DNA of 64,000 bases from positions 1,886,001 through 1,950,000 of the forward strand of contig NZ_CP011971.1 of NCBI RefSeq assembly GCF_001579945.1. Direction: 5' to 3'. A program made the translations under genes and the position numbers. The stretch's first letter is position 1. Each line of letters begins with the position of its first letter. This DNA is from Steroidobacter denitrificans. Lineage in GTDB: Bacteria; Pseudomonadota; Gammaproteobacteria; Steroidobacterales; Steroidobacteraceae. Positions 1-64,000 of the stretch are shown one piece after another. The notes beneath the pieces were generated by a model. It was not told the origin of the DNA, ran no database searches, and was given only the letters and a program-made list of their open reading frames with translations.

Positions 1-84
1 CAGTGCGAACAGGCCTGCAAACAGGGCATGCAGCAATGCTGCTGCGATCAGATAGGCCCAGTGCTGGCGCACGAACTCCGGCAT
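1..84 (-). CDS. tolA: TolA, N-terminal fragment (cut by window edge)
   Basis: The 28 visible residues begin MPEFVRQHWAYL and continue into a hydrophobic stretch (about residues 11-28), as expected of the single N-terminal membrane anchor of TolA. The ATG lies 16 nt beyond the tolR stop on the same strand, so it is the next gene of the tol operon. TolA links the inner-membrane TolQ-TolR motor to TolB-Pal at the outer membrane. The periplasmic domains are outside the window. The identity rests mainly on position after tolQ-tolR. Confidence 0.75.
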   Translation of the reverse strand, partial: MPEFVRQHWAYLIAAALLHALFAGLFAL

Positions 85-100
85 CGCGGCGCGGGGTCCT

Positions 101-549
<449 letters not shown>

Positions 550-553
<4 letters not shown>

Positions 554-1335
554 GCACGCGCCTCCACGCCGCCCGTCCCCAGGGCATGAGCGCCTGCCGG
601 GGCGATGTTCTGCTGGGCGCCCTGATTGGCGGCCTGATTGGCGGCCTGGGCGGGGCGGGGCGCCGTGGCATGGCGTTGCAGGATGCTCAACAGCTCCTCG
701 ACGAAGGTGTCATAGCGCAGCTCGATGCGGCTGACCTGATCGGCATACCGGTTGTAGGCGATGACCGCGGGAATCGCGGCAAACAAGCCCATGGCGGTTG
801 CAATCAGGGCCTCGGCGATGCCGGGCGCGACCATCGCCAGGGTTGCCTGCTGGACGTTTCCCAGTCCATGGAAAGCATTCATGATGCCCCATACCGTGCC
901 GAACAGGCCCACATAGGGGCTGGTCGAACCGATCGTGGCGAGCATCGACAGACTGTTCTCGAGGCGATCGCTTTCCTTGAGCAGCGCCACACGCATACCG
1001 CGCCGGGAACCCTCGATGAGCTGCGCCGAGGCGATGTTGCCTTGTTGGCGCAGGCGTGAAAATTCGCGAAAGCCGGATTCGAAAATGCTTTCCATGCCCT
1101 TGGTGAGCCGCCGGTCCTGTTCGATCGCGCGATACATGGCGGTAAGATCGCCGCCGGACCAGAACATTTCCTCGAAGCGGTCCGCTTCGTTGCGAGCCTG
1201 GCGCAGTTCGGCGCGCTTGCGCAGCATGATCGCCCAGGATGCGACGGAGGCCATCAGCAGGATCACCAGCACGATCTGCACGATGAAACTGGCATGGATC
1301 ACTAGTTCCCAGGGATTCAGGCCTTCCGTCATCAT
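550..1335 (-). CDS. tolQ: TolQ, inner-membrane motor subunit
   Basis: This 261-aa MotA/TolQ/ExbB-family protein has an N-terminal membrane helix (about residues 14-36) and two further helices around the signature STSPYVGLFGTVWGIMNAF and the PGIAEALIATAMGLFAAIPA segment, which line the channel with TolR. The C-terminal about 40 residues are Ala/Gln-rich (AANQAANQGAQQ) and look low-complexity. The gene lies directly against ybgC upstream and overlaps tolR downstream. It is part of the operon ruvC-ruvA-ruvB-ybgC-tolQ-tolR-tolA. Confidence 0.97.
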
Positions 1336-1758
1336 TCATTCGACTCCCGCTAAGTTGAATCTCGAGGCCAGCTGCGGCGGCAAGGGCCGCGGCCGCAAGG
1401 TCTGCACATCCAGGCAGGCGATGCGTACGTCTCCGTCCAGCAGCAACTCGCCGTGCGGCCCCTCGCGATGGATCTCCTGCTTCAGCGTCAAACTGGCGCG
1501 TGCCGTCGCGACCACCGCGCAACTCACCTGCAGCACATCATCGAAACGCGCCGGTTTGCGAAAGCGTGTCTGCAACTCGACAACGGCAAAGATCAATCCA
1601 TGCTGCTCCTTGAGCGGCAATTGATCGATGCCCGCGGCGCGCAGCCATTCCGTGCGCGCCCGTTCCATGAACTTCATATAGTTGGCGTAGTAGACGATGC
1701 CGCCGAGATCGACGTCCTCGTAATACACACGCACCGGCCAGACAAATACGGGATTCAT
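1336..1758 (-). CDS. ybgC: YbgC-type acyl-CoA thioesterase
   Basis: This 140-aa hotdog-fold protein carries the 4-hydroxybenzoyl-CoA thioesterase signature [20 protein letters not shown] (about residues 11-30), including the catalytic Asp in the DxxGxxxYxxY pattern. YbgC proteins hydrolyse acyl-CoA or acyl-ACP and are commonly encoded at the head of tol-pal operons, probably linking Tol to phospholipid metabolism. The start overlaps the ruvB stop by 4 nt and the stop abuts the tolQ start, so it belongs to one transcriptional unit. Confidence 0.94.
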
Positions 1759-2804
1759 CCGCGGAACAATTCCCCGTTCGTACCGGAACGCTCCGGCAGT
1801 TTCAGCCCAAAGTGGACATATGCATTACGAGTCGCGACCCGCCCGCGCGCAGTACGCATGAGGAAGCCCTGCTGGATCAAATAGGGTTCGATCACATCCT
1901 CGATCGTACCGCGCTCCTCGCCCAGCGCCGCTGCCAGACTTTCCACACCCACCGGGCCGCCGTCGAACTTCTCGATGATGGTCAGCAGCATCTTGCGGTC
2001 CATGATATCCAGACCCAAGGGATCCACGTCCAGTAGATCCAGCGCCGCCTGCGACACCTCATCGGTGATCCGTCCGTTGGCCTTCACCTCCGCATAGTCT
2101 CGCACCCGCCGCAGCAAGCGATTGGCGATGCGCGGAGTACCGCGCGAGCGCTGCGCAATGCGCAAGGCGCCGCCGGCATCGGCCGCAACACCCAGGATCG
2201 CCGCCGAGCGCGTCACGATCCGCTGCAGATCCGCCGTATCGTAAAACTCCAGGCGCTGCACGATGCCGAAGCGATCGCGCAGCGGCGAGGTCAGCAGACC
2301 GGCGCGTGTCGTCGCACCGATCAAGGTAAACGGCGGCAGATCCAGCTTGATCGAGCGTGCGCCGGGTCCTTCACCGATCATGATGTCGAGTTGGAAATCC
2401 TCCATGGCCGGATACAGGATTTCCTCCACTGCCGGGCTGAGACGATGAATCTCATCGACGAACAGCACGTCGTTGGGCTGCAGGTTGGTCAGCAGCGCCG
2501 CCAGGTCGCCGGCGCGTTCGATCACCGGCCCGGAGGTCTGGCGCAGGCTCACGCCGAGTTCGTTGGCGATAATGTTCGCCAAGGTCGTCTTGCCCAGACC
2601 CGGCGGGCCGAAAACCAGGACATGATCCAGAGCCTCACGGCGTCTGCGGGCGGCCTCGATAAAGATTTCCATCTGAAGCTTCACGGCGGACTGCCCGACA
2701 TAGTCCGCCAGCCGCTTGGGACGCACGGCGCGATCGAATGCCTCGTCATCCCCCTGGGTCCCCGCGGCAATGATGCGCTCCTGCTCCGTCATGGCGTCAT
2801 TCAC
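1755..2804 (-). CDS. ruvB: Holliday junction branch-migration helicase RuvB
   Basis: This 349-aa AAA+ ATPase drives branch migration of RuvA-bound Holliday junctions. It shows the RuvB start region [16 protein letters not shown], Walker [15 protein letters not shown] (about residues 65-78), Walker [12 protein letters not shown], sensor 1 around [10 protein letters not shown], and the C-terminal winged helix with [15 protein letters not shown]. Full length. It overlaps ruvA upstream and ybgC downstream by 4 nt each. Confidence 0.98.
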
Positions 2805-3403
2805 CGCGCGGCGGCCGCTTGCAGCGCGTGCCGGATGATTTCTTCGGTCGTCTGCACCGAGGGTTCGACCGTCTTCAGCAGCCGCAGCACCTCGGCCGGC
2901 TTGTAGCCCAGCGCGACCAGCGCGCTATAGGCTTCCGCCTGCGCCGCCGCCGGTGCCTCCGGCGCGCCGGACCGCAGCGCACCGGAGGCAAATTCGCCGA
3001 AACCCTTGACGCGATCGCGCATCTCGATCAGCAGGCGCTCGGCCGTCTTGCGGCCGACACCCGGGGTGCGCACCAGCGCATCGGCATCTTGCATCTCGAT
3101 ACACATCAGAAAGCTCTCGACGCTCATCCCCGATAACAAGGTCAATGCCAGTCGGGGACCGACGCCCGACACCTTCAGCAACTCCCGGAACAGTCGGCGC
3201 TCGCGCTCACTGCCGAATCCATACAGCATGTGCGCATCCTCGCGCACGACCAGATGAGTGAACAGGCTGACCTCGCTGCCCGTCGCAGGCAGCGTATAGA
3301 AGGTGGACATGGGCGCTTCCAGTTCGTAGCCCACGCCGCCGACGTCGATGAGCAACTGCGGCGGATGCTTGGCGCCCAGCCGCCCGCGCAGAAAGCCGAT
3401 CAT
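2801..3403 (-). CDS. ruvA: Holliday junction-binding protein RuvA
   Basis: A 200-aa protein starting [15 protein letters not shown]. An in-frame ATG 60 nt upstream is not preferred, because RuvA proteins begin at MIG and this start gives a 4-nt overlap with ruvC. An N-terminal OB-fold (about 1-63) is followed by helix-hairpin-helix motifs ([16 protein letters not shown] and [16 protein letters not shown]) and a C-terminal domain III that contacts RuvB. The tetramer holds the junction in an open square for RuvB and RuvC. Confidence 0.97.
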
Positions 3404-3975
3404 GACGACGCTCCTGCGGCGACCGAAGCCAGCCCCAACAACCGGCGCGAATGCGCGTGACACAAGGCGATGGCCAGCGCATCGGCGGCATCCTCGGCGA
3501 GCGGCGCCGTAAGGCTCAGCAGCCGCCTGACCATCAGTTCGACCTGTGCCTTCTGTGCGGCTCCGGTCCCCACGACCGCCAGCTTCACCTCGCGCGGCGC
3601 ATATTCGAAGACCTTCGGGCGCAGCTCGAAGGTCGCGCTGAGCGCCGCCCCGCGCGCCTGCCCCAGCTTCAGGGCGCTGTCGGCATTTCGATGCATGAAT
3701 ACCCGCTCGATCGCCACTTCATCCGGATGGTGTTCCCGGGCCAGCTGTGCGACCCCGGTAAAGATTTCCCGCAAGCGTTCGGCCAGGCAGCTTCCCTGGG
3801 TACGGATGACGCCGGCGGCAAGGTAGGCCGCCTGGTGATGCTCGATTTGCACGATCGCGTAGCCGGTACGCAGCGAACCGGGATCCAGGCCCAGGATACG
3901 CGCGCATCCCGGCAGGGCCGTCTGCGGCGACGCTACCAATGCCGCAAGATTCCGGGGCCGCCTGAGTCTGCGCAA
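3400..3975 (-). CDS. ruvC: Crossover junction endodeoxyribonuclease RuvC
   Basis: This 191-aa Holliday-junction resolvase has four acidic catalytic residues: Asp in ILGLDPGSLRTGYAI, Glu in EVAIERVFMHRNADSALKLG, and two Asp in EDAADALAIALCHAH. The start is TTG at 3975, placed just after a strong GGAGGAA ribosome-binding site. This gives an N-terminal extension of about 24 residues over E. coli RuvC; no better start is visible closer to the RNase H-like fold. It is the first gene of the ruv-tol operon. Confidence 0.94.
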   Translation of the reverse strand: MRRLRRPRNLAALVASPQTALPGCARILGLDPGSLRTGYAIVQIEHHQAAYLAAGVIRTQGSCLAERLREIFTGVAQLAREHHPDEVAIERVFMHRNADSALKLGQARGAALSATFELRPKVFEYAPREVKLAVVGTGAAQKAQVELMVRRLLSLTAPLAEDAADALAIALCHAHSRRLLGLASVAAGASS

Positions 3976-4121
3976 GAATTCCTCCGTCCATTGTCACTCG
4001 AGTCTGGATCGAGTTTTCGCACCCCGGCAGCCGGGGCCGGCTTCTGGGTGATGATCGAGTGCCGCTATGATACGGCAACCACTCCCGGCGAACACGCCGA
4101 TCGCTACCGGCTCCGAACATC

Positions 4122-6434
4122 ATGTCCGTTCACGAAACTTCCGAACCAGCAAGTCTTGCGATGCCGGAAACGCCGCGACCGTCATCGATTCGGAACGACC
4201 CGCCCGAGGCAGGTATCGTTGCGCAACGGTCCGGCCTGGAAAATGTCCCGGCACAGGTGCGCCGTTGGCTGGCCGGCCTGACACTGACGCCGGATGGCGA
4301 CGGGGTGCGCGAGCGCGTGCTTTCGATCCTCGCGATCGTGGCGCCCTTGACGAACGACCTCGATATTCTGACGGGTACCGCCCTGTATGTGCTGCTGGCA
4401 TCGCGGGCACTGCCCGCGCCGCAGGCCGTGCAGGCCGCGGAACCCGCCGCCAGCCGCATCGCCACCGAGCTGCAAAGAATGGGCTCGCTCGACATCGCAC
4501 TCGGCATTGCTCCCCCAGTGAAGGCCGCTGTGACATCGACCGGGCAGGAGCAGATCACGGCAGGAAAAGCCGCGGGCGGGAATGCCGTGCGCACCGGTCC
4601 GGCCGGTATGTCCGAATCGCTGTCGCGGCAACAGGCCGAAGCGCTGCGCAAAATGCTGCTCGCCATCGTTACCGATCCGCGTCTGGTATTGATCAGGCTG
4701 GCCATGCAGCTGTATCAGCTGCGCATGGCCAAGGATGCCTCCGAGGCTGAACGCCGACGCCTCGCGCATGAGACACGCCACATCTATGCGCCGCTCGCCA
4801 ATCGCCTGGGCGTGTGGCAGCTGAAATGGGAACTCGAGGATTGGAGCTTCCGCTATCTCGACCCGGAGAACTACAAACGTGTCGCCGGATGGCTGGCCGC
4901 CAAGCGCACCGATCGAGAACACTACATCGATGAAGTGGTCGCGCGAATCCGTACCGAGCTGGAGCGGGCCCACATCAAGGCCGAGGTGGCCGGTCGTCCA
5001 AAGCATATCTACAGCATCTGGCGCAAGATGCAGCGCAAGACTCTGGCCTTCGATCAGCTCTATGATCTTCGCGCCCTGCGCGTGATCGTCGATACGGTAG
5101 CGGACTGCTATGCCGCATTGGGCATCGTGCATGGGCTGTGGCCCTATATTCCGGGTGAATTCGACGATTACATCGCCACCCCGAAAGATAATTTGTATCG
5201 CTCGCTGCACACGGCCGTGATCGGCCCCGGCAAGCTGCCGATGGAAATTCAGATCCGCACGCGCGAGATGCATGAGCATGCCGAGTTGGGAGTCGCCGCG
5301 CACTGGCGCTACAAGGAAGGCGGACGAGCCAATCCGGCGTACGAACAAAAAATCGTCTGGCTGCGCCAGATCCTCGAGCCCGGCGAGCGAGACCAGGAGA
5401 GTGAAACCGACTTCCTGGAGCGCGTACGCTCGGAGGTGTTCGAGGACCGCGTCTATACGCTTTCGCCGCGCGGCGAAGTCATCGATCTGCCGCGCGGTGC
5501 CACACCGCTGGACTTTGCCTACCTGGTGCATACCGATCTGGGGCATCGCTGCCGAGGTGCCAAGGTAAACGGCCGCATGGTGCCCCTGACCCATCCCTTG
5601 TCGAACGGCGATCAGGTCGAGATCATCACCGGCAAGCAGCTCAGCCCCAGCCGCGACTGGCTGGTGCCCTCCCTGGGCTACCTGGTCTCCCCGCGCAATC
5701 GCAGCAAGGTGCGCAGCTGGTTTCGCAAGCTCGACGAAGACCAGAACCGGCAGCAAGGCAAGCTCATCCTGGAACGCGAACTGCAGCGCCTGGCAATACA
5801 CAGCGTCACGCTGCCGGAGTTGATCGGCGAATTCAACGTTGCGAATGCCGAGCAGCTGTACCTGGCCATCGGACAGGGTGAAATCAATGTGGCGCAGATC
5901 ACCGGGGCGATTCAGCGCCGCGCCAAGCCACAGGAACTACCCTCGGCCGTACCACGGCACCCCATCGCCCTGCCCAAACAGACCGACGGCATCATGATCG
6001 AGGGCATCGGCGACCTGCTGTCCAGCGTTGCGCGTTGCTGTGCGCCCGTGCCGCCGGAACCAATCGGCGGCTACATCACGCTCGGGCGCGGCGTGAGCAT
6101 CCATCGCGATAACTGCACCAACTTCCGACGCATGGCGAACGAACATCCCGAGCGCATCATCGCAGTGGAATGGGGCGCCGCAGGCGAGCGCTCTTTCGCA
6201 GTCGACGTGCACGTTCGCGCCTTCGATCGCCGCGGACTGGTGCGCGACATCAGCGCCGTGCTGGCCGACTCGCGCGTGAACATCCATTCGATGAACACCG
6301 TCACCCGCGAACGCGACGGCATCGCCGATATCAATTTGCGCATCACCGTGCGGGATCTGGAGGAACTATCGCAACTGCTGGCACGCGTGCAGGCTGTGCC
6401 GAACGTGCTAAGCGCGCGCCGCAAGGCTTCGTAG
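4122..6434 (+). CDS. relA: RelA-type (p)ppGpp synthetase
   Basis: This 770-aa long RSH protein makes (p)ppGpp from ATP and GDP/GTP during amino-acid starvation. The N-terminal HD region lacks the HDxxED residues required for hydrolysis (it reads VLIRLAMQLYQLRMAKD), so it should be synthetase-only. The synthetase domain (about 240-400) contains GRPKHIYSIWRKMQ and the RelA-type EFDDYIATPKDNLYRSLHTA, with the EFDD signature rather than the SpoT form. A TGS domain (VYTLSPRGEVIDLPRGATPL), a Cys-containing region (SSVARCCAPVPPEP) and a C-terminal ACT domain follow. It is transcribed divergently from ruvC. The N-terminal about 170 residues are poorly conserved and Ala-rich. Confidence 0.93.
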   Translation: MSVHETSEPASLAMPETPRPSSIRNDPPEAGIVAQRSGLENVPAQVRRWLAGLTLTPDGDGVRERVLSILAIVAPLTNDLDILTGTALYVLLASRALPAPQAVQAAEPAASRIATELQRMGSLDIALGIAPPVKAAVTSTGQEQITAGKAAGGNAVRTGPAGMSESLSRQQAEALRKMLLAIVTDPRLVLIRLAMQLYQLRMAKDASEAERRRLAHETRHIYAPLANRLGVWQLKWELEDWSFRYLDPENYKRVAGWLAAKRTDREHYIDEVVARIRTELERAHIKAEVAGRPKHIYSIWRKMQRKTLAFDQLYDLRALRVIVDTVADCYAALGIVHGLWPYIPGEFDDYIATPKDNLYRSLHTAVIGPGKLPMEIQIRTREMHEHAELGVAAHWRYKEGGRANPAYEQKIVWLRQILEPGERDQESETDFLERVRSEVFEDRVYTLSPRGEVIDLPRGATPLDFAYLVHTDLGHRCRGAKVNGRMVPLTHPLSNGDQVEIITGKQLSPSRDWLVPSLGYLVSPRNRSKVRSWFRKLDEDQNRQQGKLILERELQRLAIHSVTLPELIGEFNVANAEQLYLAIGQGEINVAQITGAIQRRAKPQELPSAVPRHPIALPKQTDGIMIEGIGDLLSSVARCCAPVPPEPIGGYITLGRGVSIHRDNCTNFRRMANEHPERIIAVEWGAAGERSFAVDVHVRAFDRRGLVRDISAVLADSRVNIHSMNTVTRERDGIADINLRITVRDLEELSQLLARVQAVPNVLSARRKAS

Positions 6435-6529
6435 AACAACCGCATACCGCCCTACCCGGTGGACGACCCGGCAGCCTCGCCTGGCTGCGCGCCGCGGATG
6501 CTCTATCCTCGAACTATCGACCGGCCGAA

Positions 6530-7954
6530 CTATCGATTGGGAAAATCGATTGCGATCTTGTCGGCGCTGAGCGCCGCTTCATGCAGAGCTTCCGATAAGG
6601 TCGGATGCGCGTGCATCGTACGCTGCAGATCCTCGGTGCTCGCCGAGTACTCCAATGCCAGCACCGCCTCGGCGATCAACTCGCCGGCCATGGGACCGAT
6701 GATGTGCACGCCCAGGATCTCATCGTCGTCCCGGGCCGAAATGAGCTTACAAAAGCCCACTCCCGCCTCCATCGCCCGCGCACGGCCGCTGGCCATGAAA
6801 GGGAAGGACCCGACCTTGTAAGGGCGGCCGCTGCGCTTGACCTCCTCCTCCGTCCGACCGACCCAGGCGATTTCCGGCGTGGAATAGATGACCGATGGGA
6901 TGGTCTTGTAATTCACTTCGGCCACCTTGCCGGCGATCAAATCGGCGACCATCACGCCTTCTTCCTTGCCCTTGTGCGCCAGCATGGGCCCGCGCACCAG
7001 GTCACCGACGGCCCAGATACCCGGCGCGCCGGTGCGGCACTCGTCATCGACCTCGACGCAGCCGCGTTCATCCAGCCGCACGCCGCTGCCTTCCTCGAAC
7101 AGATCCTGCGAGTAAGGACGCCGGCCGATGGCCACGACGACCTTGTCCACAATGACGCTTTGTTCGCCCTTGGCGTCGGTGTACTGCAGCGTTATGCCCT
7201 GTGCCGATTGCTGTGCGCCGCCGACCTTGGCACCGAGGCGGATATCCAGGCCAAGCTTCTTGAAATGCTTGAGCGCCTCCTTGGACACCGCACCGTCCGT
7301 CATCGGCAGAAAGCTGTCCAGCGCCTCCAGCACGACCACTTCCGAACCCAGGCGCCGCCATACGCTGCCCAGTTCCAGGCCGATGACGCCCGCGCCGATG
7401 ACGCCCAGGCGTACCGGCACCTGGTCGAACTCCAGCGCTCCCCAGGAATCCACGATCCGCTTGCCGTCGAACGGCAGGCTCTTCAGCGGCGTAGGCTGCG
7501 ATCCCGCAGCCAGTACGACATGCCTGGCACTCAAGATTTCCTGCTTGCCGTCCTTGCCGGTGAACTCCACGCGATTGCCGCTCAATAACTTACCATGGCC
7601 TTGCAGCGCCGTGACGCCCGCGCCTTTCAGCAAGGCGGCAATACCCAAGGTCGACTGCTTGACGATCTGCGCACGCCGCTTCTGCATGGCGGCCAGATCC
7701 ACATCGATCTTGCCCACCTTGATGCCATGGACCGCGAATTCGTGCTGCGCCCGATGCACCAGTTCCGAGGACTCCAGCATCACCTTGGAGGGAATACAGC
7801 CGGCGTTCAAACAGGTTCCGCCGAACGCATACGAACCATCCTTGTTGCGCCATTCATCGATACAAGCCACTTTCAGCTTGTGCTGGCCGGCGCGAATGGC
7901 GCAGGGATATCCGGCGGGACCGCCGCCGATCACGATGACGTCATATTCGGACAT
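6530..7954 (-). CDS. lpdA: Dihydrolipoyl dehydrogenase (E3)
   Basis: This 474-aa flavoprotein reoxidises dihydrolipoamide with NAD+ for 2-oxoacid dehydrogenase complexes. Visible are the N-terminal FAD motif IGGGPAGYPCAIRA, the redox-active disulfide GGTCLNAGCIPSK, the NAD-binding GAGVIGLELGSVWRR, and the C-terminal dimerisation motif with the catalytic His, HAHPTLSEALHEA. It lies downstream of odhB in the same direction, as the third gene of the 2-oxoglutarate dehydrogenase operon. A conventional hairpin (arms 6471-6476 and 6483-6488, without a T-run) lies between it and the convergent relA. Confidence 0.97.
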   Translation of the reverse strand: MSEYDVIVIGGGPAGYPCAIRAGQHKLKVACIDEWRNKDGSYAFGGTCLNAGCIPSKVMLESSELVHRAQHEFAVHGIKVGKIDVDLAAMQKRRAQIVKQSTLGIAALLKGAGVTALQGHGKLLSGNRVEFTGKDGKQEILSARHVVLAAGSQPTPLKSLPFDGKRIVDSWGALEFDQVPVRLGVIGAGVIGLELGSVWRRLGSEVVVLEALDSFLPMTDGAVSKEALKHFKKLGLDIRLGAKVGGAQQSAQGITLQYTDAKGEQSVIVDKVVVAIGRRPYSQDLFEEGSGVRLDERGCVEVDDECRTGAPGIWAVGDLVRGPMLAHKGKEEGVMVADLIAGKVAEVNYKTIPSVIYSTPEIAWVGRTEEEVKRSGRPYKVGSFPFMASGRARAMEAGVGFCKLISARDDDEILGVHIIGPMAGELIAEAVLALEYSASTEDLQRTMHAHPTLSEALHEAALSADKIAIDFPNR

Positions 7955-8063
7955 GGATACTCCAGGATCTGGGTGCGTTCAGCGATTCGATGCAAACACG
8001 CGCTCGGCTCGCCCGAGAACCGGCGGAGCACCGCCGGATGCGCATTCGGTCCGTCCTCTCCGG

Positions 8064-9305
8064 TTACATTTGCAGCAACAGCCGGGCCGGATCTTCCAAT
8101 GCTTCCTTGACCGCCACCAGGAACTGCACCGATTCGCGGCCATCGACGATACGATGGTCGTAAGTCAGCGCCAGATACATCATCGGCCGGACCTTGACCT
8201 TGCCGTTGATCACCACCGGACGCTCCTGGATCTTGTGCATCCCCAGGATCGCCACCTGCGGCGGATTCAGGATCGGCGTCGACAATAGCGATCCGAACAC
8301 GCCGCCGTTGGTGAGCGTGAAGGTGCCGCCGGTCAGCTCTTCCAGGGTAATCGAGCCGCTGCGCGCCTTTTGTGCAAAGGTTCCGACCGCCGTCTCGATC
8401 TGCGCAAAACTCAGGCTTTCCGCATTGCGCATCACCGGCACCACCAGGCCGCGATCGGTGGAGACCGCCACGCCGATGTCATAGTACTCGTGATACACGA
8501 TATCGTTGCCGTCGATCGATGCATTCACAGCCGGGAAGCGCCGCAGCGCCTCGATGCAGGCCTTCACGAAAAACGACATGAAGCCCAGCTTCACGCCATG
8601 AGTGTTCTCGAACTTGTCCTTGTACCGGGACCGGAGTGCATTCACGGCCGTGAGGTCGATCTCGTTGAACGTGGTCAGCATGGCTGCGGTGGACTGCGCC
8701 TGGACCAGGCGCTCGGCGATGCGGGCCCGCATGCGGGTCATCGGCACACGCTGCTCGCCGCGCGCGCCGCCGAGCGGCAACTGTACGGCCGGGGCCGGGG
8801 CACTGGCCGGTGATGTCGGGCTGCTCACCCCCGGCACCACGGCAGGCTTGTTCGCCAAGTGCTGCATCACATCGCTTTTGCTGATGCGGCCGTCGCGGCC
8901 GCTGCCGGCGATCTGCTCCGCATCCAGGCCATGTTCCTGAACCATGCGTTTCGCTGCCGGGGCCAGCTTCGCCACGGCTGCCGCAGGAGTTTCCCCGGCG
9001 GTCATCTTCGGTGCGGCCGCCGTCTTGGTCGCCGCCGGTTCACCGCTCGCACCCGTCTCGCCGGCCGCGCCTGCCTCGATGATGGCCAGTAGCTGGCCGC
9101 TGGTGACGATGGCGCCGTTCTCCACCTTGAACTCCTTGATCACGCCCGCCACGGGCGAGGGCACCTCCAGCACGACCTTGTCGGTTTCGAGATCGACCAG
9201 ATTTTCATCGCGGCCGACCGCTTCCCCCGGCAGCTTGTGCCAGGCGATCAGCGTTGCATCGGTGACGGATTCTGGCAGTTGCGGAACTCTGACTTCAGTG
9301 CTCAT
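8064..9305 (-). CDS. odhB: Dihydrolipoyllysine succinyltransferase (E2 of 2-oxoglutarate dehydrogenase)
   Basis: This 413-aa E2 component transfers the succinyl group to CoA. The chosen ATG at 9305 starts [14 protein letters not shown], the usual start of a lipoyl domain; longer in-frame extension upstream has no similarity to the family. The order is one lipoyl domain with the modified Lys in [10 protein letters not shown], an Ala/Pro linker, a peripheral-subunit-binding domain ([20 protein letters not shown]), and the catalytic domain with HRIVDGRE near the C-terminus. It follows odhA by about 30 nt. Confidence 0.97.
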
Positions 9306-9334
9306 TCTGGGGTCCTGGTCGCTCTGGGGTCCGG

Positions 9335-12247
9335 CTAAACGTCTGAGGCTGCTTTCTTGGCGTTGGGGCGCAGGCGGGTGGTCTGGCGCAGCGAGGCTTC
9401 GGTGCGAGTCGCACGCAAGGCCGCATCGACCAGGTTGCGCTGCTGGCGGGTATGCAACTGCGGGATACCCGTGGCCGGTGCCGCGGCCGGCGCACGCCCC
9501 GCGTACAGCAGCGTATGCTCGGGCGACAACGGTTCCTGCAGACGGTGCCGAATCTGGTACCAACCGCCCTGATTCTGCGGTTCCTCCTGACACCAGACGA
9601 TCTCTCGCGCCGCCGAATACTTGCGAATGATGGCCGCATACTGCTCGCTGGGGAACGGATACAATTGCTCGATGCGCACGATGGCGCAATGAGTCAGCGC
9701 ATCGGCACGGCGCGATTCCAGCAGATCGAAGTACACCTTGCCGGAGCAGAACACGATGCGCTTGACCTTTGCGGGCTGGAGGTCATCCACTTCATCGATG
9801 ACGTCACGGAAACTTCCGTGCGTCAAATCCTCCAGTGAGGACACCGACAGCTTATGACGCAGCAGACTCTTGGGTGTCATGACGATGAGCGGCTTGCGGA
9901 AGCCGTGCTTCATCTGACGGCGCAGCATATGAAACATCTGCGCCGGCGTCGAAGGCACGCAGACCTGCATGTTCTGTTCGGCGCACAATTGCAGAAAGCG
10001 TTCCAGACGAGCCGAGGAATGTTCCGGCCCCTGGCCTTCATAGCCATGCGGCAGCAATAGCGTCAGGCCGCACAAGCGACCCCATTTGGCCTCGCCCGAA
10101 CTGATGAACTGATCGATGATGACCTGGGCGCCATTGGCAAAGTCGCCGAATTGTCCTTCCCATAAGGTCAGGCAGTTCGGTTCCGTGGTCGAGAACCCAT
10201 ATTCGAAGCCCATGACGGCTTCTTCCGAAAGCAGCGAATCGATGACCGTGAAGCGCGGCTGTCCGGCCATCAGGTTTTCGAGCGGCACATAGGTTGCGCC
10301 GCTGGTCTGATCGTGCCATACGGCATGACGATGAAAGAATGTGCCTCGGCCGCTGTCCTGGCCCGTGAGGCGCACCTCGAAGCCTTCGGTCAGCAGCGTG
10401 GCGTAAGCCAGCGTCTCGGCAAAACCCCAGTCCAGCGGCAGCTGGCCGGCGGTCATTTTCTCGCGATCCTGCACCACCCGCGCCACCTGCCGGTGCAGCG
10501 TGAAATTCGAGGGGAAACTGATGAGTTTGCCGGCCAGCTCGCGCAGCTGTTCGATGCGCACGCCGGTCGGCACCACTTCGTCTAGATCGACGTCGTGGTA
10601 TTTCGACCAGTCGGCGGTATGCTGGTTGCCGATGAGGCCCAGCGAATGCTTCGCCTGGGAAACACCCTCGTCCATATCACGGCGATAGCGCTCCACCATG
10701 GCGTCGGCCTCCGCCATCGTGACGACATTCTCGCCCACCAGTTTGTCGGCATAGATCTGCCTCGGCGTGTGCTGCTGGCGGATCGTCCGGTACATCACAG
10801 GCTGGGTGGCTGCCGGCTCATCCGCTTCGTTGTGCCCCAGCCGGCGATAACACACCAGATCGATGACCACATCCTTGCGGAAGGTCATGCGATAGTCCAA
10901 CGCCAGGCGCGTCACCAGCAACACGGCCTCCACATCGTCGCCGTTCACATGGAAAATCGGCGCCTCGATCATCTTGGCCACGTCGCTGCAGTACAGCGTC
11001 GAGCGCGCATCGCGCGGATCGGAGATCGTGAAGCCGACCTGGTTATTGATGATGACGTGCACCGTGCCGCCGGTGTAAAAACCGCGCGCCTGCGACATCT
11101 GCAGCGTCTCCATGACCACGCCCTGCCCCGCGAACGCTGCATCGCCGTGGATCAGTATCGGCATGACCTTCACGCCCGCCGCATCGTTGCGCCGCTGCTG
11201 GCGGGCGCGCACCGAACCCTGTACGACGGTATTGACGACCTCCAGATGCGAGGGATTGAAGGCAAGCGCCACATGCACATTGCCGGCAGGCGTCTGGATG
11301 TCGGTGGAGAAACCCTTGTGATATTTGACGTCGCCCGAACCCTGCATGTGGTTGACGTCGTAGTGGCCCTCGAACTCCGAGAACAGTTGCTGCGGCGACT
11401 TGCCGAGCACATTGACGAGTACGTTCAAGCGGCCGCGATGAGCCATGCCGATGACGATTTCCTCGATGCTGCGCTGACCGCCCTCCTGGATCAAATCATC
11501 GAGCAGCGGAATCAGCGCATCGCCGCCTTCCAGGGAAAAACGCTTCTGCGCCGGATAACGGGTTGCGAGGTAGCGTTCCAGGCCTTCGGCGGCGGTCAAG
11601 TGACGCAGACAGGTCCTGCGCTCCTCGGTCGAAAGACCGCCTCGGATACGCCGTTGCTGGAACTGGTCCTGAAGCCACAGCCGCTCCTTGGAACTGGATA
11701 CGTGCGCAAATTCCGCCCCGATGGGGCCGCAATAGATATGCTTCAGCTGCGCCACGATATCGCGCAGCGCCATGCGCGGAACAATCGCTTCGGTGCGGCT
11801 ACCGGTGTAGAACTCGGTGGCCATGTCGGCTTCGCTCAAGCCGAAATGATCCAATTCGAGCACTTGCGGCACCGGGCGATTCGTCAGACCCAACGGATCG
11901 ATATTCGCGATCAGATGGCCTCGATTGGCGTATACCTGTACCAGACGGGACACCGCACCCTGCTTCGCCGAGGCATCCCCGAAGGGCGCTGCGCCAGTTG
12001 GAAGCGCGCCGGAGCGGGTGCGCCGCGCCAAAGCCTCACGGATGGGGCCATGGGCGATATCGACCCTTGCCTCGCTACCCGTTGCACCTGCCGATCCGGC
12101 GCCGTTCAGGCTGCCGAAATAGTCGCGCCAGGACGGTTCGACCGAGCCGGGATCGAGCAGATACCGTTCATACAGGGATTCGACATAAGGGGCGTTGCCA
12201 GCCCCGAGAGGCGTAGAGGCGAGCAAAGCTCGCAAAGAGTCGCTCAT
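9335..12247 (-). CDS. odhA: 2-oxoglutarate dehydrogenase E1 component
   Basis: This 970-aa thiamine-diphosphate enzyme decarboxylates 2-oxoglutarate in the TCA cycle. It has the characteristic N-terminal E2-binding segment ([20 protein letters not shown]), then the ThDP domain with [18 protein letters not shown] and [15 protein letters not shown], the [16 protein letters not shown] motif, and the C-terminal transketolase-like region ([20 protein letters not shown]). It is the first gene of odhA-odhB-lpdA. The 269-nt stretch upstream (12248-12516) holds no gene and should contain the promoter. Confidence 0.98.
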
Positions 12248-12516
12248 TGCGCTCGCAGATTCCTGTGCGGACGAGGGAAGAACGCGATACCGCCAGTCCC
12301 CCAGTGGACCAGCTTATGTGATCCAGTAGTGTAGCCGAAGCACGGCGCGGAACAAAAAAGTCGCGCCCAGGCGCGAAACAGTTCACATCCGGCACGCTGC
12401 GAAAGGACACAGCGAACGGTTCATTCCGGCCCGAAAGCAGGCCGCTCGCCTCCGTGAGGGCGCCTGCCGGGCGCGGTTTCGCGGGCATCAACACGAGGAC
12501 AGACGCCACATCTGCG

Positions 12517-13377
12517 TCAGCCGCGCGTTTGACCAAGACCTTCTTCGATGCGGCGCACGACCGCCATCAACTTCGGACGTACGTCGTTCAGCAAATATTC
12601 CCTGGACACCTTGAACGCCGGTGCACCGGCGTTGATGGACATCGGCGGCAGGCCATTGCCCGGCCTGAAGCCCATTGCGATGCCATTGACGTCGCTTTGC
12701 CAATCACCGAAGGAGCCGCATACGCCCAGTTCCCGGCAGATCGCCAGCGACTTCTCGATGCCCGCCTTGAGCGTCGGCCAGGCCGCATGATCCAGTTCCC
12801 TGATCTGGTCCAGCAGATCGATGCGTTCCGCCTCGCTGCACACCGACAGGTAACCCCGGCCGATGGCCGAGGTCGCCAGCGGCAAGCGCATGCCGACATC
12901 CAGATTCAACGCCAGCACCGCATTGCTCTTGCAGACCTCCACATACACCATGCTCAGGCGCTGACGCGTACCGAGCGCGACCAGCGTACCCGTGGCATCC
13001 GCGAGCTCCTGCATCAGCGGACGCGCCAGGTCGCGTACTTCGAATCTTCCCAACGCGGCGCTGCCTAGCGCCAAAGCCGCCGTGCCCAGGCGATACTTGC
13101 CGAACTCCTTTACATAGTGCAAATAGCCGAGCTTTGTCAGCGTATAGGTCAGCCGCGACACCGTCGATTTCGGCAACGCACAGCGCTCCGAGATTTCCTG
13201 GTTGCCCAACAGCCAGACACCATCTCGATAGCAGGCCAGCACCTCCAGGCCGCGCGACAGCGCAGTGACGAAATGCCGATCCGCCTTGCCGGTGGACTTG
13301 CCGGTGGATATGCGCTCCGCGTCCTGCGATGCCTCGCCGGACGGTTGCGGCGAGTCGATACCCGTTGCTCGCGTCAT
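12517..13377 (-). CDS. IclR-family transcriptional regulator
   Basis: This 286-aa regulator has an N-terminal winged helix-turn-helix (about residues 37-100: FVTALSRGLEVLACYRDG to TKLGYLHYVKEFGKYRLG) and a C-terminal IclR effector-binding domain with typical LPLATSAIGRGYLS and GIAMGFRPGN segments. It is transcribed divergently from two acyl-CoA dehydrogenase genes, so it most likely controls them in response to a catabolic intermediate. The effector cannot be read from the sequence. The first 30 residues are a variable tail containing a short STGKSTGK repeat. Confidence 0.92.
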   Translation of the reverse strand: MTRATGIDSPQPSGEASQDAERISTGKSTGKADRHFVTALSRGLEVLACYRDGVWLLGNQEISERCALPKSTVSRLTYTLTKLGYLHYVKEFGKYRLGTAALALGSAALGRFEVRDLARPLMQELADATGTLVALGTRQRLSMVYVEVCKSNAVLALNLDVGMRLPLATSAIGRGYLSVCSEAERIDLLDQIRELDHAAWPTLKAGIEKSLAICRELGVCGSFGDWQSDVNGIAMGFRPGNGLPPMSINAGAPAFKVSREYLLNDVRPKLMAVVRRIEEGLGQTRG

Positions 13378-13476
13378 CTGCGGATGCTCAAAACCATATG
13401 GAATCTACCGGTAAGGTAAGATCACCCGAATCGAAGTGCGGTAGGTTGTTGGAGAATTGCCTCGGCAGCCGCATGA

Positions 13477-13628
13477 TTCTGCTTTGCAGGCTGATATTCC
13501 GCAGAAAACTATCACAATTGCCATAGAGATTGCGAATTCTGCGGCTTGTAGACGTCATCTGAAACACCCTATCATCGTCTACGCGACAGTCGGATCTGCT
13601 AGGAAGACCTAAGCTCTGCATAGCAGAA
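13477..13628. promoter_or_regulatory. Repeated TTCTGC/GCAGAA motifs between iclR and acyl-CoA dehydrogenase
   Basis: The 284-nt divergent region holds the hexamer TTCTGC or its complement five times (one copy as TCTGC): 13477, 13501, 13537, 13615 and 13623. Perfect 8-bp arms CCGCAGAA (13499-13506) and TTCTGCGG (13537-13544) face each other, and a tight dyad TCTGC-ATA-GCAGA lies at 13615-13627, 35 nt from the dehydrogenase ATG. A separate GTAGACG/CGTCTAC dyad lies at 13548-13582. These are candidate operators for the neighbouring IclR protein; binding is inferred. Confidence 0.4.
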
Positions 13629-13661
13629 TTTACAATCTTGATCGAAGCGCCTGGGGTTTTC

Positions 13662-14861
13662 ATGGACCTGAACTTCACTCCCGAGCAGCAGGCTTTTCGC
13701 GATGAAGTTCGTCGCTTCCTGAACGACCGGTTGCCCGGTGACATCAGCCGCAGGGTCAAGAACGGCCAGCCGCTCGAGCCGCAGGACTACACGCGCTGGC
13801 AAAAAATTCTTTTCGAGCAAGGCTGGGGCGCTCCGGGGTGGCCCGCTAAATTCGGCGGTCCGGGATGGGGACCGGTCGAAATGCATATTTTCGACGAAGA
13901 AGCGGCGATGGCGGGTGCGCCGCGCACGATTCCCTTCGGCCTGCAAATGGTAGGACCGGTGATCATGAGGTTCGGCACACCGGCCCAACAGGAGCGTTTT
14001 CTGCCGCGCATCCTCAAAGCCGAGGACTGGTGGTGCCAGGGCTATTCGGAACCCGGCGCCGGCTCCGATCTGGCTTCGCTCAAGACACGTGCCGAGCGCC
14101 ACGGCGATCATTATACCGTCAACGGCCAGAAAACCTGGAATACGCTCGGTCAACACGCCGACTGGATCTTTTGCCTGGTGCGCACCGATCCGCAGGCGCC
14201 CAAACAGCAACAGGGCATTTCGTTCCTGCTGATCGACATGAAGACACCGGGCATCACCGTGCGACCGATCATTACCCTGGACGGCGCGCACGAAGTAAAC
14301 GAAATATGGTTCGAGAACGTGATCGTGCCGGCGGAAAATTTGGTCGGCGAAGAAAATAAAGGCTGGACCTACGCGAAGTTCCTGCTGGGACATGAACGCA
14401 CCAGCATCGCCGGCGTCGGCATCAGCAAACGCGAGCTCAAACGCCTCAAGCAGATCGCCGGACGCGAGATCAAGAACGACCGTCCGCTGATCGAGGATCC
14501 CTTGTTCGCCGCACGCATTGCACAGGTAGAAATCGATCTCATGGCCTTGGAGGTCACGAACCTGCGCGCCTTGTCGGCCGAATCCCGAAATCAGGCACCA
14601 GGACCGGAGGCCTCGGTGCTCAAGATCAAGGCCACCGAGATCCAGCAGGCGATCAGCGAACTGATGATGTATGCCGTCGGCCCCTACGCCTTGCCCTTCG
14701 AGCGTCAATCGCCCGAGGAAGGCGCACTCAGCAGTATCGCCGGACCGCCTTACGCGGCTCCGCTCGCCGCCGCCTATTGCAACCTGCGCAAGGTCACCAT
14801 CTACGGCGGTTCGAACGAGATCCAGCGCAATATCATAGCGCAGATGATCCTGGGACTATGA
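13662..14861 (+). CDS. Acyl-CoA dehydrogenase, large-type subunit
   Basis: This 399-aa FAD-dependent dehydrogenase begins MDLNFTPEQQAFRDEVRRF at 13662; an upstream in-frame ATG would add eight unconserved residues. The family motifs QGYSEPGAGSDLASLKTRAE (middle beta-domain) and TIYGGSNEIQRNIIAQMILGL (C-terminal flavin/arginine region) are present. It is followed 55 nt downstream by a second dehydrogenase gene. Such paired genes often encode heteromeric dehydrogenases acting on unusual substrates, such as pimeloyl-CoA or sterol side chains. The substrate is unknown. Confidence 0.9.
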   Translation: MDLNFTPEQQAFRDEVRRFLNDRLPGDISRRVKNGQPLEPQDYTRWQKILFEQGWGAPGWPAKFGGPGWGPVEMHIFDEEAAMAGAPRTIPFGLQMVGPVIMRFGTPAQQERFLPRILKAEDWWCQGYSEPGAGSDLASLKTRAERHGDHYTVNGQKTWNTLGQHADWIFCLVRTDPQAPKQQQGISFLLIDMKTPGITVRPIITLDGAHEVNEIWFENVIVPAENLVGEENKGWTYAKFLLGHERTSIAGVGISKRELKRLKQIAGREIKNDRPLIEDPLFAARIAQVEIDLMALEVTNLRALSAESRNQAPGPEASVLKIKATEIQQAISELMMYAVGPYALPFERQSPEEGALSSIAGPPYAAPLAAAYCNLRKVTIYGGSNEIQRNIIAQMILGL

Positions 14862-14916
14862 GCACTAACGAGTAATCAACGCCGGTGTAGTCAACCCCGG
14901 ACGGGAACCACAGCCC

Positions 14917-16092
14917 ATGGATTTCAACTTCAACGAAGAACAGCAACTGCTGGCGGACACCCTGCGCCGGTTCGTGCGCGAGAGCTACAGCTTCGAAACC
15001 CGGCGCGGCATCCTGGCATCACCGCGGGGCTGGAGCCGCCAGATCTGGCAGCGGCTGGCGGAGCTCGGCATCACTGCACTGGCCATTCCGGAACGCTACG
15101 GCGGCCTGAGTACCGGCGCCGCAGCCAGCGCGGTCGATGTCATGCTGGCCATGAACGCCCTCGGCGAGGGGTTGGTACTGGAACCCTATCTGGCCACGGC
15201 AGTCATCGTCCCCGGCCTACTGACGCATCTCGGCGACGAGAACGCATCGGCCGAATTACTGCCGGCCATCGCCGCCGGCGAGCGAATCATCGTCCTGGCG
15301 CATCAGGAATCCGGCACACGCGGCGAACTCGACCGGGTCGCCACTCGCGCGAAAACCGGTGACGGATACTATATTCTGGACGGACATAAAAGTGTCATCA
15401 TGCACGGCGACACCGCCGACGAATGGCTGATCTCGGCGCGTAGCGCCGGCGAGGATGATGCGCGTAGCGTCGGCGGGGATCGCAGCGAAAACGGCATCAG
15501 CATATTTCGCGTCGACCCTGAAACGCCCGGCGTGAAACTGACCGGCTATCGAACCCTTGACGGTCAACGCGCCGCCGATATCGAGCTGAAGCACGTAAAG
15601 ATTCCGGCGCACCGACGGGTGGGCGCCGAAGGCCAGGCGTTCGCGGCCATCGAGGCTGCGCACGAGCTGGGCATCAGCGCACTTTGCGCCGAGGCGGTCG
15701 GCATCATGAAGGCGCTCGTCGCCGCGACCGTGGACTATACCCGCAACCGGAAACAGTTCGGCGTGGCCATCGCCTCCTTCCAGGTGCTGCAGCATCGAAT
15801 GGCCGACATGTTCCTGCATAGCGAGCAGGCGTTATCGATGAGCTATCTGGCGGCGATCCGGTGCACCGACGCGGATAGCGGCGAACGCCGCCGCGCCCTG
15901 TCCGCCGCCAAAGCCCTCATCGGTCAGGCCGGCCGATACATCGGCCAGCAGGCCATCCAGCTGCACGGCGGCATGGGCATGACCGATGAATTGATCATCG
16001 GTCACTATTTCAAGCGTCTGACCGCGATCGATCTGAGCTTCGGCGACACCGACTATCACATCCAGCGTTTCATCCAGGCCGGTTCCAGCTGA
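14917..16092 (+). CDS. Acyl-CoA dehydrogenase, partner subunit
   Basis: A 391-aa acyl-CoA dehydrogenase family protein starting MDFNFNEEQQLLADTLRRFV. The C-terminal part carries RKQFGVAIASFQVLQHRMAD and IQLHGGMGMTDELIIGHYFK, typical of the family. Where the first dehydrogenase has a full EPGAGSD motif, this one reads LAHQESGTRGELDRVATRAK, so the flavin/substrate loop is diverged, as in the small subunits of heteromeric dehydrogenases. Probably co-transcribed and co-assembled with its neighbour, which is inference from spacing and motif loss. Confidence 0.87.
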   Translation: MDFNFNEEQQLLADTLRRFVRESYSFETRRGILASPRGWSRQIWQRLAELGITALAIPERYGGLSTGAAASAVDVMLAMNALGEGLVLEPYLATAVIVPGLLTHLGDENASAELLPAIAAGERIIVLAHQESGTRGELDRVATRAKTGDGYYILDGHKSVIMHGDTADEWLISARSAGEDDARSVGGDRSENGISIFRVDPETPGVKLTGYRTLDGQRAADIELKHVKIPAHRRVGAEGQAFAAIEAAHELGISALCAEAVGIMKALVAATVDYTRNRKQFGVAIASFQVLQHRMADMFLHSEQALSMSYLAAIRCTDADSGERRRALSAAKALIGQAGRYIGQQAIQLHGGMGMTDELIIGHYFKRLTAIDLSFGDTDYHIQRFIQAGSS

Positions 16093-16153
16093 ATCCCCAC
16101 ACTGCGGCGGCGGCGAATGCCGCCGCATGCCGATTCAGTCTTCAGGCCTGTCT

Positions 16154-16537
16154 TCAGATCTTTTGCTCCTGATGTTCGCCGGATGGCCGGCCTCCCGAGC
16201 GGCGTTCATTCACCTCGCGAATCGTATCCAGCGCCAGGGCGGAATGGGCATAGGCGCCACCCGCACGCATTTCGGCTGCAACCCAGATGGCCTCGATAAT
16301 CTCCTGCTCTGTAGCGCCATCGCGCAGAGCCGCCTTCGTATGACCGCGAATGCAATACGGACATTGCGTGACGTGCGCCACCGCGACGGCGATCAGCTGC
16401 TTGGTCTTGGCAGGCAGCGCGCCAGCCTTGAAGACCTGTTCGCTGAAGGCGGTAAAGGCATCATGGATATGCGGTGCAAGATTCTTGCGTACCGCGGCCA
16501 GCTCGGGCGTCGCGTGTGGAAAAAGATCGTGAGGCAT
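16154..16537 (-). CDS. AhpD-like / carboxymuconolactone decarboxylase family protein
   Basis: This 127-aa protein starts MPHDLFPHATPEL, with AGGAGGAA 8 nt upstream; a longer in-frame start is less likely. It carries the AhpD-type redox motif TQCPYCIRGHTKAALRDGA, i.e. CxxC followed by a His, the thiol peroxidase active site in an all-helical fold. The likely role is a small thiol reductase or peroxidase. It is convergent with the acyl-CoA dehydrogenase pair and divergent from mmsA. Confidence 0.85.
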   Translation of the reverse strand: MPHDLFPHATPELAAVRKNLAPHIHDAFTAFSEQVFKAGALPAKTKQLIAVAVAHVTQCPYCIRGHTKAALRDGATEQEIIEAIWVAAEMRAGGAYAHSALALDTIREVNERRSGGRPSGEHQEQKI

Positions 16538-16788
16538 GAAGACGTTCCTCCTGGTGCGGGATACATGACTTGGGCAGGATGCATCGCGGCATCCAGGCAG
16601 CATGCATCATGCCTCTGAACCAGGATCGATGACATCCGGTAAATCACCGGGATACTCGCCGTCCTTCCAGCCCGAGACGCTCGGCAATGCAGTGGCTTGG
16701 GACCGGTTGCGCCAGCGGCATGCAAGGCTCAGGATGCTGACCAGGCAACCCTTGCACCATCGACTTGCACCATCGCTGAGACTTTCCC

Positions 16789-18363
16789 ATGAATGCGCCT
16801 CCCGCTCATGCCTCCAGTATCGCTCCGGAAGACACCGCCGCCGAGTTGGTCGGGCACTGGATCGACGGCAGGGCAATAAGTGGCGCCGGCCGGCGCCACC
16901 CCGTCTATGATCCGGCCACCGGCAAGATGACGCGCCATGTGGCGCTGGGCGATGTGCAGGAGGTGACCCAGGCAGTTGCCAGTGCGAAGCGTGCCTGGCC
17001 GGACTGGGCCGACACGCCGGCAGTACGCCGGGCACGCGTCCTGGCAAACTTTCTTGCCCTCTTGAATCAGCATCGCGACGAGTTGGCCGCCATCATCACC
17101 AGCGAGCATGGCAAGATCTTCAGCGATGCCCAAGGCGAGATCACACGAGGCATCGAGATCGTCGAGTTCACCTGTGGAATTCCGCAACTGCTCAAGGGCG
17201 ATTTCAGCGACCAGGTGTCCACGGGTATGGACAATTGGACACTGCGCCAGCCGCTCGGCGTAGTGGCGGGTATCAGCCCCTTCAACTTTCCATGCATGGT
17301 GCCTTGCTGGATGTTCCCTGTCGCGATCGCCTGCGGCAATACGTTCATCCTCAAGCCCAGCGAGCGCGATCCTTCCGCCGCACTGTTCATGGCGCAGCTG
17401 CTCACGCGCGCCGGCTTGCCGGACGGCGTCTTCAACGTGATCCAGGGGGACAAGGCCGCGGTAGATGCATTGCTGGAGCATCCCGATGTCAAGGCGCTCA
17501 GCTTCGTAGGTTCCACGCCGATTGCGCATCATCTGTATCAGCGCGGCGCATCTCTCGGCAAACGCGTCCAGGCCTTGGGCGGCGCCAAGAATCACATGGT
17601 CATAATGCCCGATGCCGACTTGGCGGCGGCCGTGGACGCCCTGATGGGCGCCGCCTACGGTTCCGCCGGCGAGCGCTGTATGGCGATCTCCGTAGCCGTG
17701 CTGGTGGGCGAGGTGGCCGATAAGCTCATGCCGATTCTGGCCGAGCGCACCCGGGAATTGAAGGTCGGAAACGGCATGGATGCACAAGCCCAGATGGGGC
17801 CGGTCGTCACACTGCAGGCGTTGGAGCGGATTCGCAGCTATATCGACGCTGGCGTACGCAGCGGTGCGAAGCTGCTGGTGGATGGACGCGTCGACCCGCA
17901 TACCGGCGAACCGTTCAGCGTTCCCGGACATGAAAACGGCTTCTGGATCGGCGGCAGCTTATTCGATCATGTCACGCCGGAAATGCAGATCTATAAGGAA
18001 GAGATCTTCGGACCCGTACTGGCCTGCGTTCGTGTAAGGAATTTCGCAGCTGCGCTGGAACTGGTGAACGCTCACGAATTCGGCAACGGCGTCGCCTGCT
18101 ATACCCGCGATGGCCGCATTGCGCGCGAATTCGCCCGCCGCGTCGAGGTCGGGATGGTCGGCATCAATGTACCCATTCCGGTGCCCATGGCATGGCACGG
18201 CTTCGGCGGTTGGAAAAAGAGCCTGTTCGGCGACATGCACGCCTACGGAGAGGAAGGTATACGCTTCTATACCCGGCAAAAATCCGTCATGCAGCGCTGG
18301 CCCGGAAGCATCGACAAGGACACCGGCACCGATGCGGGATTCGTGATGCCGACTGCTCGATAG
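16789..18363 (+). CDS. mmsA: CoA-acylating methylmalonate-semialdehyde dehydrogenase
   Basis: This 524-aa aldehyde dehydrogenase superfamily protein shows the MmsA-type motifs [19 protein letters not shown] and the nucleophile region [19 protein letters not shown] with the catalytic Cys. MmsA converts (methyl)malonate semialdehyde plus CoA and NAD+ to propionyl- or acetyl-CoA in valine, thymine and inositol degradation. Near the acyl-CoA dehydrogenases it fits a branched-chain catabolic cluster. About 20 residues longer than many MmsA proteins, through an N-terminal Ala/Pro-rich tail. Confidence 0.92.
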
Positions 18364-18397
18364 AACGACGCGGCCGATGCGTACAACAGATTTCATG

Positions 18398-18470
18398 CGC
18401 CCCGGGCAGGAATCGAACCTGCGACCTGTCGCTTAGGAGGCGACCGCTCTATCCACTGGGCTACCGGGGC
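18398..18470 (-). tRNA. tRNA-Arg(CCU)
   Basis: A standard cloverleaf on the minus strand. Acceptor GCCCCGG pairs with CCGGGGC, the T arm GCAGG-TTCGATT-CCTGC is perfect, and the seven-base anticodon loop CTCCTAA gives anticodon CCU. The CCA end is not encoded. It lies between mmsA and osmC. Confidence 0.95.
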
Positions 18471-18606
18471 ATGCCGGGCGGATTGTAGCAGCGCGAACCG
18501 GGATCTGCATGATCGCCCCGGACATGCCGGCCAGCAGCATGGGTAAATTATCCGGGGTCGGACTGATCGCTGTCGTCCATCCGTTGATCACGGCCTATGC
18601 TTGACG

Positions 18607-19032
18607 CTAGGAAATCAGCTTGGCATCCATAGTGATCTTGGCCTTCAACAGTTTCGACACCGGACAGCCGGTCTTGGCCTTGTCGGCGATTTCCAGAAAC
18701 TTCGCCTGGTCCGCACCGGGAATCCGCGCAACCACGTCCAAATGACTCGCGGTGATCGTGAATCCGCCATCGATCTGCTCCAATGACACAGCTGCGCGTG
18801 TCTCGATGCTCTCGGCCGTCAGGCCCGCCTCGCCCAGCATCAGCGACAATGCCATCGAGAAACACCCGGCGTGAGCCGCGCCGATCAGTTCTTCCGGATT
18901 CGTGCCCTTGCCGTCCTCGAAGCGATCCTTGAAACCATACGGCGCCTTATTCAATACGCCTGTTTCGGTCGAGATCGTGCCGCCGCCGTCCTTGAATCCA
19001 CCTTTCCATACAGCCGATGCATTCTTGATCAT
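18607..19032 (-). CDS. osmC: OsmC/Ohr-family peroxiredoxin (OsmC type)
   Basis: This 141-aa protein matches OsmC: N-terminal AVWKGGFKDGGGTIS, the first redox Cys in GAAHAGCFSMALSLMLGEAG and the second in DKAKTGCPVSKLLKA. These thiol peroxidases reduce organic hydroperoxides. It stands alone, with no linked OhrR-type regulator. Confidence 0.93.
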   Translation of the reverse strand: MIKNASAVWKGGFKDGGGTISTETGVLNKAPYGFKDRFEDGKGTNPEELIGAAHAGCFSMALSLMLGEAGLTAESIETRAAVSLEQIDGGFTITASHLDVVARIPGADQAKFLEIADKAKTGCPVSKLLKAKITMDAKLIS

Positions 19033-19158
19033 TTCAGCTCCTGAGTCGGATAAAACACATATGCCGGTAGGATCGCCTGGCTGCGATCACTATTACCAGG
19101 CCTGGGGTAGCCTACGCAGAGTTCCCTGTGCAGACATCGATCGACGATTGCACCGGCA

Positions 19159-19512
19159 TCATCTGTGCGCACGCGCGGCAAGGTAATCGCGCAGCACCAG
19201 CGCTCCGTTGTGTTCGACATCCCGGGCGCTGTACAGCAGGGTAACCGTACCGTGGCGGCCTGCCTCCAACAGCGGTTTCCATGCATCCTGGTTGGCGTCC
19301 AATTCGTGCCGGTAACGTTGCATGAACGGCTCCCAGCGCTCGACACGATGCCCGAACCATTGGCGCAACTGCGTACTGGGAGCCACTTCCTTGATCCATG
19401 CATCCTGCGCCAGCGCCTCCTTCTTGATACCGCGCGGCCACAGCCGCTCTACCAGAAAGCGTTGTCCATCGCTTCGCGTTCGCGGCTCATAAACTCGTTT
19501 GATCCTGAACAT
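19159..19512 (-). CDS. DUF488 family protein (YeaO-like)
   Basis: A 117-aa protein starting MFRIKRVYEPRTRSDGQRFL at 19512 behind a GGGGAG ribosome-binding site; upstream in-frame sequence is unconserved. It shows the DUF488 pattern: an N-terminal basic strand, LVERLWPRGIKKEAL, W-rich centre (LRQWFGHRVERWEPF) and TLLYSARDVEHNGALVL near the end. Function is unknown; the fold is thought to resemble a nuclease or rhodanese-like domain. Between this gene and the cytochrome gene (19513-19733) I see nothing. Confidence 0.82.
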   Translation of the reverse strand: MFRIKRVYEPRTRSDGQRFLVERLWPRGIKKEALAQDAWIKEVAPSTQLRQWFGHRVERWEPFMQRYRHELDANQDAWKPLLEAGRHGTVTLLYSARDVEHNGALVLRDYLAARAHR

Positions 19513-19733
19513 GGCTCCCCGCAGCTGCGTCCATCCATAACATGACGGCTGCGCAAGACGGCTGCAAGCCGGAATATTGCGCATTGCCAGTCGTCTCGGG
19601 AGCGATGCATGCTTGTCGATCGCGACTTCCAAGCTCCGGGAACGTGCAGAGACGGGACAGCAACAAACCACCAGGCGGTCTGCCGTACCGCCACTGCCCC
19701 GCCCGAACAGCAGCGGCACGGCGCACGGGCCGC

Positions 19734-20321
19734 TCAGGCGCCGTGCAGTGACTTGACGTATTCGGCGACCGCCTGCAGTTGTTCGGGCTGAATCGTCGGC
19801 CAAGGAGCCATCAGAGGTGAACCGCCATGCTTCGCGGCGCCGTCGTGCACGATGGCCTTGATATCCTCGATGTCGCCCTTCGTACCATTACCATTGACAT
19901 CGTACTTGAATGCGCCGACCGAGAAATTCGCCGGCTTCGGATTCAGGGCAGCCGCAGCCGGGCCATCGCCCTTGCCCTTGAGTCCATGACAGGTCACGCA
20001 GTACGCCTTGAATACCTTCTCACCCGCCGCGGTGCTGCTTGCTGACTGAGTGGCGGAAACCTCGGCCGCCGGGGCGGCCGCATCATCCGTCGTCTCAGTT
20101 GCGGTGGCCTCGGGTCCAGTTGCCTCAGATGCCGTCGCCTGCGGTGTATCCGCCGGCTCCAGCGACGCAGCGCCGGGCGGCACGCTTGCCGTCTGATCGG
20201 TGGCGGCAGATTCCTTTTTTGCACAACCCGGCGCAACGAGCAGTGCGGCCAGCATAGCCGGCAGCATCGCACCCGCCATGCCACGCCTCATAATGTCAAA
20301 TTTCATAATGCCAAATTTCAT
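19734..20321 (-). CDS. Lipoprotein c-type cytochrome
   Basis: A 195-aa protein starting MKFGIMKFDIMRRG at 20321 after GGGAG. A lipoprotein-type signal sequence with a possible lipobox (LLVAPGC) is followed by a Ser/Thr/Ala/Glu-rich low-complexity linker (about residues 35-95). A single-haem cytochrome c domain follows, with CVTCHG as haem site and a Met ligand probably in SPLMAPWPTI. It should be a monohaem electron carrier tethered to a periplasmic membrane face. The first codons are a 15-bp tandem duplication, which supplies alternative in-frame starts. Confidence 0.86.
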   Translation of the reverse strand: MKFGIMKFDIMRRGMAGAMLPAMLAALLVAPGCAKKESAATDQTASVPPGAASLEPADTPQATASEATGPEATATETTDDAAAPAAEVSATQSASSTAAGEKVFKAYCVTCHGLKGKGDGPAAAALNPKPANFSVGAFKYDVNGNGTKGDIEDIKAIVHDGAAKHGGSPLMAPWPTIQPEQLQAVAEYVKSLHGA

Positions 20322-20373
20322 AGCTTGCTCCCTGACTTTAGAAATATCGTGCACGAAGGGGAAATCCCCAATG

Positions 20374-20414
20374 TGCTGTACAGAAGTTTTCCCCAGAACC
20401 GGCCTGCTGTACAG
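20374..20414. promoter_or_regulatory. Two direct copies of TGCTGTACAG in the cytochrome/mtnP divergent region
   Basis: The 10-mer TGCTGTACAG, which contains the palindrome CTGTACAG, occurs at 20374-20383 and again at 20405-20414. The copies are 31 bp apart, close to three helical turns. They lie 53 nt upstream of the cytochrome start and about 140 nt upstream of mtnP. This looks like a pair of repressor or activator sites; the regulator is not known. It is not a LexA box, because the spacing between CTGT and ACAG is zero. Confidence 0.35.
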
Positions 20415-20551
20415 GGCGGAATGAACATCACTCAAGGAAGTCCATGCCGGCGTCCACTGCGGTAAAGATCGGCGGCGGCCTCCCGGTGACCGAGGCAATA
20501 TGCGGCCGCCGGCGGCGCGTCTATACTGCACCACACCATGGAATCAATTGC

Positions 20552-21445
20552 ATGACTCGCTCGGTTCTCGGAATCCTTGGAGGATCCGGTGTCTATGATC
20601 TGCCTGGCCTCGAGCAATTGCGCGAGCAGCGGCTATCGACGCCTTGGGGCGAACCCTCGGACCTGCTGCGATTCGGACGTATCGGTACAACCGACGTGGT
20701 ATTTCTCTCCCGGCATGGCCCAGGACATCGTATTGCGCCTTCCGGCGTGAATTATCGTGCGAATATCGATGCGCTCAAGCGCGCCGGCGTTACGGATCTC
20801 GTCTCGCTCACCGCCTGTGGTTCATACCGCGAAGAACTGCCGCCCGGCAGCTTTGTGCTGGTGGACGATTTCATCGATCGGACCTTCGGGCGCGAAAACT
20901 CGTTTTTCGGCAACGGCTGCGTTGCGCACATTCCCTTTGCTCATCCCATCGGCCCGCGCCTGCAGGAGCGGATCGCGCTGGCCGCCCAGGCGGAAGACAT
21001 CATGGTCCATCGCGGCGGCATCTGCGTGTGCATGGAAGGACCGCAGTTCTCGACGCTCGCCGAGTCGAACTTTTACAAGGCAATGGGCTGCGACGTCGTC
21101 AACATGACCTCCATGCCCGAAGCCAAGCTTGCGCGCGAGGCGGAGATCACCTATGCCGTGATCGCCATGGTCACCGACTATGACTGCTGGCATCCGGAGC
21201 ACGAGAAAGTCGACGTGGCGGCGGTGGTGCGCGCCATGCAGGCCAATCGCAGCCGTGCCCAGCGGCTCATCATGCGGCTCGCGGCTGATTTCCCCGAAGT
21301 GCACGAATCCTGCCCTGCGGGTTCCGATCGCGCACTTGACGACGCCATAGTCACTGCGCCCGAAGCGCGCGATCCCGATCTGCTCGCCAGGCTCGATGCC
21401 GTGGCGGGACGCGTACTGCGGCCTGGATCCAAGGATCTGTCGTGA
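20552..21445 (+). CDS. mtnP: S-methyl-5'-thioadenosine phosphorylase
   Basis: This 297-aa protein starts [20 protein letters not shown]. It is a PNP/MTAP-family phosphorylase splitting methylthioadenosine with phosphate into adenine and methylthioribose-1-phosphate. Motifs are [40 protein letters not shown] and [16 protein letters not shown]. The segment [12 protein letters not shown] keeps both Asp residues that recognise a 6-amino purine in MTAP, favouring the adenosine form over methylthioinosine. The apt gene overlapping it by 4 nt would salvage the adenine. First gene of mtnP-apt-mtnA-aldolase. Confidence 0.9.
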
Positions 21446-21972
21446 TCGATCTCAAGAACGCCATCCGCACCATCCCGGATTACCCGAAGCCCGGCGTTCA
21501 ATTCCGCGACATCACCACGCTCCTCGGTGATGCGCGCACCTTCCGCCGCGCAGTGGATGAACTCGTGCAGCCCTGGGCCGGGTTAAAAATCGACAAGATC
21601 GCGGGCATCGAGGCGCGTGGCTTCATTATAGGCGGTGCAGTGGCCCACCAGCTTTCGACCGGCTTCATACCCATCCGCAAGAAAGGCAAGCTCCCGCACC
21701 AGACGGTGCGCGTGACCTACTCGCTCGAGTACGGCCTGGACGAAATGGAGATGCACAGTGACGCGGTGCTGGCCGGCGAGCGCGTGATTCTGGTCGACGA
21801 CCTCATAGCCACAGGTGGCACCGCCACGGCTGCGGTGAAACTGCTGCGCAGCATCGGCGCAGAGGTGCTCGCCGCCTGTTTCATCGTCGACCTGCCGGCG
21901 CTCGGCGGCGTGCAGCGCCTGCGTGACATGGGAGTACCGGTACGCACCCTGGTCGGCTTCGAGGGGCACTGA
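21442..21972 (+). CDS. apt: Adenine phosphoribosyltransferase
   Basis: This 176-aa type I phosphoribosyltransferase turns adenine and PRPP into AMP. The N-terminal [20 protein letters not shown] is the Apt signature, [20 protein letters not shown] follows, and the PRPP-binding loop is [20 protein letters not shown]. Its start overlaps mtnP by 4 nt and its stop is 7 nt from mtnA, so it is in the same operon, where it recycles the adenine released by MtnP. Confidence 0.96.
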
Positions 21973-21979
21973 GCCTCCC

Positions 21980-23092
21980 ATGCGGATCGCCGGTCGGCAC
22001 TATCGCACCATTGCGCTCGCGGCGGACGGCTGCTCGGTCGAGATCATCGATCAGACGCTGCTACCCTTCACCTTTAAGCTACGGCGCCTACAGAGTCTGG
22101 AGGATGCCGCACAGGCCATCTGCGAAATGACTGTGCGCGGCGCGCCGCTGATCGGTGTTACGGCTGCCTACGGAGTGGCGCTTGCGATGCGCACCGATCC
22201 GGGAAACGCCTCGCTGCGCCGGGCGATGACGACGCTCGGAGCCACGCGGCCCACGGCCGTCAATCTGCACTGGGCACTCGCTCGCATGAGTGAAACACTG
22301 CAGCCGCTCGCTCCGGGTGCGCGCGCCGCGCAGGCATACGCTGAGGCGTGGGCCATCGCCGAGGAGGATGTGCGTTGTTGCGAAATGATCGGCCGGCATG
22401 GCTTAAAGCTGCTGCAGGCACTCGCCGCACGTTCACCGGGCCGGCGCTTGAATGTACTCACACATTGCAATGCCGGCTGGCTCGCCTGCGTAGACTGGGG
22501 CACTGCCCTCGCCCCTATCTATGCCGCACACGAGGATGGTCTGCCCGTGCACGTGTACGTCGATGAGACAAGGCCGCGCAACCAGGGAGCGGCTCTCACC
22601 GCCTTCGAACTCGGAGCCCACGGCATACCGTACACGCTGATCGTCGACAACGCCGGGGGACATCTCATGCAGCAAGGTCAGATCGATGTCTGCCTCGTCG
22701 GCAGTGATCGAGCCACCGCCGGAGGTGACATAGCGAACAAGATCGGCACCTATCTCAAGGCACTTGCGGCACGCGACAATGATGTGCCCTTCTATGTCGC
22801 CCTGCCTTTCTCGAGCATCGACTGGAGCATAAACGACGGGCTTGCACAAATTCCCATCGAAAATCGCCCGGCACGGGAAGTCACGCATCTAGCGGGTCTG
22901 GACGAGCGCGGCCGCAGAATCGAGGTACGCATCGCGCCTACCGATGCGACTGCAGCAAATCCTGCTTTCGATGTAACGCCGGCGCGCCTGATCACCGGCA
23001 TTATTACCGAACGAGGCGTGGCAGCGGCGGATTACGCCGGTCTTGCGGCACTTTATCCGGAGCGCAGCGAGGCGCGGCGGGCTGGCGCATGA
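21980..23092 (+). CDS. mtnA: S-methyl-5-thioribose-1-phosphate isomerase
   Basis: A 370-aa eIF2B-like isomerase starting [17 protein letters not shown]; an earlier in-frame ATG lies inside apt. It carries [20 protein letters not shown], the catalytic Cys in [20 protein letters not shown], and the catalytic Asp in [20 protein letters not shown]. It converts methylthioribose-1-P to methylthioribulose-1-P. The downstream aldolase gene overlaps by 4 nt. No mtnB-mtnC-mtnD-type dioxygenase branch follows. Confidence 0.95.
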
Positions 23093-23742
23093 CGATTACC
23101 AGAGGTGAGGAGCTGCGCACGGCGATCTGCGCGGGCGCTCGGTCGTTGTACGCCGCCGGGCTCGCACCCGGCAAATCAGGAAACGTCTCGGCACGCCTGG
23201 GTGACGGCCTTCTGATTACGCCCTCCGGGGTGCCTTATCCGGCGATGCAGCCGGAAGACATCGTCGAACTCGATGGCGCCGGCAGCGTACGTGCCGGACG
23301 ATACCGGCCTTCCACCGAGTTACCGCTGCACCAGGCGATCTATGCAGCGCACCCGACAGTACAAGCGATCGTGCACACCCACAGTCCGCATGCCACGGCG
23401 CTGTCGTGCGCACGGCGCAGCCTGCCGGCCTTTCACTACATGATCGCGGTAGCTGGCGGCTCCGAAGTACGATGCGCAGACTATGCTACCTTCGGCTCGG
23501 AGCAGCTCGCAGCATACGCGCTAGGAGCGCTCGAGGATCGCAAGGCCGTGCTTCTTGCCAATCACGGCGTCGTCGGCGTCGGCGAAGACCTCGAGGAAGC
23601 CCTGAATATCGCTGTCGAAATCGAGAATCTGGCGCGCCAGTATCTGCTTTTGCTGGCCGCCCATCTTGAACCCATCGTGCTCGACACCGCCGAGATGCAA
23701 CGGGTCCATGCGCAATTCGCGGACTATGGATACACACGATAA
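23089..23742 (+). CDS. Class II aldolase (fuculose-phosphate aldolase family), probable methylthioribulose-1-P aldolase
   Basis: This 217-aa zinc aldolase-family protein has the phosphate-binding [16 protein letters not shown] and [17 protein letters not shown], the catalytic Glu in [12 protein letters not shown], and zinc His in [13 protein letters not shown] and [11 protein letters not shown]. The family contains fuculose-1-P aldolase, ribulose-5-P epimerase, MtnB dehydratase and Ald2. Its 4-nt overlap with mtnA points to methylthioribulose-1-P as substrate. It lacks obvious MtnB features, and no mtnC/mtnD genes follow. A retro-aldol role yielding DHAP and 2-methylthioacetaldehyde is therefore the better guess; this is inference. 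Confidence 0.82.
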
Positions 23743-23809
23743 GCATGCTGCCGGTATCGCCCGGAGAGGTTGAGATCAGCATGCCAGGCTTTATCGAATG
23801 GAGGAACGC

Positions 23810-24466
23810 ATGAACGAGCCGCTCGATGGCAGCGCCTTATCCCAGTATTTTCTTTTGCCGACTGACGCCAGCGAAGCACCTGTCACGGGTATTTGGGCTG
23901 AGCGACGCCGACTGGCGAGCATCATGCGCACCGTCATCGAACATTTGACGGTTGCGGATACGCCGGAAAGCGAACTGCGCGAGGCTGCCGATACGCTTCA
24001 GCACTTGGCAGCGCAACTTGGCGCTCATCCGCGACGGCGCAAGCGGGACGACATCGCCGATACCGCGACACCAATGGACAAGCACGCTCTGATCGACTTC
24101 AGTCCGCTGATCGGCCTATCCAATCCCATCTCGCCGCCGCTCGAACTCACCTTGGACGGCAACACGCTGCGGGGACGACTGCGCTTCGGTACTGCTTACG
24201 AGGGTCCACCAGGTTGTGCACACGGCGGCTGCATCGCGGCGGTATTCGATGAGTTGCTCGGCTACGCCCAGTCGCTCACGTCGCTGCCGGGCATGACGGG
24301 AACCCTCACCATCCGCTACCGCGTACCGACCCCACTACACACCGAACTCCACTGCGAAGCGCGCGTGCAGCGCATCTCGGGACGCAAGATATTCTGCGTG
24401 GGTCGGTTATATGCCGGCGAGACCCTGTGCGCCGAGGCGGACGGAGTCTTTCTAGCCTCGCGCTGA
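23810..24466 (+). CDS. PaaI/hotdog-fold thioesterase family protein
   Basis: A 218-aa protein starting MNEPLDGSALSQYF at 23810, chosen over an ATG 12 nt upstream because that ATG overlaps the GGAGG ribosome-binding site of this one. The C-terminal hotdog domain (about residues 95-215) carries YEGPPGCAHGGCIAAVFDEL, the HGG pattern of PaaI-type thioesterases. The N-terminal about 95 residues are helical and unfamiliar. It follows the methylthio operon by 67 nt. The substrate is unknown. Confidence 0.8.
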   Translation: MNEPLDGSALSQYFLLPTDASEAPVTGIWAERRRLASIMRTVIEHLTVADTPESELREAADTLQHLAAQLGAHPRRRKRDDIADTATPMDKHALIDFSPLIGLSNPISPPLELTLDGNTLRGRLRFGTAYEGPPGCAHGGCIAAVFDELLGYAQSLTSLPGMTGTLTIRYRVPTPLHTELHCEARVQRISGRKIFCVGRLYAGETLCAEADGVFLASR

Positions 24467-24721
24467 ACCGGTGCCATTGTCGCCTGATTCGCGCGGCTTA
24501 CCGCCACTTTTAGCCGGTACAGCCCATGATCGGCCGACGCCGATGCCGCCATACCGGGCCAGCAGATATGCTCGATCGCCTGCCTGCCTGCACTACAGGG
24601 CGTCCCATTCCGGCGTACCCGCCAGTGCCGGCGGATACGTCACATCGGTAAACACTGCAAGCCTGAAGCGAGTGAAATTCAGAAACGAAATCGTCCGACC
24701 GAAAACGGTCGGCGGTGTGAT

Positions 24722-24797
24722 TGGTGGAGCCGAGCGGGATCGAACCGCTGACCTTCTCATTGCGAACGAGACGCTCTCCCAGCTGAGCTACGGCCCC
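24722..24797 (-). tRNA. tRNA-Ala(CGC)
   Basis: A 76-nt cloverleaf with encoded CCA. Acceptor GGGGCCG pairs with CGGCTCC and contains the G3-U70 wobble that specifies alanine. The anticodon arm is TCTCG-TTCGCAA-TGAGA, giving CGC, and the T arm AGCGG-TTCGATC-CCGCT is perfect. The 255 nt between the thioesterase gene and this tRNA hold nothing I can identify. Confidence 0.95.
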
Positions 24798-24900
24798 ACC
24801 GAAGGAAGGGATGAATTGTAGCATCGCCCCCCGGGCTGGCAAGACGCTCCGCAAAAATTTCGGCAAAGGCCGCTATCCGCCATGTGCCGAGTCGACGCCC

Positions 24901-25455
24901 TCAGTACTGCAGCCGCACGACCTTGGTTTTCGAGATCTGCGGCACGAAGACGACGAACATGGCGTTGTATTCATCGTCGCTCAGCGATAGCTTCTCGCCA
25001 CTCAAGGCCTCGATCAACTGCGGTACTGTATCGGTACTCCCCACGACCAGCACGTACTCGCCGCGATGCTCGTGCTTGATTCGGCGTGCCAGCTCGTCCC
25101 AAATCGGCGATGGCACCAAATTGACCGGTAACCCCAAGGCTTCGGAAAGCGGCGTCGCCGTCTGATGCGTGCGGCGATACTCGGAGGCAAAAATCGCATC
25201 AATGCCGCGCACCGGCCGGGCGTGGGCCAACATCTTCGCCAGGCGGATCGCACGCTCTCGTCCCTGCTGGCTGAGCGGAGGATCCGGATCGGCGCTCCGC
25301 TCGATCTCCGCATGCCTGACGACAAACACGACTGTCGTCGCTCGCGCATCGAACAGCCATGCCGCGGCCATGACAAGCATGATCAAAAGAAGGACCGGCA
25401 GCACCAGGGGGAAAAAGAACGGCCTGCGGCGCAGCTTGTCGAGGTCGCGTTGCAT
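24901..25455 (-). CDS. Membrane-anchored histidine phosphatase superfamily protein
   Basis: From the start MQRDLDKLRRRPFFF the protein is 184 aa; an earlier in-frame start would add 31 residues. A basic N-terminus precedes one membrane helix (FPLVLPVLLLIMLVMAAAWL), then a phosphoglycerate-mutase-like domain with the catalytic VVRHAEIERS, the downstream ASEYRRTHQTA and a C-terminal part with LVVGSTDTVPQLIEAL. The last motif has Ser-Thr where many members have a second catalytic His (GHxxT), so activity is uncertain. Confidence 0.75.
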   Translation of the reverse strand: MQRDLDKLRRRPFFFPLVLPVLLLIMLVMAAAWLFDARATTVVFVVRHAEIERSADPDPPLSQQGRERAIRLAKMLAHARPVRGIDAIFASEYRRTHQTATPLSEALGLPVNLVPSPIWDELARRIKHEHRGEYVLVVGSTDTVPQLIEALSGEKLSLSDDEYNAMFVVFVPQISKTKVVRLQY

Positions 25456-25645
25456 CCATTCATGATAAACACTCGCGCCGGGAACGACTACCGCCGCGCA
25501 TCCTCTCGTCGATACGACTCGAATCATCCCCCATAACAGCTCCTGCAAGATGGGCCCTGCAAGGCCCTTCTCCCCATTACGGGGTACTATCTCCCGTCAA
25601 GCTTGAACGAGCCGCGGCCGAAGAGGCCGCACAGGAGACAACACT

Positions 25646-27055
25646 GTGGAATTTTCGGGACGTATCGTGATGATCGGCTGCGGCAGCATCGGCCAGGCAA
25701 TTCTGCCACTGCTACATCGGCACCTGACACTTGGGCCGGGCCAGATCGTCGTCTTGTCCGCCGATGAGGCAGGCCGATGCATCGCTCAGGAGAATGGTGC
25801 GAATTTCATACACGCGCACCTGAAACCACGCAGCTTCCGCCGCATTCTCGGGGAACATATCCGTCCCGGAGACCTGTTGCTCAACCTGTCGGTCGATGTT
25901 TCCAGCCTGGACCTAGTCAGATATGCCAGTGAGAACGGTGCTCTTTATGTTGATACATCAATAGAACCCTGGCCTGGGGTGTTCGACAACCCCATGCTGG
26001 ATCTGCGTCAGCGGACCAATTTCATGATCCGCGAACGCGCATTGCAGCTGTCGCGGGAACTAGGCCGCGACGCACCGACAGCCGTCGTCGATCATGGCGC
26101 AAACCCCGGCCTGGTCTCCCATTTCGTCAAGAAGGCCATGCTCGATCTCAAGGCCGCGCTGGGCAACCCGCGAGGCACGCCGACTTGCCCCGAGGAATGG
26201 GCACTGCTCTCCCAGGAACTGGGCATCAACTTGATCCAGATCTCGGAGCGTGATACCCAAGCCAGCGACCGGCCCAAACGTCCCGGGGAATTCGTCAATA
26301 CCTGGTCGGTCGACGGTCTGGTGGACGAGGCGATGCAGCCTTCGGAGATCTCCTTGGGTACGGCGGAAAAACGCCGTCCCAAGGCCGCACAATTCCACCG
26401 GCGCGGCTCAGGTACGATGTACCTGAATCGTCCGGGAGCGGCCACCTTCGCCCGTAGTTGGACTCCCTCCAGCGGCGGTTTTCAGGGTGTACTGATGACG
26501 CATGACGAAGTCTTTTCGATCGCCGACCTGCTGTCATTACGCGACGGTGCCGATTTCAAATATCGCCCGACCGTCATGTATGTCTACCATCCCTGCGACG
26601 ACGCCGTGCTGTCGATGCTGGAGTTGGAAGGCAGCGGCTGGCAGCCGCAGCAGCACAAACGGCGCCTAGGACCAGACATCGTCACCGGGATGGATGAATT
26701 GGGCGTCCTGCTGGCAGGTCATGCTCGCAACGCCTACTGGTACGGCTCCCAGTTGACCATCGAGGAGGCGCGCCGGCACGTCCCCTATGCCAATGCCACC
26801 AGCATCCAGGTCGTTGCCGGAGCGCTGACCGGGATCATGTGGGCAATCCACAATCCGCGCCGCGGGCTGGTGGAGCCCGATGACATGGACTACGAATTTT
26901 GCATGGCAGTGGCGACTCCTTACCTCGGACGGATGGTCGGCGAATTCACCGACTGGACGCCGCTGCAGGGCCGCGGCGAACTGTTCGAAGAAATGTTGGA
27001 TGTCGATCGACCCTGGCAGTTGGAGAATGCGCGCGCGCGCCAATGGCGCGGCTGA
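25646..27055 (+). CDS. hss: Homospermidine synthase
   Basis: A 469-aa protein with GTG start at 25646 behind AGGAG. The N-terminal Rossmann motif is VMIGCGSIGQAILPLLHRH. DTSIEPWPGVFDN and VVDHGANPGLVSHFVKKAM are typical of bacterial homospermidine synthase, which makes sym-homospermidine from putrescine (or spermidine) with NAD+. It ends 11 nt from the convergent nsrR stop. No other polyamine gene is next to it. Length matches the family. Confidence 0.92.
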   Translation: MEFSGRIVMIGCGSIGQAILPLLHRHLTLGPGQIVVLSADEAGRCIAQENGANFIHAHLKPRSFRRILGEHIRPGDLLLNLSVDVSSLDLVRYASENGALYVDTSIEPWPGVFDNPMLDLRQRTNFMIRERALQLSRELGRDAPTAVVDHGANPGLVSHFVKKAMLDLKAALGNPRGTPTCPEEWALLSQELGINLIQISERDTQASDRPKRPGEFVNTWSVDGLVDEAMQPSEISLGTAEKRRPKAAQFHRRGSGTMYLNRPGAATFARSWTPSSGGFQGVLMTHDEVFSIADLLSLRDGADFKYRPTVMYVYHPCDDAVLSMLELEGSGWQPQQHKRRLGPDIVTGMDELGVLLAGHARNAYWYGSQLTIEEARRHVPYANATSIQVVAGALTGIMWAIHNPRRGLVEPDDMDYEFCMAVATPYLGRMVGEFTDWTPLQGRGELFEEMLDVDRPWQLENARARQWRG

Positions 27056-27065
27056 ACGTCGCTCG

Positions 27066-27530
27066 CTATCCTTTAAGACCCGTTTTTCGCGCCCTGTCCT
27101 TTGCGCCGCCTTGGATACCGGCAGCCGGCCCCGGAAAGGCACAGGCGGCGATGCTGGTTTTATCCAATTCCGCCAGGAAAGCCTGATAAGCGGCAGCAAG
27201 CCGGGGCCGAAGGCGGCAATGAGGCGTAAGAACGCAAGCACCACCATCGGCGCGGAAGCATTCCGTGAGCGCATAGCGCTGTTCCAGATAGCGTACGACT
27301 TCACCCAGCATAATGGTGTCTGCCGGGCGCGCAAGCCGCATACCGCCGCCGGCACCACGCTGGGTCAGGATAAAACCGCCACGCGCCAGATCCCGCACCA
27401 CCTTGGCAAGGTGGTTGTATGGAATCCGGAATTGCTGGGCAATACCCGAGGTCGTCAGAGGCTCATCCGGTGTATCGGCGAGCCGCATCAGGACGCGTAA
27501 TCCGTAATCGGTGAAGGCCGCTAGGCGCAT
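27066..27530 (-). CDS. nsrR: Rrf2-family regulator, NsrR type
   Basis: This 154-aa winged-helix regulator opens MRLAAFTDYGLRVLMRLA, like NsrR, and has the Rrf2 recognition helix region IPYNHLAKVVRDLARGGFI. Three Cys (ECFRADGGACVLTPHC, about residues 91-106) can ligate the NO-sensing iron-sulfur cluster; the first gap is longer than in E. coli NsrR. It faces an iron-cluster repair gene (RIC) and has NsrR-like dyads just upstream, so it probably represses RIC until NO disrupts its cluster. Confidence 0.9.
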   Translation of the reverse strand: MRLAAFTDYGLRVLMRLADTPDEPLTTSGIAQQFRIPYNHLAKVVRDLARGGFILTQRGAGGGMRLARPADTIMLGEVVRYLEQRYALTECFRADGGACVLTPHCRLRPRLAAAYQAFLAELDKTSIAACAFPGPAAGIQGGAKDRARKTGLKG

Positions 27531-27545
27531 GAGGCTCCTTAAATT

Positions 27546-27593
27546 GGTATTTACAATGCATATTCTCGGTCCTAAACTAGTATTGTAAATACC
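27546..27593. promoter_or_regulatory. Paired NsrR-like operators in the nsrR/ric divergent region
   Basis: GGTATTTACAAT (27546-27557) and ATTGTAAATACC (27582-27593) are perfect 12-bp inverted copies. Each is also part of a short dyad of its own, GTATT-N3-AATGC and GTATT-N3-AATAC. The shape resembles the AT-rich ATGYATT..AAATRCAT boxes of NsrR. The sites lie 16 nt upstream of nsrR and about 200 nt upstream of ric, so one pair could control both directions. Confidence 0.6.
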
Positions 27594-27793
27594 TTTACTG
27601 GATTCAGCTGTCTATTTGTTCCCGGTTCACCTGACCTATCGAACGTAATGTTTCATGACGAAAAAGCGCCGGCAGTTCGAAGCATGCTGCCTCGCGGCTG
27701 ATCGGTTACGCATGGTGACGGTGCCGCCTGTCGTTGCGGCCTGAAACGGCCGCAACGACTTTTTTCCTTGCTTGCCAGCCTGGAGTTCCGACG

Positions 27794-28486
27794 ATGGCCA
27801 TTCAAAATACAGAGGCATTGCGCACACGTACCGTTGGCAACATTGCTGCCACACTGCCCGGCGCTACCGCGGTCTTTCGCAAGTTCAGAATCGACTTTTG
27901 CTGCAGCGGCGAACTCACGCTCGAAGACGCTGCGCGACGGGGCGGTCTCGAGCTCAGCGAAGTGGAGCAGGCATTGGAGACGCTAAGCGTCGATCCTGGA
28001 ACAGGCGCCGTACCGACCGGCATGAGCAGTGACGAACTGATCGATCACATTCAAACTCATTATCATGAAGCGTATCGCCGCGTTCTACCTGAGTTGATCG
28101 CGCTGTCGCGCAAGGTGGAAACCGTGCATCGAGGCCATCCACGGGCACCGGCAGGGCTTGCCGATGTATTGCAGCAGATAGAGGGCGAGCTGCGGCAGCA
28201 TATCGTCAAGGAAGAGACGGTGCTGTTTCCGGCGATACGCCAGTCGACGAACAGCGGGATCGGCGCCGCAATCGGTGAGTTGCGTCACGACCATGAGAGC
28301 CACGGCACGCTGGTGCATCGACTGGAGAACGTTACCGACAACTTCACGCTGCCTGCAGAGGCCTGTCGTTCCTGGCAGGCGCTTTATGTCGGTGCCGCCA
28401 GGCTCGCCGAAGACTTGACGGAGCACATCCACCTGGAAAACAACATCTTGTTCCCACGCTTCGCGACAATGGAGAGCAGAGTCTGA
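27794..28486 (+). CDS. ytfE: Iron-sulfur cluster repair di-iron protein (RIC/YtfE/ScdA)
   Basis: A 230-aa protein starting MAIQNTEALRTRTVGNIAAT at 27794. The N-terminal ScdA-type domain has FRKFRIDFCCSGELTLEDAA with a vicinal Cys pair. The hemerythrin-like domain supplies di-iron ligands in HIQTHYHEAYRR, LRQHIVKEETVLFPA, LRHDHESHGTLVHR and EHIHLENNILFPRF. RIC proteins repair iron-sulfur clusters after nitrosative stress. Placed opposite nsrR; the next gene overlaps by 1 nt. Confidence 0.94.
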   Translation: MAIQNTEALRTRTVGNIAATLPGATAVFRKFRIDFCCSGELTLEDAARRGGLELSEVEQALETLSVDPGTGAVPTGMSSDELIDHIQTHYHEAYRRVLPELIALSRKVETVHRGHPRAPAGLADVLQQIEGELRQHIVKEETVLFPAIRQSTNSGIGAAIGELRHDHESHGTLVHRLENVTDNFTLPAEACRSWQALYVGAARLAEDLTEHIHLENNILFPRFATMESRV

Positions 28487-28965
28487 TGAGTACGCAATCC
28501 AGAATGAATGTCGCCAAGCTCGCTCCAGAGCTTTTTCATGCCGTCGTTGAGCTTGAAGATGCCGTAAGAAAATCGGGCTTCGATGCCCAGTTGCTGCATC
28601 TGGTTCGGCTGCGCGCCTCGCAAATCAATGGATGTACCTACTGCGTCGACCTTCACGTCAAGGAGTCTTTGGCCGACGAAGTAAATCCAATGATACTGCA
28701 CCATGTGGCGGTTTGGCGCGAATCCTCTCTTTTCGACGACAGGACTCGAGCCGCCCTGGAATGGACCGAGAGCGTCACGCTGGTAGCCCAAACCGGCATT
28801 CCGGACGCTGCATTTGCAGCGGTACGAGCCGTTTTCTCGGAGGCCGAGATCGCCCAGCTCACCATCGCCATCAGCATGATCAACGTCTGGAACAGAATTG
28901 CCGTGAGTTCGCGCCAGCAACATCCGGTGCCGAGCAAACCAGCAGCCAAGGCCAGACCGGCCTGA
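28486..28965 (+). CDS. AhpD-like / carboxymuconolactone decarboxylase family protein
   Basis: This 159-aa helical protein carries ASQINGCTYCVDLHVKESLA, the CxxC-x3-H redox motif of AhpD-type alkyl hydroperoxidases. It starts within the stop codon of the RIC gene (TGATG), so it is translationally coupled and probably part of the same NO or oxidative stress response. The C-terminus ends in a Lys/Pro/Ala-rich tail. It is the last host gene before the disrupted tRNA-Ser. Confidence 0.88.
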   Translation: MSTQSRMNVAKLAPELFHAVVELEDAVRKSGFDAQLLHLVRLRASQINGCTYCVDLHVKESLADEVNPMILHHVAVWRESSLFDDRTRAALEWTESVTLVAQTGIPDAAFAAVRAVFSEAEIAQLTIAISMINVWNRIAVSSRQQHPVPSKPAAKARPA

Positions 28966-29020
28966 GGGATCGCGACGACTCTGGTTTGATGACTCTGGCA
29001 AGAGTACCAGGTGGCCTGAA

Positions 29021-29078
29021 TGGCGGAGACGGTGAGATTCTAACTCACAGACCCTGTAAAGGGTCGCCTGTTTTCAAG
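29021..29078 (-). pseudogene. 3' half of the disrupted host tRNA-Ser(UGA) gene
   Basis: On the minus strand this holds the second half of a class II tRNA: anticodon 3' stem ACAGG, a variable arm GACCC-TTTACA-GGGTC, T stem GTGAG/CTCAC, acceptor CGTCTCC, discriminator G and CCA. By itself it cannot fold into a tRNA: its left neighbour (29079 onward) gives no matching acceptor or anticodon stem. The matching 5' half lies at 45038-45078; joined, the acceptor pairs GGAGATG/CGTCTCC and the anticodon stem pairs CCTGT/ACAGG. The T loop reads TTAGAAT instead of TTCGAAT, possibly decay after disruption. Confidence 0.85.
29070..29078. other. Attachment core GTTTTCAAG, left end of element A
   Basis: The 9-bp core is the anticodon loop plus two stem bases of tRNA-Ser(UGA), read on the opposite strand. 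The same 9-mer closes element A at 34021-34029 and element B at 45038-45046, and also lies in the two intact tRNA-Ser genes. Left of it the sequence is host tRNA; right of it (GGCTGTACC) it is element A. Confidence 0.8.
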
Positions 29079-29251
29079 GGCTGTACCTATTGGGCCACGC
29101 TCCAATACGGCGAATACAGCGCCACAATCGGTTCAACCAGCTCCAGGTTGCACCCATACCGGGACTCGGAAGTTTCGACTTCCAAGCATCCGGGTACGTG
29201 TCGCCTACAGTTCTCGCCTTCGGCTCTGCCATTCCAGTCTCTGGAGCACGT

Positions 29252-29282
29252 TTGCCAATTTACGTATTGTACGTATAATACG
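29252..29282 (+). promoter_or_regulatory. Promoter and operator palindrome of the Phd/PemK pair
   Basis: A good promoter is visible: -35 TTGCCA (29252-29257), 16-bp spacer, -10 TATAAT (29274-29279), 31 nt ahead of the antitoxin ATG. A nearly perfect 20-bp palindrome CGTATTGTACGTATAATACG (29263-29282) overlaps the -10. Autorepression by the antitoxin or toxin-antitoxin complex at such a site is usual for this class. Confidence 0.65.
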
Positions 29283-29309
29283 GTGATTCTCCTACAGAGG
29301 AATTTAGAC

Positions 29310-29564
29310 ATGGCTCAAGCAAGCGCTCTGGAGTTTCAGCGCCGCTTTGGCGAATTCCAGCACCAGGCCCAACGGGAACCCGTGGAAATCACACGGCACG
29401 GCCGCCGGGAATTCGTGCTCATGTCGGCCGACCACTACGATTGGCTGGTCGCGGCCGCCAAGCGCACCCACCACGCCTCCGAATCACCGAATGTCGTACT
29501 CAACGCCATCGAACGAGCGGAGATGGCCCCTCAGCACGCGACGCTTGACGAACTACTGAAATAA
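29310..29564 (+). CDS. Phd/YefM-family antitoxin
   Basis: An 84-aa protein starting MAQASALEFQRRFGEFQHQA behind AGAGGAA. The N-terminal part, with PVEITRHGRREFVLMSADHY, has the Phd/YefM DNA-binding fold pattern; the C-terminal about 30 residues should be the toxin-neutralising segment. It is followed 11 nt later by the toxin gene. The palindrome over its promoter fits autoregulation. Confidence 0.85.
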   Translation: MAQASALEFQRRFGEFQHQAQREPVEITRHGRREFVLMSADHYDWLVAAAKRTHHASESPNVVLNAIERAEMAPQHATLDELLK

Positions 29565-29575
29565 TCGCTGCCGCA

Positions 29576-30004
29576 ATGACCATTCCCGAACCCTCCCCGG
29601 GACTGGTGGTTCGCTACGACTACCTGTGGTCCCGAGAAGCGGCAGCAGGACGCATACAAGGAAAGGAGCGCCCCGCCTGCCTCGTCGTGGCGAGCGACAG
29701 TGATACGAAACCGCGCTTCGTGGTTCTGCTGCCGATCACACACTCACCGCCTCTTGGAGATACCGTAGCCGTTGAGATTCCGGCGAAGGTCCGGAAGGCC
29801 ATCGGCTTGGACGATGCGCCAAGCTGGATCGTAGTCTCGGAGTACAACGTCGATGAGTGGCCCAATGCCGGCCTGGCGCCACTACCCGGCAGGCCCGACC
29901 TCTACGCGTACGGATTCATTCCTCCGGGTCTGTTCGCGACGATTAAGGCCCGGCTGGTGGCCTTGGCGCGAGAGAAGAAGAGCGAAGCAGTGAACCGCAC
30001 CTGA
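29576..30004 (+). CDS. PemK/MazF-like toxin
   Basis: A 142-aa protein whose N-terminus PGLVVRYDYLWSREAAAG and KERPACLVVASDSD match the start of PemK/MazF-type RNases (a beta-barrel containing a conserved Arg-Pro), followed by VVLLPITHSPP. It follows a Phd-type antitoxin. MazF-like toxins cut mRNA and halt growth. Family assignment is from motif and context. The 237 nt downstream (30005-30241) hold no gene I can support. Confidence 0.78.
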   Translation: MTIPEPSPGLVVRYDYLWSREAAAGRIQGKERPACLVVASDSDTKPRFVVLLPITHSPPLGDTVAVEIPAKVRKAIGLDDAPSWIVVSEYNVDEWPNAGLAPLPGRPDLYAYGFIPPGLFATIKARLVALAREKKSEAVNRT

Positions 30005-30241
30005 CAAGTGAGGGGCTGAACGGCGGCCAGGCACGCATCAGAACCCGAACTGCCCGATCCGGCAGATGTCACCCACCGATACAGACCGCGCATACCGTTG
30101 ACCTCCGATGGTCGGTACGGGCTCACGTCATGAGCACACTGAGCGACTCAAAACGATAAGTAATAGTTGCTGGGCCGACTGTATGGGGATAGCCACATGC
30201 GCGCATACTGCAATGAGCGCGCGGGAATAGAGCTTGATGAG

Positions 30242-30954
30242 CTAGCCAGTCGAACTATCGTTGGGTTTATCGGTGGCGTAGAGGTTGCTGTCGAATTCGG
30301 CAACCGCGCATTCCATACGCTCCATTTGCTTCTGCATTATTCGCATGAAGATATCGATGTCGCCGCCCACATTAAGTTCTCGACGTAATTCCACCAGCAA
30401 ACGAATCTGTAGCTCACTTAGGGTTTTTATTTCTGGCATCAGATCCTTCATATACTGGCGGTGAAGGGCATTCATTTGATCCCAGAACGCAGAGCGCTCG
30501 TCCGCCGCTTCCTTCGATACCTTGCTCGCAAATTCAAATGAGCGATTAAACCGTTCGAACTGCGCGGAATTTCGCTGTCCAGATTCGTTGAACTTCGACA
30601 TCAGAGCGAGTACGCGTTTTATCTCCGATTGCGCGTTCTCATACTGAGCGTTGCTGAGATTAATGTCGGTGCGTAGATTGTGCATCGGCATCACTTTCGC
30701 TATCAGCTTTATCTGCAACTCGCCATACGCCGAGATAACATCGCTAACTAGCTGCACTGTCCCCTGGCTAACGACAAGCTGTAATTGCGCACCCGCCGCC
30801 AGCAAGTTCCGAATGGGCAATTCAGCGTCTGGCTTGCTGAAATCCGCTTGAGGCAAGGCGCCGAAATACGCGAGTCCGCGGACATTGGCGTCTACGGCTT
30901 TCAGATACAACTCTCGGCGCAGGGCGAGCAACCGCTCCTTCGCTTTCTCCGCTG
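30242..30954 (-). pseudogene. Split membrane-anchored coiled-coil protein, 3' part
   Basis: The reading frame from EKAKERLLALRRELYLKAVD to the stop at 30242 (about 235 residues) is helical, charged and unfamiliar. Its true beginning lies on the far side of the IS21 element (33718-33874). Removing the element and one copy of the 4-bp duplication CAGC (GCTG on the + strand, 30951-30954) restores ...LQLDHDTA-EKAKERLL... in frame. Intact, the protein would have one N-terminal membrane helix and a long cytoplasmic or periplasmic helical region. Function unknown. Confidence 0.8.
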
Positions 30955-31331
30955 TGCAGGATTTCCTGTGATTGGACCCCCCTGATTTCCTAGGAATGGG
31001 ACCACCTGATTTCCTGGGAATGGACCCACCCAATTTCCTCGGAATGGGACCACCGGCCGGAGCCGCTTTTGGAGCCCGGCGGCACGCGTTGTTGCGTGCC
31101 GCCGCGGCCTCAGGAGCGAAACGGCGATGTCAACCCAGACGATATCCTTTTCGGGGGTAGCCCCGAGCCCCACCCCGGCGCTCGATCGTGGCGCCAGCGC
31201 CTTCTACGGCGAGCGTCGTTCCGCAATTCACACCCCAGACGCGGGCTTCGGCCCGCTCACACAGCCCAGTCCGCTTATCGTCGTGCATTTGTTCGCACGG
31301 GGAGAGTTGGGTGGCGCGGAGGGAATTGACG

Positions 31332-32870
31332 GTGCAGAGATATGAAGAAATCAAACGACGGCTCGCCGAGGGTCGCAGCGTGCGCGAGATCGCGAGCGCA
31401 TTGCGTTGTTCACGCCGCCTGGTGCGCGAGATCCGCGATGGCGTGCGCGTGACGCATGCTATCGCAGCGAGTCCGGATCCGTTGTGGATGTCGCAGCTGG
31501 ACTGGCCGGTGATCATTCACGATCTGGGACTCGGTCATCCGCTGAAGTTCATCTGGGAGGAAAAAGCGCAGACGCTGACGACGTACTCGAACTTCTGGAA
31601 GCAGTTCTATCGCAAGTTCCCGCAGTGTCGTGACGCCAGCGTCACCGCACGGACGTTCGAGCCCGCCGAGCGGGTTGAAGTCGATTACGCTGGCGAGCCG
31701 ATCGAGTGGTACGAGATCAAGACCGGCGAGATCCACAAAGCCTACGTGTTCGTGTCCGGCTTGGGCTTCAGCCAATTGCTGTTCGCCTGGGCGGCGCAGG
31801 ACATGAAGAGTCGCAACTGGATCGCCAGCCATCGACGCATGTACGCCTATTACGGCGGCGTACCTCACGTCACGGTGCCCGATTGTTTGCGGCAAGGCGT
31901 CGTCAAGTGTCACTTGTACGATCCCGATCTGAATGAAGATTACGCGCACATGGCCGCGCACTTCTCAACCGCGATTGTTCCAGCGCGCGTCAGAAAGCCG
32001 AAGGACAAGGCGATCGTCGAGGGACTCGTAAAAATCCTCGGTCGCTACTTTCGCTTCCGCTTTCGTCACTCGCGATTTACCTCCATTGCCGAGATCAATC
32101 GAGCACTCATGGTATGCCTCGAGCGGATCAATGACCAGCAGCACCGTCGTTTTGGCGTCTCACGTCGCGAGCGCTTCGAGACCATCGAGAAGGCCGCACT
32201 GAAGGCATTGCCGACCACCGAGTACGATGATGGCGAGTGGAAGGAGGCGAAACTCCATCCCGATTGCTTTCTTGCCGTGGAAGGCGATTACTACAGCGCG
32301 CCGCACATCCATCGTCATAAAACGCTACGAATCAAGCTTACCGACAATCAGGTCGAGATCTTCCTGAACTTGGAACGTCTGGCGGTCCATCCACGCTGCC
32401 GCATGAAAACCGGCCAACGCATCAAGATCAAGGAACACTTCCCGCCGAACTCCGATGCCTATTACGAGGCGACACCGCAGCGGTTGCTATCACAGTCGCG
32501 TTTTATCCACGCCGATCTCAACGCGCTCTTCGTCGAATTGTTCAACGAAGACGTCTTTGCGCATATCCGTCGCGCCATGGGCTTGGTCTCGGCTTGTACC
32601 AAAGAGATCAACCTCGTCGGTCACGAACTCGCCAGCGTACGCATCGCCGCGGCGATTGCCGCCATGCGCCGCTATAACCGGATCCGCGTTCCTTACTTCA
32701 AGGACTTGCTCGCTCAGGCGCGTAAACAATCGATGAATCCTCAGGCCGAGCGCGACATCGTGCGCAAGCCCGGCAATCCCATGCTCCGGTACGTCAGTGG
32801 TGCGGCGCTGCAGACCGCCGACGAACCTTCCCTCTCTTGTACTGCGGCCCAGGAGAATCTACCCCTATGA
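31332..32870 (+). CDS. istA: IS21-family transposase IstA
   Basis: From GTG at 31332, behind GGAGGG, the protein is 512 aa. An N-terminal helix-turn-helix (RRLAEGRSVREIASALRCSR) is followed by the DDE integrase core: Asp in VEVDYAGEPIEW, Asp in HVTVPDCLRQGV and Glu in KPKDKAIVEGLVKIL. The C-terminal part contains the beta-barrel-like region around DCFLAVEGDYYSAPH. Its stop overlaps the istB start by 4 nt. A longer reading frame from 31188 lacks a ribosome-binding site. Confidence 0.95.
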   Translation: MQRYEEIKRRLAEGRSVREIASALRCSRRLVREIRDGVRVTHAIAASPDPLWMSQLDWPVIIHDLGLGHPLKFIWEEKAQTLTTYSNFWKQFYRKFPQCRDASVTARTFEPAERVEVDYAGEPIEWYEIKTGEIHKAYVFVSGLGFSQLLFAWAAQDMKSRNWIASHRRMYAYYGGVPHVTVPDCLRQGVVKCHLYDPDLNEDYAHMAAHFSTAIVPARVRKPKDKAIVEGLVKILGRYFRFRFRHSRFTSIAEINRALMVCLERINDQQHRRFGVSRRERFETIEKAALKALPTTEYDDGEWKEAKLHPDCFLAVEGDYYSAPHIHRHKTLRIKLTDNQVEIFLNLERLAVHPRCRMKTGQRIKIKEHFPPNSDAYYEATPQRLLSQSRFIHADLNALFVELFNEDVFAHIRRAMGLVSACTKEINLVGHELASVRIAAAIAAMRRYNRIRVPYFKDLLAQARKQSMNPQAERDIVRKPGNPMLRYVSGAALQTADEPSLSCTAAQENLPL

Positions 32871-33625
32871 GTATTGCTATCGTGAAGAATCAGCTGGCTG
32901 AAATGAAACTGCTCGGCATGCTCGGCGTGTTGGAGAATGCGCTCGCCCAAGCCGCCCGCGATCAGCTCAGTGGCGGCGAACTGCTCAATCAGTTGGTGCA
33001 AGCGGAAGTTGATTACCGCCGGAAGCGAAAAACCGCCAATCGCATCAAAGCCGCCAGGTTCCGTGATCGTCCGGCCTTCGAAGACTTCGACTTCACCGCG
33101 AAACGTTCGATCACCCGCACCCAGATCAAAGAGATCTACAGCCTCGACTGGCTCGAGGACGCGCGGCCACTGATGCTCATTGGGCCGACCGGCGTCGGGA
33201 AGACCTTCATCGCACAGGCTGTCGGACTGCACGCCTGCGCCAACGGAAAATCCGTCATGTTCACCAGCATCACCAAGTGGCTCGAGAATCTCAATCTCGC
33301 ACGCTCCAGCGGCACGTATCTTCGCTATCGTGACAAGCTCGCCAAGTTCGATCTAATCATCTTCGATGAGATGGGCAGTCGCAAACTGACCGCCACTGAG
33401 GCTCAGGACCTATGCGAGATCCTGGAAGAGCGATCGATCAGCAAGTCCGTCGTGTTCACCTCCCAGTTGCCGCTGGCTCACTGGAGCGAGGTGATCGCCG
33501 ATACCGTGATCGCCGATGCTATCCTCGATCGACTGCAGCACTGCGCGCTCACCATCGGGCTCACCGGCGAGAGCTATCGCGGTGTCAAAGCCAAGAAACT
33601 TGCTTCGCGCAAAAAGGACGCGTAA
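32867..33625 (+). CDS. istB: IS21-family helper ATPase IstB
   Basis: A 252-aa DnaC-like AAA+ protein. Walker A is [17 protein letters not shown], Walker B is FDLIIFDEMGSR. IstB assembles on DNA and directs IstA to the target, so it is needed for transposition. It overlaps istA by 4 nt. The reading frame appears intact, so the element could be active. Confidence 0.95.
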   Translation: MSIAIVKNQLAEMKLLGMLGVLENALAQAARDQLSGGELLNQLVQAEVDYRRKRKTANRIKAARFRDRPAFEDFDFTAKRSITRTQIKEIYSLDWLEDARPLMLIGPTGVGKTFIAQAVGLHACANGKSVMFTSITKWLENLNLARSSGTYLRYRDKLAKFDLIIFDEMGSRKLTATEAQDLCEILEERSISKSVVFTSQLPLAHWSEVIADTVIADAILDRLQHCALTIGLTGESYRGVKAKKLASRKKDA

Positions 33626-33713
33626 AAGTCCTCGCCAGCGGCTCCGCCGGCAACCCATCCAAGGTGGGTCCAATCAGAGGAAATCGGCCGGGTCCAATGC
33701 ACGAAATCCTGCA

Positions 33714-33874
33714 GCTGTGTCGTGATCGAGTTGAAGTTTGAGACGCCTCGTTGCGCCGATGTTGGTGGCGACGGCACCCACAATGGTGCCCAATAGGGCG
33801 ATACCTGCGACGACTATTCCGGACCAAATTGCAGGCAAACCCAGAAGCGTTTCGGTGGCAGCAGGTTCAGCCAT
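33714..33874 (-). pseudogene. Split membrane-anchored coiled-coil protein, 5' part
   Basis: Begins MAEPAATETLLGLPAIWSGI behind AAAGGAAA. A membrane helix (WSGIVVAGIALLGTIVGAVA) is followed by NIGATRRLKLQLDHDTA, where IS21 interrupts. The continuation is at 30242-30950. Its start is 41 nt downstream of element A's tRNA-Ser on the same strand, so read-through from the tRNA may transcribe it. Confidence 0.82.
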
Positions 33875-33915
33875 TTCTTATTTCCTTTGGGCTAAAGTTT
33901 TTCGTGTTCTTGGGT

Positions 33916-34006
33916 TGGCGGTGGGGGTGGGATTCGAACCCACGGAAGACGTTGAATCTTCGGTAGTTTTCAAGACTACTGCCTTAAACCACTCGGCCAC
34001 CCCACC
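33916..34006 (-). tRNA. tRNA-Ser(UGA), carried by element A
   Basis: A full class II tRNA with encoded CCA. Acceptor GGTGGGG/CCCCACC is perfect, the anticodon arm is GTAGT-CTTGAAA-ACTAC with anticodon UGA, a long variable arm follows, and the T arm is GTGGG-TTCGAAT-CCCAC. It differs from the host halves and from element B's copy in every stem, so it is not a recent duplicate. It ends 14 nt before the core at 34021. Confidence 0.95.
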
Positions 34007-34020
34007 ACAGCTATATCCTT

Positions 34021-34029
34021 GTTTTCAAG
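34021..34029. other. Attachment core GTTTTCAAG between elements A and B
   Basis: This core lies exactly 14 nt beyond the 5' end of element A's tRNA-Ser, the same spacing as at the right end of element B (45024-45037). To its right begins element B (AATCCCAATCC). It is the expected junction of two tandem insertions at the same site. Confidence 0.78.
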
Positions 34030-34325
34030 AATCCCAATCCACCCACAGACGCATCGTACCACCACGCAAGTGCATGAATCGCGTGAGTGCCAAAGCGTGT
34101 GAAAACGCCGTGAAAACTAGGCTTTCAGGCCCGGGTGCAACTCCCGTTGCAACCGCGCTGGCATGGGGCCTCGCCCTGGGCCTCAAGCCGGCCCGGAGGG
34201 CATCGTCTCAGGGGCTCCGGAGAGCGTTTTCCGGGAGGCCTAGCCCCGGGCCCCTGATGTGGCTAGGGGCTGGGAGGCTCCGTGACGATCCGGGCCGGCG
34301 AGGGTAGCCCCGGGAGCCGGGCACG
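34030..34325. other. Noncoding left end of element B
   Basis: About 300 nt between the core and the terminator. It is rich in GGGCCT and CCGG words and contains no reading frame with a ribosome-binding site or recognisable product. It may hold integrase arm sites; I see no clear repeat of the core. Confidence 0.4.
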
Positions 34326-34362
34326 AAAAAGGCCGGCCCCGTCCACCAGAGCCGGCCTTCGT
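34326..34362 (-). terminator. Rho-independent terminator of the small-gene operon
   Basis: Arms AAGGCCGGC (34329-34337) and GCCGGCCTT (34351-34359) form a 9-bp GC-rich stem. Read on the minus strand it is followed by a T-run (AAAAA on the + strand at 34326-34330). It lies just after the stop of the 34374-34724 gene. Confidence 0.8.
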
Positions 34363-34373
34363 GAACGCCGCAC

Positions 34374-34724
34374 CTACTCGCGGCTCGCCCGCATCGGGTC
34401 GGTGGGGACGACGTTGCCGCTCCCGCACCTCGGGCACTCGAAGATCTCGCCCGGCGTGAACGTCTCGCTCGACCGCAAGCACCGCCGCTCGCAGTACCAG
34501 CACCGCAGCTCGATGCGAAACACGGGCACGCTCGCGAAGTTCACTGCGCCCCGTATCGTGATGCTCTCCGCGCTGATGCCCTCGATGACCTCGATGAGGG
34601 TGTTGCCCTGAGAGTCGCGCAGCGTGACGCAGCCGTTGCGCAACTCCGAGCGAGTGAGGTCGGCCGAGACCTTCGTGCGGCGGAAGTATTCGAGCGCCGC
34701 CACCTCGATCCGACCGAGCCTCAC
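34374..34724 (-). CDS. Small zinc-ribbon protein of unknown function
   Basis: 116 aa from a GTG start whose GTGA overlaps the upstream stop by 4 nt. The C-terminus contains CWYCERRC and FECPRCGSGNVV, two CxxC pairs likely to bind zinc. The N-terminal part (VRLGRIEVAALEYFRRTKVS) is helical, followed by beta-like TLRDSQGNTLIEVIEGIS. Last gene of a four-gene chain. Not recognised; phage-type accessory protein is a guess. Confidence 0.65.
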   Translation of the reverse strand: MRLGRIEVAALEYFRRTKVSADLTRSELRNGCVTLRDSQGNTLIEVIEGISAESITIRGAVNFASVPVFRIELRCWYCERRCLRSSETFTPGEIFECPRCGSGNVVPTDPMRASRE

Positions 34725-34900
34725 AGCGGAGCCCTCAGCGTGAAGATCGGGAGGCGCTGCGCCAGCCGCTCGATCAGGTCGGCGGCCATGCGGTAGCGTT
34801 GCGCGTTGGCCGGCAGCCCGGCGTCCTCGCTCAACTGCGCCGCCTCGTGCAGCAGGGCCGCCATCGCCTGCGCCTCGCAGAACAGACGCGCGGCGCTCAT
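34721..34900 (-). CDS. Small helical protein of unknown function
   Basis: 59 aa starting MSAARLFCEAQAMAALLHEA, overlapping its neighbours by 4 nt on each side. It is predicted to be almost wholly helical and is Ala/Leu-rich. I recognise no family. The tight chain of stop-start overlaps (35285 to 34374) is the main evidence that it is translated. Confidence 0.6.
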   Translation of the reverse strand: MSAARLFCEAQAMAALLHEAAQLSEDAGLPANAQRYRMAADLIERLAQRLPIFTLRAPL

Positions 34901-35124
34901 GACCGCCTCCCTGCCGCACGCAGTGAATACCGCCCGCGGCTGTACGTCGCGTTGATCAAGCCGGCGCTGATGGCGCGGTTGATGGGGTCGTAGCCGAGCG
35001 CGTTGTTTCGCCCACTCGCCGCTGCCGGATGCAGGCGGACCGCGACGAAGCGCTTCGTGCATCCGGGATGAGCTGCGACGATCCCGACTGCGCGCGCCAT
35101 CTGATAGCCGACGCGGGCGCTCAT
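34897..35124 (-). CDS. Small protein, possible winged-helix, unknown function
   Basis: 75 aa starting MSARVGYQMARAVGIVAAHP. The pattern VAAHPGCTKRFVAVRLHPA then DPINRAISAGLINATYSRGR, a helix-turn-helix followed by a basic strand, could be a winged helix, but this is weak. It overlaps genes on both sides by 4 nt. Confidence 0.58.
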   Translation of the reverse strand: MSARVGYQMARAVGIVAAHPGCTKRFVAVRLHPAAASGRNNALGYDPINRAISAGLINATYSRGRYSLRAAGRRS

Positions 35125-35285
35125 GACGCCTTCACCTTCTTCGCCGCGATCCAGTTGACGTAGCCCACGGTCGGCTCGCCGCCGCACGCCTTCTTCACGC
35201 GCTCGACGATCTTCTCGACGGGGACCTTCTTGGCCAGCAGGCTTCGGATCAACGCGGCCTGGGACTGGTTCTGCTTCGCCTTCAT
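35121..35285 (-). CDS. Small Lys-rich protein, first gene of a four-gene chain
   Basis: 54 aa from the ATG at 35285 (MKAKQNQSQAALIRSLLAKK); an upstream in-frame ATG is possible. The body KVPVEKIVERVKKACGGEP is helical and basic, which suggests nucleic-acid binding or a regulatory role. Divergent from the 35438 gene, so the 150 nt between should contain promoters for both. Confidence 0.55.
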   Translation of the reverse strand: MKAKQNQSQAALIRSLLAKKVPVEKIVERVKKACGGEPTVGYVNWIAAKKVKAS

Positions 35286-35437
35286 GGTGGATACCTCTCC
35301 GATGGAGGCCGGGGACCTTCCCCGACCATGAGGCTCAACAGTGCTGCGCGTCACAGCCCGAAGTACAACAGTTTTTGTAATTCTGTGAAAATGTGTAGAC
35401 TCGCCGACGGTATCAACCTAACTCGGAGGCGGCGACA

Positions 35438-35668
35438 ATGGCGAAGCGACCTGGGTCCTACGCGGACGTGCTCGGACGGCTGGACCGGATGAGCGAGGCG
35501 GAGCTGCTAGCGGCGATCGAGGGCGAGCTGAACGCGGACTCGCCGCGAGCCGAGATGCTCATGCGGTTGGTCGGCCGCTTCAACCGGGCGCGGGGCGGCA
35601 GGTTCAAGGCCGGCGTCATGGGGCTGCTCGGGAAGAAGGGCCGCAGGACGCTGGCGGGATTGCTCTGA
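35438..35668 (+). CDS. Small basic protein, only plus-strand gene of element B
   Basis: 76 aa starting MAKRPGSYADVLGRLDRMSE after a clear GGAGG site. An acidic helix is followed by a basic C-terminal tail (NRARGGRFKAGVMGLLGKKG). No family recognised. It points towards the 3' end of the capsid gene. Confidence 0.6.
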   Translation: MAKRPGSYADVLGRLDRMSEAELLAAIEGELNADSPRAEMLMRLVGRFNRARGGRFKAGVMGLLGKKGRRTLAGLL

Positions 35669-35790
35669 TGAAGGTTGCCGTGCTGCGCGACTCCCGGCAC
35701 GGCGTCGGGTTCAAGGAGATCAGGCCGGGAGAAGAGGAAATGACGCCCCGGCCTTTTCGTCGCTGCCCGCCCTCGTCAGGGCGAATCCCG

Positions 35791-36921
35791 TCAGGTGCCC
35801 GTCAGGTCCACCTTCACCACGCCGCCGGTGTCGTAGACGGCCAGGCCGCCGCGCATCTCGGCGAGCAACGTCACCAGGTTCTTGATGAAGTTGTCCCGGT
35901 CCTCGCTGCTCACCGCGGTCGTCACCGACTGTCGATCCAGTAGCGTGATGCGCCGCGTGTCGAGGATCAGCGCCGTGCCCTCCGCGAGCCCGGCCGCCCG
36001 CGCGACAGGCAGACGCCAGACGCTCGGCGCGGCGGGGTTGCCCCATCCGCCCGCGACGTACTGGCCGTCGCCCGAGTCGGCGCGCTCCGTCTCGAAGTCG
36101 CTCCAGTCCAGCGGGTTGAGCACGACCGCCTGCGCCACGTACCCCGTCGCCCACATCGCGGCGATGGCCTCGCTCAGGCGATCCACCGGGTGCGACTTCG
36201 TGTGCGCGAACACGCTCGCCTGCGGCACCAGCCCGTGGATCTTGTCCGTCGTGCCGTTGCCGTTGATGAGCAGGTCCTCGTACTTGGCCATCACGTCGAT
36301 GTTCAGGATGCCGCTCAGGATGTTCGACAACTGCGTGTTGTCGGCCAGCACCTGTCGGCTCGCGTGGGTCCAGTGCGCGACGGTGGCGATCTTCGTCGTG
36401 ACGAGGTTCGCGTCGAACTCCGTCTCGTTCTTCTGGTCGCCCTCGCTCTGCTGCACGCCGACGTTCGGCGTCCTCGTGAGCTGAACATACTCGTAGCTTT
36501 CGCCGCCGACCGGGGTCGAGGGCAGCAGGTCCACCAGCGTCAGCGGCGCGACGGCCGGGCCGACGGTGGGACCGCGCTGCGGCTGCGTCGGGAAGCCGTT
36601 GGAGCCGCCGCCCTCCGGCAGGTTGACCAGCGCCTTCAGCCGCTTGATCGACATGCCCTTGAGGGCGAAGCTCGCCAGCTTGGAATCGCCGTCGTGCATC
36701 GCCTTCACGCGGGTGGCGAACTCGCCGTCGAACGGGTTGGCGATGCCCGGCGCAGAGAGCCTGCGCCCCGTGCCGCCGTCCGCGACGATCTGTTCGAGCG
36801 CGTCGAGGCGTCCCTTGATCCCGGCGATGAAATTCTCGTCCGTGATACCGGCCGCTTTCAGCTTCGCGGCCAGCGCCTCCTTGACGGCTTCGATGAACTT
36901 CTTGCGTTCTTCGTCGTTCAT
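35791..36921 (-). CDS. HK97-type phage major capsid protein
   Basis: 376 aa. The N-terminal about 100 residues are charged and helical (ERKKFIEAVKEALAAKLKAA, GRLDALEQIVADGG), as in the scaffolding delta domain of HK97-family capsids. Then comes the capsid fold: SYEYVQLTRTPNVGV, a family-typical KIATVAHWTHASRQVLADN, DVMAKYEDLLINGNGT and IHGLVPQA, LNPLDWSDFE, then the C-terminal RDNFIKNLVTLLAEMRGGLA. No maturation protease gene is adjacent. It probably assembles shells or modifies helper-phage capsids; the role is inferred. Confidence 0.85.
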   Translation of the reverse strand: MNDEERKKFIEAVKEALAAKLKAAGITDENFIAGIKGRLDALEQIVADGGTGRRLSAPGIANPFDGEFATRVKAMHDGDSKLASFALKGMSIKRLKALVNLPEGGGSNGFPTQPQRGPTVGPAVAPLTLVDLLPSTPVGGESYEYVQLTRTPNVGVQQSEGDQKNETEFDANLVTTKIATVAHWTHASRQVLADNTQLSNILSGILNIDVMAKYEDLLINGNGTTDKIHGLVPQASVFAHTKSHPVDRLSEAIAAMWATGYVAQAVVLNPLDWSDFETERADSGDGQYVAGGWGNPAAPSVWRLPVARAAGLAEGTALILDTRRITLLDRQSVTTAVSSEDRDNFIKNLVTLLAEMRGGLAVYDTGGVVKVDLTGT

Positions 36922-37079
36922 GATGTGTGTCTCCAGAAACGGTGTTGATGATTCGAGTGATCACCGATTCGGGAAGCCGGCGTCGCGCAGGCTGGTGCGG
37001 CGGGTCGTATCCACAACATCACGCAGGGACGACGGGAGGATTGTCCGGCGGGGGATGGTTCGATGTACACCGCTCACGC

Positions 37080-37385
37080 TCATTTCCGTGTTCTCCACTG
37101 CGCGCCTCGCTTCCTGCGCGCGGCCCGCCGCCTCTCGTTGATCTTCTCGCGGTTCTCGGCGTAGTACGCCCGGCCGTACTTGGTCATGTAGTCTGGGTGC
37201 GAGGCGCGACGCGCCCGAGCCTTCGCAAGCTCGCTCTCGCGGTTCTTCGCGTACCATGCTTTCGCATAGCGTTTTCGCTTTGGCTTGTTCTTCTCGCGCC
37301 ATTCCTTCTGCGCAACGGCGATCTTTGCGCGATGCTGCACGCGGTACGTCTTCTTCTGCGCGAGGCGCTTCTTCACAGCCACCAT
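37080..37385 (-). CDS. Small Arg/Lys-rich protein
   Basis: About 101 aa from MVAVKKRLAQKKTYR; a slightly longer start is possible. It contains repeated units of the type KRYAKAWYAKNRE and GRAYYAENREKI, which resemble the basic repeats in front of some HNH endonuclease domains, but no HNH motif follows. It could bind nucleic acid or the capsid interior. Encoded just upstream of the capsid gene. Confidence 0.5.
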   Translation of the reverse strand: MVAVKKRLAQKKTYRVQHRAKIAVAQKEWREKNKPKRKRYAKAWYAKNRESELAKARARRASHPDYMTKYGRAYYAENREKINERRRAARRKRGAQWRTRK

Positions 37386-37437
37386 TGTCGTGACGCCCAT
37401 TCGATGAGTTGCCTGATCCGGCGACGGATGCGCGCGA

Positions 37438-37794
37438 TCATTGTAGGAACCTCTTGCGCATCTCCTCGTCGCGATCGAGGGAGCGCAGCGCCTTCATCAC
37501 GCCGACGATCCGGGTCCGGTCGATTCCGGCGTGGTCCATCAGCCGCCCGAAGTCTTCGACCGGCAGGCTCAACACGCGGTCGAAGCGGTCGCCGAAGTAC
37601 GCATACGAGAGCCGCTTGATCGTGTCGAGAATCCCGACCGCCGTCTCGCCATCAACGCCGGCCACGTCCATCAAGCGTCGAAGCTCGCCGCGCGGGAGCG
37701 CCATGAACTTCTGGAAGTGCAGTCCGAAGTACGCCCACGCGATCCGCTCGATCGCGTCGAAGTCAGGCCGCTGTTCGTCGTTCGTCGTCGTCAT
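37438..37794 (-). CDS. Small protein with internal duplication
   Basis: 118 aa made of two similar modules: IERIAWAYFGLHFQKFMALP with LRRLMDVAGVD, and IKRLSYAYFGDRFDRVLSLP with FGRLMDHAGID, about 40 residues apart. The modules share aromatic, Leu and Met positions and look like a duplicated helical unit. No family recognised. It sits between the capsid side and the D5-like gene of element B. Confidence 0.58.
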   Translation of the reverse strand: MTTTNDEQRPDFDAIERIAWAYFGLHFQKFMALPRGELRRLMDVAGVDGETAVGILDTIKRLSYAYFGDRFDRVLSLPVEDFGRLMDHAGIDRTRIVGVMKALRSLDRDEEMRKRFLQ

Positions 37795-38013
37795 CGTCGT
37801 TCACTCCTTCTCAAATTACGTTGCGCACTTTTGCCCGCCGTCGTTCACGGTGCCGCGATCCGCGTGCGGACGGATCGAACGTCGAGCATCGAAAATCGTT
37901 TTTGCCATAGATCCCTCGTCAAAATTGACCTGGGGACGCGGTGTCGAGACATCGACGCTTTGGCTTTTCAGGCACCCCTAGGGGCCGAAGGCAACGATGT
38001 AAAGTTGTTGCGC

Positions 38014-38514
38014 TCATCGCTTCGCCCTTCGCTGCGCGTTGCGCCGAGCCTTGAGGCGGTCCTTGTTCTTCAGGTAGTACTCGCGGCTCTTCCGCTTCCG
38101 TTCGTCCTCGGCCGCCTCGACCGTCTCCGCTTCCGCCGCCTCTTTCGTCTCCTTCACCCGACCGCTCAGCGCCATGTACGCATCGACGTAATCGCCGGCA
38201 CGCTCGATGTCCTTGCGCAATGCGCTTAGCCTCTCATCCTTGAAGCGCACGCCCTTGAGCGCGTAGGCGCTGTGCCACACGCCGTCCTCCTGCCAGCGAC
38301 ACGTACAGGCCACGATGCCGTGGTCCTGCTCCAAAGCTGCGAGGAAGGGAACAGGGTCGAGCCTGCGGTGCTTCACGTCGCGCACCTCGCACCAGAGGAC
38401 GTAAGCCTTGTGCATGGCACCGATGGACACGTGATCCGATGCGCTGAGCACGCAGCACTCGTCGAGGAACTTGCGGACGTGATCGATGGCGGGATGCTGT
38501 GCGCGCGATGTCAT
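38014..38514 (-). CDS. D5-like C-terminal winged-helix protein, basic tail
   Basis: 166 aa. The N-terminal HVRKFLDECCVLSASDHVSI followed by MHKAYVLWCEVRDVKHRR resembles the winged-helix segment at the end of phage D5/primase-helicases (a FLxE.C ... Y..WC pattern). The C-terminal third is highly charged (ERKRKSREYYLKNKDRLKAR). It may work with the VirE primase, or be an ori-binding subunit: the candidate origin lies just upstream. Confidence 0.55.
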   Translation of the reverse strand: MTSRAQHPAIDHVRKFLDECCVLSASDHVSIGAMHKAYVLWCEVRDVKHRRLDPVPFLAALEQDHGIVACTCRWQEDGVWHSAYALKGVRFKDERLSALRKDIERAGDYVDAYMALSGRVKETKEAAEAETVEAAEDERKRKSREYYLKNKDRLKARRNAQRRAKR

Positions 38515-38548
38515 GACAGCGCCGCTCCGCCGAGGCCGGAAACCGGCA

Positions 38549-38657
38549 ACTGCATCACTGCATCATCAGCATCATTTTCCCTAATAGAGCAGAATTTAGG
38601 GCTATGGCAGTTTGGGCTGTAATAGGGAAAATGATGCATGATGCTGCTGTGATGCAG
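38549..38657. other. Candidate replication origin: iteron inverted repeat
   Basis: Three copies of GCATCA (38552, 38560 and 38569) face three inverted copies, TGATGC (38632, 38639 and 38650), across a 57-nt AT-richer centre. The outer arms match as CTGCATCAC... and share a GCATCATTTTCCCTA block. Paired iterons around an AT-rich core next to a primase/helicase gene are the design of SaPI-type island origins. It fills the only gap between the primase and the D5-like gene. Confidence 0.55.
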
Positions 38658-38683
38658 CCGGCCTAATTGCGCTGTGTCGAGGT

Positions 38684-39081
38684 TCATTTCGCCTCCTTCG
38701 GCCTGACGTACACACGCGCGGAAGGCGATTTTTTCCGCCATCCGAGCGCCCTGAAGATCTTTCCGACCCGACCCGCGTTGAACTGCGTGAGCTTCTCCGC
38801 CCCGACGCCAAGCTCCTTGAGCGCCTCTCCGGGGAGCAGCTCGTCCCTGTCCTTCAGGCTTCCGGTCTTGAGCATCACGGACAGCTCGTCGTGCCACGGG
38901 TCTCTGAGCCTGCGACCCTCCGCCTGCTTGGCCGCGAGCGATTCGAGTTCGGAGTCCAGGTGCCAGCGTTCGCCTTGCTTGTAGCGCGCGTGCGCTTCGG
39001 CCCAGAGCTGATCGCGGTCGCGCGTCAGGCGCACGAGGTTCACGCCGCCGCACCTGACAGGCCAGAAGCGCCTGTTGCCGG
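38684..39081 (-). pseudogene. VirE-type primase/helicase, 3' part (after IS3)
   Basis: Encodes the C-terminus of the broken gene: TGNRRFWPVRCGGVNLVRL, then DRDQLWAEAHARYKQGERWH, typical of VirE/D5 proteins (DTGNRRFWP and LWAEA..Y..GE.W), and ends SARVYVRPKEAK. Removing the IS and one CCGG duplication rejoins DDT-GNRRFW in frame with 40346-42048. The last 39-81 nt include the duplicated target CCGG. Confidence 0.88.
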
Positions 39082-39110
39082 TGATCTTGCCTCGATTCGA
39101 CGTACACCAC

Positions 39111-39974
39111 CTATGCAGCCCTGAGACTGGATTCAGCAGCAGCCGGCGTCTGATAGCCGATCGATGAATGCATTCGTTGCAGATTGTAGAAGCCTTCTAT
39201 CCAGTTGACGAGGTCGAGTCGAGCTTGGGCTCGCGTTTCGTAACGCAGTTGATAGACGCGCTCAACTTTCAACGTCTTGAAGAAACTTTCAATTGGGGAG
39301 TTGTCCCAGCAGTTCGCACGCCGACTCATCGACTGAACCATTCGGAAGTCCTTGATCATGTTGCGATATCGGTCGCTTGCGTACGGGCTGCCGCGATCGG
39401 TATGCATGATCAGATCCCCCGCCGGTTTGCGACGCCAATACGCCGAGCGCAGAGCGCTGCACACCAGGTCGGCATTGATGCGATCGCTCATTGAGCAGCC
39501 CACGATGCGCCGGCTGCTCAGATCCATCACCGCAGCCAAGTACAGCCAGCCCTCGCCGGTCGCAACGAACGTGATGTCGGCCACCCACGCCTGGTTGACC
39601 GACCAGCCATCGAATCGACGCTCCAGAACGTTGGCCGCGATCGGCTTGCGATGATTCGAGTCGGTCGTTACACGGTAGGCACGCTTGTAGACCGGCCGTA
39701 GACCCTGGCGGTGCAGGCTCTTGCGCACCCGTTCGTGGCCAACCGTGAGCCCCTGGCTGCGCAGGCCTTCTACGATCCGCGGACGCCCGTAGCTGCGTCC
39801 GCTAGCCGCATGCATCGCCGCCACTCGTGCGTCGAGCGCCGCATTGGCCAGTGTACGTTCGCTCGGCGGGCGGCCACGCCATTGGCAGTAGCCCGAGCGC
39901 GAGACGGCGAGCAGCCGGCACAATCGGCTCACACTGTACTGGTCGCGATGTGCTTCGATCCAGGCGTACCTCAC
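39111..39974 (-). CDS. IS3-family transposase OrfB (DDE integrase domain)
   Basis: 287 aa. After an HTH-like N-terminus (QYSVSRLCRLLAVSRSGYCQ) the DDE catalytic core is clear: Asp in WVADITFVATGEGW, Asp in LIMHTDRGSPYAS and Glu in NCWDNSPIESFFKTLK. In IS3 elements OrfB is normally made as an OrfAB fusion by -1 frameshifting on a run of A; here the A7-G (40004-40010) in the orfA tail is the likely site. Confidence 0.94.
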   Translation of the reverse strand: MRYAWIEAHRDQYSVSRLCRLLAVSRSGYCQWRGRPPSERTLANAALDARVAAMHAASGRSYGRPRIVEGLRSQGLTVGHERVRKSLHRQGLRPVYKRAYRVTTDSNHRKPIAANVLERRFDGWSVNQAWVADITFVATGEGWLYLAAVMDLSSRRIVGCSMSDRINADLVCSALRSAYWRRKPAGDLIMHTDRGSPYASDRYRNMIKDFRMVQSMSRRANCWDNSPIESFFKTLKVERVYQLRYETRAQARLDLVNWIEGFYNLQRMHSSIGYQTPAAAESSLRAA

Positions 39975-40282
39975 CGCGATTCCCTTGCGAAATACGCCGC
40001 CGCTTTTTTTACGATCTCAAGATCTAACTTGGCGTTCGCCAGTTCGCGACGCAACCGGGTGTTCTCAATCTCCAACTCCGACACGGGCCGCTTTACCGGC
40101 GCTGCCCCAGGCTCGCCAAGCGTCCCCGCCTTGCTGCGGCGAACCCAGTTCGTTACCGTGGACTGCGGAATCCCTAAGCGCTTGGCTGCAGGATTACCTC
40201 CGATCGACGCCGCAAGTCGCACCGCTTCGATCTTGAACTCATCCGTATACTGCCGGTTCGACGTGTACTCTTTCTTGCCCAT
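39971..40282 (-). CDS. IS3-family transposase OrfA
   Basis: 103 aa starting MGKKEYTSNRQYTDEFKIEA. The helix-turn-helix is AAKRLGIPQSTVTNWVRRSK, then a leucine-zipper-like segment ELEIENTRLRRELANAKLDL. It ends KKAAAYFARESR, overlapping orfB by 4 nt. The run of seven A in front of this tail is the probable -1 frameshift site. Confidence 0.92.
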   Translation of the reverse strand: MGKKEYTSNRQYTDEFKIEAVRLAASIGGNPAAKRLGIPQSTVTNWVRRSKAGTLGEPGAAPVKRPVSELEIENTRLRRELANAKLDLEIVKKAAAYFARESR

Positions 40283-40345
40283 TTCGTTCTCCCGTTCATC
40301 AGAAAATACCAATAATCTGATGTACGTGAAACCGAGGCAGCGTCA

Positions 40346-42048
40346 CCGGTGTCGTCGATCAGGTATTGGTCCTCGTTGGTCGTGCCGGCGAACACGCACT
40401 GTCGCGGGTACTCGATCTCGAACCTGCCGAACGCTGGCCGGAACCGTTCGACCCGGCGTGTGATGAACGCCTTGACTGTTTCGATCTCGCTCTTTCTGAA
40501 CTGCGCCAGCTCGGGAAGCTCGATGATCCACTTCCCCCTGATGTGGTCGGCGGCGTCCTTGCTCGACAGGTCGCCGGGAAGCGAGTCGGAGAAGTGCTCG
40601 TCTCCGGCGAGCGCACGCAGCGCGCTACTTTTCTTCTTGCCTTGCCCGCCTTCGAGCACCAGCGCGTAGTCGGCCTGGCATCCCGGCTCGATGACCCGAG
40701 CTATCGCCGCGATCATCCACTTCGCCCCGACCGCCCGCAGGTACGCCTCGGGCGCACCCTTCGCCTGAAGGTACGTGGTCAGCCAGTCGTCTAGCCTCGG
40801 CTTGCCGTCCCACTCCAACCGCTTCAGGTAGTCGCGGATCGGGTGGAACGACCAGCGCGAGCGGGCCCATGTGCCCAGCGCCCCGTCCACCTTGTCGCGC
40901 CCGATGCGCGGCATGTAGTGGCGCTGCACGTACTGCTGCATGGCGACCGAGTCCTCGTCGCGCCACTGTCGCGGGTACTCGTCGCTAGCGACTACGGCGG
41001 TGTCGCCGGGCACCGGGCGCACGAGCACGCGGCGCATGCTCAGTTCGTCATAGCGGACCATGCCGGCGAGCGACGAGTCGTGCTCCACGATCAGGCGCAC
41101 GTTCTCCTCGTCGGCGATGATCGATCCGCCGTCGCCGCGCCGTAGCTGCGACCTCACGGCTCCCTGCGGGAACTTCACCTTCGCGCTGGCTAACATCCTC
41201 GGGATGTTGCCGAGCGTCTTTTCCCAACTGCTCTTGCGTTTCGGGTTGTCCTGCCCCTCGCTCTCGAACATCAGCGCGCGCAGCCGGCGCAGGGCGTCCT
41301 TCTCCAGCTCGCCGTTGCAGATCGCCCGCGCGGTTAGCTGCACCATCGGTCCGTGAAAGCTCTCGCCGCTCTTGATGAGCCGTTCCAGCTCCCCGTCGCT
41401 GGCGCGCTGGATGATCGCCTTCGGTTCGTCGCTATCGTCGTCGTCCGTTTCGAGGTCGCCTTGCGCAGCGCCCAAGGCTTCCGCGATCTCATCGATGCCG
41501 AACCTGTTGCCGGTCCACTCGACCATGTGAACGCCGAAGGGCTCGCCGTGCTCGCGCTTGTTGTTCACGCCGCAGTGGATGCGGGCGTACCTGGCCGCGT
41601 TGTTGCCGCTCTTGTCGCCGAGCCCCAGGGCTACGACCTTCTCCAACACGGGTCGGACCTGCGCGGCCGTGGCCCCTTCCGTCAGGAAGTACCACCACTG
41701 ATAGTTGCCTTCGCTGGTCTGGACGCGCGCCGTGGGCTTGCCTAGCGTCCTGAACAGCTTTGCCGCATCGCCCTTGGTGGTCGGATCATCGACCACGATG
41801 GCGACGCACGCGATCATGTTCTCGATGGTCCTGCCCTTGGCTTTCGGCGGGAACGCGGCTGTCGAGACGTAGTGGTTCAGGCGCGGCGAGAACTCGCGGT
41901 CATCGTCCACGCGGATGGCGCGCCCCTGCCACGACGGGTCGTCGGCGTCGGGGAACGAGGTGATCCACGCCCGCGCTTCGCCCCCGACAGGTCCGACCAG
42001 CTCGCGCAGGAACTCCATCGGCGAGATGACCTTGCCGGCCTTGCTCAT
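40346..42048 (-). pseudogene. VirE-type primase/helicase, 5' part (broken by IS3)
   Basis: About 568 codons from MSKAGKVISPMEFLREL to the IS. A primase-like N-terminal region (NYQWWYFLTEGATAAQVRPV, NAARYARIHCGVNNK) is followed by the PF05272-like helicase: DYLKRLEWDGKPRLDDWLTT, Walker A LVLEGGQGKKKSSALRALA, and ELAQFRKSEIETVKAFITRR, then FAGTTNEDQYLIDDTG where the IS3 cuts. The 5' part overlaps the zinc-ribbon gene by 4 nt. Without the C-terminus the protein is probably non-functional, so element B could not replicate by itself. Confidence 0.9.
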
Positions 42049-42299
42049 CGCGCATCGAACCACTTGATCAAGATCCGGTGCCTCTCGATCCTGATCGTGA
42101 GTCGTGCGCCGCACTCGCCGCATTGGAGGTGCGCGCCAGACAGGATTCCGGCGTCGTTTTCAGAGTCCGATTCCTTGACCGCAAACGCCTGGTGCTTCTT
42201 CACGTCGGTCGAGCCGCACGTCGGGCACAGCAGCGGGACCACCGTTCGCCCCTCCGCCGGCTCCACGAATCTGATCGCTGTATTATCTGCTCCGCTCAC
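42045..42299 (-). CDS. Small zinc-ribbon protein
   Basis: 84 aa with CPTCGSTD and CGECGARL, two CxxC pairs likely to hold zinc. It overlaps the HNH gene by 17 nt and the primase gene by 4 nt. Zinc ribbons of this kind are frequent near phage replication genes; function unknown. Confidence 0.65.
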   Translation of the reverse strand: MSGADNTAIRFVEPAEGRTVVPLLCPTCGSTDVKKHQAFAVKESDSENDAGILSGAHLQCGECGARLTIRIERHRILIKWFDAR

Positions 42300-43005
42300 T
42301 TCTGTTCTCCCCGGATGGTTGTGGGCGCTTCATCAGTTCGATGTCTTCGGGTTCCGGCGTTGTCGCGTCGGGACCCGTTTCTTTTTGGGCGCACAGCCGC
42401 TCGATCTTCTCGAACCGCTCGCGCATCCAGTCGGGAAGGTCGGCCATGAACTCGGGATCTCGCGCCAGCCGTTTAGCCTCGCGAATCTCTGCCTGCCGTA
42501 GCTGTCTGAGGGCGTCGTGATCACGCTCGACTCTTGGCGTCGGAGTGGCGAGCGCCTTGCGTCCCTCGCAGGTCCGCGCAAGCCTGTTGACGCGGGCGTG
42601 CATCGCGCGAACCTGCCATGCCAACTGCGCCGCGATGAGGACTCTCACTCTCGGCCGAAAGTCGTGCAGGTCGTCGAGCATGTTGAACATCGTCGTCGGG
42701 TCGATGATGGCGCACCGACCGTAGATGAACGCCCACTCGCCTTCGTTGTGAAGCACGGTCCTGTGCTCTTCTTCGATCTGGTCTTCGGCCCATGCGTACT
42801 GTTCTTTCTCGCCCGCGCGGTCCTTGCGCTGGTGACACTTCGCGCAGGCCCACACGGTCCACTCGCCGCCAGCACTGGCCGGGACAGGGAAGTGATCGCG
42901 CTCGAATCCCGCGTCGTCGGAGTAAGGCGCATCGCAGTAGAAGCAGCACCCGTCGCTCGGCGGCTTGAACCTGCGAACGCATTCAAGGATGTCCACGATG
43001 ATCAC
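42283..43005 (-). CDS. HNH-like endonuclease domain protein
   Basis: 240 aa. Residues 18-65 hold CCFYCDAPYSDDAGFERDHF and WACAKCHQRKDRAG, i.e. paired Cys around an ERDH core, the pattern of an HNH/Zn-finger nuclease. The rest is helical and charged. HNH proteins often stimulate terminase cutting in phages. Overlaps the upstream gene by 4 nt. Confidence 0.72.
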   Translation of the reverse strand: MIIVDILECVRRFKPPSDGCCFYCDAPYSDDAGFERDHFPVPASAGGEWTVWACAKCHQRKDRAGEKEQYAWAEDQIEEEHRTVLHNEGEWAFIYGRCAIIDPTTMFNMLDDLHDFRPRVRVLIAAQLAWQVRAMHARVNRLARTCEGRKALATPTPRVERDHDALRQLRQAEIREAKRLARDPEFMADLPDWMRERFEKIERLCAQKETGPDATTPEPEDIELMKRPQPSGENRSERSR

Positions 43006-43268
43006 GCCGCAGGCTCGTCAACGGTGGCCTTGCGCGCCTCGTTCGCGGCGACCTTGAAGTTCTGCACGCGCTCGGCCTTGCTCTTGACCCACCTGATGTA
43101 GGGATCGGCGAACACGACCAGCTCGCGGCCGACGCGCGAGACCGCGCCGCAGCTCATCAGCTCCTTGCGGTAGACGCGCAGCACGCGGCGGGCGCGAAGG
43201 GAGTCGTTGGGATATACGTCGTCTGGCCAGTCGGCCAGCGACCACGATCTGAACTTGTTCTCGCTCAT
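43002..43268 (-). CDS. Small basic protein, possible excisionase-like DNA-binding protein
   Basis: 88 aa from MSENKFRSWSLADWPDDVYP; an upstream in-frame start is less favoured. It contains RVLRVYRKELMSCGAVSRVG followed by ELVVFADPYIRWVK, a possible winged-helix arrangement. It is the first gene after the operator dyads at 43327, so it may lead the replication operon. Family assignment is uncertain. Confidence 0.5.
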   Translation of the reverse strand: MSENKFRSWSLADWPDDVYPNDSLRARRVLRVYRKELMSCGAVSRVGRELVVFADPYIRWVKSKAERVQNFKVAANEARKATVDEPAA

Positions 43269-43300
43269 CTGTGCGCTCCGGTATCCGGGACGCACAGTTA

Positions 43301-43368
43301 TTTATACTGACGTGAGCGGGTTTGGAATCAACCAGCCAGTTGATGCAGGGATCAACTAGGGAGTTGAT
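43301..43368 (-). promoter_or_regulatory. Twin operator dyads and promoter of the element B replication operon
   Basis: Two 18-bp dyads, ATCAAC-N6-GTTGAT, lie at 43327-43344 and 43351-43368, 24 bp apart. A -10-like TATAAA (43301-43306, minus strand) with TTGATT as possible -35 inside the first dyad (spacer 19) points at the 43268 start. The second dyad overlaps the regulator's stop codon. This is a likely repressor switch for the operon. Confidence 0.6.
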
Positions 43369-43811
43369 GCGTCGGGATCAGCCAGTTGCCCGGTCGTCGC
43401 GGCGCGGACGAGCGCGATGAACTCTAGCCGCGTGGCTACTCCGAACTCGGCGCGCAGCATCCTGAGAACCTCACCGTACTTCTTCTCGTACTTCCATAGC
43501 GCCTGCGTCGAAACGTCGAGGATCTCGATCATCTCTTTCCTCGTGCCCGGTGAGCGCCCTTGCATGATGAGCGCCTGCGCGTCCTTCTTCGGCATCGTCA
43601 AGAACTCCGCGACGAAGTAGCGTTGCGGCGTGATACGCTTATCGGATACCGCTGCGACCAGTCCGCCGTTGTCCTCGGTGAACTTTTTCACCGCTGCGGA
43701 GATGAGCGCGGATGCGAGTACGCCGTTCGCGAGGGTCGTGTCGTAGAGACCTCTCGGGATCGTCAGGCCCATCGAAGTCATGAACTCGTGCAGGGCGTCG
43801 GTGCGTTTCAT
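43356..43811 (-). CDS. Putative transcriptional regulator of element B
   Basis: 151 aa starting MKRTDALHEFMTSMGLTIPR, overlapping int by 4 nt. The C-terminal region, with QGRSPGTRKEMIEILDVSTQ and VATRLEFIALVRA, resembles a LuxR-type helix-turn-helix. Two dyads at its 3' end are candidate operators. It may be the element's repressor or activator; the identity of the domain is tentative. Confidence 0.6.
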   Translation of the reverse strand: MKRTDALHEFMTSMGLTIPRGLYDTTLANGVLASALISAAVKKFTEDNGGLVAAVSDKRITPQRYFVAEFLTMPKKDAQALIMQGRSPGTRKEMIEILDVSTQALWKYEKKYGEVLRMLRAEFGVATRLEFIALVRAATTGQLADPDASTP

Positions 43812-44875
43812 CGCTTCAACTTCCCTTCGAGTTTGGAGTGGGCCGCGAGCGGCGCGCCCTGCACGAGGTGCGCGTAGCGCATCGTCACGCTCGGGCTCTT
43901 GTGGCCGAGCACGCTGCCGATCTCAAGCAGCGACGCCCCGCCTTGCGCGAGGTAGCTGGCGCAGGTGTGCCGCAGGTCGTGGAACCGGAAGTTCTTGAGA
44001 CTGATCCTCGACATCAGCGCCTTCCACGTGTGAGCGAGGTAGCTGTCCGAGTACGGGAACACGCGCTCGCCGGGATCGTGCTTTCGACCTAGCGCCTTCA
44101 GCGCCCGCACCGCCGGCCCCGGCAGGTGTACCGCCCGTGGAGTCCCGTTCTTGGTCTCAAGGACGACGATGCGTTGCCCTTCGAGGTCCACGTCCTTCCA
44201 GCACAGGCGCAGCAGCTCGCCGCGTCTGACGCCCGTGCCTAGCGCGACGAGCACGGCGGCGTTGAACCACGCAGGCTCTTTCGACACCGCGTTGAGAACC
44301 TTCTTCAGCTCGTCGTCGTCGAGGAACCGCGCACGCCCCGGCGGCTCGGTCAGCATCACCTTGCCGGGCCATGCGCTCTCGTTGGCGATGAGCCCGGCGT
44401 GTCGCCCCCAGTTCCAGCACGCGCGCATCGCGGAGAGGTGACGGTTCACCGTGGCCGGAGCGCGCCCCGGCAGCAGGCGGTCCCGCGCATCGCGAACCTT
44501 CGTCACGCCGAAGCCCATCACGCGCTCGTTGCCGTACTCGTTCATCCACCACGAGATGAGAAGTTCCAGGCCGTCGTAGCTCTTCAAGCCGAGCGTCTTG
44601 GGATCGTTCAGGAAGTTCTCGCACAGCGTGCGGATCGTCATGCGGGTGGTGTCCTCCCGACCGGCTCCGCGATCCCTCTGGCGCTTCAGCTCCGCCTCTG
44701 TCGATGCAGCCCAGACCTTGGCCTCCTTCTCGTCGCGGAATGCCTTGCTGACAGGTTTGAAACCCTTGATCCGGACGAGGGCGACGACGCTGAGCGATCC
44801 GTCGTCGAGGCGGCGCTTCTGGAACGATGGCACGTTTGACTCCACAGGTGGCGCGTAGGAGCACGCAGGAGCCAA
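43808..44875 (-). CDS. int: Tyrosine recombinase integrase of element B
   Basis: 355 aa. The catalytic set is visible: Arg in GTGVRRGELLRL (about residues 217-218), HDLRHTCAS with His299 and Arg302, LGHKSP with His325, and Tyr334 in TMRYAHL. The N-terminal half is the usual arm-binding and core-binding part (VNRHLSAMRACWNWGRHAG). It starts 57 nt after the tRNA-Ser on the same strand, so it may be transcribed together with the tRNA. It presumably recombines at GTTTTCAAG. Confidence 0.95.
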   Translation of the reverse strand: MAPACSYAPPVESNVPSFQKRRLDDGSLSVVALVRIKGFKPVSKAFRDEKEAKVWAASTEAELKRQRDRGAGREDTTRMTIRTLCENFLNDPKTLGLKSYDGLELLISWWMNEYGNERVMGFGVTKVRDARDRLLPGRAPATVNRHLSAMRACWNWGRHAGLIANESAWPGKVMLTEPPGRARFLDDDELKKVLNAVSKEPAWFNAAVLVALGTGVRRGELLRLCWKDVDLEGQRIVVLETKNGTPRAVHLPGPAVRALKALGRKHDPGERVFPYSDSYLAHTWKALMSRISLKNFRFHDLRHTCASYLAQGGASLLEIGSVLGHKSPSVTMRYAHLVQGAPLAAHSKLEGKLKR

Positions 44876-44932
44876 TCTACTGCGAAACTGGCACCCCAGT
44901 GAAACCGGGAGTGCAACTACGGCGAGTGTGGC

Positions 44933-45023
44933 TGGCGGAGAGGGTGGGATTCGAACCCACGTAACCCTTTGAAGGTTAAACGGTTTTCAAGACCGTCGCA
45001 TTCAACCGCTCTGCCACCTCTCC
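44933..45023 (-). tRNA. tRNA-Ser(UGA), carried by element B
   Basis: Class II tRNA with encoded CCA. Acceptor GGAGAGG/CCTCTCC, anticodon arm ACGGT-CTTGAAA-ACCGT (anticodon UGA), a variable arm with TTTAACCTTCAAAGGGTTA and a T arm GTGGG-TTCGAAT-CCCAC. Its 5' end is 14 nt from the core at 45038. The host's 5' half and its promoter lie just upstream, so this gene would be transcribed from the original host tRNA promoter. Confidence 0.95.
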
Positions 45024-45037
45024 GCACTCAAACTCAA

Positions 45038-45078
45038 GTTTTCAAGACAGGTGCCTTAAACCACTCGGCCACATCTCC
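45038..45078 (-). pseudogene. 5' half of the disrupted host tRNA-Ser(UGA) gene, with attachment core
   Basis: On the minus strand: acceptor GGAGATG, D arm, and the anticodon 5' stem CCTGT, then CTTGAAAAC (the core GTTTTCAAG, 45038-45046, is its complement). Left of the core the sequence changes to element B (45024-45037). It pairs with the 3' half at 29021-29069. The sequence upstream (45079-45122) has a -10-like TAGAAT (45117-45122) that could be the tRNA promoter. Confidence 0.85.
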
Positions 45079-45133
45079 GTTTCAGACTCGCTGAACCTTC
45101 TACAGCAGCGCTGCATTCTAGCGGGAAACCGCT

Positions 45134-45170
45134 GCCTGCGACGCAGGCTTTATCATGCCTGCGGTGTTTT
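45134..45170 (+). promoter_or_regulatory. Overlapping hairpins upstream of yccA
   Basis: Three copies of one arm (GCCTGC 45134-45139, GCAGGC 45143-45148, GCCTGC 45157-45162) can form two mutually exclusive hairpins, the second followed by GTGTTTTT. This could be a terminator for plus-strand transcription or an attenuator-like device before yccA. A further dyad, TCGAGATA/TATCTCGA, lies at 45262-45290. Confidence 0.35.
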
Positions 45171-45376
45171 TGGCCTACCACTGCGAATTGCTGCAGCGAT
45201 CAACACAAAACCACACACCGGTCAGCTCCTATTGTTAATATGCAGCCGATTTGCCTGACAGTCGAGATAACTTGGCAACTTATATCTCGATCCACGGTCG
45301 AATCCTGCTAAATCAGGGCCCGGGCCGCTTGCCTGGGAACGTATGGCCCGACTGACCGTCATCGGAGATTGAATGC

Positions 45377-46048
45377 ATGCAGTCTTATCCCAGTAACATC
45401 GCCGGTTCCTCCGTAAGCGCACAGGCGCTTGCCGCAAACAAGGTTCTGCGCAGCACTTACCTGCTATTGGGCGCGACTCTTGCCTTCAGTGCCCTGATGG
45501 CGGGCGTGGCGATGGCCTTGAACATTCCTCATTTTGGCCTGGTGACCCTGGTGGGCTATTTCGGCCTGCTGTTCGCCGTCCACAAGACTCAGAACAGCGC
45601 CTGGGGTCTGCTTTGGGTGTTTGCCCTGACAGGTTTCATGGGGCTCACCCTGGGCCCGATCCTGAATGCCTATCTGCAGTTCCTGCCCAATGGCTCACAG
45701 ATCATCATGACGGCCTTCGGCACCACTGCGATTTCGTTCCTGGGCCTATCGGCCTATGCCGTCAAGAGCCAGCGTGATTTCAGCTTCATGGGCGGCTTCC
45801 TGGTGGTCGGGGCAATCGGTGCTTTCGCCCTGGGCCTGGTCGCGTATTTCTTCAATCTGCCCAACGTCGCGCTCGTGGTGTCGGGTCTGTTCCTGGTCGT
45901 CAGCGCCGGTCTGATCCTGTTTCAGACCAGCACTATCGTACGTGGCGGCGAACGCAACTACATCATGGCCACCGTCACCTTGTACGTGAGCCTCTACAAC
46001 ATGTTCCTGAGCCTGCTCCATCTGCTGGGTGCCGCCGGGGACGACTGA
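45377..46048 (+). CDS. yccA: BI-1/YccA-family inner-membrane protein
   Basis: 223 aa with about seven membrane helices and a typical opening (NKVLRSTYLLLGATLAFSAL). The conserved C-terminal Ile-rich part reads NYIMATVTLYVSLYNMFLSL. YccA binds FtsH in E. coli and moderates its proteolysis; the family is related to Bax inhibitor-1. Followed by a terminator at 46096-46126. Confidence 0.93.
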   Translation: MQSYPSNIAGSSVSAQALAANKVLRSTYLLLGATLAFSALMAGVAMALNIPHFGLVTLVGYFGLLFAVHKTQNSAWGLLWVFALTGFMGLTLGPILNAYLQFLPNGSQIIMTAFGTTAISFLGLSAYAVKSQRDFSFMGGFLVVGAIGAFALGLVAYFFNLPNVALVVSGLFLVVSAGLILFQTSTIVRGGERNYIMATVTLYVSLYNMFLSLLHLLGAAGDD

Positions 46049-46095
46049 CCCGAGCCGCCGACGGCGAGGCGCTTCTATAACGAAGCGAGGGATCG

Positions 46096-46126
46096 AAAAG
46101 GGCGCTGCCGATGCAGCGCCCTTTTT
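46096..46126 (+). terminator. Rho-independent terminator after yccA
   Basis: An 8-bp stem GGGCGCTG/CAGCGCCC (46100-46107 and 46114-46121) is flanked by A's on the left and followed by a run of T. It lies 48 nt after the yccA stop and ends that unit. Confidence 0.9.
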
Positions 46127-46128
46127 CA

Positions 46129-46433
46129 TTAGCCGGTCGCACCCGTACCGAGCAAGGCCAGGACACGGTTACGCTGCATGCCCTGCAGCGCGGGCGCAAG
46201 GACCGACAGCGCCGGCTCTCCTGCATCGATGCCTTGCAGACCACCGCGCATCGGCGCTCTGAAGGTGGCGAGCGATGCTTGCGGATTGGAAGCTTCGCTT
46301 CCGAGTGCCGCGCAGTCTGATGCGGGCGAAGCCGCGGCACGGCTCAAGACGGCGCGTTCGGCGGCTCTGCGCGAGCCGGCGGATCGTGCCGGATCCACCA
46401 GAGCCAGTTGCAGGGATATTGCGTGCTCCCAGA
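46129..46433 (-). other. Open but unrecognised sequence beside the flgL fragment
   Basis: A minus-strand frame runs through this stretch and ends at 46129 (with LATFRAPMRGG and VLAPALQGMQRNRVLALLG). I do not recognise a family and see no ribosome-binding site or start. It abuts gene fragments and may be part of a decayed region. Confidence 0.25.
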
Positions 46434-47197
<764 letters not shown>

Positions 47198-47201
<4 letters not shown>

Positions 47202-47572
47202 CCGGTCGAGCCGCCACCGACGGACAACAGGTAAGACATGACCGCCTCGGCCTTGCCCGTGGACACCAGTTGTTCGGCAGTGCGGTGCTCGAATTCGGGG
47301 ATAGGGGTGTTGCGATACCAGTAGATCGCGCGCGTACGCTCACCGCTGACCTCGGTAGCGGCGGACAGCACCCGCAACGTGTCGCGCATGTACTGCTGCA
47401 GCTTTGCGTTGGTTGGGGCGTCGGCCACGGTGGTGCGATGGACGCGGGCGAGTTGAGCCAGTTCCTGCTGACGCAGGTGCAGCGCTTCGGCGAAGCGGTC
47501 CGGGGCGATCAGCGGTAGGCCCGGCACGCGCAGTCCCTCAGTGAAGGCCTGGAAATCATGGTGGGCGGCCAT
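47198..47572 (-). CDS. Xre/MbcA/ParS-type antitoxin (DUF2384)
   Basis: 124 aa. The N-terminal helical region with RQQELAQLARVHRTTVADAP resembles a Xre-like HTH, and the C-terminal YWYRNTPIPEFEHRTAEQLV followed by GKAEAVMSYLLSVGGGSTG is the typical toxin-binding DUF2384 end. The order antitoxin then toxin with a 4-nt overlap is the usual one. Confidence 0.9.
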
Positions 47573-47780
47573 GGTGGGGTCTCCTAAATAGATACCACCA
47601 GTCTATGGCGCTTTTATGTCGGTTTCAAGTTTGTTGTATGCTGCTGGATCCAGAGGCCAGTATTACAACCCATAAATAACGAAGCATGAAAAAGATGCCT
47701 GTGCTCCGACCAGATACGTGAGTGCGGCCAGATTGCCCGATGCCAGGTACCTCGATCCGTCAGTTAGGGATAGCAACTCA

Positions 47781-48062
47781 TCATTGGGCATCCTTTCCAT
47801 ACGTCGCCAATGGCTGCGGCCTGACCTCGAAGCGTCCATTCTTGACAACTCGGCACCGAACCAGGAACCACCACCATGCGGAGCCTGCGCGACGATTCTC
47901 ACCAGCGTTGAGCATCTGCAGCGAAACATGGTTGTTGGGCGGTCCATAGTTGACTTGCCCACTCTCGTACGTACCTGTAAGCGGATACTCATCGCAATCG
48001 CCACTGACACCGCCGCGCGCAGCACGGTAAGCTTCTCGCGCCCCTCTGCCGCATTCCAACAC
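47781..48062 (-). pseudogene. NucA/NucB-like nuclease domain fragment
   Basis: A 93-aa frame from a GTG, with GDCDEYPLTGTYESG and NAGENRRAGSAWWWFLVRCR, then VVKNGRFEVRP. The CDEYP...TYE...EN..G pattern resembles the C-terminal half of NucA/NucB DNases, often found as a polymorphic-toxin tip. The frame stays open upstream for some 30 codons without a start or signal peptide. The N-terminal half is missing, so it is probably a remnant. The 208 nt to the antitoxin start and 169 nt to serS hold nothing else I can support. Confidence 0.5.
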
Positions 48063-48231
48063 TGCACCCAGCCAGCGCGAGCCCGATATGGGTTCCGATA
48101 TGGGCTGTAACTTCCTGTGTTGATCCCAGACCGGCGAGCGATCCCGGATAATAGATGGGACAGGCGCCAGTGGAAGCCGGTGTTGTAGTAACGACGAGAA
48201 AGACTGGAACGATTTGCGCGCCGCGCACCCG

Positions 48232-49653
<1,422 letters not shown>

Positions 49654-49733
49654 TCAGCCGTCCGTACGCAACGGGTTGGACGCGCCGGCAACTCGCGTGA
49701 AAGGTTTTACCCCGGTCCGCGCGCCTGTCCTTC

Positions 49734-49774
49734 TGCTCCTTGCTCCTTGCTCCTTGCTCCTTGCTCCTTGCTCC
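49734..49774. repeat. Heptanucleotide tandem repeat TGCTCCT
   Basis: Five perfect copies of TGCTCCT (49734-49768) and a partial sixth, in the 270-nt gap between rarA and serS and only 6 nt after the rarA stop region. Such short repeats can change copy number by slippage. Here it is outside coding sequence, so an effect on serS transcription is possible but unproven. Confidence 0.85.
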
Positions 49775-49779
49775 GCGCC

Positions 49780-51078
49780 TCACTTGGCCTTGCGGCGTGC
49801 CAGGGCCTCGGCGATCTTGATTTCCAGACCGCGTGGCACGGGCCGGTAATACCGGCGCTGCGGGAAGCCCTCGGGAAAATAATTCTCGCCGGCTGCATAG
49901 CCCTCCGGCTCGTGGTGAGCGTAGCGATAACCCTTGCCGTAACCGAGTTCCTTCATCAGCCGGGTAGGCGCGTTACGCAGATGCATCGGCACCTCCAGCG
50001 AACCCAGCGTGCGGGCATCGGCCATCGCCTCGCCATAGGCCACATAGACGGCGTTGCTTTTGGCGGCGCAAGCCATGAAAACCACCGCCTGCGCGATGGC
50101 CAGTTCCCCTTCCGGCGAGCCCAGGCGCTCATATACCTCACTGGCTTCCAGCGCCAGGGTCAGCGCCCGCGGGTCGGCATTGCCGATATCCTCGCTGGCC
50201 ATGCGCAGCACGCGGCGCGCGAGATAACGTGGATCACAGCCGCCATCGAGCATTCGGCACAGCCAGTACAAGGCGGCATCCGGATCCGAGCCGCGCACCG
50301 ACTTGTGCAGCGCCGAGATCTGGTCATAAAAGGCTTCGCCCTGCTTGTCGAAGCGGCGCAGTCCACCCATGGCCACCTCATTGGCGATCGCCTCGGTGAG
50401 GCGCGGCGGCTCGCTGCCATCAGCCAGGTCCAGCGCCAGTTCGAGCATATTCAAGGCGCGGCGCGCATCGCCATCCGCGGCGCGGGCGATCAAGCTCAGC
50501 GCCGCATCCTCGTCGCACGCTTGCCGTGCCAGGTGATGCAGCGCACGTTCCAGCACCCGGCGCAGATCCGGCTCCGTCAAGGCACGCAGCACATACACTC
50601 GTGCGCGCGACAGCAAGGCGTTGTTGAGTTCGAAGGACGGGTTCTCGGTGGTCGCACCGATGAATATCAGGGTGCCGTCCTCCACCCAGGGCAGGAAGGC
50701 ATCCTGCTGCGCCTTGTTGAAACGATGTACCTCGTCCAGGAACAGAACGGTACGGCGCGCCGCTTGCTGACGCGAAGTGCGGGCGCTTTCGGCCGCCGCG
50801 CGAATATCCTTCACACCCGCCATGACCGCCGACAAGGCGATGAATTGCGCATCGCAGGACTGCGCCACCAGCCGCGCCAGCGTAGTCTTGCCCGTGCCCG
50901 GCGGTCCCCACAGGATCATCGAATGCAGCGGTCCTCCCTCGAGCATACGCCGCAGCGGCTTGCCGGAACCGAACAGATGTTCCTGGCCGATGAAGTCATC
51001 CAGCACGTCCGGGCGCATGCGATCGGCCAGCGGCCGCCCATCCTCCTGACGGCTTATATCCTGGCGCTCTCCCGGCAT
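49780..51078 (-). CDS. rarA: Replication-associated recombination protein A (RarA/MgsA)
   Basis: 432 aa from MPGERQDISRQEDGRPLADR; in-frame sequence upstream overlaps the VanZ-like gene and is unconserved. Typical motifs are RPDVLDDFIGQEHLFGSGKP, Walker A LWGPPGTGKTTLARLVAQ, Walker B RTVLFLDEVHRFNKAQQDAF and GATTENPSFELNNALLSRAR. RarA acts at stalled forks. Starts 2 nt after the VanZ-like stop. Confidence 0.96.
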   Translation of the reverse strand: MPGERQDISRQEDGRPLADRMRPDVLDDFIGQEHLFGSGKPLRRMLEGGPLHSMILWGPPGTGKTTLARLVAQSCDAQFIALSAVMAGVKDIRAAAESARTSRQQAARRTVLFLDEVHRFNKAQQDAFLPWVEDGTLIFIGATTENPSFELNNALLSRARVYVLRALTEPDLRRVLERALHHLARQACDEDAALSLIARAADGDARRALNMLELALDLADGSEPPRLTEAIANEVAMGGLRRFDKQGEAFYDQISALHKSVRGSDPDAALYWLCRMLDGGCDPRYLARRVLRMASEDIGNADPRALTLALEASEVYERLGSPEGELAIAQAVVFMACAAKSNAVYVAYGEAMADARTLGSLEVPMHLRNAPTRLMKELGYGKGYRYAHHEPEGYAAGENYFPEGFPQRRYYRPVPRGLEIKIAEALARRKAK

Positions 51079-51080
51079 GC

Positions 51081-51497
51081 TCACGATCGCCGCTTCGCGC
51101 CTGTCAGTTTCGCGAGAGACGCGCTCCAATCCTCCACCTGCTGCGCCCATCCGCCCAACCACAGCCAAGCAAGCCCCAGACCCACCGCGATGCCGCCGCC
51201 GTTTGCCAGCACATCCCGCAAATCCGCCTCGCGCCCGAAGCTCATCGCCCCCTGCGCAAACTCGATGCCCACCCCTAGCAACAACAGGCCGATGGCGATC
51301 AGCCAATAACGCGACCGTGGGTAAATGCCGGCAAACCACAGCGCCAGCAACGCATATGCCGTACCGTGCTGGAACTTGTCATTGAGGCCGGTGGCCGGCA
51401 GCTTTTGACCCGGCATCAGGCTCAGGGCCACGACCACCAGGATCATGAGCCAACCCAGCACGAGCCAGGTACGGGGATGTCGCAGCAATAACCGCAT
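51081..51497 (-). CDS. VanZ-like membrane protein
   Basis: 138 aa from MRLLLRHPRTWLVLGWLMIL. Four membrane helices with LNDKFQHGTAYALLALWFAG between the first and second, and GIEFAQGAMSFGREADLRDV before the fourth; the K..H..AY and E..Q....R.....D pattern is that of VanZ-like proteins. Role unknown. Lies between lolA and rarA. Confidence 0.8.
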   Translation of the reverse strand: MRLLLRHPRTWLVLGWLMILVVVALSLMPGQKLPATGLNDKFQHGTAYALLALWFAGIYPRSRYWLIAIGLLLLGVGIEFAQGAMSFGREADLRDVLANGGGIAVGLGLAWLWLGGWAQQVEDWSASLAKLTGAKRRS

Positions 51498-51579
51498 CGA
51501 TGATACCTGCTGGATCCGCCCGCCCGGGCTCGAGGGATCCGGATTTGTCGCCTTCGGCGTTCGCCCCGGCGCCGGAGCG

Positions 51580-52359
51580 TTACTCTCGGGAAACGGCGGC
51601 ATCGCCGATGATGTCGGCACCCGGAGGGATGGTAAAGGTAAACCGTGACGGATCCTGGGGCGGGTTGCGCTCCAGCCCGCTGAACTCCAGGCGAGTGACC
51701 TGGCCTAGTTTGTCCGCCAGCTCCATGTATCTCAACGAGTCGGCCTGGAAACCTAGCCGAACCCATTTGAAGTCGGTGTCGGCGCGCTTGGGCTCCATGC
51801 GCACCCACTGCAGCACCGCACCAGAGGCTCCAGGGACCACACTGCCGGCAACCGTCTCATGACCGACCTGCGTAACCGTGAAATTATCTTCCAGCCTCCC
51901 TTCGCCGCCCAGCAGCATGGCCGGTGTCGCCGACAAGGTGTCGTCCAGCGCCCGCACCGTCACCTGTTCAAGATCCGCGTCATACAGCCAGATACGCGTG
52001 CCGTCGGCGACAATGAGCTGGCTGTGCGGCTCGAGGTAATCCCAGCGGAACCGGTTCGGCCGACGAATGGACAGGCGCCCGCTGGATTCGTCCACGATCT
52101 GCCCGGTACGATCCATGAGCGTCTGGCTGAAGCGAGCCTCCAGCCCTTGCAGTCCGCCGAGGAAGCGTTCCACACGCTCGCGTCCGGCTGCCAGATCGCC
52201 GGGTGTCCCGACAGCCGGCGTCGCCGCGGCCTGCACGGCCGGCAAGACTGGAATGCACGCCAGCACGCAGGCCAACGTCCATCCCCACCCGACCGATGCG
52301 CGTGCCGATGCGCCTGATCTCGGGACGGACACTACGGGCAGCAAGGACATCGCATTCAA
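51580..52359 (-). CDS. lolA: Outer-membrane lipoprotein carrier protein LolA
   Basis: 259 aa, longer than E. coli LolA through an N-terminal extension before a signal peptide (about residues 24-45, [20 protein letters not shown]). Mature region: [40 protein letters not shown] and [20 protein letters not shown], the LolA core. It ferries lipoproteins across the periplasm from LolCDE to LolB. Overlaps ftsK by 4 nt. Confidence 0.93.
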
Positions 52360-54671
52360 TCTCCGGCGGGCGGCGGCGCCAGCACTTCGCGTGAACCGTT
52401 GGATTGCAGCGGCCCCACCAGGCCTGCCGCTTCCATCGTCTCGATCATGCGCGCGGCACGGTTGTAGCCGATCTTCAGACGCCGTTGCACACCCGAGATC
52501 GAAGCGCGGCGGCTTTCGATGACGATCCGCACAGCCTGGTCATACAGGGGATCCTGCTCGCCGTCCTGGCCGTCCTCGGTCCCTTCCCCGCCCTCGCCCG
52601 GCAGGCCAGGAATGGGTCCGCTCGGCCCCTCCAGGATCTCGCTGACATAGTTAGGCTCCGCACCTTTCAGGCTGCCCACGACACGATGCACCTCCTGATC
52701 GGAAACGAACGCGCCGTGCACACGCACCGGCACCGAGGTGCCGGGCTGCAGGAACAGCATGTCGCCATGGCCCAGCAGCTGCTCCGCACCCATCTGATCC
52801 AGGATCGTGCGCGAATCCACTTTCGCGGACACCTGGAACGCAATGCGGGTCGGGATATTGGCCTTGATCAGGCCGGTGATCACATCCACCGAGGGCCGCT
52901 GCGTCGCCAGGATCAAATGGATGCCCGAGGCGCGCGCCTTCTGCGCCAGCCGCGCGATCAGCTCCTCCACCTTCTTGCCGACGATCATCATCATGTCGGC
53001 CAGCTCATCCACGATTACCACGATGAACGGCAACGGCTCCAGGAACGGCGCATCCTGCGCATCCGCATCGGGACCCAGCATCTTCATCAACAGCGGATCA
53101 CGTATCGGCTGGCCACCTTCGCGAGCTTCCCGAATCTTGCGATTGAAGCCGGCGAGATTGCGCACGCCCAGGGCAGCCATGAGCTGGTAGCGCCGCTCCA
53201 TTTCAGCCACGCACCAGCGTAATGCATTCGCCGCCTCCTTCATGTCCGTCACGACCGGCGCCAGCAGATGCGGAATACCCTCGTACACCGACAACTCCAG
53301 CATCTTCGGATCGATCATGATCATGCGCACATGATCAGCGCTGGATTTGTAGAGCAGCGACAGGATCATGGCGTTCACCGCGGTGGACTTGCCCGAGCCC
53401 GTGGTGCCGCCGACCAGTAGATGGGGCATGCGGGCCAGATCGGCCACGACCGGCGCACCGCTGATGTCCTTGCCCAGCACCAGCGCCAGGGAGGAATTCA
53501 TATCGTCATAGGCCTTGGATTTGACGATCTCGCCCAGGGTGACGATTTCCCGTTTTTCATTGGGAATTTCCAGTCCGACCGTGGATTTGCCCGGGATCAC
53601 TTCCACGATGCGCACGCTGATCGCCGACAAGGCCCGCGCCAGATCCTTCGCCAGATTGCTGATCTGACTCACCTTGATGCCGGGCGCAGGATTCAGTTCG
53701 AAGCGCGTAATCACCGGGCCGGGATGGACGGCGACCACCTCGGCCTCGACGCCGAAATCGCGCAGCTTGAGTTCGACCAGCCGCGACATCGCTTCCAGCG
53801 CCTCCGCAGAGTAGCCCTCGGCCCGCACCGGCGGATCGTCCAGCAAGGATAGCGGCGGCAGTTCCTTGGATGCGGACGGTTCGAACATGGCCACCTGGCG
53901 TTCCTTCTCGACCCGTTCGCTCTTCTCGACCTTGCGCACCACCGTCTCGATCTTGGGCGGCGGGCGATTCTCGACGCGCTTGCGTTCTTCGCGGACGGCC
54001 TCGGCGCGCGCTTCCTTCACTTCGCGCCCGGCGCGAATCTCGCGGGCATTCATGATCCACCGCGACAGCCGCTCCAGGCTGCTCAGTACGGCACGGCCGG
54101 TTCGATCCATCACTTCGATCCAGGACAGGCCGGCGAACAAGGAGACACCGGCCAGCCACAGCGCCAGCAGCAGCAGGGTCGCCCCCAGAAAACTCAACCC
54201 TGCCGCCAAGCCATTGCCGACCAGCGAGCCCAGCACCCCCCCGGCGGAATCCGGATAGCTGGATATCATGAAATGCAGACTTGCCAGGCCGCAGGTCGTC
54301 ACCAGAGTCAGCAGGAAACCCACACCCCGGAATACCAGGGTGGCACGCGACGGTGCCGGCCCGGTGCTGTCGCGCTCCTGATACAGCAGCCAGCCCGTCG
54401 AGGCGATCATGAGCGGGAACAGGAAGGCCGCAACGCCGAACAGCAGCACCAGCAAACCCGCCAGATGCGCGCCGAAGGGACCGATGACATTGGAGATCGG
54501 GCCCGGCTCGCCGGTGGTCGCAAAGGAGGGATCATGCCGATCGTAGGTCACCAGCGCCGCCAGCACGATCAGCGCCAGTGCACCGAACACCCACAACGCC
54601 CCTTCGCGCAAGGATCGCACGACCGCCGCTCCCAGTCCCATGCCTCCGCGTGCCTGCGCCGTACTTCCCAA
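52356..54671 (-). CDS. ftsK: DNA translocase FtsK
   Basis: 771 aa. Four N-terminal membrane helices (to about residue 185), a short linker rich in Lys/Glu/Arg (about 200-280), then the motor: Walker [41 protein letters not shown] and [20 protein letters not shown]. The C-terminal gamma winged helix (about 700-765: [20 protein letters not shown]) binds KOPS-type sequences. It moves chromosome termini at division and activates XerCD. Followed by lolA. Confidence 0.96.
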
Positions 54672-54700
54672 AATTAACTCACCTCAAAAGTCAGTTGTAA

Positions 54701-54719
54701 TCAATTGATATACAATTGA
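54701..54719. promoter_or_regulatory. Perfect 19-bp dyad between ftsK and trxB
   Basis: TCAATTG (54701-54707) and CAATTGA (54713-54719) are perfect 7-bp arms around ATATA in an AT-rich patch of an otherwise GC-rich region, 30 nt upstream of ftsK. A tandem 16-bp repeat (CTCAGGCGCAACTCTA, 54773-54803) lies nearby. The dyad is a candidate operator or promoter element; its factor is unknown. Confidence 0.4.
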
Positions 54720-54735
54720 ACATTTCCAAGCTTAA

Positions 54736-55962
<1,227 letters not shown>

Positions 55963-56035
55963 AGACGCGGCGATGCGCCTGTAGACTGCGGACGCGAATA
56001 CACGCTCAACCGCCACTCGACAGCCTGCCCCATCC

Positions 56036-57355
56036 ATGCAAGCCGCTACCGCCGTGCGGGTGCTGTCCTCCATACAGGATATCCCGGCATCGCAATGGAA
56101 CGCTCTGGTGCCGGATGGTCACCCGTTCATGCGCCACGAATTCCTGCAGGCGCTGGAATTGGAGGGCTGTGTCGGTCAAGGTACGACTTGGAAACCGGAA
56201 CATTTGCTGCTGCACGATGCCCGGGGCCGGCCCGAGGCGGCTCTGCCTCTGTATCGCAAACACGATTCCTGGGGCGAATTCGTGTTCGACTGGAGCTGGG
56301 CCAAGGCCTATGCGCAGGCCGGACTCAGGTACTATCCTAAACTGGTCAGCATGGCGCCCTTCACGCCCGCCAGTGGACCGCGCCTGCTGCTGGCGCGGGG
56401 CAGCACCTCAGCCGCCAGTCTGTGCGCCCGCCTGTGCGAGGCGCTGATCGTCCATGCACGGCGGGAGCAGCTGTCCTCGGCACATCTGCTGTTTCTTGAC
56501 GAAACCGATCGTGCGGCACTGCAGGAGTATTCGGCGCAAGGATCCGCCGAGCGCACCTCCCCGGGCGATCCCGGGGCGGCGCATGGCGCGCTGTTGTGGC
56601 GCAAGGATTGCCAATTCCACTGGTTCAACCGCGATTACGCGGACTTCGATGCCTACCTGACCAGCTTCCGCGCGGAAAAACGTAAAAAAGCCCTGCGTGA
56701 ACGTCGGCGTATTCGCGAGGCGGGTATCACATTCCAGACTCTGGCCGGCGAGCAAATGGACGACGTCTCGTGGGACATCGTATTTGCCTTCTCGGCGGCA
56801 ACGTTCGCGTCGCGCGGCCATGAGCATTATCTCAATGCCGCCTTTTTCCGGCGCGTCGCGCGCGCCTTGCCGGGTGCCGTCATGGTCAAACTGGCCTGTC
56901 ACCGGGGAACGCCGATCGCAGCCGCCATCTTTTTCCGCAGCGCCGATACGCTTTACGGACGCTACTGGGGCGCCGCACAGGATTTCCATAGCCTGCATTT
57001 CGAAACCTGCTACTACCAGGGCATCGAGTACTGTATCCAGCATGGATTGGCGCGCTTCGAGCCAGGGACCCAGGGGGAACACAAGGTGCCGCGCGGTTTC
57101 GAGCCGACCGCGACCTGGTCGGCCCACTGGATCGCCGAACGGCGTTTTTACCATGCCATCGATAATTATCTTGACGCCGAGCGCACCGCCGTTGATCAAT
57201 ACATCCGCCAGGTTGAGGAACATCTGCCGTTCCGCCGCGATACAGAGATGCGCCCCGCCGATCCCATGATCGGTCCGGGGGCCGATGACAGGGTCGGGCA
57301 CGAAGCGGGGCGTGGGACCGATCGTACCGGTGATCGCAATGATCGCGAGCGGTAA
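56036..57355 (+). CDS. FemAB/GNAT-like protein (DUF482 family)
   Basis: 439 aa starting MQAATAVRVLSSIQDIPASQ. The central part (SWGEFVFDWSWAKAYAQAGL, RYYPKLVSMAPFTPASGPRL) and LRERRRIREAGITFQTLAGE are typical of the DUF482 acyltransferase-like group, related to FemAB peptidyltransferases. It is followed 32 nt later by aat, a common neighbour. Function not established. The C-terminal about 30 residues are Gly/Asp/Arg-rich. Confidence 0.83.
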   Translation: MQAATAVRVLSSIQDIPASQWNALVPDGHPFMRHEFLQALELEGCVGQGTTWKPEHLLLHDARGRPEAALPLYRKHDSWGEFVFDWSWAKAYAQAGLRYYPKLVSMAPFTPASGPRLLLARGSTSAASLCARLCEALIVHARREQLSSAHLLFLDETDRAALQEYSAQGSAERTSPGDPGAAHGALLWRKDCQFHWFNRDYADFDAYLTSFRAEKRKKALRERRRIREAGITFQTLAGEQMDDVSWDIVFAFSAATFASRGHEHYLNAAFFRRVARALPGAVMVKLACHRGTPIAAAIFFRSADTLYGRYWGAAQDFHSLHFETCYYQGIEYCIQHGLARFEPGTQGEHKVPRGFEPTATWSAHWIAERRFYHAIDNYLDAERTAVDQYIRQVEEHLPFRRDTEMRPADPMIGPGADDRVGHEAGRGTDRTGDRNDRER

Positions 57356-57387
57356 ACCTCTGACAAGGATCCAAGCGAGAATGTGCT

Positions 57388-58182
57388 ATGAAAGGTTCGA
57401 TCGTCTGGCTGTCGGAACACGATTCTCCGGATGCCTTCCCCGCCGTGGATCAGGCGCTGCGCGAGCCGGATGGCCTGCTGGCCGCCGGCGGCGACCTGTC
57501 GCCGGCACGGCTCATCGCTGCCTACCGGCGAGGCATCTTCCCCTGGTATTCACGCGGGCAACCCATCCTGTGGTGGAGTCCCGATCCACGCGCGGTGCTG
57601 ACTCCCTCGCAACTGAAGATTTCACGCAGCCTGTGGAAATCCATTCGCAACCGCGGCTACGTGACCCGCATGGACACGGCCTTCCGTGAAGTGATCCGCA
57701 ACTGCAGCAGTACGCAGTTGCGCCCCGGCGGCACCTGGTTGTCGCCGCAGATGCGGGCGGCCTATCTAAGGCTGCACAAGCTGGGACTGGCGCATTCGGT
57801 GGAAACCTGGCGGCAGGACCGCCTGGTGGGCGGGCTGTACGGCGTGGCGATCGGCCGGGTATTTTTTGGCGAATCCATGTTCAGTATCGAACGCGATGCC
57901 TCCAAGGTGGCCTTGAAACAGCTGTGCGACGAACTGCTCGCCCGGGGTTTTCGCATGATCGACTGTCAAATGGCGACACCGCATCTGCTGAGCATGGGCG
58001 CCCAGCTGATTCCGCGGGCGGAATTCATCACTCTGTTGCGCAGCCATGTCGGTGACGAGCCTGCTCCGGCACGGCCGCTGCAACTCGATGCGGCCGCCTG
58101 CGAAGCAGCCGTGTCGCTGGCGCCACAAGCTGTTCGAACGGTCTGGGCACAGGACTTCGGCGTGCTGCATTCCCGGCATTAA
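57388..58182 (+). CDS. aat: Leucyl/phenylalanyl-tRNA-protein transferase
   Basis: 264 aa. Attaches Leu or Phe to N-terminal Arg/Lys of proteins, creating ClpS-ClpAP degrons. Signature LIAAYRRGIFPWYSRGQPIL followed by WWSPDPRAVL, and VGGLYGVAIGRVFFGESMFS. Its gene precedes infA and the convergent clpA-clpS, so the N-end rule enzymes are clustered. About 30 residues longer than E. coli Aat at the C-terminus. Confidence 0.95.
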   Translation: MKGSIVWLSEHDSPDAFPAVDQALREPDGLLAAGGDLSPARLIAAYRRGIFPWYSRGQPILWWSPDPRAVLTPSQLKISRSLWKSIRNRGYVTRMDTAFREVIRNCSSTQLRPGGTWLSPQMRAAYLRLHKLGLAHSVETWRQDRLVGGLYGVAIGRVFFGESMFSIERDASKVALKQLCDELLARGFRMIDCQMATPHLLSMGAQLIPRAEFITLLRSHVGDEPAPARPLQLDAAACEAAVSLAPQAVRTVWAQDFGVLHSRH

Positions 58183-58267
58183 GATGCTTTAACATTGCAA
58201 TGCTTCATGCCTTTATGCACAATTCGCGCGCTTTCCGGCGACACGCCGGGCAATTCTCAGAGAGTGC

Positions 58268-58486
58268 ATGTCGAAAGAGGACGCCATTCAGATGGAAGGC
58301 CGTGTCGTCGACACCCTTCCCAACACGACTTTTCGTGTCCAGCTCACGAACGGCCACGTCGTGATTGCGCATATTTCAGGAAAAATGCGCAAAAATTATA
58401 TTCGTATCCTGACCGGCGACCAGGTCACCGTCGAGCTGACTCCCTATGACCTGACCAAAGGCCGTATCGTATATCGCGGACGCTGA
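58268..58486 (+). CDS. infA: Translation initiation factor IF-1
   Basis: 72 aa, [20 protein letters not shown], an S1-type OB fold ending [15 protein letters not shown], of usual size. IF-1 occupies the ribosomal A site during initiation. Lies between aat and the convergent clpA; the 87 nt after it show no clear terminator. Confidence 0.97.
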
Positions 58487-58573
58487 GCGCCGCCCCATCC
58501 GCCCTGGCGTCCGCTCTTACCTCCCCTGACCGACGGGGGCTGTCTTCCCAGGATCTTCTGCGGCCCCAGACCC

Positions 58574-60853
58574 TCAGCTGCCTTCCAGCAAAGGCTGTTC
58601 AGTGTCGGCGCGGACATCGACGCTCAACGCATCGTCGGACCCCAAGGTAACGAAGGCGTGCCCGCCTCCCGCCAGGCGTCCGAACAATAGTTCTTCCGCC
58701 AGCGGTCGCTTGATCGCTTCCTGGATGACGCGCGCCATGGGCCGTGCGCCCATCCTGGGATCGTAACCTTTGCGGGCCAGCCATTCGCGTGCAGCGTCAT
58801 CGACGTGGAGTTGCACCCCCTTGTGTTCGAGCTGCGCCTCGACTTCCACCAGCAGCTTGTCGACGACGCGCTGAATCGTGTGCCTATCGAGCCCGTCGAA
58901 CTGGATGATGCCATCCAGGCGATTGCGAAACTCCGGTGAAAACAGCCGCTTGATCGCCTCCATGGCGTCGGTGGCATGGTCCTGCTGCATGAAGCCGATC
59001 GAGGGCCGGTTCATTTCGAAGGCACCGGCGTTGGTGGTCATGACGATGACCACGTGACGGAAATCCGCCTTGCGGCCGTTATTGTCGGTCAAGGTGCCAT
59101 GATCCATCACCTGCAGCAGCAGGTTGAACACGTCGGGATGCGCTTTTTCGACCTCGTCGAGCAATAAAACGCAGTGAGGATGTTTGTTGACGGCTTCGGT
59201 GAGCAGCCCCCCCTGATCGAAGCCGACATATCCCGGCGGCGCGCCGATCAGGCGCGAGACCGTATGGCGCTCCATGTATTCGGACATGTCGAACCGGATC
59301 AGCTCGACACCCAGGGCGATGGCGAGTTGGCGCGTGACTTCGGTCTTGCCGACCCCGGTGGGTCCGGCGAACAGGAACGAGCCGACCGGCTTGCGCTCGT
59401 CGCCCAGGCCGGAGCGCGACATCTTGATGGCGGCAGCCAGCGACTCGATCGCCGGATCCTGGCCATAGATGACCAGCTTGAGATTACGCTCCAAGTTGCG
59501 CAGCACGTCCCTGTCGGAGGTCGAGACGTTCTTGGGTGGAATACGCGCAATCCGTGCAACCACATCCTCGATCATCGGTGTGGTCACTGTGGTTTCACGC
59601 TGGTCCTCGGGCTTCAGGCGCAGGCGCGCCCCCGCCTCGTCGATGACGTCGATCGCCTTGTCGGGCAATTGGCGATCGTTGATGTGGCGTGCGGCAAGCT
59701 CGGCGGCGGCACTGAGGGCGTCATCGTCGTAGCGGATGCCATGATGCTCCTCGAAACGTGAGCGCAGACCCTTGAGGATCTCCACGGTCTCGGGAACCGT
59801 CGGCTCGACGATGTCGATCTTCTGAAAACGCCGGGCGAGCGCATGATCCTTCTCGAAGATGCCGCGATACTCGCTGTAGGTGGTCGAACCGATACAGCGC
59901 AACTCGCCGTTGGCCAGCGCCGGCTTGATCAGGTTGGAAGCGTCCATGACGCCGCCGGATGCCGCACCCGCGCCGATCACGGTGTGGATCTCGTCGATGA
60001 ACAGGATCGCCCCGGACTGCTTTTTCAGTTCGTTCAGCACGCCCTTGAGACGTTTCTCGAAGTCGCCGCGATATTTCGTGCCGGCGATCAACGCACCCAG
60101 ATCCAGTGCATAGACGGTGCAGTCGGCGAGCACATCGGGCACCTTGTCCTCGACGATCAAGCGTGCCAAACCTTCTACCAGGGCAGTCTTGCCGACGCCG
60201 GCCTCACCGACATACAGCGGATTGTTCTTGCGCCGACGGCACAGAATCTCCACCGTCCGCTCGATTTCCAGACGCCGGCCGATGAGTGGGTCGATGCGCC
60301 CTTCCATCGCCTGTTTGTTGAGATTGGTAGTGAACTTCTCCAGCATCGTGCCGCCATCCGCTTCACCCGCCCGCTCCTCGGCGCCGGACCCGGTATCGTC
60401 CTTCTCGGTGCGGTCCTCGGCGACCTTTGATAACCCGTGCGAAATGAAATTGACCACATCGAGACGTGCAACATCCTGCATCGACAACAAATAGGCGGCA
60501 TGCGAATGTTTTTCGCTGAAGATCGCCACCAGTACGTTAGCCGCCGTAACCTCCTTCTTGCCGCTGGACTGCACGTGGAATACCGCGCGCTGCAGCACCC
60601 GCTGGAAACCCAGGGTCGGCTGCACCTCCCGGTCGTCCTCGTCCTTCAGGCGCGGGGTTGTCTGATCGATGAAATCCTTGAGGTCATTGCGCAGCCGAAC
60701 GACGTCCGCACCGCAGGCACGCAGGATCTCGCGTACCTTCGGCGTATCCACGATCGCAAGCAGCAGGTGTTCCACGGTCATGAACTCATGCCGCGCTTCA
60801 CGCGCCGCCTGGAATGCCTCGTTGAGGCAGATTTCAAGTTCGCTGCTTAACAC
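58574..60853 (-). CDS. clpA: ATP-dependent Clp protease ATP-binding subunit ClpA
   Basis: 759 aa. N-terminal double Clp repeat ([20 protein letters not shown]), first AAA+ domain with Walker [18 protein letters not shown], second with [20 protein letters not shown], and the ClpP-docking IGF loop in [15 protein letters not shown]. Unfolds substrates, including those delivered by ClpS, for ClpP. Encoded directly downstream of clpS. Confidence 0.97.
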
Positions 60854-60896
60854 TTTGCTACAGTCTCAATCTCCAAGGATCCCAGGTCTAACGCTC

Positions 60897-61214
60897 TCAG
60901 GCCTCTTCCATCGTGCACAATAGTGGATGTTGATGCTGACGGGCATACGCGGTCACCTGCGCCACCTTGGTCTCGGCGATTTCGTAGGTAAACACCCCGC
61001 AGACGCCCTTGCCCCGAGTATGGACCTCCAGCATGACGCGTGTCGCGGTCGTGCGACCCATGCCGAAGATATGCTCGAGGATGTCCACGACAAACTCCAT
61101 GGGTGTGAAGTCGTCGTTCAGAAGAATGACCTGATAGAGCGGCGGCTGCTTGAGCCTGGGCTCAGCTTCTTCTGCCACCAGCTCCCGGTCATGCCGTGTA
61201 CGCTCTTCAGCCAT
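60897..61214 (-). CDS. clpS: ATP-dependent Clp protease adaptor ClpS
   Basis: 105 aa starting [20 protein letters not shown]; a longer in-frame start upstream is unsupported. Key N-degron pocket residues are visible in [20 protein letters not shown] and the later [20 protein letters not shown]. ClpS recognises Leu/Phe/Tyr/Trp N-termini, including those made by Aat, and passes them to ClpA. 43 nt from clpA. Confidence 0.96.
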
Positions 61215-61466
61215 CGACGCGATGCTCAACTCTTTGGACTCTTTATAGGGTGGAAGGCGCGACAATACAAGGCACCCTCCCGGGCGCTGCCGGGCAACAG
61301 AAGTTTCATCAATGAGAACAGTCTCTTGTGACAAACTCGAAACACTCCTTATGATGGGGATCCCAGGACGAGGAACCCAGCTCATCTTTTCCATGAATAC
61401 AGCAGCCGGTCCCGCCGCCACCGCTCCTCCTGTCGCCGGCCTGCCGCCCATGGGACCGCGAGCGTC

Positions 61467-62426
61467 ATGACTTCGCTGGCCGTCAGCCTGCGCGAGCTAC
61501 AGTCGTTTCCGGCACGCCAATGGCTGGGTCGCGCCGCCATGCATCTGCCCCGGATCCTTGCTGCCGTGCTGATGGTTGCGATTGCCTGGCAGTTGGTGAA
61601 TCTTCTCTGGCTGCTGCTGGAGCCCAGTCCGGCGCAGGACCCGGGCCCCATACATCCCGCGCCCGGACAGGCTTTTCAGATCCATAAAGGTATCGATGTG
61701 CAGTCGATCGCCGATGCCCACCTGTTCGGCGTGCCCCAAACTCCCTCAGGCGCTGCCGAGCCGGCGCCGCAAACCAGGATGAACCTGGCGCTCTCGGCCG
61801 TGTTCGCCGGTAACGATCCGCGCAAGGGTTTTGCCATCATCGGGGAGTCCGCCCAATCCGGGAAAGTCTATGCAACGGGCGCTGCGATACGTCCCCGTAC
61901 CCGCCTGCACGAGGTGTACGCCGATCGGGTGATCCTGGACAACGCCGGCAAGCTCGAAGCCCTGCTGCTGCCCAAGCTCGGCAGCTCGAGTGTCGCCATC
62001 AGCCGGATACCGCCCCCGGCGAATGCGCCACGGCAGTTCGCCGAAAGCCTGCGCGAAATCGCCCAGAACAATCCCGGCGCGCTTGCGGAAATCGTGCGCG
62101 CGCAACCGGTATTCGCCGGCGGCGTGCAGCGCGGATTTCGTGTATATCCGGGACGCAATCGCCAGCAGTTTGCACAGTCCGGCCTGCGGCCCGGGGATCT
62201 GGTCATCGCCATCAACGGCACCCCGCTGGACGATCCGCAGCGCGGCCGGGAGATTTTCGACACGCTGGCCAGTTCCGGCCAAGCCAGCCTGACCGTGGAG
62301 CGCAACGGCCAAAGTCATGAGCTGACGCTCAACACAGCGCAGATCACGCTGCCCAGCGCGGATCTCGCCGGCTCGAATTCTGGCGCTCCCTCGGCAAACG
62401 AGACCGCCGATGCAGCACCGCCATGA
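61467..62426 (+). CDS. gspC: Type II secretion system protein GspC
   Basis: 319 aa. A cytoplasmic N-terminus and one membrane helix (about residues 27-50), then the homology region ([18 protein letters not shown]) and a C-terminal PDZ domain ([20 protein letters not shown]). GspC links the inner-membrane platform to the GspD secretin. The last residues are Ala/Ser-rich. Followed by gspD. Confidence 0.92.
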
Positions 62427-62511
62427 CGACGATGCGGATAAATCCGCTCGGTACCGCGGCCCCGGCGATGAATCCAAGGTGGAGCGGAACAATGATTCAT
62501 AAGGACCGTCC

Positions 62512-64000
62512 ATGACGATCTCCAAGAACGACACCGCCGACTCCGTCGGAGCGTACCGGACCGTCCGGCGCCGCATGCTGTCCCGGGCCGGCGCGCTCAT
62601 CCTGGCCATGTGCATCCCGTTCGTCTCGGCCCAGCAGCCGTCGGGTTCGCAGATGACGATCACACCGGCATTTCGCGACACGAATCTGACCGAGATCATC
62701 GATGCGGTCAGCCAGATCACCGGCAAGACTTTCATCATCGATCCGCGGGTGCGCGCCCAGGTCACGATCCTTTCATCCACCCCGATGTCGCCGGAGGCGT
62801 TCTACGAAGCATTCCTGTCCATTCTGCAGGTGCATGGCTTCGTCGCGGTGGCCAGCGGCAACGGCGTGGTCAAGATCATTCCCGACGCAAACGCTCGCCA
62901 GATGCCGGCAAACGATCTGCCCGGTCGCGTCAGCGCCAGCTCGGATGAACTGGTCACCCAGGTCATCACGGTCCGCAATATCAACGCCGCGGCCCTGGTC
63001 CCGGTCCTGCGTCCCCTGGTGCCGCAGTATGGCCACCTGGTGGCCTATCCGGCATCGAACATGCTGATCATTTCCGATCGCGCCAACAACGTGAATCGCA
63101 TGATGCGCATCATCCAGCGCCTGGATCAGGGTGGGGACGAGGAGATCGACATCATTCGTCTGGAACATGCCACCGCCGGGGAAATCGTACGAGTCGTCAA
63201 CAATCTGTTCAGCGGACCGGCGGCTCAGGGCGAGGCGCCGCGCAGCGCCGCCAAACTAGTCGCCGATGATCGTACCAACAGCGTGCTGCTCTCCGGCGAG
63301 AAAGCCCAGCGCCTGCGCCTGAAGGCGCTGGTGACGCATTTGGATACCCCGCTGGAAACCGGCGGCGATACCCAGGTACGCTATCTCAACTACTCCGATG
63401 CCGAACAGATCGCCGGCAAGCTCAAGGAGCAGATCATCGGCGCCGCTCCCGGCGCCGCCGGCGCGCCGGCGGCCGGAGCGACCGATCGCAACGCCATCAT
63501 CTGGGCGGACAAGCAGACCAACGCGCTGATCGTCACCGCGCCGCCCAAGGTCATGCGGCAGGTCATGACGATCGTGGACAAGCTCGACATTCGCCGCGCG
63601 CAGGTTCTGGTCGAAGCCATCCTGGTCGAAGTATCCACAAGCAAGGCGGCGGAACTCGGCGTTAATTGGGCCGTGGTCAATACCGATTCGGATGGCACGG
63701 TGCCGATCGGTACGTTCAACCAGCCGGTCGGCAACGCCAGCATCGGCAGCATCGCCGCAGCGATCCGCGATTCCGACTCGCTGGCGAACTCGGGGCTACC
63801 CTTGGGCCTGACGCTGGGTGCCGGCCGATTCCTGGATTCCGGAACCAATTTTGCGGTAATCCTGCGCGCACTGCGCGGCGATACGGCCTCCAACATTCTG
63901 CAAACCCCGTCGATCATCACCCTGGACAACGAAGAGGCCGAAATCAAAGTGGCACAGGAAGTGCCGTTCCTGACAGGTTCGTTCACGAACACCGGCGCCA
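62512..64000 (+). CDS. gspD: Type II secretion secretin GspD (cut by window edge)
   Basis: The first 496 codons are visible, starting MTISKNDTADSVGAYRTVRR after AAGGA. A signal peptide (MLSRAGALILAMCIPFVSAQ) is followed by the periplasmic N0 domain (RDTNLTEIIDAVSQITGKTF), N1-N3 repeats with LPNMLIISDR-like (ASNMLIISDRANNVNRMMRI) motifs and the start of the secretin core (VLVEAILVEVSTSKAAELGV). An Ala/Gly-rich loop interrupts N3. It forms the outer-membrane pore. Confidence 0.95.
   Translation, partial: MTISKNDTADSVGAYRTVRRRMLSRAGALILAMCIPFVSAQQPSGSQMTITPAFRDTNLTEIIDAVSQITGKTFIIDPRVRAQVTILSSTPMSPEAFYEAFLSILQVHGFVAVASGNGVVKIIPDANARQMPANDLPGRVSASSDELVTQVITVRNINAAALVPVLRPLVPQYGHLVAYPASNMLIISDRANNVNRMMRIIQRLDQGGDEEIDIIRLEHATAGEIVRVVNNLFSGPAAQGEAPRSAAKLVADDRTNSVLLSGEKAQRLRLKALVTHLDTPLETGGDTQVRYLNYSDAEQIAGKLKEQIIGAAPGAAGAPAAGATDRNAIIWADKQTNALIVTAPPKVMRQVMTIVDKLDIRRAQVLVEAILVEVSTSKAAELGVNWAVVNTDSDGTVPIGTFNQPVGNASIGSIAAAIRDSDSLANSGLPLGLTLGAGRFLDSGTNFAVILRALRGDTASNILQTPSIITLDNEEAEIKVAQEVPFLTGSFTNTGA

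What the first reader, a model, noticed from the sequence alone, without database searches (positions are those of the whole stretch)
29021..45078. Host tRNA-Ser(UGA) gene split in its anticodon loop, halves 16 kb apart
Seen directly: 29021-29069 holds a tRNA 3' half ending in CCA and 45038-45078 a 5' half. Joined, they give a perfect acceptor (GGAGATG/CGTCTCC with one G-U), anticodon stem CCTGT/ACAGG with loop CTTGAAA, variable stem GACCC/GGGTC and T stem GTGAG/CTCAC. Neither half can fold with its present neighbours. The break is at GTTTTCAAG, the anticodon loop. Integrases usually leave the tRNA intact by using its 3' end; here the gene is sacrificed.
Basis: partly seen in the sequence, partly recalled or inferred. 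Interest (0 to 1): 0.92.

Follow-up and report, generated by a model that had tools for sequence, protein, structure and literature searches.

The report
Mobile elements replacing a split tRNA
Two back-to-back mobile DNA elements have cut a bacterium's only gene for one serine tRNA in half, but each carries a complete foreign copy of that gene, placed where the old gene's own start signal could read it.

Summary
The split is real. The halves (29021-29069 and 45038-45078, minus strand) join at a 9-bp core into a tRNA-Ser(UGA); several relatives carry an intact tRNA-Ser(UGA) beside yccA. So the gene is replaced rather than lost. The insert reads as two tandem elements: 11.0 kb with integrase and capsid genes, and 5.0 kb without an integrase. 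The seven closest integrase relatives sit at intact tRNA-Ser(UGA) genes. In three siblings whose far end was found (G352, G278, L110) an attP-borne 3' half rebuilds the tRNA. Here the whole gene lies between the core and motif-inferred P' arm sites, where the host promoter could drive it (inferred). The displaced 3' half lacks C56, so the switch may be irreversible. Another genome of the class (G1126) shows the same layout at the same locus with a very different integrase (23% identity). Closest known: tRNA-dependent lysogeny of actinobacteriophages (2024). I call this a new variant: replacement tRNA nested in attP, in tandem, outside Actinobacteria.

The parts
45038..45078 (-). H5: 5' half of the host tRNA-Ser(UGA), ending in the core
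   Evidence: found again by pattern
29021..29069 (-). H3: 3' half of the host tRNA-Ser(UGA), T-loop TTAGAAT (C56 lost)
45038..45046 (-). attachment core 1, CTTGAAAAC on the minus strand (H5 / element 1 junction)
45024..45037 (-). 14-nt spacer between core 1 and T1
44933..45023 (-). T1: complete tRNA-Ser(UGA) carried by element 1, between core 1 and the P' arm motifs
   Evidence: ARAGORN; Rfam tRNA 62.9 bits; own acceptor stem predicted to form behind H5
44899..44916 (-). P' arm-type motif pair TTGCAC / TTTCAC (second imperfect), 12 nt apart, 130 and 142 nt from core 1
   Evidence: in 8 of 8 siblings examined a pair begins 97-118 nt after the core
43808..44875 (-). tyrosine integrase of element 1 (355 aa)
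   Evidence: Pfam PF00589 3.1e-29; PHROG integrase
43002..43295 (-). small element-1 ORF (97 aa); resembles by eye the 101-aa ORF at the same place in sibling element L110
   Evidence: ORF lists; no Pfam or PHROG match
42283..43005 (-). HNH-like protein, element 1
   Evidence: Pfam HNH_5 3.3e-5, below the curated cut-off
40174..42123 (-). VapE-like helicase/primase, its C-terminal part separated by an IS3-like insertion
   Evidence: Pfam; PHROG; remaining C-terminal part at 38684-39043
39111..40312 (-). IS3-like transposase pair inside the helicase gene
35791..36921 (-). HK97-type major capsid protein, element 1
   Evidence: Pfam PF05065; PHROG major head
34136..34152 (-). P arm-type motif pair TTGCA, 111 and 123 nt before core 2
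   Evidence: the script printed 110 and 122 because its slice left out one base; G352 112/124, L110 111/122
34021..34029 (-). core 2: junction of element 1 and element 2
33916..34006 (-). T2: complete tRNA-Ser(UGA) carried by element 2, 14 nt behind core 2
31188..33625 (+). IS21-like istA/istB inside element 2
29576..30004 (+). PemK-like toxin gene in element 2 (weak match)
   Evidence: Pfam 4.1e-4, below cut-off
29070..29078 (-). core 3: element 2 / H3 junction
45115..45120 (-). TAGAAT, candidate -10 box of the host tRNA promoter, 36 nt before H5
   Evidence: By eye; the strict promoter scan found no site here
45377..46048 (+). yccA (Bax1-I family), neighbour of the tRNA-Ser(UGA) gene
   Evidence: Pfam; 67-76% identical in 11 of 13 same-genus relatives

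Best explanation
Two integrative elements stand in tandem in the anticodon loop of the host's only tRNA-Ser(UGA) gene. Shown by sequence: a 9-bp core at three junctions; a tyrosine integrase in element 1; intact empty sites in several relatives; a complete tRNA-Ser(UGA) 14 nt inside each element's leading core; no other complete tRNA-Ser(UGA) found in the genome. Shown by motif only: in element 1 the tRNA gene lies inside attP, between the core and the P' arm sites. Inferred: integration cuts the host gene and in the same step puts the element's gene directly downstream of the host tRNA promoter. The promoter then makes a leader (dead 5' half plus 14 nt) followed by T1, and tRNA processing frees T1. 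This replaces the usual device, in which attP carries only a 3' half that completes the host's 5' half. Element 2, in which no integrase gene was found, probably stands as an att-flanked remnant beside element 1 (accretion). Because the host's 3' half has since lost C56, even precise excision might not give a working gene, so the cell may now depend on the elements for reading UCA codons.
For: Halves, cores and the joined tRNA. Intact carried tRNAs. Serine tRNA complement GGA, GCT, CGA plus only T1 and T2 for UGA; a 5'-half pattern with up to 2 mismatches finds exactly three places in the genome (H5, T1, T2). Empty site: 9 of 16 relatives' loci; two-sided synteny in 2 of 6. Element 1 ends: TTGCA pairs in the P arm at positions matching siblings G352 and L110, and a shared ATTCATGCACTT ending 38 nt before the core in G352 and element 1 (counted by eye). 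Ordinary siblings: the 7 relatives with at least 44% identity all sit at an intact tRNA-Ser(UGA); of 52 non-own matches 29 loci were fetched, 26 of these have a tRNA nearby, and 0 of 26 show a core copy of 9 nt or more in the 120 nt before it; the displaced 3' half was found in G352, G278 and L110. Over all 232 loci held at that point, 5 of 139 distinct tRNAs had such a copy within 80 nt: the window's two, L192, L193 and L041. T1 acceptor pair probabilities 0.89-1.0 in the H5-spacer-T1 transcript. C56 loss. Independent complete case G1126 at the same locus: 5' half, core, 17 nt, complete tRNA-Ser(UGA), 8.9-kb element, an integrase 23% identical to this one over 238 aa, core, 3' half; joined halves fold as tRNA-Ser and the half contexts alone do not; by pattern the carried gene is the only complete one; a TTGACA-16-TAGTAT site stands before the 5' half and no other plus-strand site lies between it and the carried gene.
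Against: No expression data. The strict promoter scan finds no sigma-70 site before H5 or T2 in this window, so promoter use rests on position, a by-eye TAGAAT and the analogy with G1126. Arm sites are read from motifs only. The P' arm pair of element 1 has one imperfect site (TTTCAC) and, measured from the core actually used, lies farther (130 nt) than in any of the 8 siblings (97-118); among these, L203 uses another motif (GTACC) and L201 has an imperfect first copy. Element 2 shows no arm pair of this integrase (left end searched, right end judged by eye), so its origin and the accretion step are less certain. In the predicted transcript three leader bases pair with T1's 3' tail and the canonical D stem is not in the minimum-energy fold. 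C56 loss lowers the odds that the joined host gene works but does not prove it dead. 7 of 16 relatives' loci show no tRNA-Ser(UGA) near yccA. No far 3' half was found for G173 and G341, where only 6.5 and 2.0 kb were fetched up to the contig start. Only 1 of 246, 2 of 369 and 2 of 398 sampled genomes (overlapping samples, own genome counted in each) show the layout for this tRNA.
Confidence: 0.85

Rival explanations
1. Ordinary half-restoring tRNA integration: T1 is simply the host 5' half rejoined to an attP-borne 3' half.
For: Siblings of this integrase do exactly this (G352, G278, L110).
Against: H5 stands separately, its core 55 nt upstream of T1's own core, and T1 is complete with a different 5' half (80% identical over 41 nt).
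Confidence: 0.03
2. The halves are a working split tRNA joined in trans, as in some archaea.
For: The joined halves fold as a tRNA.
Against: The 30-nt flanks at the break show no special pairing (79% of 1000 shuffled pairs are as stable or more so); H3 lacks C56; complete genes exist.
Confidence: 0.01
3. The layout arose by local tandem duplication of tRNA genes followed by decay, not by integration.
For: Duplicated 5' halves with nearly the same sequence as the full gene are seen in L192, and a tRNA-Asn array with decayed copies in L235.
Against: In the window, T1 and T2 differ from the joined host gene (73% and 71% identity), the breaks fall exactly at the core, the two halves are 16 kb apart with an integrase and arm motifs between, and G1126 shows both ends.
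Confidence: 0.04
4. One single element with two tRNAs rather than two elements in tandem.
For: Only one integrase gene was found in the insert and only one set of arm motifs is visible.
Against: A third core with element 1's P-arm geometry lies at 34021, followed by its own 14-nt spacer and tRNA.
Confidence: 0.12
5. T1 and T2 use their own promoters, and their place next to the core is an accident.
For: In the mycobacteriophage Fionnbharth the tRNA lies 2.8 kb from the integrase gene and the paper reports its own promoter.
Against: Only 14 nt separate core and tRNA in both elements and in L234, 17 in G1126, 13 in L192; the strict scan found no promoter between in the two window cases and G1126, though it also missed the host promoter in the window.
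Confidence: 0.15

Closest known systems
tRNA-dependent lysogeny of actinobacteriophages (Fionnbharth, LeBron, Mollymur, Gaia; Guerrero-Bustamante and Hatfull 2024, PMC10865867)
   Same: Tyrosine integrase, short core (8-17 bp in the paper's table) in a host tRNA, host tRNA not rebuilt, element carries a complete tRNA of the same isotype, and related integrases exist that do rebuild the tRNA (seen: abstract, sections 6, 9, 10 and passages).
   Different: Different hosts. In Fionnbharth the tRNA is 2.8 kb from the integrase gene; LeBron has none annotated within 2.5 kb of it. In Mollymur a 9-nt core copy lies 170 nt before the tRNA, by eye with an arm-like repeat between. Here the tRNA starts 14 nt from the core, before the P' arm motifs. 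Dependence was shown by experiment there, not here. Not every phage in the paper's table was checked.
Sinorhizobium meliloti prophages like Mesorhizobium phage Lo5R7ANS (PMC11476347, passages) and L. johnsonii Lj965 (mentioned in PMC10865867)
   Same: Prophage inactivates a host tRNA and carries a same-isotype tRNA; in S. meliloti it is closer to other species' genes.
   Different: In the Lo5R7ANS record the tRNA is 1.4 kb past the integrase gene and no copy of 9 nt or more of its anticodon region lies near it; in the Lj965 record the tRNAs are over 11 kb from the integrase gene.
Ordinary tRNA-anticodon-loop genomic islands (Islander, PMC4383910, passages)
   Same: Same sub-site, same kind of integrase; the siblings whose far end was found belong here.
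   Different: There attP carries a tRNA fragment that rebuilds the gene; here it carries the whole gene.
Accretion of att-flanked, integrase-less elements (CIMEs)
   Same: Element 2 has cores at both ends, no integrase gene found, and stands beside an integrase-bearing element.
   Different: No mobilisation shown; arm sites of element 2 not recognised. The concept is recalled; the paper search was seen as a listing only.

Membership tests
tRNA-dependent lysogeny | Short common core; host tRNA not rebuilt at attL or attR | tested here: met
   9-bp core; no tRNA call across either junction except the carried T1
[quoted passage not shown]
   T1 and T2 both tRNA-Ser(UGA)
tRNA-dependent lysogeny | Broken host tRNA is otherwise non-redundant | tested here: met
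   No other complete tRNA-Ser(UGA) found in the genome
tRNA-dependent lysogeny | Survival of integrants requires the element's tRNA | not testable with these tools
   Needs genetics
tRNA-dependent lysogeny | Element is a temperate phage | tested here: inconclusive
   Capsid and helicase families but no terminase, portal or tail among the 18 ORFs of the insert scanned with PHROGs
Half-restoring tRNA island | attP fragment completes the host tRNA | tested here: not met
   H5 is not completed; T1 is a separate full gene
CIME (element 2) | att sites at both ends, no integrase gene, adjacent to an integrase-bearing element | tested here: met
   Cores at 34021 and 29070; no integrase among the four element-2 ORFs scanned, and the own-genome search with element 1's integrase finds no match there
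CIME (element 2) | Mobilised by the neighbour's integrase | not testable with these tools
   Arm motifs of element 2 not recognised
Phage satellite | Small integrated element with few structural genes that depends on a helper phage | tested here: inconclusive
   11.0 kb with integrase, helicase and capsid; no helper known
Trans-spliced split tRNA | Complementary flanking sequences at the break | tested here: not met
   Duplex no better than shuffles

The most novel reading that the evidence does not exclude
Integrative elements with only distantly related integrases have independently moved a whole replacement tRNA gene into attP, within about 8-17 nt of the crossover core, so that integration itself captures the host tRNA promoter. 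Repeated rounds swap an essential tRNA gene for foreign versions, and decay of the displaced half makes the swap permanent. The locus beside yccA is a hot spot for such tRNA gene turnover in this class of bacteria (G000 twice, G1126, probably G732).
Probability: 0.6. Interest if true: 0.72.

Novelty: new variant of a known kind. Interest (0 to 1): 0.62.

Why it matters
It extends tRNA-dependent integration, described for actinobacteriophages in 2024, to a gammaproteobacterial setting and to a small satellite-like element, and it shows a layout that would make the dependence automatic: the replacement gene cannot be separated from the crossover site and can borrow the host promoter. It offers a concrete route by which essential tRNA genes are exchanged between species and by which a cell may become bound to a mobile element. 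Tools that look for islands by a rebuilt tRNA plus a displaced fragment could misplace such elements by about 55 nt or miss them (inference).

Tried and rejected
Rejected readings: simple loss of the tRNA (two complete copies exist); trans-splicing; ordinary half restoration. AhpD as ancestral neighbour: among the 13 other genus genomes no match lies near yccA; in G001 and G011 it is on the same contig about 49 and 57 kb away, in the others on other contigs or absent, so fragmentary assemblies leave some room. L193 (viral contig with a T7-like RNA polymerase by eye; core 23 nt before a tRNA-Ser, no 5' half) is kept only as possible chance; L235 (tRNA-Asn array, no integrase seen among its long ORFs) and L041 (9-nt repeat, no half) were rejected. 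L192 (prophage contig, Bacteroidota by eye, with two 5' halves before a complete tRNA-Ser and an integrase) is not counted as proven: no far 3' half was found in the 41.3-kb contig. G732 has a decayed 5' half, core, 8 nt and a complete tRNA-Ser(UGA) at the yccA locus, but its contig ends 2.6 kb on, so an element cannot be seen. Patterns for Lys(TTT), Leu(CAA) and Arg(CCT) in viral contigs found nothing; Leu(TAA) found only L234, in two forms of the pattern. Four further records with relatives of the Fionnbharth integrase (Nicholas, Hurricane, ClubL, LilDestine) have no tRNA annotated within 2.5 kb of it; whether they use tRNA-dependent lysogeny was not checked. Integrase searches of phage and plasmid records found no match of 60% identity or more. 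Shifted-join control: ARAGORN is too lenient to fix the join point. Helical phasing of arm distances was looked at and not used. The script ended with an error on the closing summary line after printing all rows. In one search at most 5 candidates per genome were scored. Not in print: searches (listings, apart from the papers named) showed me no whole tRNA gene nested inside attP, but the library lacks most subscription papers, including Williams 2002.

Full report
What was claimed and what is there. The finding reports a tRNA-Ser(UGA) split in its anticodon loop, the halves 16 kb apart. Both halves are present on the minus strand: the 5' half H5 at 45078-45038 and the 3' half H3 at 29069-29021. 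Joined at the shared 9-mer CTTGAAAAC they are called as one tRNA-Ser(tga) of 90 nt; the right flank alone gives no call and the left flank only a separate intact gene. Either half joined to random stretches of the window is called in 7 of 2000 and 12 of 2000 trials; joins shifted by up to 20 nt are still called in 125 of 441, so the caller does not fix the join point.

ARAGORN and Rfam both find two complete tRNA-Ser(UGA) genes inside the interval: T1 at 44933-45023 and T2 at 33916-34006, both on the minus strand. The core 9-mer occurs five times in the window: at 45038 (end of H5), 44983 (anticodon loop of T1), 34021, 33966 (anticodon loop of T2) and 29070 (start of H3). The distance between the leading core and the anticodon core is 55 nt in both cases, with 14 nt between core and tRNA. 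Reading along the minus strand the order is: H5, core, 14 nt, T1, integrase, element 1, core, 14 nt, T2, element 2, core, H3. Core-to-core lengths are 11,017 and 4,951 bp, 15,968 in all.

The genome. The window lies in a single-contig genome of 3,467,246 bases with 45 tRNA matches. I fetched the nine other matches long enough to have a long variable arm; they include serine tRNAs GGA, GCT and CGA but no UGA. A pattern for the tRNA-Ser(UGA) 5' half with up to two mismatches finds exactly three places: H5, T1 and T2. By the usual wobble rules (established knowledge) only the UGA tRNA reads UCA, so T1 or T2 should be essential.

The empty site. The neighbour yccA was sought in 30 genomes, own included. 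Of 19 relatives' loci fetched I scanned 16, leaving out three weak matches. Of these 16, 9 have an intact tRNA-Ser(UGA) in the fetched flank: 6 of 11 same-genus loci and 3 of 5 more distant ones; 7 of the 9 have the window's divergent layout, 2 (G007, G013) have the tRNA in the other orientation; 7 of 16 have none there. On the other side, the histidine-phosphatase gene at 24.9-25.6 kb of the window has a homologue in the flank of G006 and G013 (77% and 69% identity), 2 of 6 loci tested.

The 3' half has decayed. H3 reads TTAGAAT in the T-loop. All 27 distinct complete tRNA-Ser(UGA) sequences among the fetched loci, T1 and T2 included, keep C56 (26 TTCGAAT, one TTCAAAT). C56 pairs with G19 in the tertiary core (established knowledge), so the joined host gene is probably impaired and the host may depend on the elements for good. 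This last step is inference.

Element 1 and its att site. The integrase (355 aa) matches Pfam PF00589. Relatives were sought in 396 genomes of the order at E 1e-30, at most five candidates per genome being scored: 46 genomes match, own included, with 52 non-own matches. The 7 relatives with at least 44% identity all sit next to an intact tRNA-Ser(UGA). Of the 29 non-own loci fetched, 26 have a tRNA nearby and 0 of 26 have a core copy of 9 nt or more in the 120 nt before it. Over all 232 loci then held, 5 of 139 distinct tRNAs have such a copy within 80 nt: the window's two, L192 and L193 (fetched for that pattern) and L041 (no half, rejected). The displaced host 3' half was found at the far end in L110 (tRNA-Leu), G352 and G278 (tRNA-Ser), not in G173 and G341, where only 6.5 and 2.0 kb were fetched up to the contig start. 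So siblings of this integrase rebuild the tRNA from an attP-borne 3' half where this could be seen. Paired arm-type motifs (TTGCA, about 12 nt apart) are visible. In the P arm they lie 124/112 (G352), 122/111 (L110) and 123/111 (element 1, counted from core 34021; the script printed 122/110 because its slice left out one base) nt before the core, and G352 and element 1 share ATTCATGCACTT ending 38 nt before the core (by eye). In the P' arm a pair begins 97-118 nt after the core in 8 of 8 siblings examined (GTACC motif in L203, imperfect first copy in L201); in element 1 it begins 75 nt after T1's own anticodon core but 130 nt after the core at 45038 that was actually used, and its second copy is imperfect. 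By these motifs the complete tRNA gene sits inside attP, between core and P' arm. Other genes are a VapE-like helicase broken by an IS3-like insertion, an HNH-like protein and an HK97-type capsid protein, which suggests a phage-satellite-like element; no terminase, portal or tail was seen among the 18 ORFs scanned with PHROGs.

Element 2. It has T2, an IS21-like istA/istB pair, a small unknown gene and a weak PemK match, but no integrase was found and no arm pair of this family (left end searched, right end by eye). I read it as an att-flanked remnant beside element 1. Whether element 1 or element 2 came first cannot be told; either order gives this arrangement. The strict scan shows no promoter for T2.

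How it probably works. Integration at the anticodon loop separates the host promoter and 5' half from the 3' half, and in the same step puts T1 14 nt behind the 5' half. In the predicted transcript H5-spacer-T1 the T1 acceptor stem forms with its own 5' strand (pair probabilities 0.89-1.0) and not with that of H5 (0.0 for all seven pairs); anticodon, variable and T stems also form, while the canonical D stem is not in the minimum-energy fold and three leader bases pair with T1's 3' tail. A TAGAAT box stands 36 nt before H5 (by eye), but the strict scan finds no promoter. Promoter capture is therefore an inference here.

Is it a one-off? A pattern for core, short gap and complete tRNA-Ser(UGA) 5' half was run on 246 order, 369 class and 398 phylum genomes (samples overlap; own genome counted in each): 1, 2 and 2 genomes match; the reversed control pattern matched none. 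G1126, of another family of the same class, is a complete independent case at the same yccA locus: a 5' half at 60895-60935, 17 nt, a complete tRNA-Ser(UGA) at 60953-61040, an 8.9-kb element with a DNA methylase gene and, at its far end, an integrase 23% identical to this one over 238 aa, then core and a 3' half; the joined halves are called as tRNA-Ser and the half contexts alone are not. By pattern its only complete tRNA-Ser(UGA) is the carried one, and a TTGACA-16-TAGTAT site lies before the 5' half. G732 has a decayed 5' half, core, 8 nt and a complete, different tRNA-Ser(UGA) at the same locus, while a congener (G769) has a single intact gene; its contig ends soon after. Among viral contigs, L234 shows core, 14 nt, a complete tRNA-Leu(UAA) and an integrase, with no 5' half before the core, as expected of an unintegrated phage, and L192 a prophage contig with two 5' halves before a complete tRNA-Ser and an integrase.

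What is known. tRNA-dependent lysogeny (PMC10865867; abstract, sections 6, 9, 10 and passages seen) has the same logic: short core, no rebuilt tRNA, same-isotype phage tRNA, shown essential by experiment. The authors name Lj965 as a possible case outside Actinobacteria, and a Sinorhizobium paper (PMC11476347, passages) reports two prophages that inactivate and replace tRNA-Leu(UAG). In the records I checked, the tRNA is not nested in attP as here: Fionnbharth 2.8 kb from the integrase gene, LeBron none annotated within 2.5 kb, Lo5R7ANS 1.4 kb past the integrase gene with no copy of 9 nt or more of its anticodon region near, Lj965 over 11 kb. Mollymur comes closest: a 9-nt core copy 170 nt before its tRNA, in the same orientation. 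Not every phage of the paper's table was checked. So the principle is known, and the nested, probably promoter-capturing, tandem form outside Actinobacteria is a new variant as far as these searches go.

Noticed in passing
window 38684-42123: The VapE-like helicase gene of element 1 is interrupted by an IS3-like transposase pair (39111-40312).
   Followed up: partly
window 30960-31054: Three direct copies of a repeat spaced 24 nt beside the IS21-like genes; possibly its terminal repeats. IS boundaries not mapped.
   Followed up: no
window 29311-30004: A Phd-like antitoxin ORF (by eye) followed by a PemK-like toxin gene (weak Pfam match) in element 2.
   Followed up: no
L192 10082-10300: Prophage contig (Bacteroidota by eye) with two successive tRNA-Ser 5' halves, each with a palindromic insert in the D-loop, before a complete tRNA-Ser(UGA) and an integrase.
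   Followed up: partly
L235 5134-5800: tRNA-Asn array with repeated decayed 5' portions upstream of complete genes, no integrase seen.
   Followed up: no
L233 / G732 C45:114480-114620: Decayed tRNA-Ser 5' half next to a complete tRNA-Ser(UGA) unlike that of a congener, at the yccA locus; contig ends before any far junction.
   Followed up: partly
L276 1876-2129: Gordonia phage Mollymur: a 9-nt copy of the anticodon-loop core lies 170 nt 5' of its tRNA in the same orientation, so host-promoter read-through is conceivable there too.
   Followed up: partly
L273 6251-7897: The G1126 element carries a DNA methylase gene and a convergent unknown gene (no Pfam match) that may be its restriction partner by position only.
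   Followed up: no
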